From Gammaproteobacteria bacterium (GTDB lineage: Bacteria > Pseudomonadota > Gammaproteobacteria > Pseudomonadales > Azotimanducaceae): 64,000 nucleotides of DNA. The stretch covers positions 62,001-126,000 of the forward strand of contig JAPOVK010000027.1 of the NCBI GenBank assembly GCA_026708185.1. Direction: 5' to 3'. The translations under genes and the position numbers were made by a program. The notes under the pieces are model-generated. The model was not told the origin of the DNA. It made no database searches and saw nothing but the letters and a program-made list of their open reading frames with translations. Below are positions 1-64,000 of the stretch, piece after piece. The first letter of the stretch is position 1. Each line of letters opens with the position of its first letter.

Positions 1-409
1 CGCGGATCTCCGGCAGCAGCTTCTGGATCAGGAAGAACGGGCTCTTGACGTCGAGGTCGACCACCCGGTCCCACGCCTTCTCGGTGAAGTCGTCGATCGG
101 CAGACTCCAGGTGAGTCCGGCGTTGTTGACCAGGATGTGCAGGGCGTCCTGGCGCTCGCGAAAGGCGTCCGCGAGCGCCTCGCAACCCGCGATGTCGCGG
201 ATGTCGCCCGGTATCGCCGTGCACTCCCCGTGCTCGCGCAAGGCCCGCTCCGCCTCGGCACAGGCGTCGACCTTGCGCGATGTGATGTAGACGCGCGCGC
301 CGGCCCGGACCAGGCCCTCGGCGATCATCAGCCCGATGCCACGCGAACCGCCAGTGACCAGCGCGACCTTGCCGCGTACCCCGAAGAGATGTTCGTAGAA
401 GGCGTTCAT
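1..409 (-). CDS. SDR-family oxidoreductase, 3' end cut by window edge
   Basis: This is the N-terminal ~136 residues of a short-chain dehydrogenase/reductase. After a short leader the Rossmann NAD(P)-binding motif TGGSRGIG is visible (around residues 19-26), followed further on by the structural NNAG motif. The catalytic Ser-Tyr-Lys lies beyond the window. The ATG follows the stop of the symporter gene by one base, so the two genes are almost certainly cotranscribed. The family uses NAD(P)H to oxidise or reduce alcohols and ketones. The substrate cannot be read from this fragment; a solute imported by the neighbouring symporter is a reasonable guess only. Confidence 0.85.
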   Translation of the reverse strand, partial: MNAFYEHLFGVRGKVALVTGGSRGIGLMIAEGLVRAGARVYITSRKVDACAEAERALREHGECTAIPGDIRDIAGCEALADAFRERQDALHILVNNAGLTWSLPIDDFTEKAWDRVVDLDVKSPFFLIQKLLPEIR

Positions 410-410
410 C

Positions 411-1991
411 CTAACCGCCCGGCGCTTCGGCGGTGTCGCCGAACATCGCATCGACATGCTCGTCCGGCAACGGCGCGGTCGCCTTGGACACGAAGTACGT
501 CGTCAGTACGCCGACGCCCTCGCCGATGGCTGCGCACGAGGTCGGGTTCGGGCCCTCGCCGTACAGCCACGACACCACCACGTGCAGGATGCCCGTGCCT
601 TCGACCCAGGCCGGGTCGATCTGCTGCGTGTGCAGGATCACGAACGTGCCGAAACCCGCGATCAGTCCGGAATACGCGCCCGCCTTGGTGACCCCTTTCC
701 ACAGCGCGCCGAGCACCAGGGGCCCGGCGAACGCCGCCATCATGCCGCCGATGCCGATCCAGACGATGATGGCGATGTTCATGTCGATCAGCGACCACGC
801 CATCACCGTACAGATCACCAGCGTCGCCACCGTCGCCACCCGGCCGATCATCAGTTCGATGCGGTCCTGCTCCTCCTCGGTCTTGTTCGGCGTCAGGTGC
901 TTGGCGAGCGTCCGCCGGTAGAGGTCGTTGGCGATGATCTGCGACGACGACACCACCAGGCCGTCCGCCGTGGACATGATCGCAGCCAGGATCCCGACGC
1001 CGATCAACGCCGCGAGCCAAGTGGGGAACAGCTCGATGAAGAGCATCGGCAGCGACGCGTTCGCCGTCGCGCCTTCCTGGAGGAGCGCATCGCCCAGCAC
1101 GCCCCGCGCCAGGAGGCCGGCGAGGCCGAGCATGCCGAGGGTGATGCCGAAGGTGAACGCGAGCTTGATGAACGATTTCTGCTGATCCGTGCCCTTGAGC
1201 GCCCACAGCTTGTTGCCGAGGTGCGGGAGGAGCCCCAGCGGCAGGTGGGCGAGCACCACGCAGCCGATGGACCACCACGAGTGGTAGAGGGGCGTCGTCA
1301 CGTTGAGCGGCTTCGTGAGGTGCTCGTCCTGCTTGCCGAGATTGTCGACGAGCCCCGATAGGCCGCCGTCGACGCCCACGCCCAGCACGAACAGCGCGAT
1401 CACCACGATGGCCAGCACCAGCATCATGACGCCCTGGGCGCCGTCGGTGAGGATGTCGGCGTGGGCGCCGCCGAAGGCCACGTAGATGCCGAGCACGGTC
1501 GAGGTCACGATCAACGCCCAGATCGGCGGCATGCCGAGCATGACTTCGAACATCACAAGCCCGGACACGAGCTGGCCGGCCAGGTAGAAGAAGAGGACGA
1601 GCGAGAAGATCGACACGATCACGCGGATGCCGTCGGCCTGGTAGCGGTCGCCGAGGTACTCCGGGATGGACCGGTTGCCGAATTTGTTGCCCGACGTCGC
1701 GATCAGCCGCATGGAGATCAGCACGCCGAAGTAGACGCCGATGGGGTAGAGGAAGTTGCCCCAAACGGTCGCAAAACCGTAGGAATACGCGAGTCCGGGC
1801 CCGCCCAGGAACGTGGCGCCGCTCGCCGTGGTCGCCGCGAACGCGAAGGCGAGGAACACCGGGCCGTACGAGCCCCGCGCGGTGGCGAAGTCGTCCGCGT
1901 GCTTGACCCGACGCTGGCCGAGGATGCCGATGGCGAGCATCGCGCCGATGTAGAGGATCATGAACAGCCACGACCACGTAACCAGCGTCAC
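411..1991 (-). CDS. Sodium:solute symporter (SSS family)
   Basis: An integral membrane transporter of about 526 residues with at least 12 hydrophobic segments. The N-terminal half carries a glycine-rich stretch (ASGATFLGGPGLAYSYGF) typical of Na+/solute symporters. I chose the GTG at 1991-1989 because GGAGGGG lies just upstream and the first membrane helix starts immediately (VTLVTWSWLFMILYIGAML). An in-frame start at 2096 would add a 35-residue charged, non-conserved leader. It is followed by the SDR gene with a one-base gap. Family members import amino acids, sugars, pantothenate or organic acids. The substrate here is not determinable by eye. Confidence 0.88.
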   Translation of the reverse strand: MTLVTWSWLFMILYIGAMLAIGILGQRRVKHADDFATARGSYGPVFLAFAFAATTASGATFLGGPGLAYSYGFATVWGNFLYPIGVYFGVLISMRLIATSGNKFGNRSIPEYLGDRYQADGIRVIVSIFSLVLFFYLAGQLVSGLVMFEVMLGMPPIWALIVTSTVLGIYVAFGGAHADILTDGAQGVMMLVLAIVVIALFVLGVGVDGGLSGLVDNLGKQDEHLTKPLNVTTPLYHSWWSIGCVVLAHLPLGLLPHLGNKLWALKGTDQQKSFIKLAFTFGITLGMLGLAGLLARGVLGDALLQEGATANASLPMLFIELFPTWLAALIGVGILAAIMSTADGLVVSSSQIIANDLYRRTLAKHLTPNKTEEEQDRIELMIGRVATVATLVICTVMAWSLIDMNIAIIVWIGIGGMMAAFAGPLVLGALWKGVTKAGAYSGLIAGFGTFVILHTQQIDPAWVEGTGILHVVVSWLYGEGPNPTSCAAIGEGVGVLTTYFVSKATAPLPDEHVDAMFGDTAEAPGG

Positions 1992-2173
1992 GGCATTCCC
2001 CTCCCGTGGAACAAGCGGCGGAGTGTCCCTTACAACGACGAGTGGCCGCAAGGTCTCCGTGCGGCGTTCAACACGGTGGGGTCGCGTACCTGTCACGCAT
2101 GTCGAGCAACCACCGATCTCGCACAGTATCGTACGAACTCTCTGTTTTCATTGAAAAAATCATGGTAAAGGTG

Positions 2174-2203
2174 TTTACAGCGCTGCCGCGACACAGCTAA
2201 TCT
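2174..2203 (+). promoter_or_regulatory. Candidate sigma70 promoter for the 2259 gene
   Basis: TTTACA (2174-2179) and TAATCT (2198-2203) are separated by 18 bases in an unusually AT-rich stretch. They lie about 55 bases upstream of the start at 2259. This is pattern recognition only. The same intergenic region (1992-2258) must also hold the promoter of the divergent symporter gene, for which I see no convincing pair of hexamers. Confidence 0.4.
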
Positions 2204-2258
2204 GACCCTACTTCATCCGCGGTCGCGGGATGGACCATACGAAGACGACGGTGCCATC

Positions 2259-2654
2259 ATGAATGCAACGACAGCGAGACAAGAAACCGGGCCGGGCATG
2301 CCTCAGTGCCTCAACAATGGCCAGACCGTCGCCATCATCGGCACGACTCTCACGGTCGCCGTCGCCATCGGCGCCATGATCTTCGCGTCCACATCGGCCA
2401 TCCGCACGGAGTTGCGCGCGGAGATCCAACGGGTCGACGCCAACATGAAGGACATGCGCGAGGAGCTCAGCGCCGACATCGAAGGTCTCCGTGAGGAACT
2501 CCGCGGCGACATCGCGGGCGTCCGCGCACAGATCAAGGGTCTCGATGCCCGTCTACGTGTCGTGGAGCAGACAATGGCGGCGGTCAATGCCCGCGTGACA
2601 GTCGTCACCGAAGGACGCGCGCCCACATCCTTAGGAACGCAGCCTGCCCAGTAG
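2259..2654 (+). CDS. Small membrane-anchored coiled-coil protein, unknown function
   Basis: A protein of 131 residues. A single hydrophobic helix (about residues 22-43, TVAIIGTTLTVAVAIGAMIF) is followed by a heptad-rich charged region (about 48-112) with alternating LR/EL and I/L positions (MREELSADIEGLREELRGDI), predicted to form a coiled coil. No enzymatic motif is present. Proteins of this plan usually oligomerise at the inner membrane. It stands alone between a divergent symporter and the convergent carboxylase gene, so context gives no function. The ORF is preceded by an AT-rich promoter-like region and its codon use matches its neighbours, so I take it as a real gene. Confidence 0.6.
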   Translation: MNATTARQETGPGMPQCLNNGQTVAIIGTTLTVAVAIGAMIFASTSAIRTELRAEIQRVDANMKDMREELSADIEGLREELRGDIAGVRAQIKGLDARLRVVEQTMAAVNARVTVVTEGRAPTSLGTQPAQ

Positions 2655-2702
2655 CACCACGGACGTACGAAGAAGCCTTCAGGCGTGCCGGCGGCGACCA
2701 AG

Positions 2703-2729
2703 CGAGCCCGCCGCCTCCCGGCAGGCTCG
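2703..2729. terminator. Hairpin between convergent genes (candidate bidirectional terminator)
   Basis: CGAGCC (2703-2708) pairs with GGCTCG (2724-2729), with further GC pairing inside. It lies directly after the stop of the carboxylase gene and between two convergent genes. There is no U-tract, so intrinsic termination is possible but not shown. Confidence 0.4.
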
Positions 2730-5700
2730 TCACCAGGTATCCACCCACCCCCGCTTCTTGCCGTCCCGCGGCACGACCGGGGGTAGCGCCTCGAGCCCCA
2801 TCACCATCCACTTGCGGGTATCCGCGGGGTCGATGACCTCGTCGACCTCCGATACGGTCGCGGCATTCAACGCGCGCGACCACGCATACGCCTCGGCCAC
2901 GTACTTCTCGTAGCGCGCCTTGCGTTCGACGATGTCGGTGATCGCCTCGAGTTCGCGGCGGCGACCGAGCTTGACCGATCCCTCGAGGCCCATCCCGGCG
3001 AACTCGCCCGTCGGCCAGGAGATCGAGAAGAAGGTCTCGTCGAAGCTGCCCGTGGACATGGCGAGCGCACCGAGCCCGTAGGACTTGCGCAGCACGACGA
3101 CGAAGTAGGGCACGGTGATGTTGGCGCCGGCGACGTACATGCGCCCGCAGTGGCGAATCAAGGCGGTCTTCTCGGCCTCCGGTCCGACCATGTTGCCGGG
3201 CGTGTCGACGAGCGACAGGATCGGGATGTCGAAGGCATCGCAGAGCTGCATGAAGCGCGCGGCCTTGTCGGCGCCCTCCGAGTCGACAGCGCCGCCGGTG
3301 GGCGAGTTCGAGTTGTTGGCGATGACGCCGACGGGGCGGCCTTCGATGCGGATGAAGGCGGTGACCATGGACAGTCCGAACTTCGGGCGCAGTTCGAGCA
3401 TCGAGTCCACGTCGCCGATGGTTTCGATAACGGTCCGGATGTTGTAGACGGCCCGCCGGTTCTCCGGCACCACGTGGCGGAGGACCCGTTGATCGTGCGC
3501 GCGCCACTCCCGCACGCGTCCCTGGAAGAACGACAGGTAGTGCTTGGCGACGGCCGTCGCCTCAGCCTCGTCCTCGACGAGGACGTCGATCACGCCGTTC
3601 GGCTGCTGGATCTCGACGGGGCCGACCTCACTCGGCGCGTAAGCACCGAGCCCGCCGCCTTCGATCACCGCGGGACCGCCGATGCCGAGGCTCGAGTCCT
3701 TGGTCGCGATGATGACGTCGCAGGCGCCTAGGAGGACGACGTTTCCCGCGAAGCAGTAGCCCGAGTTCACGCCGACGATCGGCACGAGGCCCGACAGCTT
3801 GCCGAGTTCCCGCCAGGTGCGAACGTGCAGGCCACCCACCGACCCGGCCTGCGGCCCGCCCGCACTGCGCACGCCACCGTGCGTTCGACCACCCCCGCCT
3901 TCGGTGTAGAGCACCACCGGCAGACGGTACTTGCGCGCGATGCCGAACATGCGGTCCTGCTTCTGGTGGTTCTTGCCGCCCTGGGTTCCGGCGAGGACCG
4001 TGTAGTCGTAGGACATGGCGACGCAGCGGGCGTTCTCGTCGCCGACGAGGTCGCCGTTGACCCGCCCGACGCCCATCACCATCGCATCCGCCGCGGTCTT
4101 GATGACGCGTTCCTCGAGCTCCTCGTGCGTATCGGTTCGGTATCGTGTCGCGGTAACCAGCGGGCTGTACTCGAAGAACGAGCCGTCGTCACAGAGATCC
4201 GCGATGTTCTCGCGTGCCGTACGCTTGCCGGCGTCGTGGCGCTTGGCGGTGGCTTCGACCCGGGCCTCGTCGGTGGTGAGTCGGTGGAAATGCTGGACCT
4301 CGGCGACATCCGGACGGATCGCATCGAGGTCCACCGTCTCACCGGTGTCGTACTCGCCGGCGATGTCCTGCGGCTCGATGAAGAGTATCGGCGTGTCCTC
4401 GAAGATCGTATCGCCGATCTGCAAGGGGACTTCCCGGACGACGCCCGGTTCTTCAGCGAGCACGACGTGCTCCATCTTGAGGGCCTCCAACACCGCGACC
4501 GGCTGGCGTTTCTGCACAGCGTCGCCGACATCGACCTTGAGTTCGACCACCATGCCCTGCAGCGGGGCTGTTACCGGCGTGGTGCCAGCGGGACCGATGG
4601 CATGGGGTACGGGCGGGGCCGGCGTCGGCGCCACCGCGGGCCCTTTAAGCGCCAGCACAGCCAACGGGTCGTCCGGATCGACTTGCGTGCCGGCCTTGCG
4701 GACGTCCGCCTCCGGCGAGAAGTAACGCGCTCGGCCACCATCGGCGGCGAGCAGCTTGGCGGCGTGCTCTTCGACGTAGCGCGTGTGGATTCCGGCGTCG
4801 GCAAACGGCGCGGTCCCCAGCAGGGCCGCGAGAAAGCTCAAGTTGCTGCGCGCGCCTTCGATCTTGAACTCGTCCAGGGCACGGCGGGTTCTCCGGATCG
4901 CCGTCGGCAAGTCGTCCGCGTGGCCGATGACCTTGGCGAGCAGGGAGTCGTAGTAGGGGCTCGTGGCGTAGCCCGTGTAACCGAATCCATCCACCCGGAT
5001 ACCCGGGCCGGACGGCGGTTCGTAGGCGGTGAGCACGCCGCCGCCCGGCCGCGACAGGCCGTCCGCGGTCATGGTCTCGAGATTGACGCGCACCTGCACC
5101 GCCACACCGTTGGGCGCGGGAACGGACCGCTGCACGAGGTCGAGATCACCAAGCGTTGCGCCGGCGGCGATGTGCAATTGAATGGCCACCAGATCCAAGC
5201 CGGTGACGGCTTCCGTGACCGTGTGCTCGACCTGCAGACGCGCATTGGCTTCCATGAACACGAAGCGATCTGCCGCTCGTTCGTCGACCAGGAACTCGAT
5301 CGTGCCGACGCCGCGGTAGGCAGCGGCGGCGGCGATCTGCGTGGCGGCGGCGAGCATCGCGTCCCGCATGGACGACGAAAGGCCGAACGCGGGCGCGACC
5401 TCGATGAGCTTCTGGCGTTGCCTCTGCAGGCTGCACTCGCGGTCCCAAAGGTGGGCCACGGCCCCGGAACCGTCGCCGACAATCTGCACCTCGACATGGC
5501 GCGCGCGGGGGAGCAGTTCCTCGACGTAGAGTTCTGCCGAGCCGAAGGCTTGTTCGGCCTCCGAGCTTGCCCGAGCAAACGCCTCGTTGAGGTCGCCGGC
5601 CTCGACGACCGGGCGCATGCCGCGTCCCCCGCCGCCGCCGACCGCCTTCAGCATCACCGCGCCGTCCGGTCCTAGGGACGCCAGGAACGCATGCGCGTCA

Positions 5701-6119
5701 TCGAGCGTGACGGCGCGGCTGATACCCGGGAGCACCGGCACCCCGCACTCTTCCGCCAGGGCGCGCGCCTGCGCCTTGTCGCCGAAGCGGCGCAGGGTCT
5801 GCGGTGTCGGTCCGACGAAGACGAGACCGGCACGCTCGCAGGCTTCGGCGAATTCCGCCGCTTCGCTCAAGAATCCGTAGCCGGGATGGACGGCCTCGCA
5901 GCCGGCCCCCTGAGCCAGCGCAACGAGTCGCTCGCCGTCGAGATAGGCAGCGACGCCGCTGGCACCGAGGTCCAGGGCCTGGTCCCCATGGCGGGTGTGC
6001 AGCGATTGGCTATCGTCTTCGGCGAAGACGCAGACCGTCTCGATTCCCAGATCAGCGGCCGTGCGGGCGATGCGGATGGCGATTTCGCCGCGGTTGGCGA
6101 TCAACAGGCTGCGTATCAA
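2730..6119 (-). CDS. Single-chain biotin-dependent acyl-CoA carboxylase (BC-BCCP-CT fusion)
   Basis: A protein of about 1129 residues that joins three functions usually split over two or three chains. Residues 1-450 are a biotin carboxylase ATP-grasp module (LLIANRGEIAIR, HPGYGFLSE, GGGGGRGM, EANARLQVEHTVTE). A biotinyl carrier domain near 530-590 carries the biotinylation site EALKMEHV. From about 620 a carboxyltransferase follows, with KRTARENI and crotonase-fold glycine motifs. It carboxylates an acyl-CoA using bicarbonate and ATP. The length and fusion resemble long-chain or single-chain acyl-CoA carboxylases rather than PccAB/AccABCD; the acyl specificity is inference. I chose the TTG at 6119 because AGGAG sits six bases upstream. 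vapBC lies just upstream on the same strand. Confidence 0.88.
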   Translation of the reverse strand: MIRSLLIANRGEIAIRIARTAADLGIETVCVFAEDDSQSLHTRHGDQALDLGASGVAAYLDGERLVALAQGAGCEAVHPGYGFLSEAAEFAEACERAGLVFVGPTPQTLRRFGDKAQARALAEECGVPVLPGISRAVTLDDAHAFLASLGPDGAVMLKAVGGGGGRGMRPVVEAGDLNEAFARASSEAEQAFGSAELYVEELLPRARHVEVQIVGDGSGAVAHLWDRECSLQRQRQKLIEVAPAFGLSSSMRDAMLAAATQIAAAAAYRGVGTIEFLVDERAADRFVFMEANARLQVEHTVTEAVTGLDLVAIQLHIAAGATLGDLDLVQRSVPAPNGVAVQVRVNLETMTADGLSRPGGGVLTAYEPPSGPGIRVDGFGYTGYATSPYYDSLLAKVIGHADDLPTAIRRTRRALDEFKIEGARSNLSFLAALLGTAPFADAGIHTRYVEEHAAKLLAADGGRARYFSPEADVRKAGTQVDPDDPLAVLALKGPAVAPTPAPPVPHAIGPAGTTPVTAPLQGMVVELKVDVGDAVQKRQPVAVLEALKMEHVVLAEEPGVVREVPLQIGDTIFEDTPILFIEPQDIAGEYDTGETVDLDAIRPDVAEVQHFHRLTTDEARVEATAKRHDAGKRTARENIADLCDDGSFFEYSPLVTATRYRTDTHEELEERVIKTAADAMVMGVGRVNGDLVGDENARCVAMSYDYTVLAGTQGGKNHQKQDRMFGIARKYRLPVVLYTEGGGGRTHGGVRSAGGPQAGSVGGLHVRTWRELGKLSGLVPIVGVNSGYCFAGNVVLLGACDVIIATKDSSLGIGGPAVIEGGGLGAYAPSEVGPVEIQQPNGVIDVLVEDEAEATAVAKHYLSFFQGRVREWRAHDQRVLRHVVPENRRAVYNIRTVIETIGDVDSMLELRPKFGLSMVTAFIRIEGRPVGVIANNSNSPTGGAVDSEGADKAARFMQLCDAFDIPILSLVDTPGNMVGPEAEKTALIRHCGRMYVAGANITVPYFVVVLRKSYGLGALAMSTGSFDETFFSISWPTGEFAGMGLEGSVKLGRRRELEAITDIVERKARYEKYVAEAYAWSRALNAATVSEVDEVIDPADTRKWMVMGLEALPPVVPRDGKKRGWVDTW

Positions 6120-6176
6120 GGGGTACTCCTGCAACAACAGTCCGGGCTCCGACGGGTCCGCATCAGGAGCGGTCTG

Positions 6177-6593
6177 CTACGCGACATGGAGAAAGCTTTT
6201 CTGCTGGAACGCAGGCTCGACGGTCGCGATACGTGTGAAATCTCGGTCATGGTGAAGCAGCGTCAGGTTGGACTCAATCGCGCACTGCGCGATGAGACAG
6301 TCGACGCCAGAGCGAATCGTCACGCCACGCCGTCGGCAGTCAAGATACATCCGCGCCGCCGCCGCGTGACTGGCAAGCGGCTCGTCGAACGCGACGAACC
6401 GTTGTCCGCCGAAGTAGTCCTTCAGACGATCATACCCGCGCCGGTTGCGTGCGCCTTGCAGGATCTCCAAATAGACGAGGTGGGTGATGCTGACGGCCAA
6501 GGGGTTGGACAGCAAGTCGCGCAGGAAAGCCACGTGGGCCAAATCCCGGCCACGGACGAAGTCAACCCAAACGGACGTATCCACCAAGTACAT
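6177..6593 (-). CDS. vapC: VapC-type PIN-domain toxin ribonuclease
   Basis: 138 residues forming one PIN domain. The conserved acidic residues are visible: Asp5 in YLVDTSVW, Glu in YLEILQG, Asp in SGVDCLIAQ and Asp in HHDRDF. These coordinate Mg2+ for RNA cleavage. The gene starts five bases after the stop of the antitoxin gene, the normal VapBC arrangement. The acyl-CoA carboxylase gene begins 57 bases downstream on the same strand, so read-through from the vapBC promoter is possible. RNA target unknown. Confidence 0.9.
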   Translation of the reverse strand: MYLVDTSVWVDFVRGRDLAHVAFLRDLLSNPLAVSITHLVYLEILQGARNRRGYDRLKDYFGGQRFVAFDEPLASHAAAARMYLDCRRRGVTIRSGVDCLIAQCAIESNLTLLHHDRDFTRIATVEPAFQQKSFLHVA

Positions 6594-6598
6594 GGCGG

Positions 6599-6802
6599 TC
6601 AGGTTGCAGGTAGGCGAGACGCCTTGTGATCGTAGTCCGGATCGAGAAGGTCGGAGCCCTCGAGTTCCCTCAGGTCAAGCCGCTTCCGGTGGGCGACGAA
6701 TTCCAGTAGGGCCTGATGAATCACGGCCCTTTTCGTCTTGATCCCGCCCAGTTCCTGAGCTTCTTTGACGAGTCCCGGATCGAGCTCAACGTTGGTACGC
6801 AC
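6599..6802 (-). CDS. vapB: VapB-type ribbon-helix-helix antitoxin
   Basis: 67 residues with the family N-terminus MRTNVELDPGLVKEAQELGG, a ribbon-helix-helix DNA-binding fold, and a short acidic C-terminal tail that should bind the PIN toxin encoded next door. The start is GTG. A good promoter lies just upstream (6834-6863), with short repeated GTGTA motifs overlapping the -10 region that could be the autoregulatory operator. Family knowledge: the antitoxin neutralises VapC and the pair represses its own promoter. Confidence 0.9.
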   Translation of the reverse strand: MRTNVELDPGLVKEAQELGGIKTKRAVIHQALLEFVAHRKRLDLRELEGSDLLDPDYDHKASRLPAT

Positions 6803-6833
6803 GATATTGCACCACTGACTGTGTACTCCAATG

Positions 6834-6863
6834 TGTATAGCACCCGTGCGACATCCCCGTCAA
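6834..6863 (-). promoter_or_regulatory. Promoter of vapBC
   Basis: On the minus strand TTGACG (6863-6858) and TATACA (6839-6834) are separated by 18 bases, a near-consensus sigma70 promoter. The vapB GTG lies about 32 bases downstream. Direct GTGTA repeats at 6821-6838 overlap the -10 and are a candidate VapBC operator. Confidence 0.6.
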
Positions 6864-6912
6864 TGGTCAAGCCCCCGGGCCACGCCTTGCCACCGTGCGC
6901 AGCCGGCGAGCG

Positions 6913-9540
6913 TCAGCGAATGATCCGCACCGTCCCCGCCGCACCGTCGACTTCGACAGTCTGGCCATTCTCGATCCGGGTCATGACATCGGCGATCCCC
7001 GCCACGCACGGCTTGCCGAACTCTCGCGCCACCAAGGCACCGTGCTGCAGTTCGCCGCCGATCTCGAGCACGACCGCCGCGGCGTTGACGAACAGCGGCG
7101 TCCAGCCCGGGTCGGTGGTGACGGCCACGAGCACGTCGCCCGGCTCGACGGACTGCCCGAACGGATCGTTCAGCACCTTGGCCGGACCACGCGCCGTGCC
7201 GGGCGACATGGCAGCGCCGTGCAAGGTCGATGCGTCGTCCTTACGGCGATCGGGACGCGGAATCCGCCCGCGCGAATCGATCGCGTGGGGGAAGTGGCGG
7301 CCCTGCCGCTTGAGTTCGCGATAGAAAGCGCCGTTCGTCGCGGCCCTGGTGCGGACATCGAAGTCGGCGTCGTCGATGGCCTCTTGCAGGTCGGCGAAGG
7401 TCAGTTCGAAGACGTCGTCGCGCCCGTCCAGTCGACCCGCCTCAACGAGTTCTTCCGCGATGCGCACCACGCGTTCGCGAAGGCGCGCATTGGCCTGCGT
7501 CACGTGGTGCTTGATCATCTCCCGTGCGTCGTAGTGGTTCTCGATGGTGCGGTAGGCGCGGTCGAGGCGGCGGCGCTTGCGGCGCGGAAGCTTCGAGCGC
7601 AACTCGGCGAACGCCGCCTGCCGTTCGGCCACCAGCCGCTCTTGGACGGCGCGCGGATCGAAGCTGTCCCGGGACGCGGCCATCGGCGCGATCTGTGCGA
7701 GAGCGACGCGCGGGTCATCGCCGTACTTGGGATTGGCGAACTCCATCTCCAAGGGCCCTCGGCAGCCGAATCGGGCGATGAACGCATCCCAATCGGCCAG
7801 GAACGCCTCCGGTAGGCGGCGTTGCTCCAGGCGCACGACGAGTTCATCGAGGTCCTCCGCGAGCTCGGGCGGCAATTGCCGGGCGAGGTCGAACATCGCG
7901 ATGCCCATCTGCACGACGAGGTCGTCCGGATAGCCGCGGCGAATCGCATCGGCCAGTGCGACCTCGGCCGGGTCGTCCAGGTCGATCAGCTTGTTCACGA
8001 CGTCCGTGCCGCCGTAGTAGAAGACGGCTACGGACGGCGCAGTCGCCGCCAGGGTCACGCGGCCGATCGCGACGAACAGTTCGAACAGGAAATCATCGAG
8101 CGGCTGCTCGTGATCGACCGGCGTGGCAAGCCAACGGTCGTACTCGGCCTGTGCGCTGTCGTATCGGCGCCGGAATCGCTCGTAGCCGAAGAGCGGCTTC
8201 ATCAGGGCTCCGAGCACGGCGCGCAGTCGCCACAGCAGCTTCGGTGCCATTCGCAGCAAGCGGGACCAGCGCAGGAAGTCCGGCGGTTCGGCTGGGCGGT
8301 ACCGGTCCATGTCCACGGAGCCGAGCATGTCCGCAAGCAGCATGTTCATCTGGCTGAGTTGGCGCGCCAGCGCCTCTCGGCTGCCAAGCAGGTGCATATA
8401 CGGCGAGATGTTGAAGTAGATGCGCGAACCCTTGAGGCACATGCCCCCGGCAAGAAGGTCGGCGCCCTCGGGAATGTCCACCAGGTATTTGAGCATGAGC
8501 ATCACCGCGTGCTCGACGTAGTCGTTGGTGAGCGGCGAAATGGGCCCGCTCATGGTCAGGCCGTCGGTCAGTGCGCGGTCGATGTATAGACATCGCTGTT
8601 CGCCCGGCGCGGTCTGCAGTTCCGCTGCCAGCGGCACGTAGGCGGTGATCGGGCGGGCTTGGAGGATGTGCAGGCGTTGCCCGTCGGAAACGGGCCCAAA
8701 CGCCCATTCCACATCCATCGGACGCCCGTAGTGGGACTCGATGCGCGCGACCGCGGTCAACAGCTCGCCGAGTTCCGCGCGGCCGAGGCAGACGCCGTCT
8801 GCGGCCGACGATGGGCGCTCGTCGATCACGGCCCCGGAGACCTTGTCGAGAACGAAGGCATCCGGCGTGATCTCTCCAGCGACCAGGGCTTCTCCCAAAC
8901 CGCGGTGCGCGTTCACCAGCATCTCGTCGAAATCGTTGGTGAGCGGGTTGAGGGAGAACGCAACGCCCGACGTCTCGCTTGGCACCATGCGCTGCACCAC
9001 GACGGCGATCGACGTTGCCGGGTCGGTGAACCCCATGTTCAGCTTGTATGCGAAGACGCGTCCGTCGAGACAGGACAGGAAACAGCGCCGGACCGCCTCC
9101 TCGAGATCGACCGCACCGACGTCCAGGACGGTTTCGTACAAGCCCGCGAACGAGGCCCCCGCGAGATCCTCCTCCGGCGACGAGGAGCGCACGGCCAAGG
9201 CCGCGTCGGCGAATCCGTCGCGCACGGTCGCGAGCGCATCCCGCTGGTCGCCGTTCAGCCCGAGCGCGGACGCTTGCGCCTTGAGACCCGCGGCGAGTTC
9301 GACAAGGCGATCGCGACCGGCCGGGTCGCGCAGCGACGCCGCGTAGTCACGCGCGAACGCCTGCCACGCGCCACCCGCGTGCACGGCAGAAATCCAAGGC
9401 GCGAAGAATGCCGTGGTGAGGATCGTTCCCGGCGGCACGGTGAACCCCGCTCGGGTCAGTTCGATCAGTGCACGGCCCTTGCCGCCGACCACGGCCAACT
9501 CCGGCGTTGACGTGCTGGCCAATTCGACGAGCATCGTCAT
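6913..9540 (-). CDS. PEP/pyruvate-binding phosphotransferase (PEP synthase / rifampicin phosphotransferase-like)
   Basis: About 875 residues. The N-terminal ~330 residues are an ATP-binding PPDK/PEP-synthase module (VVGGKGRALIELTRAGFTVPPG, FAVRSSSPEEDLAGASFAG-like region, QRMVPSETSGVAFSLNPLT). A long variable middle domain follows. The C-terminal swivelling domain retains the phosphohistidine region (GGELQHGALVAREFGKPCVAG). The layout and length match rifampicin phosphotransferases and their relatives, which split ATP to phosphorylate an acceptor. The acceptor here is unknown. The ATG overlaps the acylphosphatase stop (ATGA), so the two are translationally coupled. An in-frame extension to 9840 is the acylphosphatase gene read in another frame and was rejected. 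Confidence 0.78.
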   Translation of the reverse strand: MTMLVELASTSTPELAVVGGKGRALIELTRAGFTVPPGTILTTAFFAPWISAVHAGGAWQAFARDYAASLRDPAGRDRLVELAAGLKAQASALGLNGDQRDALATVRDGFADAALAVRSSSPEEDLAGASFAGLYETVLDVGAVDLEEAVRRCFLSCLDGRVFAYKLNMGFTDPATSIAVVVQRMVPSETSGVAFSLNPLTNDFDEMLVNAHRGLGEALVAGEITPDAFVLDKVSGAVIDERPSSAADGVCLGRAELGELLTAVARIESHYGRPMDVEWAFGPVSDGQRLHILQARPITAYVPLAAELQTAPGEQRCLYIDRALTDGLTMSGPISPLTNDYVEHAVMLMLKYLVDIPEGADLLAGGMCLKGSRIYFNISPYMHLLGSREALARQLSQMNMLLADMLGSVDMDRYRPAEPPDFLRWSRLLRMAPKLLWRLRAVLGALMKPLFGYERFRRRYDSAQAEYDRWLATPVDHEQPLDDFLFELFVAIGRVTLAATAPSVAVFYYGGTDVVNKLIDLDDPAEVALADAIRRGYPDDLVVQMGIAMFDLARQLPPELAEDLDELVVRLEQRRLPEAFLADWDAFIARFGCRGPLEMEFANPKYGDDPRVALAQIAPMAASRDSFDPRAVQERLVAERQAAFAELRSKLPRRKRRRLDRAYRTIENHYDAREMIKHHVTQANARLRERVVRIAEELVEAGRLDGRDDVFELTFADLQEAIDDADFDVRTRAATNGAFYRELKRQGRHFPHAIDSRGRIPRPDRRKDDASTLHGAAMSPGTARGPAKVLNDPFGQSVEPGDVLVAVTTDPGWTPLFVNAAAVVLEIGGELQHGALVAREFGKPCVAGIADVMTRIENGQTVEVDGAAGTVRIIR

Positions 9541-9824
9541 GCCACGTGGAACCCGGGGGGTTCGTCGCACGGTGACTCCCAGGCGATGTCGACGTCGTAG
9601 ACGCGTGCATGCCGTGGCCCCGACCGGCACCACGCGACCAGGCTTTGAACCGCCGAGGCCGTCCCCTCTGCGACGACCTCCACGCGCCCATCGGCCAGGT
9701 TGCGCACCCAGCCGCTCACGTTCCGGGCTTCGGCCTCGAGCATCGTCGCATACCGGAAGCCCACGCCCTGGACCCGGCCGGCGATCCGCAGGTGCGCCCG
9801 GGACAAGCCCTCGCCGTCGCTCAT
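9537..9824 (-). CDS. acyP: Acylphosphatase
   Basis: 95 residues, the usual length. It carries the family signature RIAGRVQGVGFRYA with the catalytic Arg, and WVRNLADGRVEV with the catalytic Asn. It hydrolyses acyl phosphates such as acetyl or carbamoyl phosphate in the cytosol. The stop overlaps the ATG of the phosphotransferase gene by four bases. That tight pairing suggests a shared process, perhaps removal of a mixed anhydride or inhibitory acyl phosphate, but this is inference. Confidence 0.92.
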   Translation of the reverse strand: MSDGEGLSRAHLRIAGRVQGVGFRYATMLEAEARNVSGWVRNLADGRVEVVAEGTASAVQSLVAWCRSGPRHARVYDVDIAWESPCDEPPGFHVA

Positions 9825-9944
9825 CGTTTAAGCGTCTCACGCGGTCAGCAAGCGTCCGATATTACGCTCTTGTTACGGCACGCGGCGTTGAACTCCCGGG
9901 CGGACCATGCGAAAACCTTTTGCACTGACATGGCGGGAACACCG

Positions 9945-10709
9945 ATGAACAACGACACCGTTCTCCTCTTCGACAAGCTTGACGGGGTCGCCACGCTGAC
10001 ACTCAACCGCCCCGAGAAGATGAACGCGTTGAACTACGCGCTGCGCCGGCGCTTAAGCGACGCGCTCGACGCGATCGCCGGCGATGCCGAGATCGGCGCC
10101 GTCGTCCTGACCGGGGCGGGACGGGCGTTCTGCGCAGGCCTCGACCTCACCGAGATGGCCAATCCGGAGAGCGGCGGCCCGTTGCTCGACCCGCCAGCGC
10201 AGATGCGTGCGCTCCCGCAACCGGTGATCGGGGCCGTGAACGGCGTCGCGGTCACCGGCGGCTTCGAACTCGCCACCTCGTGCGACGTCCTGATCGGCAG
10301 CGACCGGGCCCGCTTCGCCGACACGCATGCACGCCTCGGCCTGATCGCCGGCTGGGGCCTCTCACAGCGGCTGCCGCGGCTGATAGGCATCAACCGCGCC
10401 AAGGAAATGGCGTTCACCGGCAACTACCTGTCCGCCGAGCAGGCCTACGAATGGGGTCTCTTGAACCGCGTCGTGCCCGCCGACGACCTGCTGTCCGCGG
10501 CCCAGGCCTTGGCCAGGGACATGGTGGAATGCGACCAGGACACCGTACGCGCCTGCAAGCGGCTGATCGAGGATGGATTCGCGCTTCCGCTCGGCCAGGC
10601 GATGGCCTTGGAGGCGCAAGTCAATAGTGGACGCCGTTCCAAACCGGGCCAGATCGCCGAACGACGCGCCGCGGTGCAGCGTCGAGGCCGGGAACAGGCG
10701 GGCGGTTAG
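9945..10709 (+). CDS. Enoyl-CoA hydratase/isomerase family protein
   Basis: 254 residues of crotonase fold. The N-terminal signature is VATLTLNRPEKMNAL, the oxyanion-hole motif AGRAFCAGLDL, and the glutamate of GGFELATSCDVLI matches the first catalytic Glu of enoyl-CoA hydratases. The second catalytic Glu region reads ADTHARLGLI, so that Glu is absent; the reaction may not be classical hydration. An upstream in-frame ATG at 9930 is possible; I prefer 9945 because GGGA precedes it at suitable spacing. It is convergent with trpE, with an 11-base gap. The CoA substrate is unknown. Confidence 0.82.
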   Translation: MNNDTVLLFDKLDGVATLTLNRPEKMNALNYALRRRLSDALDAIAGDAEIGAVVLTGAGRAFCAGLDLTEMANPESGGPLLDPPAQMRALPQPVIGAVNGVAVTGGFELATSCDVLIGSDRARFADTHARLGLIAGWGLSQRLPRLIGINRAKEMAFTGNYLSAEQAYEWGLLNRVVPADDLLSAAQALARDMVECDQDTVRACKRLIEDGFALPLGQAMALEAQVNSGRRSKPGQIAERRAAVQRRGREQAGG

Positions 10710-10718
10710 GCATCCGCC
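10701..10718. terminator. Weak hairpin between convergent ech-like gene and trpE
   Basis: GGCGG (10701-10705) pairs with CCGCC (10714-10718) across the stop of the enoyl-CoA hydratase-like gene, in the tiny gap to the end of trpE. Only five base pairs and no U-tract, so this is a low-confidence terminator. Confidence 0.25.
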
Positions 10719-10720
10719 GG

Positions 10721-12208
10721 TCAATCCAATTCTCGAAACCGCATCTCAGCCATCCGCGCGGCGCGGAAGATCGCCCGTCCCTTGTTCATGCTCTCCTTCC
10801 ACTCCAGGCGAGCAATGGAATCCGCGACGACGCCGCCGCCGGCTTGGATGTAGAGTGTGCCGTCCTTCACCAGCGCCGTGCGGATCGCGATGGCGGTGTC
10901 CATGTTGCCGTTCCACGCGAGGTAGCCGACCGCGCCCCCGTAGACGCCGCGCTTGACTGGTTCGAGTTCGTCGATGATCTCCATGGCGCGGATCTTCGGC
11001 GCGCCGGACAGGGTCCCAACCGGTAGCGTCGCCCGCAAGACGTCGATTGCCGTCTTCCCTTCGGTAAGCTCGCCGACCACGTTGGACGACAGGTGCATGA
11101 CATGGGAATAGCGCTCGACGACGAACTGCTCGGTGACCTTGACGCTGCCGACCTTGGAGACGCGGCCAACGTCGTTGCGGCCCAAGTCGATCAGCATCAG
11201 GTGTTCGGCGATCTCCTTGGGATCGTTGAGGAGTTCCTCCTCCATCGCGCGGTCCTCGGCATCCGTGTGACCACGCCGACGGGTGCCGGCGAGCGGACGA
11301 TTGACAATTGTCCCGTGCTCGACGCGGGCGAGAATCTCCGGCGATGAACTCACGATGTGGAACTCGTCGAGGTTCATGAAGACCATGTACGGCGACGGGT
11401 TCAGGCCGCGCAGCGCGCGGTAGAGGTTGATCGGCGGGCTCGCGAACGGAATGGACATGCGCTGCGATAGCACGACCTGCATCACGTCGCCCGCCTTGAT
11501 GTACTCGCGGATGCGCTCGACCGCGTCCATGAAGTTCTCACGCCCGTAGGCGGACTCGAAGTCGCTTTCCTCCACCGGCTGGTTCGCCGTCGATTCCGCG
11601 ACGCGCGGCACGGCGACGTCGAGTTGCCGGGCCCGTGCCTCCAGCATCTCCGTTGCCGTCTGCCAGGCGTCCGGACGGGACGGCTCGACCAGCGAGATGA
11701 GCTTCATGCGCGCGGCAACGTTGTCAAACACGATGACGTCGCTCGACACCATGAGCAGCATGTCGGGCGTACCGAGGTCGTCGGGCGGGGTTGAATGCGC
11801 GAGGCGCTTCTCGACATAGCGGATCGTGTCGTAGCCGAAGTAGCCGACCAGCCCGCCGAAGAAGCGTGGCAGGTCCGGCAGATCGGGGACATGGAAGCGT
11901 TGGCTGAATGCCTCGATGAAGGCCAGCGGGTCGTCGGTCGCGGTCTCCTCCACTACCGCGCCGTCCTCCTCCACGGTGACCGTCCGGCCGCGCACGCGCA
12001 GCACCGTTCGCGCGGGCAGCCCGATGATCGAGTACCGGCCCCACATCTCGCCGCCCTGGCCAGCCGACTCGAGCAGGTAGGAGTATGGGGCGTCCGCGAC
12101 CTTCAGGTACGCGGACAGCGGCGTGTCGAGGTCGGCCAAGATCTCGTGGACGACGGGAATGTGCGAATAGCCACGACTCGCGAGGGCGTCGAATTCTTGC
12201 TGGTTCAT
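10721..12208 (-). CDS. trpE: Anthranilate synthase component I
   Basis: 495 residues, full length. It makes anthranilate from chorismate, using ammonia from TrpG, the first step of tryptophan synthesis. The C-terminal chorismate-binding domain is clear: [68 protein letters not shown]. The N-terminal regulatory half has [20 protein letters not shown] with the LLES motif of tryptophan feedback binding. It lies downstream of rpe-gph, the order seen in Pseudomonas, but trpGDC do not follow. The 166 bases upstream hold no tryptophan-rich leader that I can find. Confidence 0.95.
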
Positions 12209-12374
12209 GGACAGTCGGCCTGTGTGTCAGGAGTGACGGGCCGCTTTTGGGCCCTCAAACGTAGCTCGCCCGATGCGGGCTCGGCACGTTCATCGCCAGC
12301 GCAGGTGCTGCTCTCCCAAAGCCCTTTCCCGAGGGTCGGATGACTGTCGGTTGGTGTCCATCGCGCAGCGCAAC

Positions 12375-13034
12375 TTACAGAAGCGCCGCGAGCGAATCAA
12401 CGACCGCATCGGCGTCGAGCGTGTCCGGGTCCTGACCGTGGTTGTAGCCGAACCGGTACAGCACGACGGTGCAGCCCGCCGCGCGCGCGCACTTGACGTC
12501 GGTCGCCGAGTCCCCGACGAACAGCGCCTCGTGCGGCTTGACCCCAAGCTGCTCGCAGGCGTAGAGAGCCGGTTCCGCATGCGGCTTGTGGTTGCGCGTC
12601 GAACCGCGACCGACCACCGAGGCGAAGAAGCGCCGTAGGTCCAAGGCTTCGAGGAGACGTTCCGAGAGGTCGGCAGGCTTGTTGGTCACGACCGCGAGCG
12701 GGACGCGCCGCGCCAAGTCATCCAGGGTGTCGACCACCGCGGGATAGGGAACCGAATGGTCGGCGATGTGCTCGCCGTAGTAGGCCAGGCAGGAGTCGAA
12801 CAGGGCGTCCACGCGCGCGCTCGAGACGTCCGCGCCATGGTGCTTGAACGCCGCGTTGAGCATCGCGCGCACGCCGTGCCCGACCCAGTGCCGGGTCATG
12901 GCCTCGTCCACGAGCGGCAATCCGGCGTCCGCGAGGACGTGGTTCAGCGCGCGCATGAGGTCGGGGGCGGTGTCGACCAGCGTGCCGTCGAGGTCGAAAA
13001 GGTAGGCCGCGTACCCCCGCGCGGGAGTGGCCAC
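12375..13034 (-). CDS. gph: Phosphoglycolate phosphatase (HAD family)
   Basis: 219 residues. HAD motif I FDLDGTLVDTAPDL lies at the N-terminus, motif II T in VVTNKPADLSERL, the lysine in NHKPHAEP, and motif IV GDSATDVKCARAAG. It dephosphorylates 2-phosphoglycolate, a product of DNA repair and oxygenase side reactions. The start is GTG and shares one base with the rpe stop (TAGTG), so translation is coupled. Family members vary in substrate, but the rpe-gph-trpE order supports this name. Confidence 0.9.
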   Translation of the reverse strand: MATPARGYAAYLFDLDGTLVDTAPDLMRALNHVLADAGLPLVDEAMTRHWVGHGVRAMLNAAFKHHGADVSSARVDALFDSCLAYYGEHIADHSVPYPAVVDTLDDLARRVPLAVVTNKPADLSERLLEALDLRRFFASVVGRGSTRNHKPHAEPALYACEQLGVKPHEALFVGDSATDVKCARAAGCTVVLYRFGYNHGQDPDTLDADAVVDSLAALL

Positions 13035-13717
13035 TATTGGATTTCCGCGCGCATGGCGTCCAGCACGGCGCGGTAGTCGTCGGCGCGGCTGGCATGGGTA
13101 TCCGGCACGCCGAACACGGCCGATCCGGCCACAAAGGTGTCCGCACCTGCGCGCGCCGCCGCACCGATGTTGTCCACCTTGATGCCACCGTCGATCTCCA
13201 GGCGAATGGCGCGAGTGCTTGAATCGATCAAGCGCCGCACCGCCGCCACCTTGTCGAGGCTCGACGGAATGAAGGCCTGGCCGCCGAAACCCGGGTTGAC
13301 GGACATCACGAGCACGAGGTCGACGACGTCGAGCAACGGTTCGATCACGGCCACGGCGGTGCCCGGGTTGAGCACCAGGCCGGCCTTTGCGCCGCCTTCG
13401 CGGATCAGCGACAGGGATCGATGCGGATGCGCCGTCGCCTCCGGGTGGACGGAGATGTAGTCGGCGCCGGCGGTTAGGAAATCGGCGATGAGCCGGTCCA
13501 CGGGTTCGACCATCAGGTGCACGTCAACCGGCACCCCGACGCCGTATCGGCGCAGGGACTCGAGCACGAGCGGACCGACGCTCAAGTTCGGCACGTAGTG
13601 GTTGTCCATGACGTCGAAGTGGACGAGGTCGGCGCCTGCGGCAACGACATCGTCGACCTCGGCGCCGAGCCTGGCGAAGTCCGCCGCGAGAATGGACGGC
13701 GCGATCCAGCTATTCAT
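13034..13717 (-). CDS. rpe: Ribulose-phosphate 3-epimerase
   Basis: 227 residues, a TIM barrel. It interconverts ribulose-5-P and xylulose-5-P. Visible signatures are [14 protein letters not shown] at the start, [17 protein letters not shown] with the metal and catalytic residues, [35 protein letters not shown], and [11 protein letters not shown] with the second catalytic Asp. It is the first gene of the rpe-gph-(trpE) unit and its stop overlaps the gph start. The length is normal and no key residue is missing. Confidence 0.96.
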
Positions 13718-13753
13718 GGGTTGACGTGGTAGGCGCGCTCAAGGCCGCGCATT

Positions 13754-14410
13754 CTACAGCGTCAAGCGCCGCACGCGTTTCAACTGGTCGGGCGTGCCGA
13801 TGTCGATCCACGCGCCGTCGAAGACCTCCCCCTCGAGGTCGCCGTTGGCCGCCGCTTTGAATAGTGGCTGCGTCAACGAGAACGGGCCATCGGGCGAGTG
13901 GGCGAACAGCGCCTTGCTGATCACCGCGATGCCGCAGTAGGTCAGGTCGTCGGCGGCCCCGCGGTGCACCCGGCCTCCCGCCATGTGGAAGTCGGCGCGG
14001 GTTTTCTCCGGCGGTGTCGGCGTCAGCACCAGGTGGGCGAGCCGGGGACGCAACCCGACCAGGTTGGCGAACCGATAGCTCGTCCAAATGTCCCCGTTCA
14101 GGAGCACGAAGGGTTCGTCGCCGAGAATGGGGAGCGCGTTCTTGATCCCGCCGCCGGTATCGAGCAGACGTTCCTCGACGCTGTAGCGGATGCGCACCCC
14201 GAGGTCGCTGCCCGCGCCCAGCGCGCGCTCGATTTCGCCGCCCAGGTGGTGCAGGTTGATGACCACCTCGCGAATCCCGGCGCGGTGCAACCAGCGCAGT
14301 TGATGCACGATAAGCGGCTCGCTGCCGATCGGGATCAAGGGCTTCGGGATCCGCTCGGTCAGTGGCCGCAGACGCTCGCCGCGACCGGCTGCCAGGATCA
14401 TCGCTTTCAA
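13754..14410 (-). CDS. murU: N-acetylmuramate-1-phosphate uridylyltransferase (sugar nucleotidyltransferase)
   Basis: 218 residues with the nucleotidyltransferase signature MKAMILAAGRGERLRPLTERIPKPL at residues 1-25 (split here by function: G-rich NTP loop, then the PKPL lysine). LLNGDIW carries the metal-binding Asp. Its ATG overlaps the stop of amgK by four bases. The amgK-murU pair is the peptidoglycan-recycling bypass known from Pseudomonas, which makes UDP-MurNAc directly from recovered MurNAc and by-passes the fosfomycin-sensitive MurA. The name depends partly on that pairing. Confidence 0.9.
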   Translation of the reverse strand: MKAMILAAGRGERLRPLTERIPKPLIPIGSEPLIVHQLRWLHRAGIREVVINLHHLGGEIERALGAGSDLGVRIRYSVEERLLDTGGGIKNALPILGDEPFVLLNGDIWTSYRFANLVGLRPRLAHLVLTPTPPEKTRADFHMAGGRVHRGAADDLTYCGIAVISKALFAHSPDGPFSLTQPLFKAAANGDLEGEVFDGAWIDIGTPDQLKRVRRLTL

Positions 14411-15381
14411 GGCGCCGTTCCCAGTCGTCGGATCGCGGCCGGGACGACGTCCTCATCCAGCCAGCCGCTCAGTGCCTTCGTCTCGGAATAGGTCGCGGCG
14501 AGCGCTGCGATCCGGCGCAACACGGGCACGATGTCGCCGAGGTGGCTGGGCCGGCTGCGGGAAAGGTAGAGGCGCGCAAAGATCCCGACGGCCTTGAGTT
14601 GGCGCTGCATCGCGGTCAAGTCGAACGCGCGCTCGAAGACCGCGACCGGGCAGTTGAGCGCGGCCACCCGCAGAAATCGGCGTCGCCAGCGCCTCACGTC
14701 CTCCTCGGCAAACTCAACGTAGCAGTCGCGCAAGAGCGATGCGATGTCGTAGCACCCCGGCCCAATGAGCGCATCCTGGAAGTCGACGATGCCGACCGTG
14801 CCGTCTTCGCGCCAGATCAGGTTGCGGCAGTGGTAGTCGCGATGCACCACGCACGCCGGCACGGTCTGCGTGGCGTCGATCAGCGCGGTGCGAATCACGG
14901 CGAAGTCGCGAGGGGCGGAGAGATCGAGGTAGCGCTCGATCAGCCACTCGGTGAAGATGTCCAGTTCGTCCGAGAATCGGGTCGTCTCGTAGGGCGGAAT
15001 CCCGTCCGTCGGCAGCGTCTGCACAACCGCCAACGTGTCGATGGCCGCGTTCACGAGGGCGTCGACGTCATGCGTCTCGTAGGCCGAAGCGAAATCGGTC
15101 TCGCCGAGATCCTCCATGAGCACGAAACCGCGGTCGGCGTCGAAGGCGTGGATCTCCGGCGTCGCCAAGCCATGGCAGCGGAACTGCCGGGCGAGGCGCA
15201 GGAAACGCGGATTGTCCTCGGTGGCTGGCGGCGCATGCATCGCAATGTAGGACGCAGTGCCACCATCGGTCCGGACGCGGAAGAAGCGCCGGGTACTGGC
15301 TTCTGCAGGCAACGGCAGCAACGGTCCCTCGACCGCCACAGACGCGGCCACCCATTCGGCCAATGCATGGACTTCCCGCAT
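14407..15381 (-). CDS. amgK: Anomeric MurNAc/GlcNAc kinase (aminoglycoside phosphotransferase fold)
   Basis: 324 residues. The APH-type kinase motifs are VVHRDYHCRNLIW (catalytic loop with Asp) and VGIVDFQDALIGPGCYDIASLL (metal-binding Asp). N-terminal residues include the family-typical LPAEASTRRFFRV. It phosphorylates MurNAc or GlcNAc at C1, feeding MurU. I chose the ATG at 15381; an in-frame extension to 15486 would translate a strong intergenic palindrome and has no family support. It is divergent from lptD, the same neighbourhood as in Pseudomonas. Confidence 0.9.
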   Translation of the reverse strand: MREVHALAEWVAASVAVEGPLLPLPAEASTRRFFRVRTDGGTASYIAMHAPPATEDNPRFLRLARQFRCHGLATPEIHAFDADRGFVLMEDLGETDFASAYETHDVDALVNAAIDTLAVVQTLPTDGIPPYETTRFSDELDIFTEWLIERYLDLSAPRDFAVIRTALIDATQTVPACVVHRDYHCRNLIWREDGTVGIVDFQDALIGPGCYDIASLLRDCYVEFAEEDVRRWRRRFLRVAALNCPVAVFERAFDLTAMQRQLKAVGIFARLYLSRSRPSHLGDIVPVLRRIAALAATYSETKALSGWLDEDVVPAAIRRLGTAP

Positions 15382-15426
15382 GAAACAAACCGGTATCTTG
15401 ATGTCTAGCGGTCGGCGCCACTTCGC

Positions 15427-15477
15427 CGCCGGGAGAATTCGCGGAGCGAATTCTCCCGGCGACCGCGAAGCGGTCGC
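15427..15477. repeat. Double palindromic element between amgK and lptD
   Basis: A perfect 16-bp stem with loop GGA (arms 15427-15442 and 15446-15461) is followed at once by an 8-bp stem with loop GAA (15459-15466 and 15470-15477). Arm cores are GGGAGAATTCGC and GCGACCGC. A similar double hairpin lies at 37673-37714. It sits in a divergent promoter region, so transcription termination is unlikely to be its main role; a REP/BIME-like dispersed element is more plausible. Confidence 0.7.
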
Positions 15478-15618
15478 GTCTCGCATGGGCCGATTCTCGC
15501 GTATCGGGATATTGTCTGGCTACATGATGACCGCCAAATCACCGCCGCATCGGCTGGGCTTGCACAGCGCGCGGACATGCACCATCGTGGCGGAGGAGTC
15601 GACCACAAGGCAACGAGC

Positions 15619-17961
15619 GTGCCCGCAAGGACAGCTACGGTTTGGGCGGCGCTGGCGCTGCTGTCGTGGCGGGCGGACGCTTCCGATCTCGCAGAGTCGC
15701 TGTGGCAAGCGGGCGATTCTCGAGACTCAAGCTGCGGCACGTATGCCGAGCCGACCTGGCAGTTGCCACGCAGCACGGACAACGCCAGCCAACCCGTCGA
15801 AGTGAGTGCCCACCGCGTGCTGGCTAACTTAGGCGCTCGCGGCGAGATCGTCGGCGCCGTGGCGATCCAACAGGGCAATCGTCTGCTGACCGCGGATCGC
15901 CTGCAGGTCGACGACTTCACGTCACGGGTCACAGCACCCGACGGCGTACGCCTGCGCCAGCCGGGTCTGGACATCGTGGCGACGACCGGCACGGTTTCCC
16001 TTGCCGACGACGAGGCGGACGTGGTCGACGCCGCGTTCGTGCTCACAGATGTAGGTTTCAGGGGGATGAGCTCCCGGATGGCCCGCGAGGGCGGCAAACT
16101 GACGCTCCAGGGCACGTCCCTTACCCGCTGCCCGCCCCGCAACCGGGCCTGGACCATGCACGTCGCCGAGCTGGCGATCGCCGACGGCGAGCCCTTCGCG
16201 CGTGCGCGGCATGCACGGCTCGAACTCGGCAACGTGCCGATCTTCTACGCGCCCTACCTGCGCCTGCCCGTACGCGGCGAGCGCGCCAGCGGGTTCCTAT
16301 TCCCCAACGTGGGCCACAACGACGACGGCGTCGACGTCTCCCTGCCTTACTACCTCAACCTCGCCGCGAACTACGACGCCACGCTGACGCCGCGTTGGAT
16401 CGCCCGCCGCGGCACCGGTGTCGAGGCCGAAGTTCGCCATCTCGATCGTCGCTCCCGGAACGAAATGGGCATGGCCTTGCTGGCCAGCGACGACCTCTAC
16501 GATGGCCAACTGCCGCGCGAGGATTTCGTGGCGCAAAGCCCCGATGCCCACTTCGAACCCGCCGACCGCTGGCTGCTCTCAACCAGCCACCAGGGACGCT
16601 ATGGACCGTGGCGCACCTTCCTCGACTACACGGCGGTCAGCGACAACGACTACTTCATCGACCTCGGCTCGGAGGTCGCCGTCGCGAGCCGGGTTTCCCT
16701 CGAGCGACGTGCGGGGATCCAGTACGCGGGCGGCGGCCTGTTCGCGCGGCTGTGGGCACAGGGCTTCCAACGCCTCGAACCCGGCCTCGAGCCCTATCGG
16801 CGACTGCCCGAGGCCAATCTGACCTACGACGGCGGCCTTCCCGGGCCGGCCGCTTGGTCGATCGGTGCCGCGTGGTCGGCGTTTCGGCGCAGCGGCATGG
16901 CGCGCGGTCTCCTCGCCATCACCGGCGAGCGGCTGCACGTCGAGCCCCGCATCCGGCTGCCGCTTTCTCGCTCGTGGGGCTTCCTGAACCTCTCGGCCGG
17001 CTTGCGCCTGACCGACTACACGCTTGACAACGTCGCTGCTGTCGCAGCGGTCGCTGCTGGCGCAGCGGTCGCTGCTAGCGCAGCAGCGAGCAACGATTCG
17101 CGCACCGTGCACCTCGGCATCGCCGACGCGGGTCTCTTCCTGGAGCGAGACCTGCCCGGGGGCTGGATCCAGACCCTGGAACCACGGCTGAACTACCTAG
17201 TGCAGTCCTACGCCGACCAAGACCACCTGCCCCGTTTCGATACGACGGTGCCCGCGATTTCGTACCGGCAACTGTTCCGCGACAACCGCTTCGCCGGCCT
17301 CGATCGGATCGGCGACGCCAACCGCGTTGCCATCGGTCTAACGTCGCGTCTACTGTCCACGACCACGGGCGCAGAGCGACTCACCGCGCGCCTCGGCGTG
17401 GTGCGTCACTTCCGGGATCGGCGGGTGACGTTCGCCGGTCGTCCGAGCCCGGACGAGACCCGGCGCACATCACCCGTGGCCGGCGAGGTGCAGACGACGC
17501 TCGGGCCCGTATCGCTGATCTCGACCCTTGCCTGGGACCAACGGGACGGGCAACTCGACGAAACCGGATTGAGCCTGCTCTTCAAGCGCGACAGCACGCG
17601 GATCGTCAATGTCGGGTACCGGCGCCGTACGCGCTACGACGTCGAGCAGACGGATGTCTCCTTCTACTGGCCGTTGACCAACCGCTGGCGTGCGTTCGGC
17701 CGATGGAACCATGATTGGCATTTTGGTCAAAACATCGAGCGATTCGCAGGCGTTGAGTACGCCGGGTGTTGCCTGGCGGTGAAACTCGCCTGGCACCAGA
17801 CGATCGACATACCGCGCAACCGGTTGACGGCCGACGCGGATTTCGACACGGGCGTGCTTCTGCAGATCGCCTTCCGGGGCCTAGGCGGCTTCGGCACGAG
17901 GGTTGATTCCAGGCTGGAGCGTGGCATAAAGGGCTATCCGCAGGAGGGAACGTACCGGTGA
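15619..17961 (+). CDS. lptD: LPS-assembly outer membrane protein LptD
   Basis: About 780 residues. It forms the outer-membrane beta-barrel that, with LptE, inserts lipopolysaccharide. A signal peptide (TVWAALALLSWRADA) is followed by the periplasmic OstA/LptA-like jellyroll (~50-210) and a barrel. The conserved cysteines of the disulfide switch are present: Cys in SSCGTY, Cys in TRCPPRNR, and the paired CC near the C-terminus (YAGCCLAV). I prefer the GTG at 15619, with AAGG eight bases upstream; ATG at 15577 is an alternative. A barrel loop holds three 18-bp palindromic repeats (17032-17085). The stop overlaps the surA GTG. Confidence 0.93.
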   Translation: MPARTATVWAALALLSWRADASDLAESLWQAGDSRDSSCGTYAEPTWQLPRSTDNASQPVEVSAHRVLANLGARGEIVGAVAIQQGNRLLTADRLQVDDFTSRVTAPDGVRLRQPGLDIVATTGTVSLADDEADVVDAAFVLTDVGFRGMSSRMAREGGKLTLQGTSLTRCPPRNRAWTMHVAELAIADGEPFARARHARLELGNVPIFYAPYLRLPVRGERASGFLFPNVGHNDDGVDVSLPYYLNLAANYDATLTPRWIARRGTGVEAEVRHLDRRSRNEMGMALLASDDLYDGQLPREDFVAQSPDAHFEPADRWLLSTSHQGRYGPWRTFLDYTAVSDNDYFIDLGSEVAVASRVSLERRAGIQYAGGGLFARLWAQGFQRLEPGLEPYRRLPEANLTYDGGLPGPAAWSIGAAWSAFRRSGMARGLLAITGERLHVEPRIRLPLSRSWGFLNLSAGLRLTDYTLDNVAAVAAVAAGAAVAASAAASNDSRTVHLGIADAGLFLERDLPGGWIQTLEPRLNYLVQSYADQDHLPRFDTTVPAISYRQLFRDNRFAGLDRIGDANRVAIGLTSRLLSTTTGAERLTARLGVVRHFRDRRVTFAGRPSPDETRRTSPVAGEVQTTLGPVSLISTLAWDQRDGQLDETGLSLLFKRDSTRIVNVGYRRRTRYDVEQTDVSFYWPLTNRWRAFGRWNHDWHFGQNIERFAGVEYAGCCLAVKLAWHQTIDIPRNRLTADADFDTGVLLQIAFRGLGGFGTRVDSRLERGIKGYPQEGTYR
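17032..17085 (+). repeat. Three tandem 18-bp palindromic units inside lptD
   Basis: Units at 17032-17049, 17050-17067 and 17068-17085 follow the pattern GTCGCTGCTNGCGCAGCG, each with self-complementary GCTGC/GCAGC arms. They encode VAA(V/G/S)AA three times, in frame, giving an alanine-rich insertion in a predicted barrel loop. Slippage could change the copy number by six residues at a time without a frameshift. Confidence 0.85.
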
Positions 17962-19307
17962 GAAGCTTTGTTGACCGCGGCTCATCTCCACCGTTGAGCC
18001 TAGTTTTTCGCCTGGCGGCGTTCGGCGCCATGGCGTTGGGCACCGCCGCGCTGGCGAGCCCGGAGCCCGTGGATCGCATCGTCGCGATCGTCAACGACGA
18101 CGTGGTACTCGCGAGCGAAGTCGTCGAGCGCTACGAGGGCGCCATGCAACGCCTGCGCGAGGAGGGTCAGCCGGACCTCATACCCAAGGAGGCGCTTATC
18201 GAGCAGATCGTCGAACGGTTGATCCTCGAGAGCATCCAACTGCAGGAGGCCGAAACCCGCGGCGTCGTGGTCGACGACGAGACCTTGACCCGCGCGGTCA
18301 CCGAGTACGCGCAGCAGGGCGGAATGACCATCGACCAGTTCATTGCGGCCCTCGACGGCGAGGGCCTGTCCTACCGGGGGTTCCGCGACACGGTGCGGCG
18401 CCAACTGACCCTCGACCGGGTACAGCGCGAGGTGGTCAACCGGCGGGTCTACATCACCGAGCAGGATCTCACCGAACTGCTCGCTTCGCCTTTCTTCGCC
18501 GAACAGCTTTCCGACGAGTACCGTCTCGGTCACATCCTCCTGCCGGTTGCGAGCGGCGCGACCCAGAGCCAGATGGACGCCGTCCGCCGCCAAGCCGAGG
18601 CCCTCGTGGCCGAGTTGCGCGGCGGCGCCGACTTCGCCGCCGCGGCCGTGGAGCATTCGTCGGCCTCCACGGCCTTGGAAGGCGGCGACCTGGGCTGGCG
18701 CCGCGCTAACCGACTGCCGAGCCTGTTCGCCGAAGCCGTCCTCGATCTAGCCCCTGGCACCGTTCTCGATCCCATGCAGAACGCCTCCGGCTTCCATATC
18801 GCGAAGGTCCTGGACCGCCGCGGCGCGTCGCAGCAGACCGCCAACGAGACGTTGCTGCGCCACATTCTCGTCGAGCCGTCGGCAATCCTTTCCGATGCCG
18901 AGGCGGAGGCGCTGGTGGCGGACCTTCGCAGCCGCATCGGTGCAGGCGAGGACTTCGGCGACCTGGCGATGGAGTACTCCGACGATCCGGGTTCGGCGCT
19001 CGCCGGGGGCGACCTCGGCTGGACGACCGGGGCCGAGTTCGTGCCCGAGTTCCGCCAGGCGATGGCCGCCACGGCGACCGGTGAGCTGTCGGAACCTTTC
19101 CAATCCGAGTTCGGCTGGCACGTGCTCGAGGTTCTCGACCGGCGCGAGCAGGACGCCAGCGAGGAAGCGCGACGCGACTACGCGACGCGCGTTCTCCACG
19201 CGCAGCGCTTCGACGAACGCTTGGAGGAGTGGCTGACCGAGATCCGCGACGAGGCATTCGTCGACCAACGTCTCGCCATCACGCCGGAGGACGAGTCGGG
19301 AAACTGA
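17958..19307 (+). CDS. surA: Periplasmic chaperone / peptidyl-prolyl isomerase SurA
   Basis: 449 residues. The signal peptide lies at about 1-36 (LAAFGAMALGTAALAS), then the SurA N-terminal chaperone domain (VDRIVAIVNDDVVLASEV), and two parvulin PPIase domains (about 190-290 with YRLGHILLPV, and 305-405 with LRHILVEPS and YSDDPGSALAGGDLGW). It escorts outer-membrane proteins, including LptD, to the Bam machinery. The GTG start overlaps the lptD stop (GTGA), so the client barrel and its chaperone are translationally coupled. In E. coli and Pseudomonas pdxA follows; here ksgA follows directly. Confidence 0.95.
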   Translation: MRSFVDRGSSPPLSLVFRLAAFGAMALGTAALASPEPVDRIVAIVNDDVVLASEVVERYEGAMQRLREEGQPDLIPKEALIEQIVERLILESIQLQEAETRGVVVDDETLTRAVTEYAQQGGMTIDQFIAALDGEGLSYRGFRDTVRRQLTLDRVQREVVNRRVYITEQDLTELLASPFFAEQLSDEYRLGHILLPVASGATQSQMDAVRRQAEALVAELRGGADFAAAAVEHSSASTALEGGDLGWRRANRLPSLFAEAVLDLAPGTVLDPMQNASGFHIAKVLDRRGASQQTANETLLRHILVEPSAILSDAEAEALVADLRSRIGAGEDFGDLAMEYSDDPGSALAGGDLGWTTGAEFVPEFRQAMAATATGELSEPFQSEFGWHVLEVLDRREQDASEEARRDYATRVLHAQRFDERLEEWLTEIRDEAFVDQRLAITPEDESGN

Positions 19308-19329
19308 TCGGCGCGGCGCGGTCCTTGCC

Positions 19330-20124
19330 ATGTCGAGCTCACGTGCCCGCGCCGTCCTGCCGCGACGTCCGCGCAAGCGTTTTGGCCAACATTTCCTGAC
19401 CGACCCCGCGGTCGTTGAACGCATCTTCGGCGCGCTGCGCTGCCAGCCGACAGACCGCATCCTCGAGATCGGCCCCGGCACGGGCCTGCTCACCGAGCGG
19501 CTATGCCGCGAGGCGGGAACGGTGACGGCCATCGAAGTCGACCGCGACCTAGCGGCTGGTCTGCATGCGCGGCTGCCGGCTTTGCGCGTCGTCTGCGACG
19601 ATGTCCTCGCCACGGACCTGGGGGCATATCTCGACGCGGATGGTGCCCTGCGCGTCGTTGGCAACCTCCCCTACAACGTCGCCACGCCGCTGCTCGGCCG
19701 ACTCTTCGATGTGATCGACCGCATCAGCGACGCCCACGTCATGCTGCAGGCGGAAGTGGCAGACCGGTTGGCCGCCCTCCCGGGCACCAAGAGCTATGGC
19801 CGCCTCTCGGTGACCGCCCAGTACCACTGTCGAATCGAGCGCCTGTTCGACGTCGAGGCCACAAGCTTCACGCCCGCGCCCAAGGTGCGCTCGGGCTTTG
19901 TCCGACTGCGCGCCCGAGAGTGCGAACCGTGCGACACGACCGCCCTCGCTACGGTCTTGCGCGCCGCCTTCGGCCAGCGCCGAAAAACCCTGGGCAATGC
20001 CCTAAAATCGTTCGCGCTGGACTGGCAGGTGCTCGCACTCGATGCTGGCGCACGAGCCGAGAACCTGCACGTCGAGGACTTCGTTGCCATCGCCAATGCG
20101 GTTGCGGCCAGACGGTCCGGATAA
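19330..20124 (+). CDS. ksgA: 16S rRNA dimethyladenosine transferase KsgA
   Basis: 264 residues. It dimethylates two adjacent adenines near the 3' end of 16S rRNA as a late step in 30S assembly. Motifs: KRFGQHFLTDPAVVERI at the N-terminus, the SAM-binding ILEIGPGTGLLTE, and the adenine-binding NLPYN (VVGNLPYNVATPLL). The C-terminus FGQRRKTLGNAL is also typical. The gene lies in the surA-ksgA-apaG-apaH series with pdxA absent. The spacing to surA is 22 bases and to apaG nine bases. Confidence 0.96.
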   Translation: MSSSRARAVLPRRPRKRFGQHFLTDPAVVERIFGALRCQPTDRILEIGPGTGLLTERLCREAGTVTAIEVDRDLAAGLHARLPALRVVCDDVLATDLGAYLDADGALRVVGNLPYNVATPLLGRLFDVIDRISDAHVMLQAEVADRLAALPGTKSYGRLSVTAQYHCRIERLFDVEATSFTPAPKVRSGFVRLRARECEPCDTTALATVLRAAFGQRRKTLGNALKSFALDWQVLALDAGARAENLHVEDFVAIANAVAARRSG

Positions 20125-20133
20125 GGAGCCGCC

Positions 20134-20547
20134 ATGACAGAACCCTCAGCCGGGGAGCGCGAGGGGCCTGCCCCTCGCAGGAACTTCCAGGTCAGCGTGG
20201 AGACGAGGTTCGTGGCCACCGAGTCCGACCCCGCCGAGCCGCGCTACGTCTTCGCCTACACGATCACCATCGCCAATCACGGCAGCGAAGCCGCCCAGCT
20301 ACTGAACCGCTACTGGCTGATCACCGACGGCGACGGCCATCAGAAGGAAGTTCGCGGCCCCGGCGTGGTCGGCAACCAGCCGCGGATAGCACCCGGGGAA
20401 GCGTTCCGCTACACGAGCGCCTGCGTCCTCGAAACCGAAGTCGGTGTCATGCAGGGCCACTACGAGTTCCAGGGCGCCGACGGCGATGCCTTCGACGTGC
20501 CCATCGACGCCTTCACCCTGGCCGCCCCGAACGTCATCGTGCATTGA
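20134..20547 (+). CDS. apaG: ApaG domain protein with palindromic-repeat N-terminus
   Basis: 137 residues. The ApaG fold is clear from about residue 17 on: RYVFAYTITIANHG, RYWLITDGDGH, VVGNQPRIAPGEAF, MQGHYEFQG. The role of ApaG in bacteria is not settled; it is usually linked to apaH and stress nucleotides. The first 16 residues are MT followed by EPSAGEREGPAPRR, encoded by a copy of the dispersed palindromic repeat (20140-20181). AAGGAG stands eight bases before the ATG, which supports translation of the repeat. The apaH gene follows after six bases. Confidence 0.93.
   Translation: MTEPSAGEREGPAPRRNFQVSVETRFVATESDPAEPRYVFAYTITIANHGSEAAQLLNRYWLITDGDGHQKEVRGPGVVGNQPRIAPGEAFRYTSACVLETEVGVMQGHYEFQGADGDAFDVPIDAFTLAAPNVIVH
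20140..20181 (+). repeat. Coding palindromic repeat, copy in apaG
   Basis: One unit of the dispersed family. The dyad core is GCGAGGGG and CCCCTCGC separated by CCTG; other copies have three bases between the arms, so this one has a one-base expansion that shifts the downstream residues to PAPRR. It is translated as EPSAGEREGPAPRR at the extreme N-terminus of ApaG. Confidence 0.9.
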
Positions 20548-20553
20548 CGCGAT

Positions 20554-21363
20554 ATGGCCACCTACATCGTCGGCGACATCCAGGGGTGCTTCCGCAGCCT
20601 CGAACGGCTGCTCGAGCACATCGACTTCGCGGCCGAGGACAGCCTGTGGTGCGTCGGCGACCTGGTCAACCGCGGACCCGGATCCTTGGATACGCTGCGA
20701 TTCACGCGCGCGCTCGGGCCGCGCTTCCGAACGGTCCTCGGCAACCACGACCTGCATTTCATGGCCATGGTCTACGGCGGCCATCCGCATCGCGCCAGCG
20801 ACACGATGGAGGCGCTGCTCGACGCGCCCGATTGTGTCGAGTTGGCCGAGTGGCTGCGCCGACAGCCGCTCCTGATCGACGGTGACGACTTCCTGATCGT
20901 CCACGCCGGGATCCCGCACATCTGGGACAAGAGCACCGCCATCGGAAACGCCCGAGAGGTCGAGGCGGTCATCCGCGGTCCCGGACACGGTGCGTTCTTC
21001 GAGGCCATGTACGGCAACGAGCCACCGCTGTGGGATCCGGACCTGGCCGGCATGCCGCGGCATCGAGCGATCACGAACTACCTCACGCGCATGCGCCTGG
21101 TCGACGCGCACGGGCGTATGGACTTCGCTCACAAGGGCGATCTCCTGGACCTGCCGGCTGGCTATCAGCCGTGGTTCGCCTACCCGCCACGCATCGACGG
21201 AATCCTGTACTTCGGCCACTGGGCGGCGCTCGACGGCGAAACCGGCCATGCCCAACTGGTTGGCCTCGATACCGGCTGTGTCTGGGGACGCCAACTGACG
21301 GCGGTCCGTCTCGACGATCGGAGGCTGTTCGCCGTGGACGCCGTACCGACGGACGTCGCGTGA
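20554..21363 (+). CDS. apaH: Symmetrical bis(5'-nucleosyl)-tetraphosphatase
   Basis: 269 residues of the metallophosphatase superfamily. It cleaves Ap4A to two ADP and also removes NpnN caps from RNA. Metal-binding motifs are [33 protein letters not shown] and LIVHAGIPH, all intact. A further conserved region, YFGHWAAL, is near the C-terminus. It follows apaG by six bases and its stop overlaps the GTG of cca. Confidence 0.96.
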
Positions 21364-22415
21364 AGACGTACCTGGTCGGCGGCGCCGTGCGAGACCGGCT
21401 CCTCGGCCGCAAGCCCGCCGAGAACGACTGGGTGGTCGTCGGTGCAACCCCCGCGGATCTGCTGAAACGCGGCTACTGCCAGGTCGGCCGGGACTTCCCC
21501 GTCTTCCTGCATCCGGACACGGGCGAGGAGTACGCGCTGGCGCGCACCGAGCGCCGCACAGGACCCGGCCATACGGATTTCGTGTGCCGAGCCGATCCGG
21601 GCGTCACGCTGGAAGAGGATCTCAAGCGTCGCGACCTCACCATCAATGCCATCGCCTCCGACGGGCCGGACCTTGTCGATCCCTACGGCGGACGGCGCGA
21701 CATCGAGGCGCGGCTGCTGCGCCATGTCTCGCCCGCTTTCCGCGACGATCCGCTGCGCGTATTCCGCGTCGCCCGTTTCGCGGCCCAACTGCCTGGGTTC
21801 ACGGTTTGCGCAGAGACCACGGCGCTCATGGCCGACATGGTCCCCGAACTCAGGGCGCTGCCCGGTGAACGGGTCTGGCAGGAGTTGGCGAAGGCGATGG
21901 CAGGAACCGCGCCGGCGCGTTTCTACGAGGTGCTGCGCACCCTCGATGGCGCCGACTGGTTCGCCGGCCTGGATCTCGACAAGACCGTGGCGCTCTATTG
22001 GGAGCGTCATTTCTCCGACGGCGAAGTCGCCCTCATCGCCCTCGGCTGGGTCACGTCGCCGGACGCGGTGGAGGCCACGTACAAGCGGCTGCGCGCGCCA
22101 CGCCTGGTCCGACGTGCGAGCACGCTACTGGCCAGGTACGGGCGCACGCTCACCGATGGAAGCGCTTCCGCCGCTGACGTCGTCGACGGCTTCGCGGCCA
22201 TCGAGGCGTTCCGCACTGGCCGGATCGCCGGACTCGTCTTGGATGCCGTCGCGACGTGCGCGGGCAAGTCCCGCGAACCGCTACACGCGCTCGTGGGCGA
22301 ACTGCGGCGCATACGTGTCAATGTCGGGCCCGGACCCGAACACGGGAACGCGCTGCGGGGCGCACGGATCCGCCGCGTGGAGCACCTGCGGGGCACGGGT
22401 AGTCGCGGGGGTTAA
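21360..22415 (+). CDS. cca: CCA-adding tRNA nucleotidyltransferase
   Basis: 351 residues. It adds or repairs the 3' CCA of tRNAs. The nucleotidyltransferase head is strongly conserved: [73 protein letters not shown]. The C-terminal HD phosphohydrolase domain found in E. coli Cca is absent, so this is the shorter class. The GTG start shares four bases with the apaH stop (GTGA). A larger ORF starting at 21030 is only the apaH overlap read in another frame. Confidence 0.93.
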
Positions 22416-22550
22416 GAAAAGGATGGGGTGTCGGCGCCAATCCACCCGGCAAAACGCTCGGCTAGCGTACGTCACCGCCGAGGTGAAGCGCATCGACTGG
22501 CTACCTTCAACACTCCACAGGCTTGGTAAGTACGCGGAGACGGGGAACAC

Positions 22551-23519
22551 ATGAGGACTCGGACACTGGTCCTACTTGCTCTGTGGGTCGGCATGGCTGT
22601 GTCTGCCGGCGAGGACGTGGAACGCTTCCGCCACTTCATGGAGGAAGGCGTCATGGATCCAAGCATGCCGGCTGCGACAGCGAATGAGCTCGTCGGGGAG
22701 GGAATATTCAGTGGGCACGGCGTGGTCGTGGAAATGACGGTGAGGGCGATGGGGGAGCATGCGGCGTATGTCGCCAATGACTTCCTGAGCCGGCACGTCG
22801 TGATTCCAAACCGCGAGTTCGCGCAGGTGCCGGGTCTCAGGGAGTTCTTGATCGAACACTGGCGCGTGCGCAACCGTGAATCCGGGCACAACACATCCGA
22901 CGTGATAGAGCGGGAAACGAGCGACATCGGCAACCTAGAACTCGACGAGACGACCCCGGAGGGCCCTGACAGCCTAACCGAGGGTGTCTGGGAAAGGATC
23001 GGAAAGGAAGTACGCGAGCGGACGCCGGCATGGACCTCGATTCCGTTGATCTTGGCAGTGAACTGGCCCGGCGACCTTGCGGTCGAGCAGTTCCTGTACG
23101 AGATGCTGGATTCGGATGGATCGCCACACATCACGCTGACTACGCTGGCACTGTTGAACGACGGGAAGTTCACGTCCGAGCAGGCGAACTCGTTTCGGGT
23201 GCGGGAACTCGTCAGGTCGGATGCAGGTCACGTGGGGGTGAGTCTCGCCGCCGAGGGCCTGGCACTATCGCGTCCCGAGTATGCGCTGCCGGTGCTGATC
23301 GCCGCAGGTGCAGAGCACCCGGCGGCTCTCGACGCCGTACGAGTAGCGGTGGCTGGCTATACGGACGGGCAACTCGCCCGCTACGCCGATGAACTGCGTC
23401 GTCTTGTGCCGCGGACCCTGGAACTCATGCCTGAGGGTACGGAAAGGGATGCTGTTGAGCGTCTCTTGCGCTTTGCTGAGGACCAAGCGGCCGGGTCAGA
23501 GGCCCGGCTTACACCCTAG
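22551..23519 (+). CDS. Secreted hypothetical protein
   Basis: 322 residues, not recognised. A signal peptide (MRTRTLVLLALWVGMAVSAG) is followed by a soluble, largely helical sequence with no clear catalytic motif. Repeated short helix pairs in the C-terminal half (LALLNDGKFTSEQANSF, LAAEGLALSRPEYALPVLIA, VAVAGYTDGQLARYADELRR) look HEAT-like. GGGGA precedes the ATG by a few bases. The last residues (AGSEARLTP) are encoded by a short palindrome (23490-23508) with a relative near 50718, suggesting the stop is supplied by a repeat element. It begins an accessory stretch after the conserved cca operon. Confidence 0.6.
   Translation: MRTRTLVLLALWVGMAVSAGEDVERFRHFMEEGVMDPSMPAATANELVGEGIFSGHGVVVEMTVRAMGEHAAYVANDFLSRHVVIPNREFAQVPGLREFLIEHWRVRNRESGHNTSDVIERETSDIGNLELDETTPEGPDSLTEGVWERIGKEVRERTPAWTSIPLILAVNWPGDLAVEQFLYEMLDSDGSPHITLTTLALLNDGKFTSEQANSFRVRELVRSDAGHVGVSLAAEGLALSRPEYALPVLIAAGAEHPAALDAVRVAVAGYTDGQLARYADELRRLVPRTLELMPEGTERDAVERLLRFAEDQAAGSEARLTP
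23490..23508. repeat. Short palindrome with AGA loop at the 3' end of the 22551 gene
   Basis: GCCGGGTC and GGCCCGGC form an 8-bp stem (one G-T wobble) around AGA. A related hairpin with the same AGA loop is at 50718-50734. It lies inside the final codons of the hypothetical gene and may act as its terminator, but there is no U-tract. Confidence 0.55.
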
Positions 23520-23851
23520 ACGGGCGTGCGCGCGTTGACCCGGTCCGGTGTGCAACCGGGCCGGGCTACGTCTGCCCGCAATCCGTGCGGGGAACCCGAT
23601 GAACGTGCCAATGGGGCATCAACTTGCCCATGGCACACCACGCCAGAGATTGCGCGGTTGGGACACACGCTCCGCGTCCGGTTTCCCCGCAAGCCCTGCA
23701 AGGTCGTCTTCATGCGGGGGGACAGCGCGTCTCGAGGCAAGCCGCACAGGTGGACCTGACAGATGACCGGCGCGTGCAGATCCTCGGAGGGCTGAGCCCG
23801 GTGACAGGATCGTGGAGCGAGGTCTGATGGCTCTTGTCGACGGTGCGCGAG
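23520..23851. other. 332-base intergenic region, no gene seen
   Basis: It lies between the convergent 22551 gene and the AAA ATPase gene. I inspected both strands. ORFs present are short, mutually overlapping and without family motifs. There is no tRNA-like fold, no CRISPR-like repeat and no clear terminator beyond the AGA-loop palindrome at its left edge. Confidence 0.5.
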
Positions 23852-25027
23852 TCAGGATCCTGGGCATTTGGCCGGCGGGAGGGTTTCCAGCCACTCCGAC
23901 ATCGACGGGATCGCGATGTCGTACCAACCGTCCGGGCTGATCGCCAAAACGCCCCGTTCGACCAGCGCGTTCGCGAACTCCGCGGGGCTTGTGCGGAACC
24001 AGCGGTCTCGGTCTAGGCCCAACCGCAGAATCACTTCCTCGCACAAACCCTCCAAGTCGTACATGCCGCGCGGACGCGTTGCGCGTGCTCCGGAAACGAC
24101 CTGGACAGTAGCGGCGGGTACCTTGTCGAGCACCGTGTCCGCCAAACGGGCGCCGTAGTAGGCCCGGCGGGCTTGGTCGGAGTCCAAGCGCACGGCGTCG
24201 AAGTCCACGCCGGCCAACCCCCCGTCCGTACGCAGGAGTTCCCGGCACAATGCCCGTTGCGCGCCGTGCAGATGCTGGGGCCAGCCGCGCGAAAGCCGTG
24301 CCACCGTCGCGCACGCACTTGCCTTCTCCGCATCGTCGCCCGAAACGCCGTAGGCGTCGAGGAGCTGCGCCGTTGACTCGACGCATTCGCCCTCGTCCAT
24401 GGCACCCATGTTGATGATGGCGTTGTCGGGCAGTCGCTCAAGGCCGCCGATGCTTCTCAGTCTGCCGGAAGTGTGGCTCAGGCCTGCGAACACGACGACC
24501 GTCGGGAACCCCAGTCCCGACATGTGGAGCAATCCCAATCCCGGCTGCTGGTCCTCGCCGACCAACTGCGCTTCGTCGAAGAACAGCACGAGCTTGGCGT
24601 TCTTGGTCGCTTGGTCGGCGACGAAGTTGCGTGCCTCGTCGCCGCCGGGTTTGGCGACCCGGAGATAGGCCCCGACGGCTTGACCGAACGCGGCGATCGT
24701 CCCCCCTGTCGCCGACGCCACGGAAACCGCGGTCCGCCTGATCTGGTCGACCAGTGTCTCTTCGCTGACGAGGTGTCCCCGGCGGATGTCGACGAAGAGC
24801 GTTTCATCCGAATAGCGTTGCCGGAGGTGTTCGACCAAGGACGTTTTTCCGCATCCCGGTGCACCCTGGAAGATCCGGAACGCGGCGGTCCTCTTGTTTT
24901 CCCAGTCCAACGTGTTGAACGAACTCTCGAAATGCCGGATTTCGTCGGCTCGGCCAGCGAAGAACGGTGCGATGTCCCGGTCGCCAAGGTCGATGAACTT
25001 GCGTGTCTGGTCGCTATCGAAAGCCAT
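23852..25027 (-). CDS. AAA ATPase / ORC-like ATP-binding protein, unknown role
   Basis: 391 residues. The P-loop (Walker A) FQGAPGCGKTSL lies near residue 50, Walker B LVLFFDEAQ near 150, and sensor-like residues follow. A C-terminal winged-helix-like region (WFRTSPAEFANALVERGVLAI) ends the protein. Such stand-alone ATPases are common in mobile or defence-related islands, but nothing beside it confirms this. I place the start at the ATG at 25027, giving MAFDSDQTRKF. A longer ORF to 25159 adds a non-conserved leader. A Phd-type antitoxin gene is divergent next door. Confidence 0.65.
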   Translation of the reverse strand: MAFDSDQTRKFIDLGDRDIAPFFAGRADEIRHFESSFNTLDWENKRTAAFRIFQGAPGCGKTSLVEHLRQRYSDETLFVDIRRGHLVSEETLVDQIRRTAVSVASATGGTIAAFGQAVGAYLRVAKPGGDEARNFVADQATKNAKLVLFFDEAQLVGEDQQPGLGLLHMSGLGFPTVVVFAGLSHTSGRLRSIGGLERLPDNAIINMGAMDEGECVESTAQLLDAYGVSGDDAEKASACATVARLSRGWPQHLHGAQRALCRELLRTDGGLAGVDFDAVRLDSDQARRAYYGARLADTVLDKVPAATVQVVSGARATRPRGMYDLEGLCEEVILRLGLDRDRWFRTSPAEFANALVERGVLAISPDGWYDIAIPSMSEWLETLPPAKCPGS

Positions 25028-25145
25028 GGCTAGGAGTGTAGACCCCGCGGGTTGGGGGCGCGGTTTAGCACTACCCGGACACTGCACGGACGCCACGCCC
25101 TTCAGTCGTCCTCGAGCATTCCTCGCAGGCTGTGGTGAAATGTAC

Positions 25146-25457
25146 ATGGAGATGAGCACTCAGAGGATCACCTCATTGTCTGAAAAGGTGTCGATCGCCG
25201 AGGCGCGGCGCAATCTACCGAGCTTGATCCGAGGAGCCGAGCGCGGCAAGGCTGTGGAGCTCACACGGCGTGGCGAACCCGTGGCCGTGCTGGTTGGCCA
25301 CCGCATGTTCGCGCGGCTCACCGCAGGCCGGCGCAGCTTCGCCGACGCCTATCGGGAGTTCGCCCAATGCGTCGACCTCACCGAAGTTCGGCTGGATCCT
25401 GACGCACCCTTCGACGGTGTGCGGGCCTCCACGCCGGGACGCGACGTCCAGCTGTGA
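25146..25457 (+). CDS. Orphan Phd/YefM-type antitoxin
   Basis: 103 residues. The Phd/YefM DNA-binding fold is visible in VSIAEARRNLPSLIRGAERGKAVELTRRGEPVAVLVG, quoted here as two adjacent segments around residues 15-50. The C-terminal tail (FDGVRASTPGRDVQL) matches the segment that normally wraps a PIN-type toxin. No toxin ORF follows: only 63 bases separate it from the end of tsaD on the opposite strand. It is either a solitary regulator or the remnant of a deleted pair. ATGs at 25140, 25146 and 25152 are all possible starts. Confidence 0.75.
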   Translation: MEMSTQRITSLSEKVSIAEARRNLPSLIRGAERGKAVELTRRGEPVAVLVGHRMFARLTAGRRSFADAYREFAQCVDLTEVRLDPDAPFDGVRASTPGRDVQL

Positions 25458-25520
25458 GCAGCGTTATACCGGCTCGCCGACCTCGATCGACCGCCAGATC
25501 GGGAGTTCAGCCACACCCGC

Positions 25521-26531
25521 CTACCCGACCAGGCCGTCAAGCTCGTCCATGGGCCAGCGTGCACGGGTCTTGATCGCGAGGTCGTCGCGCTCGCCGGCCG
25601 CGAGCCGCAGCGCGCCCGCGTAGGCGATCATCGCCCCGTTGTCGGTGCAGAGCGCAGGCGGTGCGTAGATCGTGCGCGGCAGTTCTTCGGCGAGGCGTGC
25701 GCGGAGGCGTCGATTCGCGGCGACCCCGCCGGCGATGACGAAGTCCTCCAAGCCGGTGGCCGCGACGGTGCGCTTGCACTTGATGACCAGGGTCTCCACG
25801 ACGGCGTCCTCGAATGCGCGCGCAATGTCGGCGGTGTCCTGTTCGTCGAGCGGACTGTGCTCGCGCACCGTGTTCAGGGTGGAGGTCTTGAGCCCGGAGA
25901 AGCTCATGTCCAATCCGGGCCGATCGGTCATCGGCCGCGGAAAGCGAAACCGTCCTGGGTTGCCGGACTCGGCGGCGCGAGCGATTGCCGGCCCACCCGG
26001 ATAGCTTAAGCCCAGCATCTTCGCGGTCTTGTCGAATGCTTCCCCGGCGGCGTCGTCGAGGCTCTCGCCCAGCATGGTGTAGCGGCCGACGCCGTCCACG
26101 CGCACGATCTGGCTGTGCCCACCGGACACCAAGAGCGCCGCGAACGGTGGTTCGAGGTCGTCCACGCCGATCAGCGGTGCCAGCAGGTGTGCCTCCATGT
26201 GGTGTACGCCGATGGCGGGGATCCCGAGCCCGTAGGCGAGAGAGCGGCCCACCGTCGCCCCGACCAGCAAGGCACCGACAAGGCCGGGGCCCGCAGTGAA
26301 TGCCACGCCGTCCAAGTCCGCCAAGCGACGTTCGGCGCGGTCGAGGAGTTCGGTCAGGAGGGGTGAAATCTTCTGGATGTGGTCGCGCGAGGCGAGTTCG
26401 GGGACGACGCCGCCGTAACGGGCGTGTAGGTCCACCTGGCTGTAAAGGGACTCGGCGACCAGGCCGGCGTCCGTGTCGTAAAGGGCGACGCCGGTCTCAT
26501 CGCAGGACGTTTCGATGCCCAGTATCAACAT
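25521..26531 (-). CDS. tsaD: tRNA N6-threonylcarbamoyladenosine synthase catalytic subunit
   Basis: 336 residues, the family's usual length. It transfers the threonylcarbamoyl group to A37 of ANN-decoding tRNAs together with TsaB and TsaE. Signatures: [17 protein letters not shown], the metal-binding [11 protein letters not shown], and [12 protein letters not shown], with [12 protein letters not shown] near the C-terminus. I chose the ATG at 26531; the in-frame extension to 26633 lacks family similarity. Divergent from xseA, with 119 bases between that presumably hold both promoters. Confidence 0.96.
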
Positions 26532-26650
26532 GCCGTCTGCCAAAACGCTCCGACCCAGAACGGGTAGCGCCGGGATTCTACGGGATTGGAAGCGTCGCGC
26601 GCGGCACTGCGGCACTCCACGATCCGAGCCCAAGCAGCTAAACTGCCCGA

Positions 26651-28015
26651 ATGCCCTCGAGAATGCCGCTCGTGAACGCCGACCGGGTGCGTACGGTCAG
26701 CGAAGTCAACCATGAAGCCAGGATGCTCGTCGAGGAGCGCTTCCGCCTGGTCTGGGTCGAAGGAGAGATCTCGAACTTCCGGCGCTACGCCTCGGGTCAC
26801 TGGTACTTCAGCCTGAAGGACGACCGCGCGCAACTCAACTGCGTGATGTTCGCGAGCCGCAACCGGTTCGTCCGCAGCCGGGTCCAGGACGGCCAGGCGG
26901 TGGTGGTGCGCGGGCGGCTGTCGATCTACACGGAGCGCGGCACTTTCCAAGCGGTCGTCGACCACCTCGAACCCGCCGGCGAAGGCGCACTGCAGGCGGC
27001 CTACGACGAGCTCAAGGGACGACTCGGCAGGGAGGGGCTGTTCGACCCCGCAAGGAAGCTGCCGATCCCCGCCTACCCGCGGCATGTCGCGGTCATCAGT
27101 TCCGAGAGCGCCGCGGCCCTCAAGGACGTCCTCGCCGTGCTCGGCCGGCGGTTCCCGTGCGTCCGCGTCACCTGCTTCTTCGTCGCCGTGCAGGGATATG
27201 AGGCCGAAGGCCAGATCCTCGGCGCGTTCGACCGCGCCGAACGCATGCGGTCGCGACCGGACGTCATCATCGTCACCCGCGGCGGCGGCTCGCTTGAGGA
27301 TCTGGCTGCCTTCAACCGCGAGTCGGTGGCCCGGCGCATCGCTGCGGCACGGATTCCGGTGATTGCAGCGATCGGTCACGAGACCGATGTCACGATCGCC
27401 GACTTCGCCGCCGACCGCCGGGCGCCGACACCGTCCGCTGCCGCGGAGTTGGCCACGCCAGATGGTGCAGAACTCCTGCACCGCGTGGGCCGCTACGCCG
27501 CCGCGATCGCCAATCTTGGCAACACGCGCTTGCGCACCGACCGTCGGCTTCTCGACGCCGTGCGCAACCGGCTCGTTCACCCGGGCCGAGCGCTTGAGCA
27601 ACGCATGCAACGAGCCGACGAAATGGCTGATCGGCTTAACCGCGCTGCGCGAGCCCTGCTCGACCGCGCGCAAAGGACCCTGGACCAGCGGCGCGGCCTG
27701 ATCGTCGCCTTGAGCCCCCAGCAGCGCATCGACGGCGCCCGCGACCAGGTCGAACGCACCGGTGCCCGTTTGCGCGCGGCGGACAAGTCCGGTCGTGCGA
27801 CCGCGGGGGCACGGCTAGGTGGACTCGCGCGAGCGTTGCAGGCGGTGAGTCCATTGGCCACGCTCGACCGTGGCTACGCCATCGTCGCCAAGCCCGACGG
27901 CAGCAGGTGGGGCACGCCGGTGGTTTCGGCGCAGCAGGCGGTTGCCGGTGAAGAACTGGTCGCCCACCTCAAGGAGGGCCGGCTGCGCGTACAAGTCACG
28001 GAGGCAAACCCATGA
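26651..28015 (+). CDS. xseA: Exodeoxyribonuclease VII large subunit
   Basis: 454 residues. With XseB it degrades single-stranded DNA to oligonucleotides. The N-terminal OB fold contains [24 protein letters not shown] (split around residue 40). The catalytic domain has [34 protein letters not shown] and [21 protein letters not shown]-type motifs. A coiled-coil region follows (~280-380). The stop overlaps the ATG of the M23 peptidase gene by four bases. Confidence 0.95.
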
Positions 28016-28794
28016 GTGCAGCGATCCTGCTCGCCACCGCAACAACGGTCACCGTGGGCGGCATCGCGGCCCTACCCTTGCCAGCGGATTCGGTCAGCGT
28101 CGAGTACCAGGGCGACGCCGCCCTGGTCCTTGCCGGCCACGTCCTCATCGGCATCGATGCCGACGCCGAGCCGGGCAAACGGGAGGTGCGGATCCGGACC
28201 GGCGCCGGCGCCGAGCAAACGATCGACTTCGTCGTGGTCGATCGGGAGTTCCCCGAGGAACGGCTGACCATCACCAACCGCCGCCATGTGAATCCGGAAC
28301 CTGCGGACCTCGAACGCTACGCGCGCGAGCGCAGAATCCAATTGGACGCCTATGCCCTACGCACGGCACTAAGGGACGACCTGCTGCCGTTCGCCATGCC
28401 TCTCGAGGGGCGCATCTCCAGCGAATTCGGCTATCGTCGGGTACTCAACGGCCAGCCACGCGCCCGCCACTCCGGCCTCGACATCGCTGCCAACACCGGT
28501 ACGCCGGTCGTGGTGCCTGCGCCGGGCACCGTGGCCGTAACCGGCGATTTCTTCTTCAACGGCAAGACCGTGCAAATCGACCACGGCGGCGGCCTAGTAA
28601 CGATGTACTGCCACCTGAGCCGCATCGACGTACGTGAGGGCGACCAAGTCCGTCGGGGTCAGTTACTCGGCGCGGTCGGCGCGACGGGACGCGTCACGGG
28701 CCCGCACCTGCATTGGACCGTCAGCCTGCGCGGCGTACGCGTCGATCCGAAGGCCGCAATGGCGACGCTCAACGGCCTCGCCGGTGGCGAATGA
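28012..28794 (+). CDS. M23 family metallopeptidase (LytM-type, exported)
   Basis: 260 residues. The LytM zinc-peptidase motifs are ARHSGLDIAAN (first His and Asp), MYCHLS and GPHLHWTVS (HxH), all intact, so the enzyme should be active on peptidoglycan crosslinks. A weakly hydrophobic N-terminus (LLATATTVTVGGIAALPLPA) may be a signal sequence. An N-terminal beta-rich module precedes the peptidase. It is translationally coupled to xseA (ATGA) and its last 26 bases overlap the convergent der gene. Confidence 0.88.
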   Translation: MSAAILLATATTVTVGGIAALPLPADSVSVEYQGDAALVLAGHVLIGIDADAEPGKREVRIRTGAGAEQTIDFVVVDREFPEERLTITNRRHVNPEPADLERYARERRIQLDAYALRTALRDDLLPFAMPLEGRISSEFGYRRVLNGQPRARHSGLDIAANTGTPVVVPAPGTVAVTGDFFFNGKTVQIDHGGGLVTMYCHLSRIDVREGDQVRRGQLLGAVGATGRVTGPHLHWTVSLRGVRVDPKAAMATLNGLAGGE

Positions 28795-30187
28795 GTCGCG
28801 CGCGCCGTTTCAGTTGTCGCCGGTTCAGCGGATTCGGACGACCCGCATACGGATTGTCGGCCGTCTTCGTCTCGATCACCACGGGCACGCCGACCAGCCC
28901 GAGTTCGGCGCGAAATCGGCTGGCCAGGTAACGGCGGTAACTCGCCGGTAGCGCCTTGGTCTGGTTGCCGTGGATCACGATTCGCGGCGGATAGGCGCCG
29001 GCCTTGTGCGCATAGCGTAGCTTCACCGGCCGCGAGCGCACGGCGGGCGGCGCGTGCTCCCGAACCGCCTGCGCGAGCACCCGGTTCAGTTCCGGCGTCG
29101 TCACCTCGAAGGCCCCAGCCTGGTGGATGGCGTCGATGTCGGCGATCAGCGCCCGGACGCCACGACCCCGGAGGGCCGATATGTAACGCGCGGCGATCCA
29201 GGGGGCGAATGCCAGCCGCCGGTCCACCGACGCCCGCACGCGCTCACGGTCGGCCGGTGACAGACCGTCGCACTTGTTGACCGCCACGACGATTCCGGCG
29301 CCCGCCTGCACCGCATAGTCGAGCACGTGCAGGTCCTGATCGACGATGCCTTCGTGGGCATCGGCGACGAGGATCGCGACGTGCGCTCGATCGAGCGCCT
29401 CGAGCGTCTTGACGATCGAGAACTTCTCCACCATCGCCGTGCCGCCGCTTGCCGACGCTGTCCGGCCCTTGCGACGCACGCCCGCGGTGTCGATCAACAG
29501 GTAGCGGCCGAACGGGATGTCGATGGCATCTCGCGTCGTCCCGGGCATGTCGTGGACGACCTGGCGGTCTTCGCCAAGCAAGCGATTGATCAGCGTCGAC
29601 TTTCCGACATTCGGACGGCCTGCCACGGCGACGCGCACGGCGTCGTCGGCAAAGGTCTGGTCCGCCTGCGCGGCCGCAAGACCCGGCAGGTGCGATGCGA
29701 CAGCATCGATGAGGGCCGGGCACCCGCGGCCGCTCAAGGCCGCCAACGGCACCAGCGCCTCGAAGCCGAGGCTCGCGAACTCGTGCACCGCATCGGTGCC
29801 GGCGCGGTCGACCTTGTTCACCGCCACCACCACGGTGGCGCCGCGCCGACGCAATCGCCGCGCGATGTCCTCGTCCGCGGTCGCCACGCCATCGCAGGCA
29901 TCGACGACGAATACCACGACATCGGTTTCGTCGAGGGCAGACTCCACCTGCGCGTCCACCGCCTCGAACACTGCGGCGTTGTCGGGGTGCACGTCGGGGT
30001 CCGCGAGCCCGCCGGTATCGATCAACGTCACGCGCATACCTGCCAGCGTCGCCGTTCCGTAGTGACGGTCGCGGGTGAGTCCCGCGTAGTCCGCCACCAG
30101 CGCGTCGCGCGTACGGCATAGCCGGTTGAACAGGGTGGACTTGCCGACGTTCGGCCGGCCGATTAGCGTAACGACGCGCGACAGCAT
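28769..30187 (-). CDS. der: Ribosome-associated GTPase Der (EngA)
   Basis: 472 residues with two tandem GTPase domains, each with its P-loop GRPNVGKSTL (near residues 8 and 180), switch DTGG/DTAG motifs and NKVD/NKCD base-recognition motifs. A KH-like C-terminal domain follows (PPRIVIHGNQ). It acts in 50S subunit assembly. It ends the iscR-to-der run, directly after bamB with one base between. Its 3' end overlaps the convergent M23 peptidase gene by 26 bases. Confidence 0.97.
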   Translation of the reverse strand: MLSRVVTLIGRPNVGKSTLFNRLCRTRDALVADYAGLTRDRHYGTATLAGMRVTLIDTGGLADPDVHPDNAAVFEAVDAQVESALDETDVVVFVVDACDGVATADEDIARRLRRRGATVVVAVNKVDRAGTDAVHEFASLGFEALVPLAALSGRGCPALIDAVASHLPGLAAAQADQTFADDAVRVAVAGRPNVGKSTLINRLLGEDRQVVHDMPGTTRDAIDIPFGRYLLIDTAGVRRKGRTASASGGTAMVEKFSIVKTLEALDRAHVAILVADAHEGIVDQDLHVLDYAVQAGAGIVVAVNKCDGLSPADRERVRASVDRRLAFAPWIAARYISALRGRGVRALIADIDAIHQAGAFEVTTPELNRVLAQAVREHAPPAVRSRPVKLRYAHKAGAYPPRIVIHGNQTKALPASYRRYLASRFRAELGLVGVPVVIETKTADNPYAGRPNPLNRRQLKRRARLIRHRRGR

Positions 30188-30188
30188 G

Positions 30189-31457
30189 TCAGCCGCGCCG
30201 GTTGATTCTCAGCGCCTCCAGGCGACCGCTGTTGGTCAGGACGAACACGGCGCCTTCCATCTCGACCATCGGCGAGCGCAGGCCGCCGGGGAGTTTGCGT
30301 CGCGCGATGAAACGCCCGTCGCTCTGCGCCAGAACGTGCAGGTAGCCGTCGGCGTCACCCACGAGAAGGTAGTTGCCGAAGGCGATGGGACTCGTCAGGT
30401 TCCGGTTGCGCAACGCGTCCTGCTCCCAGACCACGGCGGCCGAGGTCTGGCCGACCGCGGTGACGACATCGTCGCTGCCGATGACGTAGATCTGGCCGTA
30501 GCCCTCGGCGAGATCGAGGTGGCTCGACGCTTCCATCTCCCACACCAAGCTGCCGTCCTGGGCGCCGAGCGCCTTCAGCCGGCCTTGGAAGCTCACCGCG
30601 TAGAGACGACCGTTCGCGAACAGGGGGGTGGCGTCGACGTCCACGAGACGGTCCATTTCCGTGCGTCCCTGCGGCAGCATGACGCGGTGCTTCCAGATGG
30701 GAGCGCCGTTGGTCTGCGCGACCGCGCTGACGCTACCGTCGCCGAAGCCGGCGAACACGAAGCCGCCGATCGGTACCGGGGCGCTGGTGCCGCGGAGCGT
30801 GAGCAACGGGACTTGGCTGTCGTAGGCCCAGCGCTGGCGTCCGTCGTCCGCCTCGAGCGCGAACAGGCGGCCATCGGCGGTCTGTGCGAGCACCAGGTCC
30901 TCGGCGCTGGCCGGGCGGGCCAGCACTTCGCTCGATACGGTTGCGCGCCACAGCTCGGACCCGTCGCCGGCATCGAGGGCAATCACCTCGCCACGCGTGG
31001 TTCCGAGGAGAATGCGGCCGTCGCCCGCGCCGAGGCCGCCGGAGACAAAAGACGGATCTCGACGGTCCCAGAACTCGTAGAAAGGACCCTCGTCCGGTTC
31101 GCCGACGGTCGTTGACCAGACCGGCTTGCCGTCGAAGCGGTTGACCGCGACGACCCGTCCGTAGCCGTCAGCGGCGAAAACCCGGTCTGCGACCACCACT
31201 GGCGCCAAGCGCACGTACTTGCGTCCGAGCCCGCGACCGACCTTTGCGCGCCACAGCCGATCGATGTCGGCTTCCGGCTCGAAATCGACCAGCTTCGCGG
31301 GCTCGCCTTCCTCCTCCTGTTTCTCCGGCTCGGCTTCGATCCAGGGCAGGAAGGAAAAGAAGCTGCAGCCGCTCAGCAACGCGGCAACAACGAGGAGGGC
31401 GACGGTACGACCGCCATCGCCGGCAAGACGGCGACACATTGCGCTTTTCGCTCTCAT
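30189..31457 (-). CDS. bamB: Outer membrane assembly lipoprotein BamB
   Basis: 422 residues. A lipoprotein signal with lipobox LLSGC lies near residue 30; the mature protein is an eight-bladed PQQ-like beta-propeller (repeated blades such as DGKPVWSTTVG, ELWRATVSSEVLARP, IYVIGSDDVVTAVG). It supports BamA in inserting outer-membrane barrels. The start overlaps the end of the yfgM-like gene by four bases, and the order yfgM-bamB-der is the standard one. Confidence 0.94.
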   Translation of the reverse strand: MRAKSAMCRRLAGDGGRTVALLVVAALLSGCSFFSFLPWIEAEPEKQEEEGEPAKLVDFEPEADIDRLWRAKVGRGLGRKYVRLAPVVVADRVFAADGYGRVVAVNRFDGKPVWSTTVGEPDEGPFYEFWDRRDPSFVSGGLGAGDGRILLGTTRGEVIALDAGDGSELWRATVSSEVLARPASAEDLVLAQTADGRLFALEADDGRQRWAYDSQVPLLTLRGTSAPVPIGGFVFAGFGDGSVSAVAQTNGAPIWKHRVMLPQGRTEMDRLVDVDATPLFANGRLYAVSFQGRLKALGAQDGSLVWEMEASSHLDLAEGYGQIYVIGSDDVVTAVGQTSAAVVWEQDALRNRNLTSPIAFGNYLLVGDADGYLHVLAQSDGRFIARRKLPGGLRSPMVEMEGAVFVLTNSGRLEALRINRRG

Positions 31458-32197
31458 GGCTCCACTTCGATGCCTTCGGCGGACGCCGGCGCCGCCTCGC
31501 TCAAGGCCGCGTCTTCCGCCGGGGGCGGCGGGTCGGCCTCGCTTGGTTCGTCAATCCCTTCGGCTTGGACTAGGCTCGCGAGCTTGAGTTCCGTCAAGCC
31601 GAGTCCCGGAAACACCTGGCCCGGCTCCTGGCGCCCCGCTTCCACCGCCGTTTGGTATGCCTCGCGGGCCGCTTCGACATCGCCGCGGGCGTAGGCCACG
31701 TCCCCCGAGAGCTCCGCCACCTGGGCTGCCAACCCGGGACTCCTGATCGCCGCCAACTGCTCGTCGCAGGCATCGAGCCTGTCGAGCTGGTAGAGCAGCT
31801 TCGCTGCCCGGTAGCGGGCGTTGTCGCGCACGTTGCGCTCGTCGGCCAGTTCCACGGCGCGTTCGAGCAGGGCGAGCGCCTCCTCCCAGTCCTCCTCCTG
31901 GACCTGATCGGCGGCCCGGTAGAGCAAAGTGAAGACGTGATAGGTCGAGCCTTCGTGGTCGCCGTCGATCACGGCCAGGTATTCGTCGACGGGCTCGGCG
32001 GCCGCGCGCGCTTCGAGATAGCTGCGAAAGGCCTCGGAGGCCGAGTTGGCCTGATCCGTGCTGTAGGCCTGGTAGTAGCGCCAGCCCACGACCGCCGCGA
32101 CCGCAACCACCAGTGACACGACCAGCGACGTGCCGTTCTTGTCCCACCAAGCCTTCAGCCGCTCGGCCTGCTCCTCGTCTGTGAGGTAGTCCGCCAT
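31454..32197 (-). CDS. YfgM-like membrane-anchored TPR protein
   Basis: 247 residues. A short cytosolic N-terminus (MADYLTDEEQAERLKAWWDK) is followed by one membrane helix (SLVVSLVVAVAAVVGWRYY) and a periplasmic TPR-like region to about residue 200, then an acidic alanine/proline-rich tail. YfgM is an ancillary SecYEG-associated factor that passes clients to periplasmic chaperones. The place between hisS and bamB agrees. The acidic tail is longer than in E. coli. Confidence 0.88.
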   Translation of the reverse strand: MADYLTDEEQAERLKAWWDKNGTSLVVSLVVAVAAVVGWRYYQAYSTDQANSASEAFRSYLEARAAAEPVDEYLAVIDGDHEGSTYHVFTLLYRAADQVQEEDWEEALALLERAVELADERNVRDNARYRAAKLLYQLDRLDACDEQLAAIRSPGLAAQVAELSGDVAYARGDVEAAREAYQTAVEAGRQEPGQVFPGLGLTELKLASLVQAEGIDEPSEADPPPPAEDAALSEAAPASAEGIEVEP

Positions 32198-32226
32198 CGG
32201 CGCCTCCGTTCATCTGGCCCTAAGGG

Positions 32227-33483
32227 CTAAGCGTTAAGCTCCTTGATGAGCGCGTCCAAGTCCATCGTCGACTGGGGACGGTCCGCGCGCAGCCACTTGA
32301 GCGAGACGCGATTCTCCGCCACTTCGTCGTCGCCGACAATCACGGCCCAACGCGCACCGCTGCGGTCGGCCTCCCGGATCTGACTGCGCAGGCCGCCGAC
32401 AGCGTGCTGGAGGACGCGCAGGGTCGTGCGGTCGCGAACGTGCTCGGCCACGGCAGCCCCGTAGTGGGCATGCTCGGGCTCTGCCACTGCCACGAACACG
32501 TCCGCCCGCGCATGGCACCGTTGCACGTTCTCCGCGTGCAGCAAGACGACCCGGTCGAGCCCCATCCCGAAGCCGAGCCCGGGCGTCGGCCGCCCGCCGA
32601 GTCGCTCCACCAAGCCGTCGTAGCGACCGCCGGACGACACCGCGTTCTGCGCGCCCAAGGCTTCGGTGACCCATTCGAAGACGGTGTGCGTGTAGTAGTC
32701 GAGGCCGCGCACTAGGAAGGGATTGACCGCGTAGCCGACGTGGGCGGCATCCAAGGCACGCCGCAGTCCATCGAAGTGCTCGCGGCTCGCCCGGTCGAGA
32801 TAGGCATCCATGCGCGGTGCCCCGGCGACGATACCCCGCGTGGTCGCCACCTTGCTGTCGAGAATCCGCAAGGGATTGGTGTCGAGACGACGGCGGCTGT
32901 CCGGGTCGAGGTTCGCGGCGTGCGGCGTGAGGTAGTCGAGGAGCGCCTTGCGGTAGCGAAGGCGGGACTCCTGCGAGCCGATGGTGTTGAGCTCAAGCGT
33001 CACGCGGTCGGCGATCCCGAGCTCCCGGAACATGCGTCCGAGCATGGTGAGCATTTCCGCATCGATATCGGGGCCCGGCAAGCCGAAAACCTCCGCGCCG
33101 ATCTGCGTATGCTCCCGGCTGCGACCTTTCTGCGGGCGCTCATAGCGGAACATCGAACCTCGATACCACAGCTTCGGCGTCTGGTTGTGCAGTAGCCCAT
33201 TCTCGATGCAGGCCCGGGCGCAACCCGCCGTCCCCTCCGGTCGCAGGGACAGGGACTTGCCCTTGCGGTCGGCGAACGTGAACATCTCCTTCTCGACGAG
33301 GTCGGTGGCCTCGCCCACCCCACGGCTGAACAGCTCCGTCGCCTCGATGAGCGGCAGACGGATCTCCGTATAGCCATAACGGTCGAGCACGTCGACGACC
33401 ACCGCCTCGACCTCGCGCCAGCGCCCGGTGACGCCCGGGAGGATGTCGCGCATGCCGCGCACCAGTCGATAGGTTCCGGCCAT
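32227..33483 (-). CDS. hisS: Histidyl-tRNA synthetase
   Basis: 418 residues, class II synthetase. Motif 1 region IRLPLIEATELFSRGVGE, motif 2 RYERPQKGRSREHTQIGAE, the histidine-specific RGLDYYTHTVFEWV and motif 3 GLGFGMGLDRVVLLH are all visible, with the anticodon-binding domain at the C-terminus. In E. coli and Pseudomonas ispG sits immediately upstream; here rodZ lies four bases upstream, so ispG is not in this operon. Confidence 0.97.
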   Translation of the reverse strand: MAGTYRLVRGMRDILPGVTGRWREVEAVVVDVLDRYGYTEIRLPLIEATELFSRGVGEATDLVEKEMFTFADRKGKSLSLRPEGTAGCARACIENGLLHNQTPKLWYRGSMFRYERPQKGRSREHTQIGAEVFGLPGPDIDAEMLTMLGRMFRELGIADRVTLELNTIGSQESRLRYRKALLDYLTPHAANLDPDSRRRLDTNPLRILDSKVATTRGIVAGAPRMDAYLDRASREHFDGLRRALDAAHVGYAVNPFLVRGLDYYTHTVFEWVTEALGAQNAVSSGGRYDGLVERLGGRPTPGLGFGMGLDRVVLLHAENVQRCHARADVFVAVAEPEHAHYGAAVAEHVRDRTTLRVLQHAVGGLRSQIREADRSGARWAVIVGDDEVAENRVSLKWLRADRPQSTMDLDALIKELNA

Positions 33484-33487
33484 CGTC

Positions 33488-34561
33488 TCAACCGCCGAGT
33501 TCGAAACGCGCCACGTTGGTGTCGCTCGTAAACGGTTCGAGGTCGACGGACTCGCCCTCGAACTCCACGCGCACGCCCGGCGCGTTACCCACCAGTACGC
33601 TGAGGGGCACCGGCCCCGCCACGGTGATCGTGCGGCCGTCTTGGCCCAAGTCGCCGAAGAGCTGTCTTCCTGTTGCGTCGTCGACGCTGACCCAAGACTC
33701 GTCGTCGAAGACCACCGTCAATTCACCGACCACGCCGCTCACGACCGCCGGGCCGGCGCCAGGCACCGGCCCCGCATCGGCAATCCCTTCTGGCGTGCGG
33801 TCCGGCTCTTGAACGGCCCCGTCGAGTGCCGGGGCAGCGGCGTCCTCCGCCGTCTGGGGTGCCCCCTCGCGCTCCCCCGCTGAGGGCTCTTCCCTTGCGA
33901 GGGGTGCCCCCTCGCGCTCCCCCGCTGAGGGCTCTTCCCTTGCGAGGGGCGCCCCCTCGCGCTCCCCCGCTGAGGGCTCTGCGGATGCCGCCGTCACACC
34001 TTCGTCAGCCACCCCGTCCTCGGCCGCGCTGTCCACCACGACCGGCCACGGTGACACGTTCGGCGGGCCTGCCGCCGATTCCGTCGCAGGCTCAGCGGTC
34101 GGTGGCTCGACCGACTCGTCGGCGAGGAACGGGAACTGCCAGTCCTGCACGCGCCACGCCGTCCACAACACCGCGCCCAGCGCAATGAGCAGAACCGCCA
34201 CGATGGCGGCGTATCCCAAGGCGATCGGTCGCAACGCCAGTTCCGCCTTGGGCGTCAAACGATGCCGTGGAACGACGACGCTCGGTTCGGGACGGTGCGC
34301 ATCGGCCGCGTCGAAGCGACGCGCCAGTTCATCGGCATCGAGGCCGAGAAGCCGGGCGTAGTTGCGCACGTAACCCCGCGCATAGGGCCGCATCGGCAGA
34401 TCCGCGAAGCGGCCACCCTCGATTGCGGAGACGACGGCGACATCCAAGTGCAGCGCATCGGCCACCTGGTCGGGGGTCATGCCAGCGTCCTCGCGTGCCG
34501 CGCGGAACACCAAGCCGAACTCCTCGGTCGGCGACTCACCGCTCGCGGCTGGCTCCGTCAT
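33488..34561 (-). CDS. rodZ: Cytoskeletal protein RodZ with palindromic-repeat insertion
   Basis: 357 residues. The N-terminal helix-turn-helix (GMTPDQVADALHLDVAVVSAIEGGRFADLP region, about 25-90) binds MreB in homologues. One membrane helix (about 115-140, IALGYAAIVAVLLIALGAVL) is followed by a low-complexity periplasmic linker and the conserved C-terminal DUF4115 beta domain (LTVVFDDESWVSVDDATG). RodZ links MreB to the elongation machinery. The linker holds two full 45-bp palindromic repeats and one partial one, read as EPSAGEREGAPLARE. The stop-start overlap with rlmN is four bases. Confidence 0.93.
   Translation of the reverse strand: MTEPAASGESPTEEFGLVFRAAREDAGMTPDQVADALHLDVAVVSAIEGGRFADLPMRPYARGYVRNYARLLGLDADELARRFDAADAHRPEPSVVVPRHRLTPKAELALRPIALGYAAIVAVLLIALGAVLWTAWRVQDWQFPFLADESVEPPTAEPATESAAGPPNVSPWPVVVDSAAEDGVADEGVTAASAEPSAGEREGAPLAREEPSAGEREGAPLAREEPSAGEREGAPQTAEDAAAPALDGAVQEPDRTPEGIADAGPVPGAGPAVVSGVVGELTVVFDDESWVSVDDATGRQLFGDLGQDGRTITVAGPVPLSVLVGNAPGVRVEFEGESVDLEPFTSDTNVARFELGG
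33857..33980 (-). repeat. Coding palindromic repeat, tandem copies in rodZ
   Basis: Two complete 45-base units (33891-33935, 33936-33980) and one truncated unit (33857-33890). Each holds the dyad GCGAGGGG-NNN-CCCCTCGC and is translated as EPSAGEREGAPLARE in the periplasmic linker. The 45-base period keeps the frame. Confidence 0.93.
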
Positions 34562-35832
34562 GCCGCACCTCTATCGACGAACCGCACTGCCTCGGGCAAA
34601 CCGTAGCGGGCACGCCGTCGAGTCCGATCGTCGAAATCGCCGGTCAACTGGCCACAGGCCGCTGCGATGTCATCGCCCCGCGTCGTACGTAACATGGCCA
34701 CAAGACCGCCGTCGAGGAGTGCCCGTTGGAAGGCGGCAACGCGAGCCGCACTCGGCCGCCTGTACGTCGGAAGCCCGCCGGTCACGGGGAACGGGTTGAA
34801 TGGAATGAGATTGACCATGCAGCGCCAGTCCCGCAACAAGGCAACGAGGTCGCGGGCGTCTGCCAAGGTGTCGTTGACACCCTCGATCAAGGTGTACTCG
34901 AAGGTAATCGGTCGTCGGTCGCCGACGCGTGCAAGGTAGTAGCGGCACGCGGCGAGCAACTCGGCGATCGGGTACTTGCGGTTGATCGGAACCAGCCGGT
35001 TGCGCAACTCGTCCCGGGCGGCGTGCAACGACACCGCCAACGAGACGTCGCTGCGATCCGCGAGGTCGTAGATGCCCGGTACGACCCCGGCGGTGCTAAT
35101 GGTCACCCGACGCTTGGAAATCCCAAAGCCCAGGTCATCCATGAACACGTCCGCAGCATCCATCGTCGCGTCGAAGTTGAGCAGCGGTTCGCCCATGCCC
35201 ATGAAGACGACGTTGGTGATCCTGCGCCCCTCGGTGCTCGACTCGGCCGCGGCCCGCCACACCTGGCCGACGATCTCTGCCCGCGTGAGGTTGCCGCTGA
35301 ATCCTTGCTTGCCCGTCGCACAGAAGGAGCAGTCTAGGGAGCAGCCCACCTGGACCGAGATGCACAAGGTATTGCGCTTGGCCGGGTACTCGTTTTGCGA
35401 GGGGTGCCCCCTCGCGCTCCCCGGCTGAGGGCTCTCTTCTTGCGAGGGGTGTCCCCTCGCGCTCCCCGGCTGAGGGCTCTCTTCTTGCGAGGGGTGTCCC
35501 CTCGCGCTCCCCGGCTGAGGGCTCTCCGGGATCAACACGGTCTCGACGGCGCGTGACTGGCCAACGGAGGCGAGCCACTTGACGACACCATCGCCGGCGC
35601 GGTCCACCAGGTTGAGTTCCGGCGCACGTATCTCGGCGACTTCCTTGAGCCGGGCCCGCAGCGCCTTGCCGATGTCGGTCATGGCGTCGAAGTCGGCGGT
35701 ACCGGCGCGATACAGCCACTTCATCACCTGGGTCGCCCGGTACGGCTTTTCGCCGAGGTCCGTGAAGAAGCCGGCCAGTTCGCGACGCGGCATGCCGAGT
35801 AGGTTGGCCCTGTCGGGGCGTACATCCGCCAT
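34558..35832 (-). CDS. rlmN: Dual-specificity RNA methyltransferase RlmN with palindromic-repeat insertion
   Basis: 424 residues, longer than the ~380 common for RlmN. A radical SAM enzyme that methylates A2503 of 23S rRNA and A37 of some tRNAs. The cluster motif is CSLDCSFCATG, followed by VFMGMGEPLLNFD; the conserved C-terminal Cys that forms the protein-RNA adduct is in RGDDIAAACGQL. Between ETVLIPE and the cluster, about 43 residues of SPQPGSARGHPSQEE-type repeats are inserted. These are three copies of the palindromic element read in a different frame from rodZ. The stop overlaps the rodZ ATG. Confidence 0.95.
   Translation of the reverse strand: MADVRPDRANLLGMPRRELAGFFTDLGEKPYRATQVMKWLYRAGTADFDAMTDIGKALRARLKEVAEIRAPELNLVDRAGDGVVKWLASVGQSRAVETVLIPESPQPGSARGHPSQEESPQPGSARGHPSQEESPQPGSARGHPSQNEYPAKRNTLCISVQVGCSLDCSFCATGKQGFSGNLTRAEIVGQVWRAAAESSTEGRRITNVVFMGMGEPLLNFDATMDAADVFMDDLGFGISKRRVTISTAGVVPGIYDLADRSDVSLAVSLHAARDELRNRLVPINRKYPIAELLAACRYYLARVGDRRPITFEYTLIEGVNDTLADARDLVALLRDWRCMVNLIPFNPFPVTGGLPTYRRPSAARVAAFQRALLDGGLVAMLRTTRGDDIAAACGQLTGDFDDRTRRRARYGLPEAVRFVDRGAA
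35391..35525 (-). repeat. Coding palindromic repeat, tandem copies in rlmN
   Basis: Three 45-base units (35391-35435, 35436-35480, 35481-35525). Core dyad GCGAGGGG-ACA-CCCCTCGC (or with GCA). Here the units are read one base shifted relative to the rodZ, apaG and suhB copies, giving SPQPGSARGHPSQEE. Confidence 0.93.
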
Positions 35833-35858
35833 GGGCTTTACTGTTCGCTTAAGCGTCC

Positions 35859-36284
35859 CTAACGAGAGCAGATTTCATCCGCCGAGAAGAAGTAGTCGAT
35901 CTCCCTTTTCGCCGACGCAGGACTGTCGGAGCCGTGAACAGCATTGGCATCGATCGACTCGGCGAAGTCGGCTCGAATCGTGCCGGGAGCCGCCTCCTTG
36001 GGGTCGGTTGCACCCATGAGTTGGCGGTTGACGTGGATGGCGTTCTCACCTTCAAGCACCTGCACGACGATCGGCCCCGAGCACATGTAGCCGATCAGCG
36101 GCGCATAGAACGGCTTGCCTTCGTGCTCGGCGTAGAAGCCGCCGGCCACTTCAGGCGAGAGCCGCATCATCTTGGTCGCGACGATGCGCAAGCCGCCCTT
36201 CTCGAAACGCGCGTAGATCTCGCCGATGAGGTTCCTGGCCACGGCGTCGGGTTTGACAATCGACAGCGTCCTTTCGAGAGCCAT
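35859..36284 (-). CDS. ndk: Nucleoside diphosphate kinase
   Basis: 141 residues. It equilibrates NTP and dNTP pools through a phosphohistidine. The start [21 protein letters not shown], and [16 protein letters not shown] with the catalytic His, are canonical. The ATG at 36284 follows GGAGG at good spacing; the in-frame extension to 36323 is rejected. A perfect TATAAT stands 63 bases upstream. It is followed by rlmN after 26 bases, the standard order. Confidence 0.97.
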
Positions 36285-36346
36285 TTTCCGCACCTCCACG
36301 AACTCACCGGCAGCGCCCCTCAAGCCGGTGGCGCGTCGCGGCGCGC

Positions 36347-36352
36347 ATTATA
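36347..36352 (-). promoter_or_regulatory. TATAAT -10 element upstream of ndk
   Basis: On the minus strand a perfect TATAAT (36352-36347) lies 63 bases before the ndk ATG. No good -35 hexamer is visible at 16-18 bases; activation or an alternative -35 would be needed. It suggests that ndk-rlmN-rodZ and later genes have their own promoter, separate from iscRS. Confidence 0.45.
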
Positions 36353-36413
36353 CGCCGCCGAGGTTCGCTTGGCTGTGCCCGCGGTTAAGCTCCGCAGTCG
36401 GGCTGCATCCCTG

Positions 36414-37598
36414 TTACCCGGCTCGGTTTAGGTGCTTCTCGCCGGGTTGCAGCCCCGCTAGCGAGGAAACGATCTCGGCGACCCGGCGGCCTGCGAAGTC
36501 CACGTCCTCGACGGTGGTGAACCGACCCACGGTGAAGCGCAGCGAACTCCCTGCCAGGTCGTCCGGCACGCCCATGGCCCGCAGGACGTGCGACGGCTCG
36601 ACCGTCGCGGAGGTGCACGCCGAACCGGAAGACACGGCCACATCGTCGAGCGCCATCAGCAAGGTCTCGCCGTCGACGCCGGCAAAGCCGACGTTGAGGT
36701 TGCCCGGCAACCGGGTGTCGAGGGTCCCGTTCAGCCGAGACCCCGGAATCTGCCCGAGGTGCGACCAGAGCCGGTCCCGCAGACGCCCAACGCGCGCGTT
36801 TTCCTCGACCAGGCTGTCGGCGCACAGCCGGCACGCTTCCCCCAGGCCGACGATCTGGTGGGTCGCGAGCGTCCCCGAGCGCATGCCGCGCTCGTGACCG
36901 CCACCGTGGATCTGGGCGACGAGCTTGACGGGTGGTTCGCGGCGCACGTACAGCGCACCGATCCCCTTCGGCGCGTAGATCTTGTGCCCGGAGATGCTCA
37001 AAAGGTCGATGCAATCCCGCTGCACGTCGATGTCGACCTTGCCCGTGCTCTGCGCGGCGTCGGTATGGAAAACGACATCCCGCGCGCGGCAGGCGGCGCC
37101 GATGGCGCCGACGTCGTTCACGGTGCCGACTTCGTTGTTGACGTGCATGACCGAGACGAGAACGGTGTCCGGTCGCATGGCGGCCGCCACGCTGCTGGGG
37201 CTGACGATGCCGTCGGCATCCGGATCCACGAAGGTGACGTCGGCCCCCTGCTCGGCCAAGTACGCCGCCGTGTCGAGCACGGCCTTGTGCTCATAGGAGG
37301 TGGTGACGAGGTGACCGCCGGCGCGGGCCTCGAGGACGCCCTTGAGCGCGAGGTTGTCGGATTCCGTTGCGCCCGACGTCCAGACGATCTCGCGCGGGTC
37401 GGCATGGATCAGCGCGGCGACGTGCGTCCGCGCCTCTTCCACGAGTTCGGCGGCATCCCAGCCGAAGGCATGCGACGTCGACGCGGGATTGCCGAACGTG
37501 CCGTCCACCAGGAGGCAGTCGCGCATCTTCTCGGCCACGCGCGGGTCCACGGGCGTGGTTGCCGAGTAGTCCAGGTAAACAGCCCGACCGGGTTGCAT
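36414..37598 (-). CDS. iscS: Cysteine desulfurase IscS
   Basis: 394 residues, a PLP enzyme that mobilises sulfur from cysteine for Fe-S clusters and tRNA thiolation. Start region [19 protein letters not shown] is that of IscS; the PLP lysine is in [15 protein letters not shown] and the active-site Cys in [16 protein letters not shown]. The C-terminus is slightly shorter than in E. coli and lacks the usual final LSPLWEM sequence. I chose the ATG at 37598; a TTG-initiated extension to 37652 is possible. No iscU, iscA or hscBA follows; ndk does. Confidence 0.94.
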
Positions 37599-37672
37599 TC
37601 TCCGGATGCGCTTAGATGCCTTGAGAGCGTCTGATGTTATCGAATGAGTCAAGTTCTGTGACGCCCTGGCGG

Positions 37673-37714
37673 GAGAACGCGGAGCGTTCTCGATCGCGTC
37701 GCGCCAGCGACGCG
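37673..37714. repeat. Double palindromic element between iscR and iscS
   Basis: GAGAACGC-GGA-GCGTTCTC (37673-37691) is followed by CGCGTCGC-GCCA-GCGACGCG (37695-37714). The first hairpin shares the GGGAGAA lead and GGA loop with the element at 15427-15477. It lies in the iscR-iscS intergenic region, where it could attenuate or process the transcript. Confidence 0.65.
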
Positions 37715-37715
37715 C

Positions 37716-38177
37716 TTAGACGTGACGCGCCGCGATCAAGTCCGCGCTGTCCTGTCGGCGCGCAACTGAGCGCACGTCCCCGCGACGCACGAGGCTTGCG
37801 AGCGTCACCCGCGTAAGGAAGAGGTGGATCTGCATGCTGAGATCGGCCCAAAGCTCGTGGGTGAGACAGGTGTCGCCGTCCTGGCAGTCGCCGGTGCCGC
37901 CGCAGCGGGTCGCGTCAACGCCTTCGCCAACCGCACTCACCACGTCCGCGACGCTCACCGTCGCCGGATCTCCACGCAGCAGGTAGCCGCCGCCCGGACC
38001 GCGCACGCTGTCCACGAGCCCGGCACGCTTCAACCGCACGAACAACTGCTCCAAGTAGGCTTGCGAGATCCCCTGGCGTGCCGCGATCTCGGCGAGCGGC
38101 GTCGGCTCGGTGTCGGCATGGAGCGCGACATCGAGCATCGCGGTGACGGCGTAACGGCCTTTGGTCGTCAGGCGCAT
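37716..38177 (-). CDS. iscR: Fe-S responsive transcriptional regulator IscR (Rrf2 family)
   Basis: 153 residues. The winged-helix N-terminus [20 protein letters not shown] is canonical. The [2Fe-2S] ligands are complete: Cys-X5-Cys-X5-Cys-X2-His in [20 protein letters not shown]. It senses Fe-S status and represses isc genes when loaded. It is separated from iscS by a 117-base region with two strong hairpins. I could not find a convincing IscR site upstream of either gene. Confidence 0.95.
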
Positions 38178-38271
38178 GGCGTGTGTCGGGCGAAATCAAG
38201 CATCCCTGGGGCGTCGCGTTGACGGTCGGCGGTCTCGCTGACCGGCGCCACGAAGCGTTCTCCGCCCTAGT

Positions 38272-39027
38272 TTAGCGCCTTTTGCCCATCGCGCGTTGGA
38301 CGTGGGTCAGGACTCCGCGCAGGATCGCCACCTCGGTCTCGTCGAGTTCCACCCGCCCGAACAGGCGTTTGAGGCGCGTCATCGTCCGCCGCGGCGCTTT
38401 CGGATCCTCGAATTCAATGGCTACCAGGACTTCCTCGAGGTGCGCATAGAGACCCGCCAACTCGGCGGCGCTGGCTAAGGGACGGTCCCACATCGGCTCG
38501 CGTGCCGCGGATGGCACGCGCTGAACCTTGAAGAGCTCGTAGCACACCACTTGGACCGCCATCGCGAGGTTCAACGAAGCGTAGCCCGGATGCGCCGGGA
38601 TCACGACGTGCCGCGTGCAGCGCTCCAACTCGTCGTTCGTGAGGCCGCTGTCCTCCCGGCCAAACAGCACCGCAAGCGGCGCCCCGGTAGGCCCGGTCGA
38701 AGCCACCCGCGCGGCGAACTCGGCGGCACTGTCGACCGGCAGCGGGATGCGACGTCGTCGTGCGCTGGTGCCCACCACAAGCGCGCAATCCGCGACCGCC
38801 TCGTCCACGCTTTCGAATACCCGCGCCACCCGCAAGACGTCCATGGCACCGGCAGCACGCCACTCGGCTTGCGGATCCGGGAAACGTTTGGGCCGCACCA
38901 GGGCGAGGTCACCGAAACCCATGGTCTTCATGGCGCGCGCGGCACCGCCGATGTTGCCTGGATGGCTGGGCTCGACGAGCACGATACGCACCTTGAATCC
39001 AGGGCCTGCTGCGGTCTCGGTTGGCAT
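38272..39027 (-). CDS. trmJ: tRNA (cytidine/uridine-2'-O-)-methyltransferase TrmJ
   Basis: 251 residues. A SPOUT-class enzyme that methylates the ribose at position 32 of tRNAs. Signatures: VRIVLVEPSHPGNIGGAARAM, LAVLFGREDSGLTNDELERC and HPGYASLNLAMAVQVVCYEL, the knotted SAM-binding region. A C-terminal helical extension follows, as in E. coli. Gene order trmJ-(cysE)-iscR is known from Pseudomonas, but cysE is absent here. Confidence 0.95.
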   Translation of the reverse strand: MPTETAAGPGFKVRIVLVEPSHPGNIGGAARAMKTMGFGDLALVRPKRFPDPQAEWRAAGAMDVLRVARVFESVDEAVADCALVVGTSARRRRIPLPVDSAAEFAARVASTGPTGAPLAVLFGREDSGLTNDELERCTRHVVIPAHPGYASLNLAMAVQVVCYELFKVQRVPSAAREPMWDRPLASAAELAGLYAHLEEVLVAIEFEDPKAPRRTMTRLKRLFGRVELDETEVAILRGVLTHVQRAMGKRR

Positions 39028-39043
39028 CGATGCAACCTACCAC

Positions 39044-39060
39044 AGGGGCTCCGCGCCCCT
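39044..39060. repeat. Short hairpin upstream of trmJ
   Basis: AGGGGC (39044-39049) and GCCCCT (39055-39060) with a TCCGC loop form a compact hairpin in the 142-base divergent region between trmJ and the SDR gene. It could be a small dispersed element or an attenuating structure in the trmJ leader. Confidence 0.35.
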
Positions 39061-39169
39061 TACGCCGTTGGTAGCGCTGAAACGCCATCACGACGACGTC
39101 CGCGATTCGCGTTACGATGGCGCGCGAACAGCCAGGAGGTAGCCCGCGCGTTGCCGCGGCGGGAATGCG

Positions 39170-39982
39170 ATGCTTGAGGATCTGACGCTGACCGGCCGCA
39201 GCGCCGTGGTGACCGGCGGCGGGCGCGGCCTTGGCCGCGCCATGGCGAAAGCGCTGGCCAAGGCCGGGGCCAATGTGCTGGTAGCGGCGCGGACGCGGGC
39301 CCAAGTCGACGACGCCGTGGCGGAGATAAACGCCGAGGGCGGCCGTGCGGTGGCTTGGGTCGCCGACGTGACCGACTCTGCACAGGTGGACGCGATGGTG
39401 GACGCTTGCGTCGATGCCTTCGGCGCAATCGACGTGATGATCGCCAACGCGGGCGGCGGCGGTGTGCAAGGTGCCTGGGAGTTCTGGGAGTATCCCGACG
39501 ACGCGTTCGAGACGGTCCTCGCCACGAACCTCAAGAGCAACTTCTATTGCGGGCGGGCAGCCGCCCGGCACATGGTCGGTCGCGGCCAGGGCGGCGTCAT
39601 CATCAACACGTCCTCGGGCACCGCGTTGCGCGGCAACCGGTCGTTCGCCTACCCGACTGCGAAAGGCGGCCAGATCAGCTTGACCAAGAGCATGGCCACC
39701 ATGCTGGGCCCCCAGGACATCCGCGTGAACGTGATCGTGCCGGGCTTCGTCGCACAACGGCCAGCCAACGACGAGCGCGAGGCCGAGACCCGACGCCAGC
39801 GCGGCGAACGCATCCCCGTTCGGCGGATCGGCGAGTGGTGGGAACTCGGCCCGTTGGCCGTGTACCTGGCGTCGGACGCGTCACGGTATGTGACCGGACA
39901 ACTGTTCATCATCGACGGCGGCGGGCTCGCCGGCGGCATCGGGCCGACGGGGTTCGTGCCGCGGCATCCGGAAAGCGACTGA
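39170..39982 (+). CDS. SDR-family NAD(P)-dependent oxidoreductase
   Basis: 270 residues, a complete classical SDR. The cofactor motif TGGGRGLGRAMA is near residues 15-25, the structural IANAGGGG near 90, and the catalytic Ser (INTSSGT) with YPTAK (Tyr and Lys) near 160. The C-terminus DGGGLAGGIG is also typical. The TGA stop overlaps the ATG of a second, degenerate SDR (TGATG). Substrate unknown. This pair and the S41 gene are insertions in the conserved secF-suhB-trmJ neighbourhood. Confidence 0.88.
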   Translation: MLEDLTLTGRSAVVTGGGRGLGRAMAKALAKAGANVLVAARTRAQVDDAVAEINAEGGRAVAWVADVTDSAQVDAMVDACVDAFGAIDVMIANAGGGGVQGAWEFWEYPDDAFETVLATNLKSNFYCGRAAARHMVGRGQGGVIINTSSGTALRGNRSFAYPTAKGGQISLTKSMATMLGPQDIRVNVIVPGFVAQRPANDEREAETRRQRGERIPVRRIGEWWELGPLAVYLASDASRYVTGQLFIIDGGGLAGGIGPTGFVPRHPESD

Positions 39983-40620
39983 TGGACCACTTCGAACTGG
40001 CCGGAAAGACGGCAGCCCTGGTTGGGGCGGGGAGCCCCGCGGCGGATGCCATCGCCGCCGCCTATCGGGAAGCCGGCGCCGAGGTCGTGCCGGTGACGCG
40101 CCTCGAGAACCTCGAAACGCCGTTCGACATCGTCGCAGTCGCCCAGGACGCATTTCTCGCCAAGCCCATTGCCGAGATCGGCGATGACGAATTCGAGCGC
40201 GTTCTGGCCGCCAATCTGGGCGGGGTTTTCGCTGCTCTGCGGGCCGCCCAGGGTGCGATCCGTCGCCCGGGGCGAATCGTCGTCGTGACCAGCGTGCTCG
40301 GCGAGCGCGGACTGCCGAACTGCTCCGCGTACGCGGCTGCTCACGGCGCCGTGCACAATCTCATCCGCGCGGTGGCCCAGGAACTCGCTCCGGCGGACAT
40401 CTCCGTCAACGGCATTGCGCTCGGCTGGATGGACTGGATGCACGACCGTCTCGATCCCGCGGACCCCGAAGCGGCACGCGCCGTACGCTTCACGATCCTC
40501 AAACGGGCCGGCACGGCGGACGACCTAGGGGCGCTGGCCGTCTGGCTCTCCGGCAGCGGTGCCGGCTTCGTCACGGGCCAGATCTTCACCGCCGACGGCG
40601 GCCTAACCACGCATCTCTAA
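39982..40620 (+). CDS. Degenerate SDR-family protein
   Basis: 212 residues with overall SDR fold (AANLGGVFAALRAAQGAIRRP, ISVNGIALGWMDWM, GFVTGQIFTADGG). Two key features are changed: the Rossmann motif reads GAGSPAADA instead of TGxxxGxG, and the catalytic YxxxK reads YAAAH, so the active-site Lys is His. The region between strands beta2 and beta4 is also shortened. It may be a non-catalytic partner of the SDR just upstream, with which it overlaps by one base. The start at 39982 is fixed by this overlap. Confidence 0.8.
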   Translation: MDHFELAGKTAALVGAGSPAADAIAAAYREAGAEVVPVTRLENLETPFDIVAVAQDAFLAKPIAEIGDDEFERVLAANLGGVFAALRAAQGAIRRPGRIVVVTSVLGERGLPNCSAYAAAHGAVHNLIRAVAQELAPADISVNGIALGWMDWMHDRLDPADPEAARAVRFTILKRAGTADDLGALAVWLSGSGAGFVTGQIFTADGGLTTHL

Positions 40621-40643
40621 GCGAAAAGACGAGCAAGGTCCTC

Positions 40644-41507
40644 GTGGAACCGATGGTGAACATCGCCCTGCGCGCCGCGCGCAACGCCGGGCGCATCATC
40701 CTTCGTGCGATGGACCGGGTCGATACGCTCACCATCGAGGAGAAGGGCCGCAACGACCTGGTCTCGGAGATCGACCGCCAGGCGGAGGACGTGATCGTCG
40801 AGACCATCCTGCGCACCTTTCCCGACCACGGCGTGCTCGGCGAGGAGCGCGGCGAGAGAAAGCCCTTAGCCGGGGAGCGCGAGGGGGCACCCCTCGCAAG
40901 CAGATCAAACGATGCCGAGTACACCTGGTTGATCGATCCCCTGGACGGGACCACCAACTTCCTGCACGGCATCCCCCATTTCTGTACGTCCATCGCAGTC
41001 ACCCGGGGTGCCGCCCTGCTGCACGGCGTGGTGGTCGACCACGTCCGCAACGAGCAGTTCAGCGCGAGCCGCGGAGCCGGGGCGCTGCTCAACGGACGCC
41101 GCATTCGCGTTGGGCGCCGGGACCGCCTCGACGACGCCATCGTCGCAGGCGGCTTGCCGTTTGCCAGCGTCGCGGCGCACCTCGACGCCTACACCGACGT
41201 CCTCCGCGACTTCATGGGCCGATGCCGGACCTTGCGCCGGCAAGGCGCCGCCGCCCTCGACCTGGCCTACGTCGCGGCGGGGCGCCTCGATGGTTTCTTC
41301 GAGATCGGGCTGAGGCCTTGGGACATGGCCGCCGGGGCCGTCATCGTGCGCGAAGCCGGCGGCTTCGTGGGCGATGCGGCTGGGGGCGACCGGTTCATGG
41401 CCACCGGCAACGTCGTCGCCGCCAATCCCAAGGTGTTCCGGGACATGCTGCGCGTCATTCGCAAGAGTGCCACGGAGCATGCGGATGTGAACCTTTCCGA
41501 AGGCTGA
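40644..41507 (+). CDS. suhB: Inositol-1-monophosphatase SuhB with palindromic-repeat insertion
   Basis: 287 residues. The metal-binding motifs are WLIDPLDGTTNFLHG and WDMAAGAVIVREAGG. SuhB hydrolyses inositol phosphate and, in E. coli, also joins the rRNA antitermination complex. The start GTG at 40644 gives MEPMVNIALRAAR, matching the E. coli N-terminus position for position. Between GEERGE and the WLIDPLDG motif about 14 extra residues (PLAGEREGAPLAS) are encoded by the palindromic element at 40859-40900. The metal ligand Glu in EE lies just before the insertion. Confidence 0.94.
   Translation: MEPMVNIALRAARNAGRIILRAMDRVDTLTIEEKGRNDLVSEIDRQAEDVIVETILRTFPDHGVLGEERGERKPLAGEREGAPLASRSNDAEYTWLIDPLDGTTNFLHGIPHFCTSIAVTRGAALLHGVVVDHVRNEQFSASRGAGALLNGRRIRVGRRDRLDDAIVAGGLPFASVAAHLDAYTDVLRDFMGRCRTLRRQGAAALDLAYVAAGRLDGFFEIGLRPWDMAAGAVIVREAGGFVGDAAGGDRFMATGNVVAANPKVFRDMLRVIRKSATEHADVNLSEG
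40859..40900 (+). repeat. Coding palindromic repeat, copy in suhB
   Basis: A single unit with dyad GCGAGGGG-GCA-CCCCTCGC, translated KPLAGEREGAPLAS in the same frame as in apaG and rodZ. It is inserted in a loop between the first metal-ligand region and the WLIDPLDGTT motif of SuhB. Confidence 0.9.
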
Positions 41508-41586
41508 ACGTCCAACCGCGAAACGTTTGACAGGGCTTCGCCGCAGGCATTCAATCCCCGTCGGGTCCAACCTCGAGAATCGCGAC

Positions 41587-44115
41587 ATGCAGTACCCCCG
41601 CTTGTCTTTCGAAAGCGTCTGTCATGCGTCGGTAGCGCTGGGTCTGATCGCCGCGCTGATGACGCCCGCGGCGTGGTCGGCCAGCATCGGTGACCTCAAT
41701 GGCGATGGCAACGACGACATCCTGCTGCGCAGCAACGACGGGCGCTGGCTGTACAACGCCATGGACGGGCGCAAGCGGATCGCCAACTTAAGCGGTTCCG
41801 CCGACCTGCCGAGCGACTGGTCCTGGCGTTACGAGGGCATGGGGGACTTCGATGGCGACGGCGACGATGACGTGCTGCTGCGCCATGACAACGGACGCTG
41901 GTACTTTCGTGCCATTGATGGCCGCGACGCGCTGGACGAAGGCGTGCGGTTGCGGATGTACGCCAGCCTCGATTGGCAACTGGCGGCGATAGGCGATCTC
42001 AACGGCGACGCCACGGACGATGTTTTGCTGCGACACCGCAGCAGTGGGCGCTGGTACTACTATCCGATCCGGGACGGCGCGGTGGCCAACGGCCGCGGCT
42101 ACGCCGCCCTCTATCGCCACTTGGAATGGCAACTGCAGGGTGTTGGCGACCTCAACGACGACGGCAAAGACGATGTCCTCCTGCGCCACGTCGACGGTCG
42201 CTGGTGGTACTTCCCAATGAACGGCCGGCGCAATATCGCGGCCGCGCGCGGGATCGTCCCGATCGAGACGGACGCCGACTGGCAGATTGCCGGGATCGGC
42301 GACTTCGACGGTGTGGGGGGCGAAGAGATCCTGCTCCGGCACACCGACGGGCGCTGGCAGCACTACGGCATGGACGGTCGGATGCCGATTGCCGATGACC
42401 AAGGCCCCGCGCGGATCACCCGCAACGCGGACTTCGCCTTCGCCGGCATCGGCGATCTCAACGGCGACGGCAATGACGATGTGCTGCTGCGGCGAAGCAC
42501 AGGCTACTGGTACTACTACCCGATGGCCGGCCGGGACTTCATCGCCGGGCGCGGTACGAGCAACGTGACCAGGCAGCGGCGTTGGAACATGGCCGACCTC
42601 GCCACGGGCTGGGAACCGGGCGAGTTCTACGTCGGCGACACCTACCTTCCGTATGCTCAACGCGAATACAACGAGCGCTTCAAGGATTACTGCGCGGTAC
42701 CGCGAACCGGAGTCGACGCCGACGGCGACCCCTTTCCGGACAAGCAGGGCAGCACATGGGACGAGAACAACTGGCTACGGTCGTGGAGCCACGACACCTA
42801 TCTCTGGTACGACGAGATCGAGGACGTCGATCCGGGGTGCTGCGACACGCCGGCGTACTTCGAACTGCTCCGGACGTTCGAGAGAACGCCGTCTGGGGAG
42901 TTCAAGGATCGGTTCCACTTCACGCAGAACACGGCCGAGTACCGTGCGCGGGTGTCCACCGGCGCGGTCGGCGCCGGCTACGGCACGAGTTTCGCGGTGC
43001 TCGCCGCGGCGCCCCCGCGGGAAATCCGCGTCCGCTACACGGAGCCGAACTCGCCCGCAACGCAACCCGGCGTGGACTTGGCCCGCGGTGCCGAGATGCT
43101 CGAAGTCGATGGAGTGGACATCGTCAACGGCCCGACCCAGGCCGACGTCGACATCATCAACGCCGCGTTGTGGCCGCGCAATCTGGACGAGACCCACCAG
43201 TTCCGGGTTCGCGACCTCGATGGCACCGAACGCTCGATCACCATGACATCGGCGAGCATCACGACCACGCCCGTGCAGCATGATCAGATCATCGCGACGG
43301 CCCAAGGTCCCGTCGGGTACGTGCTTTTCAACACGTTCATCGTTCGGGCCGCCGAGCAGCAGTTGGTCGACGCTTTCACGCGTTTTGAAAACGCGGGCAT
43401 CAACGACCTCGTCCTCGACCTGCGCTACAACAGCGGCGGGTTCATCATCATCGCCAACCAACTGTCCTACATGATCGCGGGCGACCACGCGCGCGGGCGC
43501 GTCTTCAACCAGTCGCAGTACAACGACAAGTACCGGGTCTTCAACCCCATCACCGGCGCCCGCGTGGAGCCGGACACCTTCCGCACCACGACGATTGGCT
43601 GGTCCACGCCCCAGGCCGGCATCCCATTGCCGACGCTGGACCTCGAGCGCGTATTCGTGCTCAGCAGTTCATGGACCTGCTCGGCGAGCGAGTTGGTGGT
43701 GAACGCCTTGCGCGGCATCGACGTCGAGGTGATCCTCGTCGGCGAGACGACCTGTGGAAAGCCCTACGGCTTCTACTCCACGGACAACTGCGGGACTACC
43801 TACTCCACGGTACAGATCCGCGCCGTCAACGCCAAGAACTTCGGCGACTACCCGGACGGTTTCTCGCCCGAGAACACCCGAACCGTCGAGGGCATTCCCG
43901 TACCCGGCTGTGTCGTCCCCGACGATTTCGAGCACGCATTCGGCGATCCGGCCGAGGCCCGCGTGGCCGCCGCCCTGCAATACCGAAGCAACGGCACCTG
44001 TCCGACGCCGAGCAGCGTGGCAACGCTACCCACCAGCCAGCAGGACGTGGGTGCGGCCCTGGTCGAGCCCAAACCCGACATCGGCTACATGATCGCGACC
44101 GAAGTGCCCGACTGA
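41587..44115 (+). CDS. Secreted S41 peptidase with N-terminal FG-GAP/VCBS propeller repeats
   Basis: 842 residues. A signal peptide (about 1-37, LGLIAALMTPAAWSA) is followed by six repeats of about 50 residues with the pattern GDLNGDGNDDxLLR...GRWxY, an FG-GAP/VCBS beta-propeller with Asp-rich calcium-binding loops. From about residue 370 a tail-specific protease (S41) module follows: a PDZ-like region (EPNSPATQPGVDLARGAEM) and the catalytic SSWTCSASELVVNAL with the Ser nucleophile. The propeller may bind a surface or polymer. A start at 41527 is possible but the ATG at 41587 begins the signal peptide. It ends 24 bases from the convergent secD copy. Confidence 0.85.
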   Translation: MQYPRLSFESVCHASVALGLIAALMTPAAWSASIGDLNGDGNDDILLRSNDGRWLYNAMDGRKRIANLSGSADLPSDWSWRYEGMGDFDGDGDDDVLLRHDNGRWYFRAIDGRDALDEGVRLRMYASLDWQLAAIGDLNGDATDDVLLRHRSSGRWYYYPIRDGAVANGRGYAALYRHLEWQLQGVGDLNDDGKDDVLLRHVDGRWWYFPMNGRRNIAAARGIVPIETDADWQIAGIGDFDGVGGEEILLRHTDGRWQHYGMDGRMPIADDQGPARITRNADFAFAGIGDLNGDGNDDVLLRRSTGYWYYYPMAGRDFIAGRGTSNVTRQRRWNMADLATGWEPGEFYVGDTYLPYAQREYNERFKDYCAVPRTGVDADGDPFPDKQGSTWDENNWLRSWSHDTYLWYDEIEDVDPGCCDTPAYFELLRTFERTPSGEFKDRFHFTQNTAEYRARVSTGAVGAGYGTSFAVLAAAPPREIRVRYTEPNSPATQPGVDLARGAEMLEVDGVDIVNGPTQADVDIINAALWPRNLDETHQFRVRDLDGTERSITMTSASITTTPVQHDQIIATAQGPVGYVLFNTFIVRAAEQQLVDAFTRFENAGINDLVLDLRYNSGGFIIIANQLSYMIAGDHARGRVFNQSQYNDKYRVFNPITGARVEPDTFRTTTIGWSTPQAGIPLPTLDLERVFVLSSSWTCSASELVVNALRGIDVEVILVGETTCGKPYGFYSTDNCGTTYSTVQIRAVNAKNFGDYPDGFSPENTRTVEGIPVPGCVVPDDFEHAFGDPAEARVAAALQYRSNGTCPTPSSVATLPTSQQDVGAALVEPKPDIGYMIATEVPD

Positions 44116-44139
44116 CCGCCGGGCTACGGCTTCGATCCC

Positions 44140-46071
44140 CTAGACGCGACGACCGCCGTAGATGAGGTCCACCGCTACCCGGGAACCGAAGATCGCGGTG
44201 AACATGGACGTCACGATGCCGATCGACAGGGTGATGGCGAAGCCCGCGACCGGGCCGCTGCCGATGGTCAGGAGGATGAGCGCCACGAACAGCGTCGTCA
44301 CGTTCGCGTCCATGATGGTGAGGAACGCCCGGTCGTAGCCGGCCTGGATCGCCTGGGCGGGCGGGCGCGTCTTCAACTCCTCGCGGATCCTGGAGAAGAT
44401 GAGCACGTTGGCGTCCACGGCCATGCCCACCGTGAGCACGATGCCCGCGATGCCGGGCAGCGTCAGCGTGGCGCCGAGCAGCGACATCACGGCCACCAGG
44501 ATCACCAGGTTCAGCGTCAGGGCAACATTGGCCACGAGGCCGAACACCCTGTAGTAGACGGCCATGAAGATAAGCACGAGGACCAGACCGGCACCGACCG
44601 CCAGCATGCCGCGCTCGATGTTCTCCTCGCCCAGCGTGGCACCGACCGTGCGCTCCTCGACGATGTACATGGGCGCCGCCAAGGCGCCCGCGCGCAGAAG
44701 GAAGGCGAGATCCTGAGCCTCAAGCATCGTGACGCCGGTGATGTCGAACTTGAAGCCCAGCGCCTCCTGGATGACCGGCACCGTGATGACGCGTCTTTCG
44801 GCACGGCTGCTGAGCCGCTCGACGCGCTCGCCGTCCACGCTGTCGACGGTTACCACCGGCCTATGCTCGATGAAGATGATTGCCATGCGCCGCCCGATGT
44901 TGGGCGCCGTGGCGTCGTGGAACATGTCGCCGCCCTCGCTGTCGAGGGTGATCCGGACCACCGGCAACCCACTCTCCCCGTCCCGAGCCTGGACCGCGTG
45001 GGTCACGTGGTCGCCGGTTAGGATCACACGCCGATTGAGCTGCACGGTGCCGCCGGCGTACGGCCACGCCTCGATCTCCGACGGCCGGTCGGTGGCCGCC
45101 GCCTCGAGGCGGAACTCAAGGTTCGCGAACTGGTTGAGTTTGCGCTTCGCCTCCGCAGCGTCCTGGACGCCCGGCAGATCGACGACGATGCGCGACCCGC
45201 CGAGCTTCTGCACCAGGGGTTCCGCAACACCCAACTGGTTGATTCGGTTGCGCAGTCCGGTGAGGTTCTGCTCGACGGCGTTGCTCTCGATCTCGTCGAT
45301 CCTGGTTTGCTGAACCGTGATCACGAAACCCGGTTGACCGGCCACGTCCGCCGCTTCCAGGAGGTAGTCGGGCTCGCGGAACTCGTCCTCGACGATCCCC
45401 ACGGCGCGGTCGCGAAGCTGGCCGGTGACGAATCCCATGCGGATGGTCTCCCCTTGCACGGCGTTGGCTGTGCTCCGGTAGCGCACGCGCTCCTCGCGCA
45501 GCATGTCCTTGATCTTCTCGACCTCGTCGGTCAGGCGCTTGGCCAGCGCCTCCTCCATGTCCACCTGCAACACGAAGTGCGCCCCGCCCTTGAGGTCGAG
45601 CCCCAGCGCCATGGGCTCGCCGCCGATGCCCTTGAGCCACTCCGGCGTAGTCGAGGCGAGGTTGAGCGCCACCACGAACTGGCGTTCCTCCCCGGGCGGG
45701 TTGAGGTACTCGCGAAGCAGGGCGCTGCCGCGCAACTGCTGATCGGCGTCGCCGACGCGCAGCAGGCCGCCGTCCGGCATCCGCTCCTTCGCGATCACTG
45801 GCACGCCGCCCGTCTCAAGGACTTCGGCGAGCTCGTCGAGCAGGCCGTCGTCGAAGGTGCGGGGCGAGTTGTCCACCGTGACTTGCAGGGCGAAGTCGGG
45901 CGGGAACAGGTTGGGGGCCGCGTAGATGCCGCCGATCACGACCACCACGGCGAGCACGATGGCTCGCCACAGCGAGAAACGCGCTCGCGGACCCGGCGGC
46001 TGGCGCGAACTCCCGAGGCCGAGGCCGGTGAGACCACTTCCGGTGTCGCCCCGGCGGCGATTCCTTGGCAT
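44140..46071 (-). CDS. secD2: Protein translocase subunit SecD, second copy
   Basis: 643 residues, full length. One N-terminal membrane helix, the large periplasmic P1 head (about 100-430; LGLDLKGGAHFVLQVDME, LPGVQDAAEAKRKL), and five C-terminal helices with GATLTLPGIAGIVLTVGMAVDANVLIF. SecD works with SecF to use the proton gradient to pull proteins across the inner membrane. It lies after secF, 32 bases downstream, as a tandem duplicate of the copy at 47042. The two share tracts of complete base identity. Nothing suggests that it is broken. Confidence 0.93.
   Translation of the reverse strand: MPRNRRRGDTGSGLTGLGLGSSRQPPGPRARFSLWRAIVLAVVVVIGGIYAAPNLFPPDFALQVTVDNSPRTFDDGLLDELAEVLETGGVPVIAKERMPDGGLLRVGDADQQLRGSALLREYLNPPGEERQFVVALNLASTTPEWLKGIGGEPMALGLDLKGGAHFVLQVDMEEALAKRLTDEVEKIKDMLREERVRYRSTANAVQGETIRMGFVTGQLRDRAVGIVEDEFREPDYLLEAADVAGQPGFVITVQQTRIDEIESNAVEQNLTGLRNRINQLGVAEPLVQKLGGSRIVVDLPGVQDAAEAKRKLNQFANLEFRLEAAATDRPSEIEAWPYAGGTVQLNRRVILTGDHVTHAVQARDGESGLPVVRITLDSEGGDMFHDATAPNIGRRMAIIFIEHRPVVTVDSVDGERVERLSSRAERRVITVPVIQEALGFKFDITGVTMLEAQDLAFLLRAGALAAPMYIVEERTVGATLGEENIERGMLAVGAGLVLVLIFMAVYYRVFGLVANVALTLNLVILVAVMSLLGATLTLPGIAGIVLTVGMAVDANVLIFSRIREELKTRPPAQAIQAGYDRAFLTIMDANVTTLFVALILLTIGSGPVAGFAITLSIGIVTSMFTAIFGSRVAVDLIYGGRRV
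44180..44490 (-). repeat. 311-bp tract identical to the other secD copy
   Basis: Every base from 44180 to 44490 matches 47097-47407, including all third codon positions, while the surrounding sequence differs at many synonymous sites. It codes for the C-terminal membrane helices. This mosaic pattern is best explained by gene conversion. Confidence 0.9.
45470..45639 (-). repeat. 170-bp tract identical to the other secD copy
   Basis: Matches 48387-48556 at every base, with differences just outside on both sides. It codes for the start of the P1 domain (around the LDLKGGAHF region). A second conversion tract or a patch under strong constraint. Confidence 0.88.
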
Positions 46072-46103
46072 CCGGTACTTACCTTACGGGTTCCGCCGAA
46101 CCC

Positions 46104-47045
46104 CTACGGGTTCGCATCTTCCTTGTCCGGCAGCGCCAGGTCCTGCTTGCTGATCCCCATCGCGAGCAGGACGTTGGCCGCGACGTAGATCGACGAGTAG
46201 GTCCCCACGACGACGCCGATGGCGAGAGCGGTGGCGAATCCGGACACCTGCTCGCCGCCCGCGAACAGGAGCGCCCCCAGGACCAGCAACGTCGTCAACG
46301 ACGTCACCAACGTCCGACCCAAGGTCTGGTTCAGCGAGTAGTTGATGATCTCCACGGGCGTACCGCGGCGCACGCTCCGGAAGTTCTCGCGGATGCGGTC
46401 GGAGACCACGATAGTGTCGTTCAGCGAGTAGCCGATCACCGCCAGGAGCGCCGCTAGTTCCGGCAGGTTGAAGGTCCACTGGAAGATCGCGAAGGCGCCC
46501 ACCACCAGCAGCACGTCGTGGATCAGGGCGGTCACTGCGCCCACGCCGAACTTCCCGGTGAACCGCCACATGATGTAGAGCATCACCGCGCCGAGCGCCA
46601 CGAGGAGCGCGAGGCCGCCCTTCTCGGTCAGTTCCTCGCCCACGGTAGGGCCGACGAACTCCGAGCGTCGCAGCTCGACATCGTCGAAGCTGCCCTGCAG
46701 CACGCCTGCGATCTGCGCGCCCAAGTCGGACTGGTCGACGCCTTCGACGGGTGGCATGCGCACGAGGATGTCGGTCTCGGCACCGTAGATCTGGACCACG
46801 CCGTTCTCGAAGCCCTCCGCGACGAGAATCCCGCGGACCACTTCCGGATCCACCGCTTGCGCGAAGCCGAATTCCACCAGCGCGCCGCCCGTGAAGTCGA
46901 GGCCCCGGTTGATGCCGACGAAGACCACCGCGACGACGGAAGCGACCACCAGCACGACCGAGACGCCGGCGGCGATCAGCCGCTTGCCCATAAAGTCGAA
47001 CGTCGTCAAAGGACGACCCGTCATCGCAGCGCCACGGGTCGTCAT
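46104..47045 (-). CDS. secF: Protein translocase subunit SecF
   Basis: 313 residues. Six membrane helices with a short periplasmic P4 loop. Signatures: FVGINRGLDFTGGALVEFGF near residue 30, and AVIGYSLNDTIVVSDRIRENFR in helix 5. It is the partner of SecD. Its ATG overlaps the stop of the upstream secD by four bases. Unusually, a further secD follows, so SecF is flanked by two SecD partners. Confidence 0.95.
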   Translation of the reverse strand: MTTRGAAMTGRPLTTFDFMGKRLIAAGVSVVLVVASVVAVVFVGINRGLDFTGGALVEFGFAQAVDPEVVRGILVAEGFENGVVQIYGAETDILVRMPPVEGVDQSDLGAQIAGVLQGSFDDVELRRSEFVGPTVGEELTEKGGLALLVALGAVMLYIMWRFTGKFGVGAVTALIHDVLLVVGAFAIFQWTFNLPELAALLAVIGYSLNDTIVVSDRIRENFRSVRRGTPVEIINYSLNQTLGRTLVTSLTTLLVLGALLFAGGEQVSGFATALAIGVVVGTYSSIYVAANVLLAMGISKQDLALPDKEDANP

Positions 47046-48983
47046 ATCAGGACCCGCTCAACGCGACGGCCGCCGTAGATGAGGTCCACCACCACGCGGG
47101 AACCGAAGATCGCGGTGAACATGGACGTCACGATGCCGATCGACAGGGTGATGGCGAAGCCCGCGACCGGGCCGCTGCCGATGGTCAGGAGGATGAGCGC
47201 CACGAACAGCGTCGTCACGTTCGCGTCCATGATGGTGAGGAACGCCCGGTCGTAGCCGGCCTGGATCGCCTGGGCGGGCGGGCGCGTCTTCAACTCCTCG
47301 CGGATCCTGGAGAAGATGAGCACGTTGGCGTCCACGGCCATGCCCACCGTGAGCACGATGCCCGCGATGCCGGGCAGCGTCAGCGTGGCGCCGAGCAGCG
47401 ACATCACCGCCACCAGGATCACCAGGTTCAGCGTCAGCGCGACATCGGCCACCAGACCGAACACCTTGTAGTAGAAAGCCATGAAGATGAGCACGAGGAC
47501 GAGGCCGGCACCCACGGCCAGCATGCCGCGCTCGATGTTCTCCTCGCCGAGCGTGGCGCCCACGGTGCGCTCCTCGACGATGTACATGGGCGCCGCGAGC
47601 GCCCCGGCGCGCAGCAGGAAGGCCAGTTCCTGCGCCTCGCGAACAGTGAGGCCGGTGATGCGGAAGGTATAACCCAAGGCTGCGCGGATCGTTGCCAGGC
47701 TGATGACGCGCTTGTCGGCACGGCTGGAGTGTCGCTCTACGCGCTCGCCGTCCACCTCCTCGACGGTCACGATCGGCTTGTGCTCGATGAAGATCACCGC
47801 CATGCGGCGGCCGATGTTCGGTGACGTGGCGTCGTGGAACATGTCGCCGCCCTGGCTGTCGAGCTTGATGTCGACCTGGGGCAGGCCGTTCTCCGGGTCC
47901 CGCCCTTGAGCGGCATGCACGACCCGGTCCCCGGTCAGGATCACGCGACGGTTGAGCTGCACCGGGCGACCCTCGTAGACCCAGTCGTCGATCTCGGAGG
48001 GCCGGTCGTCCGCCGCGGCCTCCAAGCGGAACTCGAGATTCGCGAACTTGTTGATCTTGCGCTTCGCATCCGCAGCGTCCTGGACGCCGGGTAGGTCGAT
48101 GACGATCCGCGACCCGCCGAGCTTCTGTACCAGCGGCTCGGCCACGCCCAACTGGTTAATCCGGTTGCGCAAACCGGTGAGGTTCTGCTCGATGGCGTTG
48201 GACTCGATCTCGTCGATCTTGGCTTCCTGCACGGTGATCTCGAAGCCCGGGCGACCGTCCACGTCCGCCTCCGCCAAGAGGTAGTCGGGCTCGCGGAACT
48301 CGTCCTCGATGACGGCATAGGCGCGGTCGCGGAGCTGTCCCGTGACGAACCCCATGCGGATCGTCTCGCCCTGCACCGCGTTGGCCGTGCTCCGGTAGCG
48401 CACGCGCTCCTCGCGCAGCATGTCCTTGATCTTCTCGACCTCGTCGGTCAGGCGCTTGGCCAGCGCCTCCTCCATGTCCACCTGCAACACGAAGTGCGCC
48501 CCGCCCTTGAGGTCGAGCCCCAGCGCCATGGGCTCGCCGCCGATGCCCTTGAGCCATTCCGGCGTGGTCGAGGCCAGGTTGAGCGCCACGACGAACTGGC
48601 GCTCCTCGCCTGGGGGGTTCAGGTAGTCGCGGAGCAACGCGCTGCCGCGCAACTGCGCCTCGGCGTCGGCGACGCGCAGCAGGCCACCCTCCGGAATCCG
48701 ATCCTTGGCGATGACGGGCACGCCGCCTTCATCCAAGACTTCCGCGAGTTCCTCGAGCAGGTAGTTGTCGAACGTGCGCGGCGAGTTGTCGACGGTGACC
48801 TGCAGGGCGAAGTCGGGCGGAAACAGGTTGGGGGCCGCGTAGATCCCGCCGATCACGACCACCATGGCGAGTACGATGATCCGCCATGGCGAGACGCGAG
48901 GCCGCGGGCCCGCGCGCGACCCGCCGAAACCGAAGCCGGCGAGGCCGACGCCCGTCCCCCGGCCGGTGTCGCCGCTTCGGCGG

Positions 48984-48994
<11 letters not shown>
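47042..48994 (-). CDS. secD: Protein translocase subunit SecD, first copy
   Basis: 650 residues in the canonical place between yajC and secF. The N-terminus is basic and glycine-rich (GVGLAGFGFGGSRAGPRPRV), then the first membrane helix, the P1 head with LGLDLKGGAHFVLQVDME and five C-terminal helices with VGMAVDANVLIFSRIREEL. The start overlaps the end of yajC by 11 bases; the stop overlaps the secF ATG. By eye it is about 85 percent identical in protein to the 44140 copy, with sequence differences concentrated in the P1 tip and the region before the C-terminal helices. Confidence 0.95.
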
Positions 48995-50630
<1,636 letters not shown>

Positions 50631-50717
50631 GCAGAAACGAAGCCTCGACGACCCACGTTTCATCGGAAGGACGTGTGCGCCGGCGTCCTCGCCCGCATAG
50701 GCACTGTTGATTGCAGT

Positions 50718-50734
50718 GCGGGCCAGAGGCCCGC
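50718..50734. repeat. GC palindrome with AGA loop between tgt and queA
   Basis: GCGGGCC-AGA-GGCCCGC, a perfect 7-bp stem. It shares the AGA loop and GGCCCG arm with the palindrome at 23490-23508. The rest of 50631-50790 holds no gene that I can support. Confidence 0.6.
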
Positions 50735-50790
50735 GCACGCTCGATCCAACGTGGTTGTCGGCTCATTGAGGGGTTGGTCGCACACGCCCC

Positions 50791-51783
50791 TCACGCGCGC
50801 TCGCAGAACATAGCGTCGCCGTAGCTGAAGAACCGGTACCCTTCTGCCACCGCGACCGCGTAGGCCCGGCGGATGCGCTCGACCCCGGCGAACGCCGATA
50901 CCAGCATCAGCAGCGTAGACTCCGGCAGGTGGAAGTTCGTGATCAGCGCGTCGACCGCCCGAAAGCTAAAGCCCGGCGTGATGAACAGCCGCGTCTCGCC
51001 GCAATCGACGCCGGTCGCGGCGGCGGCCTCCAGGGCGCGCACAACGGTGGTTCCGACCGCGACGACGCGGCCCTGGCAGTCGTCGAGCGCACGACGCGTG
51101 GACGGCGGGACGACGTAGCGTTCGGCGTGCATGCGGTGGCGGCTCAAGTCCTCCACCCGCACCGGCTGGAACGTTCCGGCACCCACGTGCAGCGTGACGC
51201 GGGCCACGCGGACTCCCTTCGCCTGGAGAACGTCGAGGATCGCCTGGTCGAAGTGCAGCCCGGCGGTTGGCGCCGCGACGGCGCCCGGGACACTGGCGTA
51301 GACCGTCTGGTAGCGATCCTCGTCCGTCGCATCGGCCTCACGGTCGATGTAGGGCGGCAATGGCACGCGACCGAAGCGCTCGAGAAACGGCGCTACGGGC
51401 TGGCCGAAGTCGAGCAGGTAGAACTCGCCCTCGCGCTGGATCACCGTGATGGTGGTATCACCGACGAACACCTGTCGCCCGGGCTTCAGCGGCTTGCTGG
51501 CACGCACCTGGCAGAGCGCCCGGCACTCTCCGTCGAGGCGTTCGACGACGATCTCCGCTTGGCCGCCGGTGTCCTTGCGGCCTATCAGGCGGGCCTTGAT
51601 GACCCGCGTGTCGTTGACCACCAGGAGATCGTGGGCGTCGAGCAGGTCCACGACCGCGTCGAAACCGCGATGACGGACCGCGTCGCCGCGCAGCTCGAGT
51701 AGACGGCTGCTGGAACGGTTCGCCACTGGCCGCTGGGCAATCAACTCGCTGGGCAGCTCGAAGCGGAAGTCCGCGCGCTGCAT
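50791..51783 (-). CDS. queA: S-adenosylmethionine:tRNA ribosyltransferase-isomerase
   Basis: 330 residues. It transfers the ribosyl part of SAM to preQ1 on tRNA, making epoxyqueuosine. Signatures: FRFELPSELIAQRPVANRSSSRLL at the start, LLVVNDTRVIKARLIGRK, AVAAPTAGLHFD and THVGAGTF-like LHVGAGTFQPVR. The ATG at 51783 is the family start; the extension to 51969 overlaps the upstream lipoprotein gene in another frame. The lipoprotein gene ends four bases upstream, so queA may share its promoter. Confidence 0.96.
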   Translation of the reverse strand: MQRADFRFELPSELIAQRPVANRSSSRLLELRGDAVRHRGFDAVVDLLDAHDLLVVNDTRVIKARLIGRKDTGGQAEIVVERLDGECRALCQVRASKPLKPGRQVFVGDTTITVIQREGEFYLLDFGQPVAPFLERFGRVPLPPYIDREADATDEDRYQTVYASVPGAVAAPTAGLHFDQAILDVLQAKGVRVARVTLHVGAGTFQPVRVEDLSRHRMHAERYVVPPSTRRALDDCQGRVVAVGTTVVRALEAAAATGVDCGETRLFITPGFSFRAVDALITNFHLPESTLLMLVSAFAGVERIRRAYAVAVAEGYRFFSYGDAMFCERA

Positions 51784-51787
51784 GGCG

Positions 51788-52576
51788 TCAGTCCGCGCCG
51801 GCCGGCGACAGCGGCACGCCGACGGCGAACAACCGTCCATCGCGCTGGATCGCCACTTCGAGGGCGGGATTGCCCCGATAGCCAAGCCGTGCGATTCCGC
51901 CGACGCGTCCCTTGAGCGCTTCGTCTGCCCAAACGAACGCCTGCGCCGCGCCATCGACTTCCGCGGCAACGTGCCGGGCCTTGAGGTGGGCGCCCCGGTA
52001 GAGCACGGATCCAGAGACGTTCACCGTCGCCGCATCCGCCGTGCCGGCCACGACGGCGCGGGCGGCGCCACGCAGTTCGGCCGCGAACTCCGTGGCTCGG
52101 ATACCGGATGCCGACACGGCTCCGGAACCGGCAACGTCGATGCGGACACGTGTCGCCGGTACGTCGACCAAGTCCAAGGCACCCGCCCCAGACACGGCGT
52201 AGCCGACCACCGGCGAGCCCACGCCCCGAACCACGACGCGGCCGCTCCCGGACACGGCCACCGTGGCGAGCTGCGGGACGGTCACGGTGAGCCGGATCGG
52301 CACGGTGGGCCGAATGCCGTCGATCCAATCGACGTCTCGCCACACGACGAGCGTGTCGTCGCGTACCTGGACCTTAAGCGTCGGCAGGATGTTGTCCTCC
52401 GCGGACGCGGTGACGGCGAAGTCGCCGGGCAGCACGGTAACCGTCCCGTCGCTGCTCAGCGCAATGCCGGAGAACGCCGCGACGTCGTAGCTCTTCAGTG
52501 CGACCTCGCCCGAGCCCTCGCCGGTGTAGCACCCTGCGGCGAGCGCGAGCATCGAGATCGTCAGCAGCCGCCGCAT
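51788..52576 (-). CDS. Head GIN (DUF2807) domain lipoprotein
   Basis: 262 residues. The lipoprotein signal MRRLLTISMLALAAGC puts the lipidated Cys at residue 16. The rest is a right-handed beta-helix with short repeating turns (VAVSGSGRVVVRGVGSPVVG, YAVSGAGALDLVDV, IDVAGSGAVSASGI), the DUF2807 'head GIN' fold. Its biological role is unknown. It is probably anchored to the outer membrane. Gaps of 23 bases to the DUF5916 gene and four bases to queA suggest one transcript. Confidence 0.85.
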   Translation of the reverse strand: MRRLLTISMLALAAGCYTGEGSGEVALKSYDVAAFSGIALSSDGTVTVLPGDFAVTASAEDNILPTLKVQVRDDTLVVWRDVDWIDGIRPTVPIRLTVTVPQLATVAVSGSGRVVVRGVGSPVVGYAVSGAGALDLVDVPATRVRIDVAGSGAVSASGIRATEFAAELRGAARAVVAGTADAATVNVSGSVLYRGAHLKARHVAAEVDGAAQAFVWADEALKGRVGGIARLGYRGNPALEVAIQRDGRLFAVGVPLSPAGAD

Positions 52577-52599
52577 CGATTCCTCGGGAGCGCTCGGGC

Positions 52600-55416
52600 T
52601 CAGGAACCGAACCGGTAGCGGAGCTTGACGATGAAGTAGTCGACGATGGGCTCGCGCAGCGCATCGAGGAACAGTTCGTCGTACTCGAAACCCGAACCCC
52701 GGACCAAGTTGGATCCGCGCGTGTAGACGACGAAAAGGTCGGACAGCGGGCCGATTTCCCAGCGGTAGCGGAACTGCCCGGTCAGGCGCGAAATGGTGAA
52801 GTCCTCGTCCCCGTCCACCGGCACCTCGTCGCGCGTCTCGAGCCACCCGTCACTCAGCGGGACCCGCAGGTAGGTCAGGTCCGCCGCATCGATGCCGGCC
52901 CACTGCAGGGTCAGGCGCATCTGGTGCCGCGCGTTGAAGAAGAAATCCGCCTTCAGGACCGGCTGCAGGTCGGTGGCGGAGAAGGTCGCGAAGTTGCGGT
53001 CCCCCGTGTGCAGCAGCCAGCCATCGCGGCGCATGTAGCGCAGGTCGACATCGAGCGACAGGCGGTCGGTCGGCTTGTAGGTGATGCCGAAGTCGGCGCC
53101 GAACGACTCGCCGCCGAGTTCCTCCCCGTCACGGGTGACGGTGCCGCTCCACGAGAACGGCTTGGCGGTGTCGGTGCCGAAACCGATCTGCGTGAACAGG
53201 CGGCCCTTGATTCTGAACATGCCGTTGCCGCGGCTCGACAGGTCGTCCCAGCGCGACGGGAAGTAGTTGAGGTAGGCCTTCACCTCGGAGCTGTTGTTGA
53301 ACATCAGCGTGTGGCTCGAGAAGATGCCGACGCGGTTGGCAAAGCCCTCGGTGCTGGCCTGGAAGTTCAGGAACAGCGAATTGCGCAGTTGCCGGAAGCG
53401 CTCGAGGTTCTGGAAGCGAACGAGCCCGTAGCGAGCGACGACCACGTCGTTGCGACCGATGAAGCCGAGAGCCGACATCGACAGGTTGCTGTCGATGTAG
53501 TCGAGTGCTCCTTGATGGATCAGCCCGCGGCGTTGGAAGAAGCTGAAGTCGTTGTAGATGCCGTGGCCTGTGACGGCCCCAGGATCCTTGTCGTTGGGCG
53601 GCGCATCGCTGTACACGTACTGGCCGTCCCACTGAAAGGCGCCGCCCGCCGCCAAGGCGTGGGCATCGATGCCGTGCACCATAGCGGAATCCCGCTCGCC
53701 CGGCAGGTCCACGAAAGTACCCATGTAGCCGAGCGAGCGGCGACCCTTGCCGGTCTGCTCGTAGAGCAGGCGCACGACGCCGAAGTCGCGGCCTTCGCCA
53801 GTCCACTCGACGTCGTCGCCGGCGGCGTCGGTCCCGCGCAGCACGACATCGTCCTCCATCGCGCCGAGCACGCCGAAGCGCAGGCCCCCCGCTTGGCCGA
53901 CCAGCTTGGCTGCCCCGAGCAGATCGGTCGGCTTGCTCTTCTCGACGGCGGCAATCTCGACATCGTCCGGCACGTCGTTGACCAATTGCCGCGCTGCGCC
54001 GCCGATGCGCCGGGTGTTGATCAGCGTGGTCGGTTCCGGGGTGTAGGTCCGGGGCGTCGCCCGGGCGCCCGTTCCCTGGGGCCCGCGGTAACGGTTCACG
54101 TCCGCGCGCGGCGACGTGAAGAAGACCTCGTTGCCCTCGAGGAAGAACTGGCGCTTTTCGGGGAAGAAGGTCTCCACCGCCGTCAGGTTCACCACGACGT
54201 CGTCCGACTCGACCGCGCCGAAGTCCGGGTTCAGCGTCGCGGTGAGTTGGAGATTGGGCGACGGACGGTACGAGAAGTCCACGCCAGCGCGCCCACGCTG
54301 GTCGTCGGCCATGTTGTCGACGGTCCCCGAGACGTAGGGGAATATGCCGTAGTGTTGCTTGGGCTCGACACCTGGCACGTTGACCGGCTGCAACGCCGAG
54401 ATGAATCGGCCGCCCGTGCGCGGGAGCGCGGGCCAACTCCAGGTCTCGTCCAAGTGCGCGACCTGGCGCTTGACCCATACGCCCATGGCGCGGTCGCCGT
54501 TCCCCGGCGGCATCGCCATCATCGACCAGGGCAGGAACATCTCCGCGCTCCAGCCCGTCGCCGTCTTCGCCGTCGCCGCCTCCCACGGCCCGTCCCACTG
54601 CTCGGTGAGCGTGTATTCCGGCAGCACCTTGCCGTCCTGCACGGATCCGCCGAGGTTGACGGAGAACCAATACCCGTACAGGCCGTTGCCGCTCGAGTCC
54701 AAGGCCACGCCGAACTGGTCGCGGTTGATGTACTGGTCGCGGGCGGAGAGGCGCGAAACCAGGGTCTCCGGTGGCTGCTCCATGGCCGCGCCTACATAGA
54801 GGCCACGGTCGGTGTAGAAGAACCGGGTGACCGTGGCATAGGCCGTGTCGGCGAGCGTATCCGGCTCCGTCACGCGCAGGTTGTCGAAGCCGGCCACATC
54901 GCGCCACGCCGGCTCGTCGATCTGACCGTCGAGCCGAATCGCCGCGTCGGCGACGTAGGGGACATCGATCGTCCCGCCGTCGTCGCCACCGGCGCGGAGA
55001 TGCAAGCGCCAATCGCCAGTCTCCTCGGCAGCCGCTGCGGCGACCGTCGGGGCGTCCACGGCGGCGGTCGGCGGCGGCCCGGGCTCGGCAATGACGACGG
55101 TCGGCACCGGTTCGGAAGCCAGGTACCAGGCCGAGAACCCACTCGCCCGAGCGCGAGCGCCAAGCGCACGCGCGGCCCCCTCGTCCATCTCCGTGGACAC
55201 TGCACGGTGGTAGCGGCTGCCGCCGATGGTCACCGCACGGACGGAGCAGGCGATCTCGAGCCGGGCGCTGACCTCCTCGCAAGCCGCATCAGCATAGTGC
55301 GGCGTGATCCAACTGCCGAAGACCACCGCGCCGGACGAACCGGAAGCCACGGCGGACACGGACAAAGCGACCATCAGTACGCCGCACGCGGCGCGATGGG
55401 GGAAGTGGGGGGACAT
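52600..55416 (-). CDS. DUF5916 outer-membrane barrel with CBM9-like domain
   Basis: 938 residues. A signal peptide (about 1-30) is followed by a short SPOR-like region (CSVRAVTIGGSRYHRAVST, about 58-105), then a CBM9-like jellyroll (about 150-340; IRLDGQIDEPAWRDVAGFDN), and a long region rich in alternating beta strands that ends in RYRF, as expected for an outer-membrane barrel. EKRQFFLEGNEVF is a DUF5916 hallmark. The domain often sits in polymer- or metabolite-handling outer-membrane proteins, but the substrate is unknown. The antisense ORF of similar length is a codon shadow. Confidence 0.8.
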   Translation of the reverse strand: MSPHFPHRAACGVLMVALSVSAVASGSSGAVVFGSWITPHYADAACEEVSARLEIACSVRAVTIGGSRYHRAVSTEMDEGAARALGARARASGFSAWYLASEPVPTVVIAEPGPPPTAAVDAPTVAAAAAEETGDWRLHLRAGGDDGGTIDVPYVADAAIRLDGQIDEPAWRDVAGFDNLRVTEPDTLADTAYATVTRFFYTDRGLYVGAAMEQPPETLVSRLSARDQYINRDQFGVALDSSGNGLYGYWFSVNLGGSVQDGKVLPEYTLTEQWDGPWEAATAKTATGWSAEMFLPWSMMAMPPGNGDRAMGVWVKRQVAHLDETWSWPALPRTGGRFISALQPVNVPGVEPKQHYGIFPYVSGTVDNMADDQRGRAGVDFSYRPSPNLQLTATLNPDFGAVESDDVVVNLTAVETFFPEKRQFFLEGNEVFFTSPRADVNRYRGPQGTGARATPRTYTPEPTTLINTRRIGGAARQLVNDVPDDVEIAAVEKSKPTDLLGAAKLVGQAGGLRFGVLGAMEDDVVLRGTDAAGDDVEWTGEGRDFGVVRLLYEQTGKGRRSLGYMGTFVDLPGERDSAMVHGIDAHALAAGGAFQWDGQYVYSDAPPNDKDPGAVTGHGIYNDFSFFQRRGLIHQGALDYIDSNLSMSALGFIGRNDVVVARYGLVRFQNLERFRQLRNSLFLNFQASTEGFANRVGIFSSHTLMFNNSSEVKAYLNYFPSRWDDLSSRGNGMFRIKGRLFTQIGFGTDTAKPFSWSGTVTRDGEELGGESFGADFGITYKPTDRLSLDVDLRYMRRDGWLLHTGDRNFATFSATDLQPVLKADFFFNARHQMRLTLQWAGIDAADLTYLRVPLSDGWLETRDEVPVDGDEDFTISRLTGQFRYRWEIGPLSDLFVVYTRGSNLVRGSGFEYDELFLDALREPIVDYFIVKLRYRFGS

Positions 55417-55499
55417 GAGCCGCTAGAGTAGTCGAAATCGCCAGACAGGGCTACGACGGACCACCCTTAGGTCAGGTCATCGGTGAGCGCCTTGCTCGG

Positions 55500-57041
55500 T
55501 CATCTCCCCATCGCTTCCCGGGAGAGAGCGATCGGAAACTCGGCCCTGATCCTTGCGTCGATTTCGTCGCTGACATGGCGCGGCACGTGGCGGCCGAGGA
55601 GCTCCCGGGTCCTCTCGATGGCCAGATCCAGCAGAACCGGCTTGCCGAGTTCCTCCCAGACCGTCGGGCTGGTGCGGTCGCTGTAGTCCGGATAGATGTA
55701 CTCGCTTTGCATGACCTGCAGGGTGTTGCCGGAACCCAGGTAGTGGCCTTCCCCGCTGCAGCAGATCCGTTCGATCTCCTCGAAACTCAAGGTGTCGGTG
55801 TTGACTTCGATGCCACGGACAGCGCGGCCGACTGCCCCTAAGATGTCGTTGTCCAGCAACAGGCTCTCCGGGCATGTGCCCAGAAGGCTCGCGTACATGC
55901 CGGCGGACTCATAGACGATGTTCGCGCCGGACAAGGCCGCGGCAAGCACCGTGGCCGCGCGTTCGGCGCCCGCCTGAAAGTCGGGGAACTTGGCGTCGCT
56001 CATGCCGCAAGCGGTGCCGAAGGGCAGGTCGAAGTGGTTGCCGACCTGGGCGCAGGCGGCGGACAGCAGGCCCTGCTCCGGCGAGCCGCCGCTCATCGCC
56101 CCGGTGCGCAGGTCCGAGACGAACGGCCAGGCGCCGAGAATCGCGGGTGCGCCGGGCTCGATCGCGTTCACGTAGACCAGGCCGCCGAGGCACTCCGCCC
56201 ACGCTTGGGAGACCGTCCCGGCCAAATAGGCGGGCGCCGTTGCACCGGCCTGGGCTGCCGACAAGAGCAACACGGGCATCCCCCCCTGTACCGCGACCCG
56301 GAGGCATTCCATGGCATCGGTAGCGAACTTGAGCGGCGGCACGACGAAGCAGTTGGACTGGCTGACGAAGGGCCGCGCGCGCCACTCCGCCTCGCCGCCG
56401 GCGATCATGTGCAGCATCTCGAAGCTCTTCTCGAGGTGCTGGTACACCGTCCAGCTCGAACCGACGTGCTTGCTCGTGCCCATCACCGAGCAGTAGAGGG
56501 TGTTGATGTCCAGCGCGTAGTTGTCGGGAGTGTCCCGGGGCACGCAGGTGCGCTGGAACATGTGAATGTGTTCGCAGGTGTCGGTGATCCGCGCCATGTC
56601 GTAGAGGTCCTGCGACTCGGAGTCCCGGTAGACGCGGTTCTCCGAGTCGGCGAGCATGACCGCCGCGCCGGCCGTCGAGAAATGCACGCGCGTGCCGGAG
56701 AGGTCCAGGTCCCAACGGGGATCCTGGCCGTGCAGCACCAGGTTCCGCCGGGCCTGCTGCAACGTGCGTTCGACCAGGCTTCGCGGCATGCGCAGCCGCC
56801 CGTCGTCGCCGAGCACGGCGCCCACCGTCGTACAGGTCTCGATGCAGTGTGGCGTGGCGTCGGCGAAACCGACGTTCTCCAGGATATTGAAGGCGTTGTC
56901 CGCGATGGCAAGAACGCCGTCAGCGGAGAGGGGTTGGAATTGTCCGCCGGTCTGCCCCGGACGAACCGGCTTGACCGCTTCGGCCAAGGGTGCGGCGCGC
57001 TCGGCCTTGCGCGCCCGTCTGCCGCCTGATCGTCTAGCCAT
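55500..57041 (-). CDS. MttB-family (trimethylamine/betaine) corrinoid methyltransferase, non-pyrrolysine
   Basis: 513 residues, COG5598 family. It transfers a methyl group from a quaternary or tertiary amine to a corrinoid protein. No internal UAG is present, so it belongs to the non-pyrrolysine branch, like glycine betaine MtgB, rather than true trimethylamine MttB. Recognisable regions: ADNAFNILENVGFADATPHC, SGGSPEQGLLSAACAQ, GMSDAKFPDFQAG. A strong GGGAGGAA precedes the ATG at 57041. It is the last gene of the corrinoid operon, 34 bases after the activator gene. Substrate (glycine betaine, proline betaine, carnitine or other) unknown. Confidence 0.86.
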   Translation of the reverse strand: MARRSGGRRARKAERAAPLAEAVKPVRPGQTGGQFQPLSADGVLAIADNAFNILENVGFADATPHCIETCTTVGAVLGDDGRLRMPRSLVERTLQQARRNLVLHGQDPRWDLDLSGTRVHFSTAGAAVMLADSENRVYRDSESQDLYDMARITDTCEHIHMFQRTCVPRDTPDNYALDINTLYCSVMGTSKHVGSSWTVYQHLEKSFEMLHMIAGGEAEWRARPFVSQSNCFVVPPLKFATDAMECLRVAVQGGMPVLLLSAAQAGATAPAYLAGTVSQAWAECLGGLVYVNAIEPGAPAILGAWPFVSDLRTGAMSGGSPEQGLLSAACAQVGNHFDLPFGTACGMSDAKFPDFQAGAERAATVLAAALSGANIVYESAGMYASLLGTCPESLLLDNDILGAVGRAVRGIEVNTDTLSFEEIERICCSGEGHYLGSGNTLQVMQSEYIYPDYSDRTSPTVWEELGKPVLLDLAIERTRELLGRHVPRHVSDEIDARIRAEFPIALSREAMGR

Positions 57042-57075
57042 GGCAGTTCCTCCCTTGCACGTGCGCTCCGTCAGC

Positions 57076-59124
57076 TTAGCTTGATTTAGATGGCCGTGGG
57101 GCCGATATCGTTCGCCTCGCGCGCCTGCCCTGCCCCCGCGTTGCCCGCCCGGCGACGGTCGACGCGGGTCGCGTGGCGCGGCCGGGGAAGAGGCCGCCCA
57201 GGCGGGCCAATTCGGCAGGTCCGTGCGGTATCGCCATGGCATCGACGAAATACGCCTGGAACCTCGGCTCGATGGCCGTCTCCACCTTCTCCACGCTCTT
57301 GACCACGGACTCGATCTCGCTGCGCGAGGCCTGGTTCAAGAGGGCGATCCTGGCACCGTGGCCGGCCGCGTTGCCGACCGCCGCGACCGCATCCAGGGAA
57401 CAGTCCGGAATCATGCCCAGCGCCATGGCGTAGCGGACATCGATGTGGCTGCCGAATGCCCCGGCCAAGCGTATCCGGTCCACCGAGGTCACCTCGAGGC
57501 GGTCCATGAGCAGCCGGATGCCCGCATACAGCGCAGCCTTGGCGAGTTGGATCTGACGCACGTCGTTTTGCGTGACGGTGACCTGGTCGCCATGGATGGC
57601 AAAGGAGAAGGTGCGGCCGTCGGGAACCAAGCGCACCGTGCGGCTCGCCTGACCGCCGTCGATCACCCCATCGCTGGTGAGGATTCCCGCCAGCCACATC
57701 TCGACCACCGCTTCGATGATCCCTGAGCCGCAAACACCGGTGACGCCCTGCGCCGGCAGGGTGTCGTTGAATCCAGGCTCGTCGGACCACAGGTCCGAGC
57801 CGATCACTCGAATCCGGGTGTCCAAGGTGTCCGGGTCGATCCGTACCCGTTCGATCGCCCCGGGTGCAGCACGCTGGCCGGCGCTGACCTGGGCGCCTTC
57901 AAAGGCCGGGCCGGTCGGGCTGGAGCAGGCCAGCAACCGTGCAGCGTTGCCGAGCACGATTTCCGCGTTGGTGCCGATGTCAACCAGCAAGCTCACGGCA
58001 TCGCTCCGGTGGGGTTGCTCGCAAAGGACCACCCCGGCGGTGTCGGCACCCACATGACCTGCGATACAAGGAAGCGCATAGGCGACAGCACCCGGATTGA
58101 CCTCGACGCCCAAATCCCGGGCCGGAAGGTGGACGGACTGTTCCGCCGCCAGCGCGAAGGGCGCGCCGCCGAGTTCCACGGGGCTGATACCGAGCAACAG
58201 GTGATGCATGATCGGGTTGCAAACGAACGTCAGGCTGACGATGTCCTGTGCCTCGATGCCCGCGTCGGCTGCCGTGCCGGCCACGAGTTCGTTGACCGCC
58301 CGGCGCACCTCCCGCGTCAGTTCCGCGCTGCCTTCCGGGTGCATCATGACGTAGGAAACCCGGCTCATCAGATCCTCGCCGAAGCGTATCTGCGGGTTCA
58401 TCATGCCGTTCGAGCAGAGCACGTCGCCGCTGCCCAAGTCGCACAGATGAGCGGCTATGGTGGTTGAACCCACGTCGATTGCCACGCCGTAGATGGCCTC
58501 CTTGAAGCCCGGCCAGACGGCGAGGATTTCCGCTTCCTGATGCACTGCGACCGTCACCGACCACTCGCCGGCGCGCAACAGGCCTTGCAGGTTCGGCAGC
58601 AACGCCGCCGGAAACACCGGTCGCAGACCCCACTGCGACTCCAACGCATCGAGCAGACGCGTCAGGTCGCTTCCTGCGCCGAGATCCGCAGCGGGCACGT
58701 CCACCAGGTGGAGGCGGACCACCGGATCCAAGCGGATCGGCCGCGAGTCGGCGTCCTTGCGAACGACCTGCCGGTGCACTTGGCTCTCCGGCGGCACGTC
58801 GATCACGAGATCGCCCTGGATGGCGGCTTGGCAACTCAGCCGGTGGCCTGCGCTGAGCGGCTGGCCGCGCTCGCCGTAACGAGTCTCGACGACGCCAGCG
58901 GGCGACAGGTGCTCCGGGCTGGAAACGATGCCGTGCTTGGGAAAGTTGCCGGCGCTGCAGACGACCCGGCAACGCCCGCAGAGCCCTCGGCCTCCGCAGA
59001 TGGAGGCGACGTCCACGCCGAGTTCCCACGCCGCTTCAAGCAAGGGCGTACCGAATGGGAACTCGCCGCGGCGTCCGGACGGGGTGAAGACCACCCTCGC
59101 CTGCCGTTCGGGCTTAAGTTCCAT
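57076..59124 (-). CDS. RACo-like corrinoid reductive activator (ferredoxin + ASKHA ATPase)
   Basis: About 682 residues. The N-terminal ~100 residues are a 2Fe-2S ferredoxin (CGGRGLCGRCRV and a later LSCQA supply the four Cys). The remainder is the DUF4445/RACo ASKHA ATPase (VGSTTIAAHLCDLGSGDV, VDIGTNAEIVLGN, AGAFGSHIDVRYAMALGMIP). It uses ATP hydrolysis to push an electron onto Co(II) corrinoid after accidental oxidation, which suits aerobic life. I chose the ATG at 59124; a longer ORF to 59253 carries an Ala/Arg-rich leader without homology. It follows the methyl-THF enzyme by 22 bases. Confidence 0.87.
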   Translation of the reverse strand: MELKPERQARVVFTPSGRRGEFPFGTPLLEAAWELGVDVASICGGRGLCGRCRVVCSAGNFPKHGIVSSPEHLSPAGVVETRYGERGQPLSAGHRLSCQAAIQGDLVIDVPPESQVHRQVVRKDADSRPIRLDPVVRLHLVDVPAADLGAGSDLTRLLDALESQWGLRPVFPAALLPNLQGLLRAGEWSVTVAVHQEAEILAVWPGFKEAIYGVAIDVGSTTIAAHLCDLGSGDVLCSNGMMNPQIRFGEDLMSRVSYVMMHPEGSAELTREVRRAVNELVAGTAADAGIEAQDIVSLTFVCNPIMHHLLLGISPVELGGAPFALAAEQSVHLPARDLGVEVNPGAVAYALPCIAGHVGADTAGVVLCEQPHRSDAVSLLVDIGTNAEIVLGNAARLLACSSPTGPAFEGAQVSAGQRAAPGAIERVRIDPDTLDTRIRVIGSDLWSDEPGFNDTLPAQGVTGVCGSGIIEAVVEMWLAGILTSDGVIDGGQASRTVRLVPDGRTFSFAIHGDQVTVTQNDVRQIQLAKAALYAGIRLLMDRLEVTSVDRIRLAGAFGSHIDVRYAMALGMIPDCSLDAVAAVGNAAGHGARIALLNQASRSEIESVVKSVEKVETAIEPRFQAYFVDAMAIPHGPAELARLGGLFPGRATRPASTVAGRATRGQGRRARRTISAPRPSKSS

Positions 59125-59146
59125 ACCCGCGTAAGCGGCTATTGGA

Positions 59147-60052
59147 TCAGCCGCGGCGGCGACGCCGCGGGCGGTCCCGCCGGCTCCCTTGCGCGGCCGC
59201 GCGCGCGCCGGTTTCACGGTACTTGCCGATCCAGCGCACGCAGTCGGGATCATTGCCCATCATGACGTCCGCGCCGGACACGGCCTGCATGACCGAGTCG
59301 TGCAGCGGGTTGGTGATCGCGGACGTCAAGCCGGCACCGATGGCCATGGTGAGAAAGGCGCTGTTTATGCCGTTGCGGTTGGGCAACCCGAAACTCACGT
59401 TGGACGCGCCGCAGGTGGTGTTGACCTTCAGTTCGGTGCGCAAGCGGCTGACCAAGCGCATGACCTGCTTGCCCGCGGAGTTGATCGCGCCGATGGGCAT
59501 CACCAGCGGATCGACCACCACGTCGCTCGCGGGGATGCCGTGGTCCTGCGCCCGTTCGACGATCTTCCGGGCCACCGCGAAGCGCACGTCCGGATCCTCG
59601 GAGATTCCGGTTTCGTCGTTGGAGATGGCCACTACCGCGGCACGGTGCCGGGCGACCAGCGGCAGTACCGACTCGAGCCGATCCTCTTCTCCGGTCACCG
59701 AGTTGACGAGCGCCTTGCCCTGGTAGACCGCGAGCCCCGCTTCCAGCGCGGCGACGATGGAGGAGTCGATGGACAGGGGGACGTCGGTCACCGATTGCAC
59801 GAGCTTGACGGCTTCGGCGAGGATCCCCGGCTCGTCCGCCAGCGGGATGCCGGCGTTGACGTCCAGCATGTGGGCGCCGGCCGCAACCTGGGCGACGGCG
59901 TCGTCGACCACGCGGTGGTAGTCGCCCGCCCTCATTTCCGCCGCCAGAACCTTGCGGCCGGTGGGGTTGATGCGCTCGCCGATGACCACGAAGGGCCGGT
60001 CGAAGCCGATCACCACTTCCCGGCTCGCGGATGTGACAACGGTGTCCGTCAC
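59147..60052 (-). CDS. Methyltetrahydrofolate:corrinoid methyltransferase (DHPS-like barrel)
   Basis: 301 residues, pterin-binding TIM barrel. Motifs: VVIGERINPTGRKVL, HMLDVNAGIPLAD, LSIDSSIVAALEAGL and VNTTCGASNVSFGLPNRNG, all typical of MetH/AcsE/MtgA-like proteins. It would move the methyl group from methyl-corrinoid to tetrahydrofolate (MtgA direction), feeding C1 metabolism. Its C-terminus ends in a basic tail (RRDRPRRRRRG). The ATG overlaps the end of the virulence-factor gene by four bases. Confidence 0.9.
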   Translation of the reverse strand: MTDTVVTSASREVVIGFDRPFVVIGERINPTGRKVLAAEMRAGDYHRVVDDAVAQVAAGAHMLDVNAGIPLADEPGILAEAVKLVQSVTDVPLSIDSSIVAALEAGLAVYQGKALVNSVTGEEDRLESVLPLVARHRAAVVAISNDETGISEDPDVRFAVARKIVERAQDHGIPASDVVVDPLVMPIGAINSAGKQVMRLVSRLRTELKVNTTCGASNVSFGLPNRNGINSAFLTMAIGAGLTSAITNPLHDSVMQAVSGADVMMGNDPDCVRWIGKYRETGARAAAQGSRRDRPRRRRRG

Positions 60053-60357
60053 GACTTGAAACCGTGATTGCGGATGAGCGCCAGCAACTGAGCGTCGGCA
60101 TATCCTGTCTCGACCCGCTCAGCCAACCGGACGGCGACCGCCTGCAGGTCCGTCGCGCCATCGACAGGCTCCACGGTGATCGGGTCACGCTCCCATTCGC
60201 TGATGTAGGCATCGGCCGTGCGTTTCTTCGCGCGCATAGCGGCGCGGTCGATGGCGTTCTGAAAGCGCGCGCCCAGCAACACCTTGGCCCGCCTTCTGCC
60301 CTGCTTGACGATGATCTGCGACGGAATGTCGCGCCATCGAATCAACAAGGCGTCCAC
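60049..60357 (-). CDS. Virulence-factor-like (PF13769) small protein
   Basis: 102 residues. The sequence WRDIPSQIIVKQGRRRAKV followed by RFQNAIDRAAMRAKKRTADAY matches a family annotated 'virulence factor' that has no proven biochemical role. It is conserved in many aerobic corrinoid-methyltransferase clusters beside DUF1638 proteins, so a role in corrinoid methyl transfer is more likely than in virulence. It is tightly coupled on both sides: two bases after the DUF1638 gene and overlapping the methyltransferase start. Confidence 0.8.
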   Translation of the reverse strand: MDALLIRWRDIPSQIIVKQGRRRAKVLLGARFQNAIDRAAMRAKKRTADAYISEWERDPITVEPVDGATDLQAVAVRLAERVETGYADAQLLALIRNHGFKS

Positions 60358-60359
60358 CG

Positions 60360-60977
60360 TCAGCCTGCGGCGACCCGGGCGACCTGGGCGTCCAAGGCCC
60401 CGTAGCCGGTATGGACGTGGGTGAACTCAAGCCCCAACCGAGTCGCGGCCTCCCTAGCCTCGGCGAGTAGCCCGGCGTCTCGGGTCTGCGACAGATAGAC
60501 CACGCGCCGGTAGTTGCCGAAGAAGGCCTCCAAGAGCTCCGGATGGCGCTCGAGGTCAAGCGTCTCCACGACGAGGCGGTCGAAGAATCGCACCAAGAAG
60601 TCGGTCAGGTAGAACGTACCCGGCTCGTCCTCGGCCATGCGTTCGATGCGCTCGGCACTGGCGAACACGTCGTAGCAATGCAGCCCCGGCAGCCGCTCCA
60701 CGCCCGGAAAGTCCGCGAGCACGCGGTCGATCCCGCCGTAGCTGCCACAATCGGCATAACCGATGAAGATGCGGGCGTACTGCCCTCGCGCGCGTTCGAG
60801 TTCGGCGCGCAATCGGGGCGCGATCTCTTGCGGACGCAGGTGCAGGGCTGGGTCCAAGCAACGAATGCGCAGGTGGTCCCAGCCGTTGGCCTGGCGGAGC
60901 GCGTGCAGCTCGCGCCCAAGCGCGCCGCAGGCGATGACCAGCACGGGTTCCGTCCGCGGATGCTCCGTCCCGCTCAT
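60360..60977 (-). CDS. DUF1638 family protein
   Basis: 205 residues. Family signatures: VIACGALGRELHALR near the N-terminus, and FIGYADCGSYGGIDRVL, with GLHCYDVFAS following; the Cys and His residues here could bind a metal. The function is not established. DUF1638 genes co-occur with MttB-like methyltransferases and corrinoid proteins, and this one starts with ATGA overlap after the corrinoid protein gene. I infer a role in corrinoid delivery, methyl transfer or substrate entry. Confidence 0.85.
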   Translation of the reverse strand: MSGTEHPRTEPVLVIACGALGRELHALRQANGWDHLRIRCLDPALHLRPQEIAPRLRAELERARGQYARIFIGYADCGSYGGIDRVLADFPGVERLPGLHCYDVFASAERIERMAEDEPGTFYLTDFLVRFFDRLVVETLDLERHPELLEAFFGNYRRVVYLSQTRDAGLLAEAREAATRLGLEFTHVHTGYGALDAQVARVAAG

Positions 60978-61681
60978 GGGTAGTTGTGCCTCTTGCGCAT
61001 CAGGTCCGTGGCCGTCTCCACGGCGGTGGCGGCATCCCGGCAATAGGCGTCCGCGCCCACCGCGGCGCCGAACTCCTCGTTCAGCGGCGCACCGCCCACC
61101 AAGACGATGTAGTCGTCGCGGATGGATTGGGCCACCAACTCGTCGATGACCACTTTCATGTAAGGCATGGTCGTGGTCAGCAGCGCGGACATGCCGAGAA
61201 TGTCCGGGTTGTGCTCGTCAAGCGCCGCCATGAACTCCTCGACGCTGTTGTTGACGCCGATGTCGACGACTTCGAAACCTGCGCCTTCCATCATCATGCC
61301 GACCAGGTTCTTGCCGATGTCGTGAATGTCGCCCTTGACGGTGCCGATCACCATCTTTCCCACCGGCTTGGCACCCGTCTCTGCGAGCAGCGGCCGGAGC
61401 ACGGCCATGCCGGCTTTCATGGCGTTGGCGGCCAGCAGCACCTCGGGCACGAACAGGATGCCGTCGCGGAAGTCGATGCCGACGATCGTCATGCCGCCCA
61501 CCAGGGCGTCGTTCAGAACCTTGTCCGCTGGCCAGCCTCTGTCCAGCAGGATCTCAGTGCCTTCGACGATTTCATCCTTCAGGCCGTCGTACAGATCGTC
61601 ATGCATCTGCTCGACGAGTTCCTGATCGTCGAGTTCGGAGAGGACGAGATCGTCTTCCTGCTCGCCTTTGCCGTCACTCAT
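60974..61681 (-). CDS. Corrinoid (B12-binding) methyl-carrier protein
   Basis: 235 residues, the MtbC/MtgC type. The N-terminal helical cap (about 15-105) is followed by the cobalamin-binding Rossmann domain with the signature GTVKGDIHDIGKNLV, whose His provides the lower axial ligand. VVDIGVNNSVEEF and MSALLTTTMPYM are further typical strands. It shuttles the methyl group between the MttB-like enzyme and the folate enzyme. It is the first gene of a six-gene operon. GGAGG lies before the ATG at 61681, just downstream of a hairpin. Confidence 0.92.
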   Translation of the reverse strand: MSDGKGEQEDDLVLSELDDQELVEQMHDDLYDGLKDEIVEGTEILLDRGWPADKVLNDALVGGMTIVGIDFRDGILFVPEVLLAANAMKAGMAVLRPLLAETGAKPVGKMVIGTVKGDIHDIGKNLVGMMMEGAGFEVVDIGVNNSVEEFMAALDEHNPDILGMSALLTTTMPYMKVVIDELVAQSIRDDYIVLVGGAPLNEEFGAAVGADAYCRDAATAVETATDLMRKRHNYP

Positions 61682-61696
61682 GCAACTGCCTCCAAT

Positions 61697-61718
61697 CACC
61701 AGGTCTTTTTCCCTGGTG
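61697..61718 (-). promoter_or_regulatory. Leader hairpin immediately upstream of the corrinoid-protein RBS
   Basis: CACCAGG and CCTGGTG form a perfect 7-bp stem around an A-rich loop (GAAAAAGA on the minus strand). It lies directly before the GGAGG of the first gene of the methyl-transfer operon. A TATACT box (61768-61763, minus strand) upstream would place the hairpin within a ~75-base leader. It may control translation or RNA stability. It does not resemble a cobalamin riboswitch, which is much larger. Confidence 0.45.
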
Positions 61719-61943
61719 CGAAAGCTTGTCGTTCTGGCCGGAAGCCCGGTCGTCCGCCGGCGAGTATAGGTTGAGGGGCCTATCCGTGGCGAGCGGTTTT
61801 GCGACACGCAACACCCCTTGGCGCGACCTCGATCGGCCGCCAGAGCGCGCCGTCGGACCGTCCCCAAGCACCGCGATCCGTATTGCCAGTCACCCCCGAA
61901 TGCCGTGAGAATCGCCCGTGGCCATCCGCAGTTGGATTACGGC

Positions 61944-64000
61944 ATGGACAACCAGGCGCGCATCGTCATCGTCGGCGGCGGCATCATGGGTGTTGGCCTG
62001 CTCTACCACTTGGCTGCGGAGGGCTGCGAAGACGTCCTCTTGATCGAGAAGGGCGAGTTGACGTCCGGCTCGACCTGGCACGCGGCCGGTCAATGCCCGA
62101 ACCTCGTCGGCAACTACAACCTCGCCAAGATCCACGACTACAGCATCTCTCTTTACCGGGAACTAGAGCGACTGACCGGTCAGGCCGTCGGCTGGCATGG
62201 CTGCGGCAGCGTCCGCTTCGCCCTCACCGAGCGGGACCTGGACTGGTTCCGCTACCTGCGCGGAATCGCCGCTAACGTGGGCTACCACATGGAGATCATC
62301 GACGCCCAGAAGATCGCCAAGCTCAACCCGTTCGTCTCCACCGAAGGCGTGCGGGCCGGTGCCTGGACCCGGAACGACGGTCACGCCGACCCGTCCGGGC
62401 TCTGCAACGCGATGGCCCGGGGCGCCCGCGACCTAGGCGCCCGGATCGTGCGGCACAACCTGGTGACCGACATCAAGGCGCTGCCGGGCGGCGAATGGGA
62501 ACTGGCCACCGAACAGGGCCAGGTCGTTGCCGAAACGGTGGTCAACGCGGCGGGCTGCTATGCCCGGCAGGTGGCGCAGATGGTGGGAACAGACCTGCCC
62601 ATCTGCAACATTCAGCACCACTACATGGTTTCGGGACCAGTGCCCGAACTCGAGGAGAGAAGCGAAGAGCTCCCGGTGATGCGCGACCCCTATGCCTCGG
62701 CCTACCTGAGGCAGGAGCAGAAGTCGGGCCTGATCGGCATCTACGAGGGCGAAAGGCTCGCCGAAGCCTGGCCGCCGAGCGGCCTGCCGCCGTGGGAGTC
62801 CGACAGCGAACTCTTCTCCGACGACCTCGAACGCCTGATGCCCTGGCTCGGCCGCGCCATGGCGCGCATGCCGATCTTCGAACCGGCCGGCATCCGGCGC
62901 ATCGTCAACGGGGCCATCTCGCACAGCCCCGACGGACTGCCCATGCTCGGCCCGGTGGCCGGGCTCAGGAACTTCTGGCTCTGCTGCGGCTCGTCATTCG
63001 GCATCGCCCAGGGCGCCGGCAGCGGCAAGTACCTGGCCCAGTGGATGCTGCACGGCGATTCCGAAATCAACATGACCGGCTTCGATCCCCGCCGCTTCGG
63101 CATCTTCGCCGACGCGGACTACATGGGGGCCAGGGGTCGCCAGGATTACAGCAGAACCTACGCCACGCCGTTCCCCGGCGAAGAACTGCCAGCCGCCCGT
63201 CGATGCCGGAGCAGCCCCTTGTACGACAAGCTGAAGGCGCAAGGCTGCGTCTATACCGAGGCTTTTGGCTGGGAGCGCCCCAAGTGGTTCTCGCCGGACG
63301 GCCGCGAGGAGCAGTACAGCTTCCGCCACAACAACGTCTTCGAGCTGGTCCGCGACGAGTGCCTCGCCGTGCGTGAGCGGGTCGGCGTCCTTGACCTCTC
63401 CGGGTTCGCAAAGTACGACGTGACGGGACACGACGCGCGGGCCATGCTCGATCGGCTGTGCGCCAACCGGGTACCAAGACGCGGGCGGATCGCCCTGACC
63501 CATGTGCTGTCCGAGGGCGGGCGCATCGGCGCGGAGATGACCATCACGAACATCGACGACGAGACGTTCTACGTGCTCTCGGCCGCCGGCGCCGAATTGC
63601 GCGACCTCGACCACCTCGAGCAGGGCCGACACCCGGGCGACGAGGTGCGCATCGACAACGTGACGGACCGCCGTGGCGTGCTGGTCTTGGCCGGACCCCG
63701 GGCCAGGGATGTGCTGGGTCGGCTCACGGATGCGCCCTTGGACAACAGCGCCTTTCGCTGGCTAACGGCCAAGGAAATCGACATCGCCGGCTTGCCGGTG
63801 CGGGCGCTTCGGGTGAACTACGTCGGCGAACTCGGCTGGGAACTGCACCCGGCCATGGAGCACATGGAGGCGCTCTACGATGCCCTCAAGGAAGCCGGCG
63901 CGGAATCCGGCATCCGCGATTTCGGCCTCTACGCGGTCAACAGCCTGCGGATGGAAAAGGCCTACCGCAGTTGGGGTGCGGAGCTGACCAACGAAGTCAC
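61944..64000 (+). CDS. Dimethylglycine/sarcosine dehydrogenase-like FAD oxidoreductase, 3' end cut by window edge
   Basis: About 685 residues are visible. The FAD-binding DAO domain comes first (VIVGGGIMGVGLLYHLA), followed by TSGSTWHAAGQ with the His that carries covalent FAD in DMGDH relatives, and DGLPMLGPVAGLRNFW. From about residue 400 a folate-binding GcvT-like domain begins (RERVGVLDLSGFAKYDVTG, VNYVGELGWELHPAMEHMEA). It oxidatively demethylates an N-methyl amino acid and loads the one-carbon unit on THF. ATG at 61944 is used; an in-frame GTG at 61905 is an alternative. It is divergent from the corrinoid operon, which fits stepwise demethylation of a betaine. Confidence 0.88.
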   Translation, partial: MDNQARIVIVGGGIMGVGLLYHLAAEGCEDVLLIEKGELTSGSTWHAAGQCPNLVGNYNLAKIHDYSISLYRELERLTGQAVGWHGCGSVRFALTERDLDWFRYLRGIAANVGYHMEIIDAQKIAKLNPFVSTEGVRAGAWTRNDGHADPSGLCNAMARGARDLGARIVRHNLVTDIKALPGGEWELATEQGQVVAETVVNAAGCYARQVAQMVGTDLPICNIQHHYMVSGPVPELEERSEELPVMRDPYASAYLRQEQKSGLIGIYEGERLAEAWPPSGLPPWESDSELFSDDLERLMPWLGRAMARMPIFEPAGIRRIVNGAISHSPDGLPMLGPVAGLRNFWLCCGSSFGIAQGAGSGKYLAQWMLHGDSEINMTGFDPRRFGIFADADYMGARGRQDYSRTYATPFPGEELPAARRCRSSPLYDKLKAQGCVYTEAFGWERPKWFSPDGREEQYSFRHNNVFELVRDECLAVRERVGVLDLSGFAKYDVTGHDARAMLDRLCANRVPRRGRIALTHVLSEGGRIGAEMTITNIDDETFYVLSAAGAELRDLDHLEQGRHPGDEVRIDNVTDRRGVLVLAGPRARDVLGRLTDAPLDNSAFRWLTAKEIDIAGLPVRALRVNYVGELGWELHPAMEHMEALYDALKEAGAESGIRDFGLYAVNSLRMEKAYRSWGAELTNEV

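Follow-up and report, generated by a model that had tools for sequence, protein, structure and literature searches.

Short hairpin repeats inserted in frame in protein-coding genes of a gammaproteobacterium and its close relatives

Rickettsia palindromic elements (RPEs) are dispersed palindromes found in frame in unrelated proteins, where they are tolerated; excerpts of PMC10969869 give their length as ~150 bp. Two of their families, RPE-4 and RPE-6, are CGTC REPs, recognizable by a CGTC tag (or TGTC, CCTC) and a CCA-type tail. GTAG REPs, chiefly GTAG-1, are portrayed in excerpts of PMC3733652 and PMC2817692 (Nunvar 2010) as hairpins with an 8-bp stem, a 3-4 nt loop and a 3-nt tail, present in hundreds of copies, and some of these copies are intragenic in gammaproteobacteria: the excerpted text of Di Nocera et al. 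2013 (PMC3733652) names REPs within Thioalkalivibrio uvrA, Xanthomonas recB and Stenotrophomonas genes. In both GTAG and CGTC REPs, head-to-head dimers predominate and head-to-tail pairs are rare. PARCEL coding repeats are palindromic DNA encoding tandem peptide repeats of variable number, described in part of PMC2996958 as amphipathic, 25 residues long and in many cases located in membrane-targeted proteins. The QMITEs of Coxiella, as far as excerpts of PMC5896051 go, are non-autonomous gammaproteobacterial repeats of 150-400 bp with direct repeats and ~50 copies each, some of which lie in frame in ORFs.

Here we describe a palindromic unit of ~42 nt from a gammaproteobacterium. It resembles RPEs in its in-frame insertion in unrelated proteins, a likeness that an earlier note on this DNA had pointed out, but carries GGGGAGC and mostly AAG or ATG instead of the CGTC-type tag and CCA-type tail, forms head-to-tail arrays and occurs in a gammaproteobacterial host family. 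Judged by description and distribution, the unit is probably a separate family that works like an RPE. Compared with PARCEL repeats, the encoded peptides are shorter (14-15 residues), hydrophilic and found largely in housekeeping proteins. Given the intragenic REPs cited above, the suggestion in the earlier note that such an element is not well described in gammaproteobacteria was too strong.

The window, that is, the whole stretch of 64,000 nt that was analysed, contains 7 exact GCGAGGGG-N3/4-CCCCTCGC dyads, starting at 20159, 33897, 33942, 35397, 35442, 35487 and 40879, against 0 in 100 shuffles. An eighth copy, the third unit of rodZ, retains its 5' half but has a degraded 3' stem arm. All 8 units are sense-oriented and lie inside the ORFs of apaG, rodZ, rlmN and suhB, in agreement with the in-frame placement originally reported for these four genes. 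In apaG (20134..20547, + strand; Pfam ApaG domain at residues 29-113), a unit with a 4-nt loop (20140..20181, +), encoding the peptide EPSAGEREGPAPRR, directly follows the start codon. The gene rodZ (33488..34561, - strand) carries, at residues 195-237, between HTH_25 (residues 19-79) and RodZ_C (283-354), two units with 3-nt loops found by the dyad scan (33939..33979 and 33894..33934, -) and the degraded one, found by the scored scan (33851..33889, -). Three units with 3-nt loops, all from the dyad scan (35484..35524, 35439..35479 and 35394..35434, -), occupy residues 103-147 of rlmN (34558..35832, - strand), between RlmN_N (residues 10-68) and Radical_SAM (158-322). Finally, suhB (40644..41507, + strand) contains one unit with a 3-nt loop (40860..40900, +; peptide KPLAGEREGAPLAS), and the Inositol_P domain match extends across it. 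The sites are often protein termini, linkers or loops, as had been proposed. The apaG, rodZ and suhB units share one reading phase, giving an EPSAGEREG-type peptide, and those of rlmN are read in a different phase (SPQPGSARG). In the two proteins modelled with AlphaFold2, SuhB and RlmN, the units are predicted to be disordered: pLDDT falls below 50 at residues 77-89 of SuhB (unit at ~73-86) and at residues 106-150 of RlmN (units at 103-147).

Each unit consists of GAGCCCTCAGCSGGGGAGC, an 8-bp hairpin, GCGAGGGG-N3/4-CCCCTCGC, and a 3-nt tail. The conserved part measures 42 nt with a 4-nt loop and 41 nt with a 3-nt loop; the figure of 45 bases given earlier for the full unit holds as the period of tandem copies, not as the length of what is conserved. 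The genome that contains the window has ~225 units (190 with a 4-nt and 35 with a 3-nt loop) when at most 1 mismatch is allowed, and the backwards-pattern control gave 0. Of 178 units, 137 have a 4-nt loop and 34 a 3-nt loop; for the remaining 7, the fit gave loop lengths of 1, 2 or 5 nt. The stem is flanked by GGGGAGC on the 5' side and mostly by AAG or ATG on the 3' side. Neighbouring units less than 100 nt apart have the same orientation in 87 cases and opposite orientations in 0, forming head-to-tail arrays, mostly with the 45-nt period, and identity is higher within arrays (0.966) than between them (0.893). Five of the 6 reading frames of the unit are open, and phase 0 is the most hydrophilic.

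One reading of this architecture, which we regard as unlikely, is that the units belong to the true GTAG-type REPs and that a REP-associated tyrosine transposase (RAYT) of this genome moves them. Going by the excerpts of PMC3733652 and PMC2817692, size and layout are GTAG-1-like, with a 5' flank that does not pair, then a short stem with a loop of 3-4 nt and a tail of 3 nt, and the unit falls within the ranges used for GTAG REPs (stem 5-13 bp, loop 2-20 nt, high copy number). However, the terminal tag GTAG (or a GTRG-like form) was found in 0/178 units, the 4-mer before the AGC-stem being GGGG in 173 and something else in 5; the same-orientation arrays are the reverse of the REP dimer arrangement; and relative to GTAG REPs the unit adds a conserved 5' half and about half of its clusters are genic. 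Dyads were counted in relatives by searching 38 genomes, this one included, with the symmetric dyad as pattern. A Y1_Tnp match is present in 8/8 genomes of the genus with at least 18 dyads versus 2/8 with at most 7 (Fisher p=0.007), although the 16 genomes are related and the test therefore overstates the link. At the Y1 loci examined, no RAYT gene flanked by repeats was found: neither of the two Y1_Tnp genes of the genome has a unit within 1.5 kb, none lies in the 20-kb stretches around them, L037 and L055, and 5 aligned Y1 copies have no flanking unit. Moreover, G021 lacks a Y1 match but carries 36 dyads; G008 combines 14 matches to the G000 Y1 protein with a mere 5 dyads; and G005, G009 and G014 carry 26-41 dyads without the G000 Y1 subfamily, each with another Y1 match. 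The link to a RAYT was consequently dropped: copy number tracks Y1 presence within the genus, but gene linkage is lacking and G021 contradicts it.

We compared genic and intergenic copies in 91 clusters from 1.39 Mb of the same genome and in 91 clusters from a second data set, made up of 80 loci from named genomes. Genes were called, after masking of the units, with a home-made hexamer model rather than a curated pipeline, and about half of the sampled stretches were picked for known units. In the first sample, 52 clusters were in called genes and 38 were intergenic, with a non-coding share of ~17% by the same gene calls; in the second, 35 were genic and 53 intergenic. Thus, the observation that the repeat is never intergenic is correct for the window and fails genome-wide, and the idea of an essentially coding element is not supported by the count, which nevertheless uncovered a coding bias in strand and frame. 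The genic clusters were 44 sense to 8 antisense, against 7 same and 9 opposite for intergenic clusters between codirectional neighbours (p=0.002, clusters and units being non-independent events). Start or stop miscalls are possible for the 23/44 sense clusters at most 25 residues from a gene end. Of the internal clusters (>25 residues from both ends), 21 were sense and 2 antisense. Phase 0 was used by 17/21 internal sense clusters and by 28/44 of all sense clusters. The second data set gave 32 sense to 3 antisense (internal 18 to 1), and its intergenic clusters leaned to the same orientation (18 versus 10 opposite), so that part of the sense bias might stem from the insertion process. Tandem spacing was a multiple of 3 in 41/41 in-gene cases versus 33/45 (p=0.0002) or 31/43 intergenic ones, and in 21/21 versus 26/44 in the second set. 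The internal strand ratio of 21:2, together with the frame-keeping of all 41 in-gene spacings, indicates that coding insertions are under selection. Among 4-nt-loop units, the 38 in phase 0 had a ratio of synonymous to other codon changes of 14:11, compared with 38:26 for the 73 intergenic ones (p=0.81); the coding units show no excess of synonymous change over the intergenic units. The hosts are unrelated proteins, and many units lie deep in ORFs with intact Pfam domains (Pfam was run on 20/21 internal sense hosts, L167:5239-6216 being left out).

The same data bear on a possible role of the units in RNA, for example as transcription terminators or sites of processing. In RNA, each 45-nt unit is predicted to fold into a stable double hairpin (-24.3 kcal/mol), but the z-scores relative to shuffled sequences are modest (-1.3 to -2.8), AAG or ATG rather than a T run usually comes after the stem, and an Rfam search of positions 33400-41600, which do not include apaG, gave one match, which scored far under the cut-off and did not fall at the units. 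Given also the balanced orientation of codirectional intergenic clusters in this genome, though the second set leans to the same orientation, and the position of many units deep in ORFs with intact domains, we consider this explanation very improbable.

Comparison with relatives supports the view that the repeat is an insertion. The suhB site holds 1 unit here and 7 in the sister species G007, with none in 19 other orthologues, and the apaG unit is absent from G007. The rlmN linker has 3 units here, 2 in G007 and 3 diverged ones in G005, two of which score at least 30; no unit scoring 30 was found in the linker in the other 13 of 16 genomes, including G009 and G014, which are near G005 across the rlmN stretch and yet have a bare linker. 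Where the sister species has an empty site, the net gain was 45 nt for one unit (L224:10236), 81 nt for two units (L224:2877) and 42 nt at apaG, all three divisible by 3. The few empty sites aligned had no clear target-site duplication, a feature that, with terminal inverted repeats, characterizes MITEs. Around clusters, purines are preferred, and GAGCC, the start of another unit, lies within 10 nt after 24/91 clusters. An adaptive role of the 15-residue repeat arrays, as tuned linkers in housekeeping proteins, could also account for the different unit numbers that sister species have in suhB, rlmN and one more called gene, for the presence of units at the rlmN linker in two distant lineages and for the strong frame and strand bias. 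The unrelated nature of the host proteins, the many unit-free suhB and rlmN orthologues and the lack of synonymous excess in coding units make this decidedly improbable. An assembly or binning artefact, to which several contigs starting or finishing within arrays might point, has a practically negligible probability: the single-contig genomes G012 and G013 bear 4 and 5 units, G470 and G511 carry 26 and 11, with the places listed all on contig C1, and the pattern recurs in 34 genomes.

These 34 were found among 200 genomes of the family in a survey with the exact directional pattern, which misses diverged units: g1 16/16, g7 9/9, g318 8/9 and g299 1/7, with 0 in the other 33 genera sampled. The same pattern, with the same insensitivity to diverged units, was present in 0/368 other genomes of the class. 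Viral contigs gave no exact unit match, and phages, plasmids and E. coli genomes no unit match. Among the genomes sampled, the element is thus restricted almost entirely to three genera of one family, which provides a circumscribed group for seeking the enzyme that moves REP-like elements.

Taken together, these data make it highly probable that the unit is a non-autonomous, REP-like hairpin of ~42 nt, apparently selfish, whose expansion produces arrays with a 45-nt period and which acts in the manner of RPEs. It would be copied to new places in trans by some enzyme, perhaps an HUH (Y1-type) transposase of the kind proposed for REPs, and arrays would lengthen or shorten locally in 45-nt steps via slippage or recombination. 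Selection would purge most insertions into genes, sparing sense, in-frame ones that fall at termini, in linkers or in surface loops; the survivors should therefore be translated as disordered 14-15-residue repeats with no evident function. The element allows the spread of DNA palindromes through protein-coding genes to be quantified outside Rickettsia, the intergenic copies serving as an internal control that separates selection on frame from biased insertion. The 1 versus 7 units that sister genomes have in suhB likewise provide a natural test of the tolerance of a core protein for a disordered insert.

The hairpin itself keeps the reading frame, both as a 42-nt unit and with the 45-nt period, is open in 5/6 frames and is very hydrophilic in the favoured frame. 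On this basis it is conceivable, though we rather doubt it, that the element as such has been adapted to intragenic life, and that it could make the housekeeping proteins of this whole lineage carry in-frame tandem repeats of variable number, differing from one sister species to the next.

The unit is genuine and REP-like, has been active recently, and behaves like a coding palindromic element. The window contains seven exact dyads, whereas 100 shuffles yielded none; an eighth unit, in rodZ (33851-33889), has a degraded 3' arm. All of them lie in frame in apaG, rodZ, rlmN and suhB, as the earlier note had claimed, and all are on the sense strand. A scored scan gave the layout GAGCCCTCAGCSGGGGAGC-GCGAGGGG-N3/4-CCCCTCGC, mostly followed by AAG or ATG; over 864 kb it returned 42 units at the threshold of 29/38, some of the lowest-scoring of which could be chance matches, and the reversed-sequence control reached at most 28. 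By eye, 9 of 13 non-standard 5' matches are copies of a long form, with a period of up to 66 nt and an extra GCCGC/GCGGC hairpin within the 5' stem arm; they lie in stretches L181 (three copies spaced by 66 nt), L018, L030, L144, L149, L159 and L182, and 2 of the 9 are sense and in phase 0 in called genes.

Across G000, the 5.13-Mb, 65-contig genome in which the window occupies C56:62001-126000, 190 directional units with a 4-nt loop and 35 with a 3-nt loop were found at up to 1 mismatch, and a backwards-pattern control at the same tolerance matched nowhere in that genome. We analyzed the window together with 85 further stretches (1,385,525 bases); 45 of these, like some among the first 40, had been picked for known units, so that unit densities are biased; genes were called with a hexamer model trained on this DNA with the units masked. 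The 178 units of this sample form 91 clusters (52 genic, 38 intergenic and 1 mixed), in DNA of which 83% is called coding. Thus, the statement that the repeat is never intergenic, made for the window, does not extend to the genome. Neighbouring units less than 100 nt apart always share their orientation (87/87), and equal-length units are more alike within arrays (identity 0.966) than between them (0.893). The distribution is uneven: contig positions G000:C23:1-240000 (L037-L048) carry no unit, against a genome mean of about 1 per 23 kb, and in the sister species, G007, just 3 of 20 stretches contain units.

Alignment with orthologues bore out the proposal that the units in rlmN, suhB and apaG are insertions, relatives having empty sites. 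Among the 16 genus genomes aligned at rlmN, the linker between VLIP and TLCIS is variable: it holds 3 units in the window's genome, 2 in G007 and 3 diverged units in the relative G005, two of them scoring at least 30, and no unit scoring 30 in the others. G009 and G014 read VLIPE-AGRATLC with no unit and are otherwise the same as G005 there. Where suhB has a single unit, its G007 orthologue has 7 in frame, and the 19 further orthologues in the alignment have none. At the apaG start, ATG-unit-TTC stands against ATG AGA GAG TTC in G007, a net gain of 42 nt. Conversely, two sites that lack units in the window's genome are occupied in G007: L224:10236 by a single unit (net 45 nt) and L224:2877 by a pair (net 81 nt). 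Both members of the pair carry the same substitution (GAGCCATC), as expected from local duplication. At L182:11648, G007 has 1 unit and the window's genome 3. The rodZ of G007 has no unit, and the two rodZ linkers align poorly. The interval from the rlmN stop to the matched rodZ start contains, in both G005 and G009, arrays of diverged units with a GGGGTGC variant (L191 2781-2914, L201 1955-2178), whose orientation is opposite to that of the genes.

Within genes, 44 clusters are sense and 8 antisense; counting only clusters separated from each gene end by over 25 residues leaves 21 and 2, respectively. Intergenic clusters between codirectional genes are oriented with them in 7 cases and against them in 9. 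Tandem spacing is a multiple of 3 in 41/41 cases inside genes and in 33/45 between them, or 31/43 by a second count, in which mixed clusters hold 3 spacings rather than 1. A second data set from a database scan comprised at least 80 named-genome loci, with at least 160 units in at least 91 clusters. Among the matches listed, it reproduced the pattern, with 35 clusters in genes, 53 between genes and 3 mixed; 32 sense and 3 antisense genic clusters (18 and 1 internal); spacings in multiples of 3 in 21/21 genic and 26/44 intergenic cases; and, unlike the first sample, 18 intergenic clusters in the same and 10 in the opposite orientation. In 398,000 bases of G007, genic clusters were 8 sense and 1 antisense, with spacings in multiples of 3 in 12/12 cases in genes and 1/3 between them. 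Phase 0 is the frame in which the unit consensus is most hydrophilic (GRAVY -1.98); 28 of the 44 sense clusters are read in it, including 17 of the 21 that are internal. Among units with a 4-nt loop, 38 coding ones in phase 0 show 14 synonymous and 11 other codon changes from the consensus, and 73 intergenic ones read in phase 0 show 38 and 26 (p=0.81). Thus, the insertion frame and strand look to be under selection, whereas the unit peptide is not visibly conserved.

A Pfam scan of 20 of the 21 internal sense hosts, with placements read from match tables, put the units outside the listed domains in 11 and inside one in 7; in the remaining 2 the placement is ambiguous, the best of several stretches being shown. 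Units lie between the lid and protease domains of Lon (5), after the C-terminal domain of trigger factor (4), in the zinc-binding domain of RecQ (1), before the FtsZ-binding domain of ZipA (4) and between the S4 and catalytic domains of a pseudouridine synthase (3); poly(A) polymerase carries 1. Both internal antisense hosts, matching DNA polymerase III delta' and an aminotransferase, have the unit outside the domain. AlphaFold2, run with orthologue alignments, predicted SuhB with a mean pLDDT of 89.7 and values below 50 at residues 77-89, the unit spanning about 73-86. The RlmN model falls below 50 at residues 106-150, with units at 103-147, and is weaker (mean 72.9), with further low stretches including the C-terminal end. 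Adjoining suhB, an ORF (41527-44115) contains 153-nt direct repeats (51 codons; 41680-42546) and DLNGDATDDVLLRH-like repeats, possibly of the FG-GAP/VCBS type.

The exact directional pattern occurs in 34 of 200 family genomes, confined to the genera g1 (16/16), g7 (9/9), g318 (8/9) and g299 (1/7); it was absent from the other 33 family genera sampled and from 368 other genomes of the class. Unit-bearing records among the matches listed are Gammaproteobacteria/Pseudomonadales MAGs, Candidatus Azophilus (Gammaproteobacteria, Pseudomonadales, Ca. Azotimanducaceae) and one Binatota MAG; isolate names such as COS, RHO, IRC and CAR we take to denote reef-sponge samples. The contig binned as Candidatus Binatota (L084, WTHD01000279.1; GC 0.549) has a sense unit at 80-121 in an ORF that by eye is hsdR-like (type I restriction), reflecting either horizontal transfer or misbinning.

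The unit family is undescribed in the titles and abstracts of the open-licence literature searched. Sections of one study describe both GTAG and CGTC REPs, report REPs inside genes in several phyla, gammaproteobacteria among them, and treat RPE-4/6 as CGTC REPs (PMC3733652); extracts of PMC2817692, PMC5896051, PMC10969869 and PMC2996958 served for comparison.

Array homogeneity and copy-number differences suggest that arrays grow in 45-nt steps, which could proceed via slippage or recombination, and a trans-acting enzyme would disperse the units. Y1_Tnp is present in 8/8 high-copy and 2/8 low-copy genomes within the genus. No units were found at the Y1 genes examined, and the relative G021 lacks any Y1 match; in G008, G005, G009 and G014, unit number does not follow the Y1 subfamily present in the window's genome. 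A multi-copy Y1 (HUH) transposase family is present in G000, G007, G008 and G010; many copies are partial and several lie at contig ends. One copy lies at G000:C23:71133-71891 (L016, L251), with fragments elsewhere, and among 5 aligned copies similarity ends just past the ORF.
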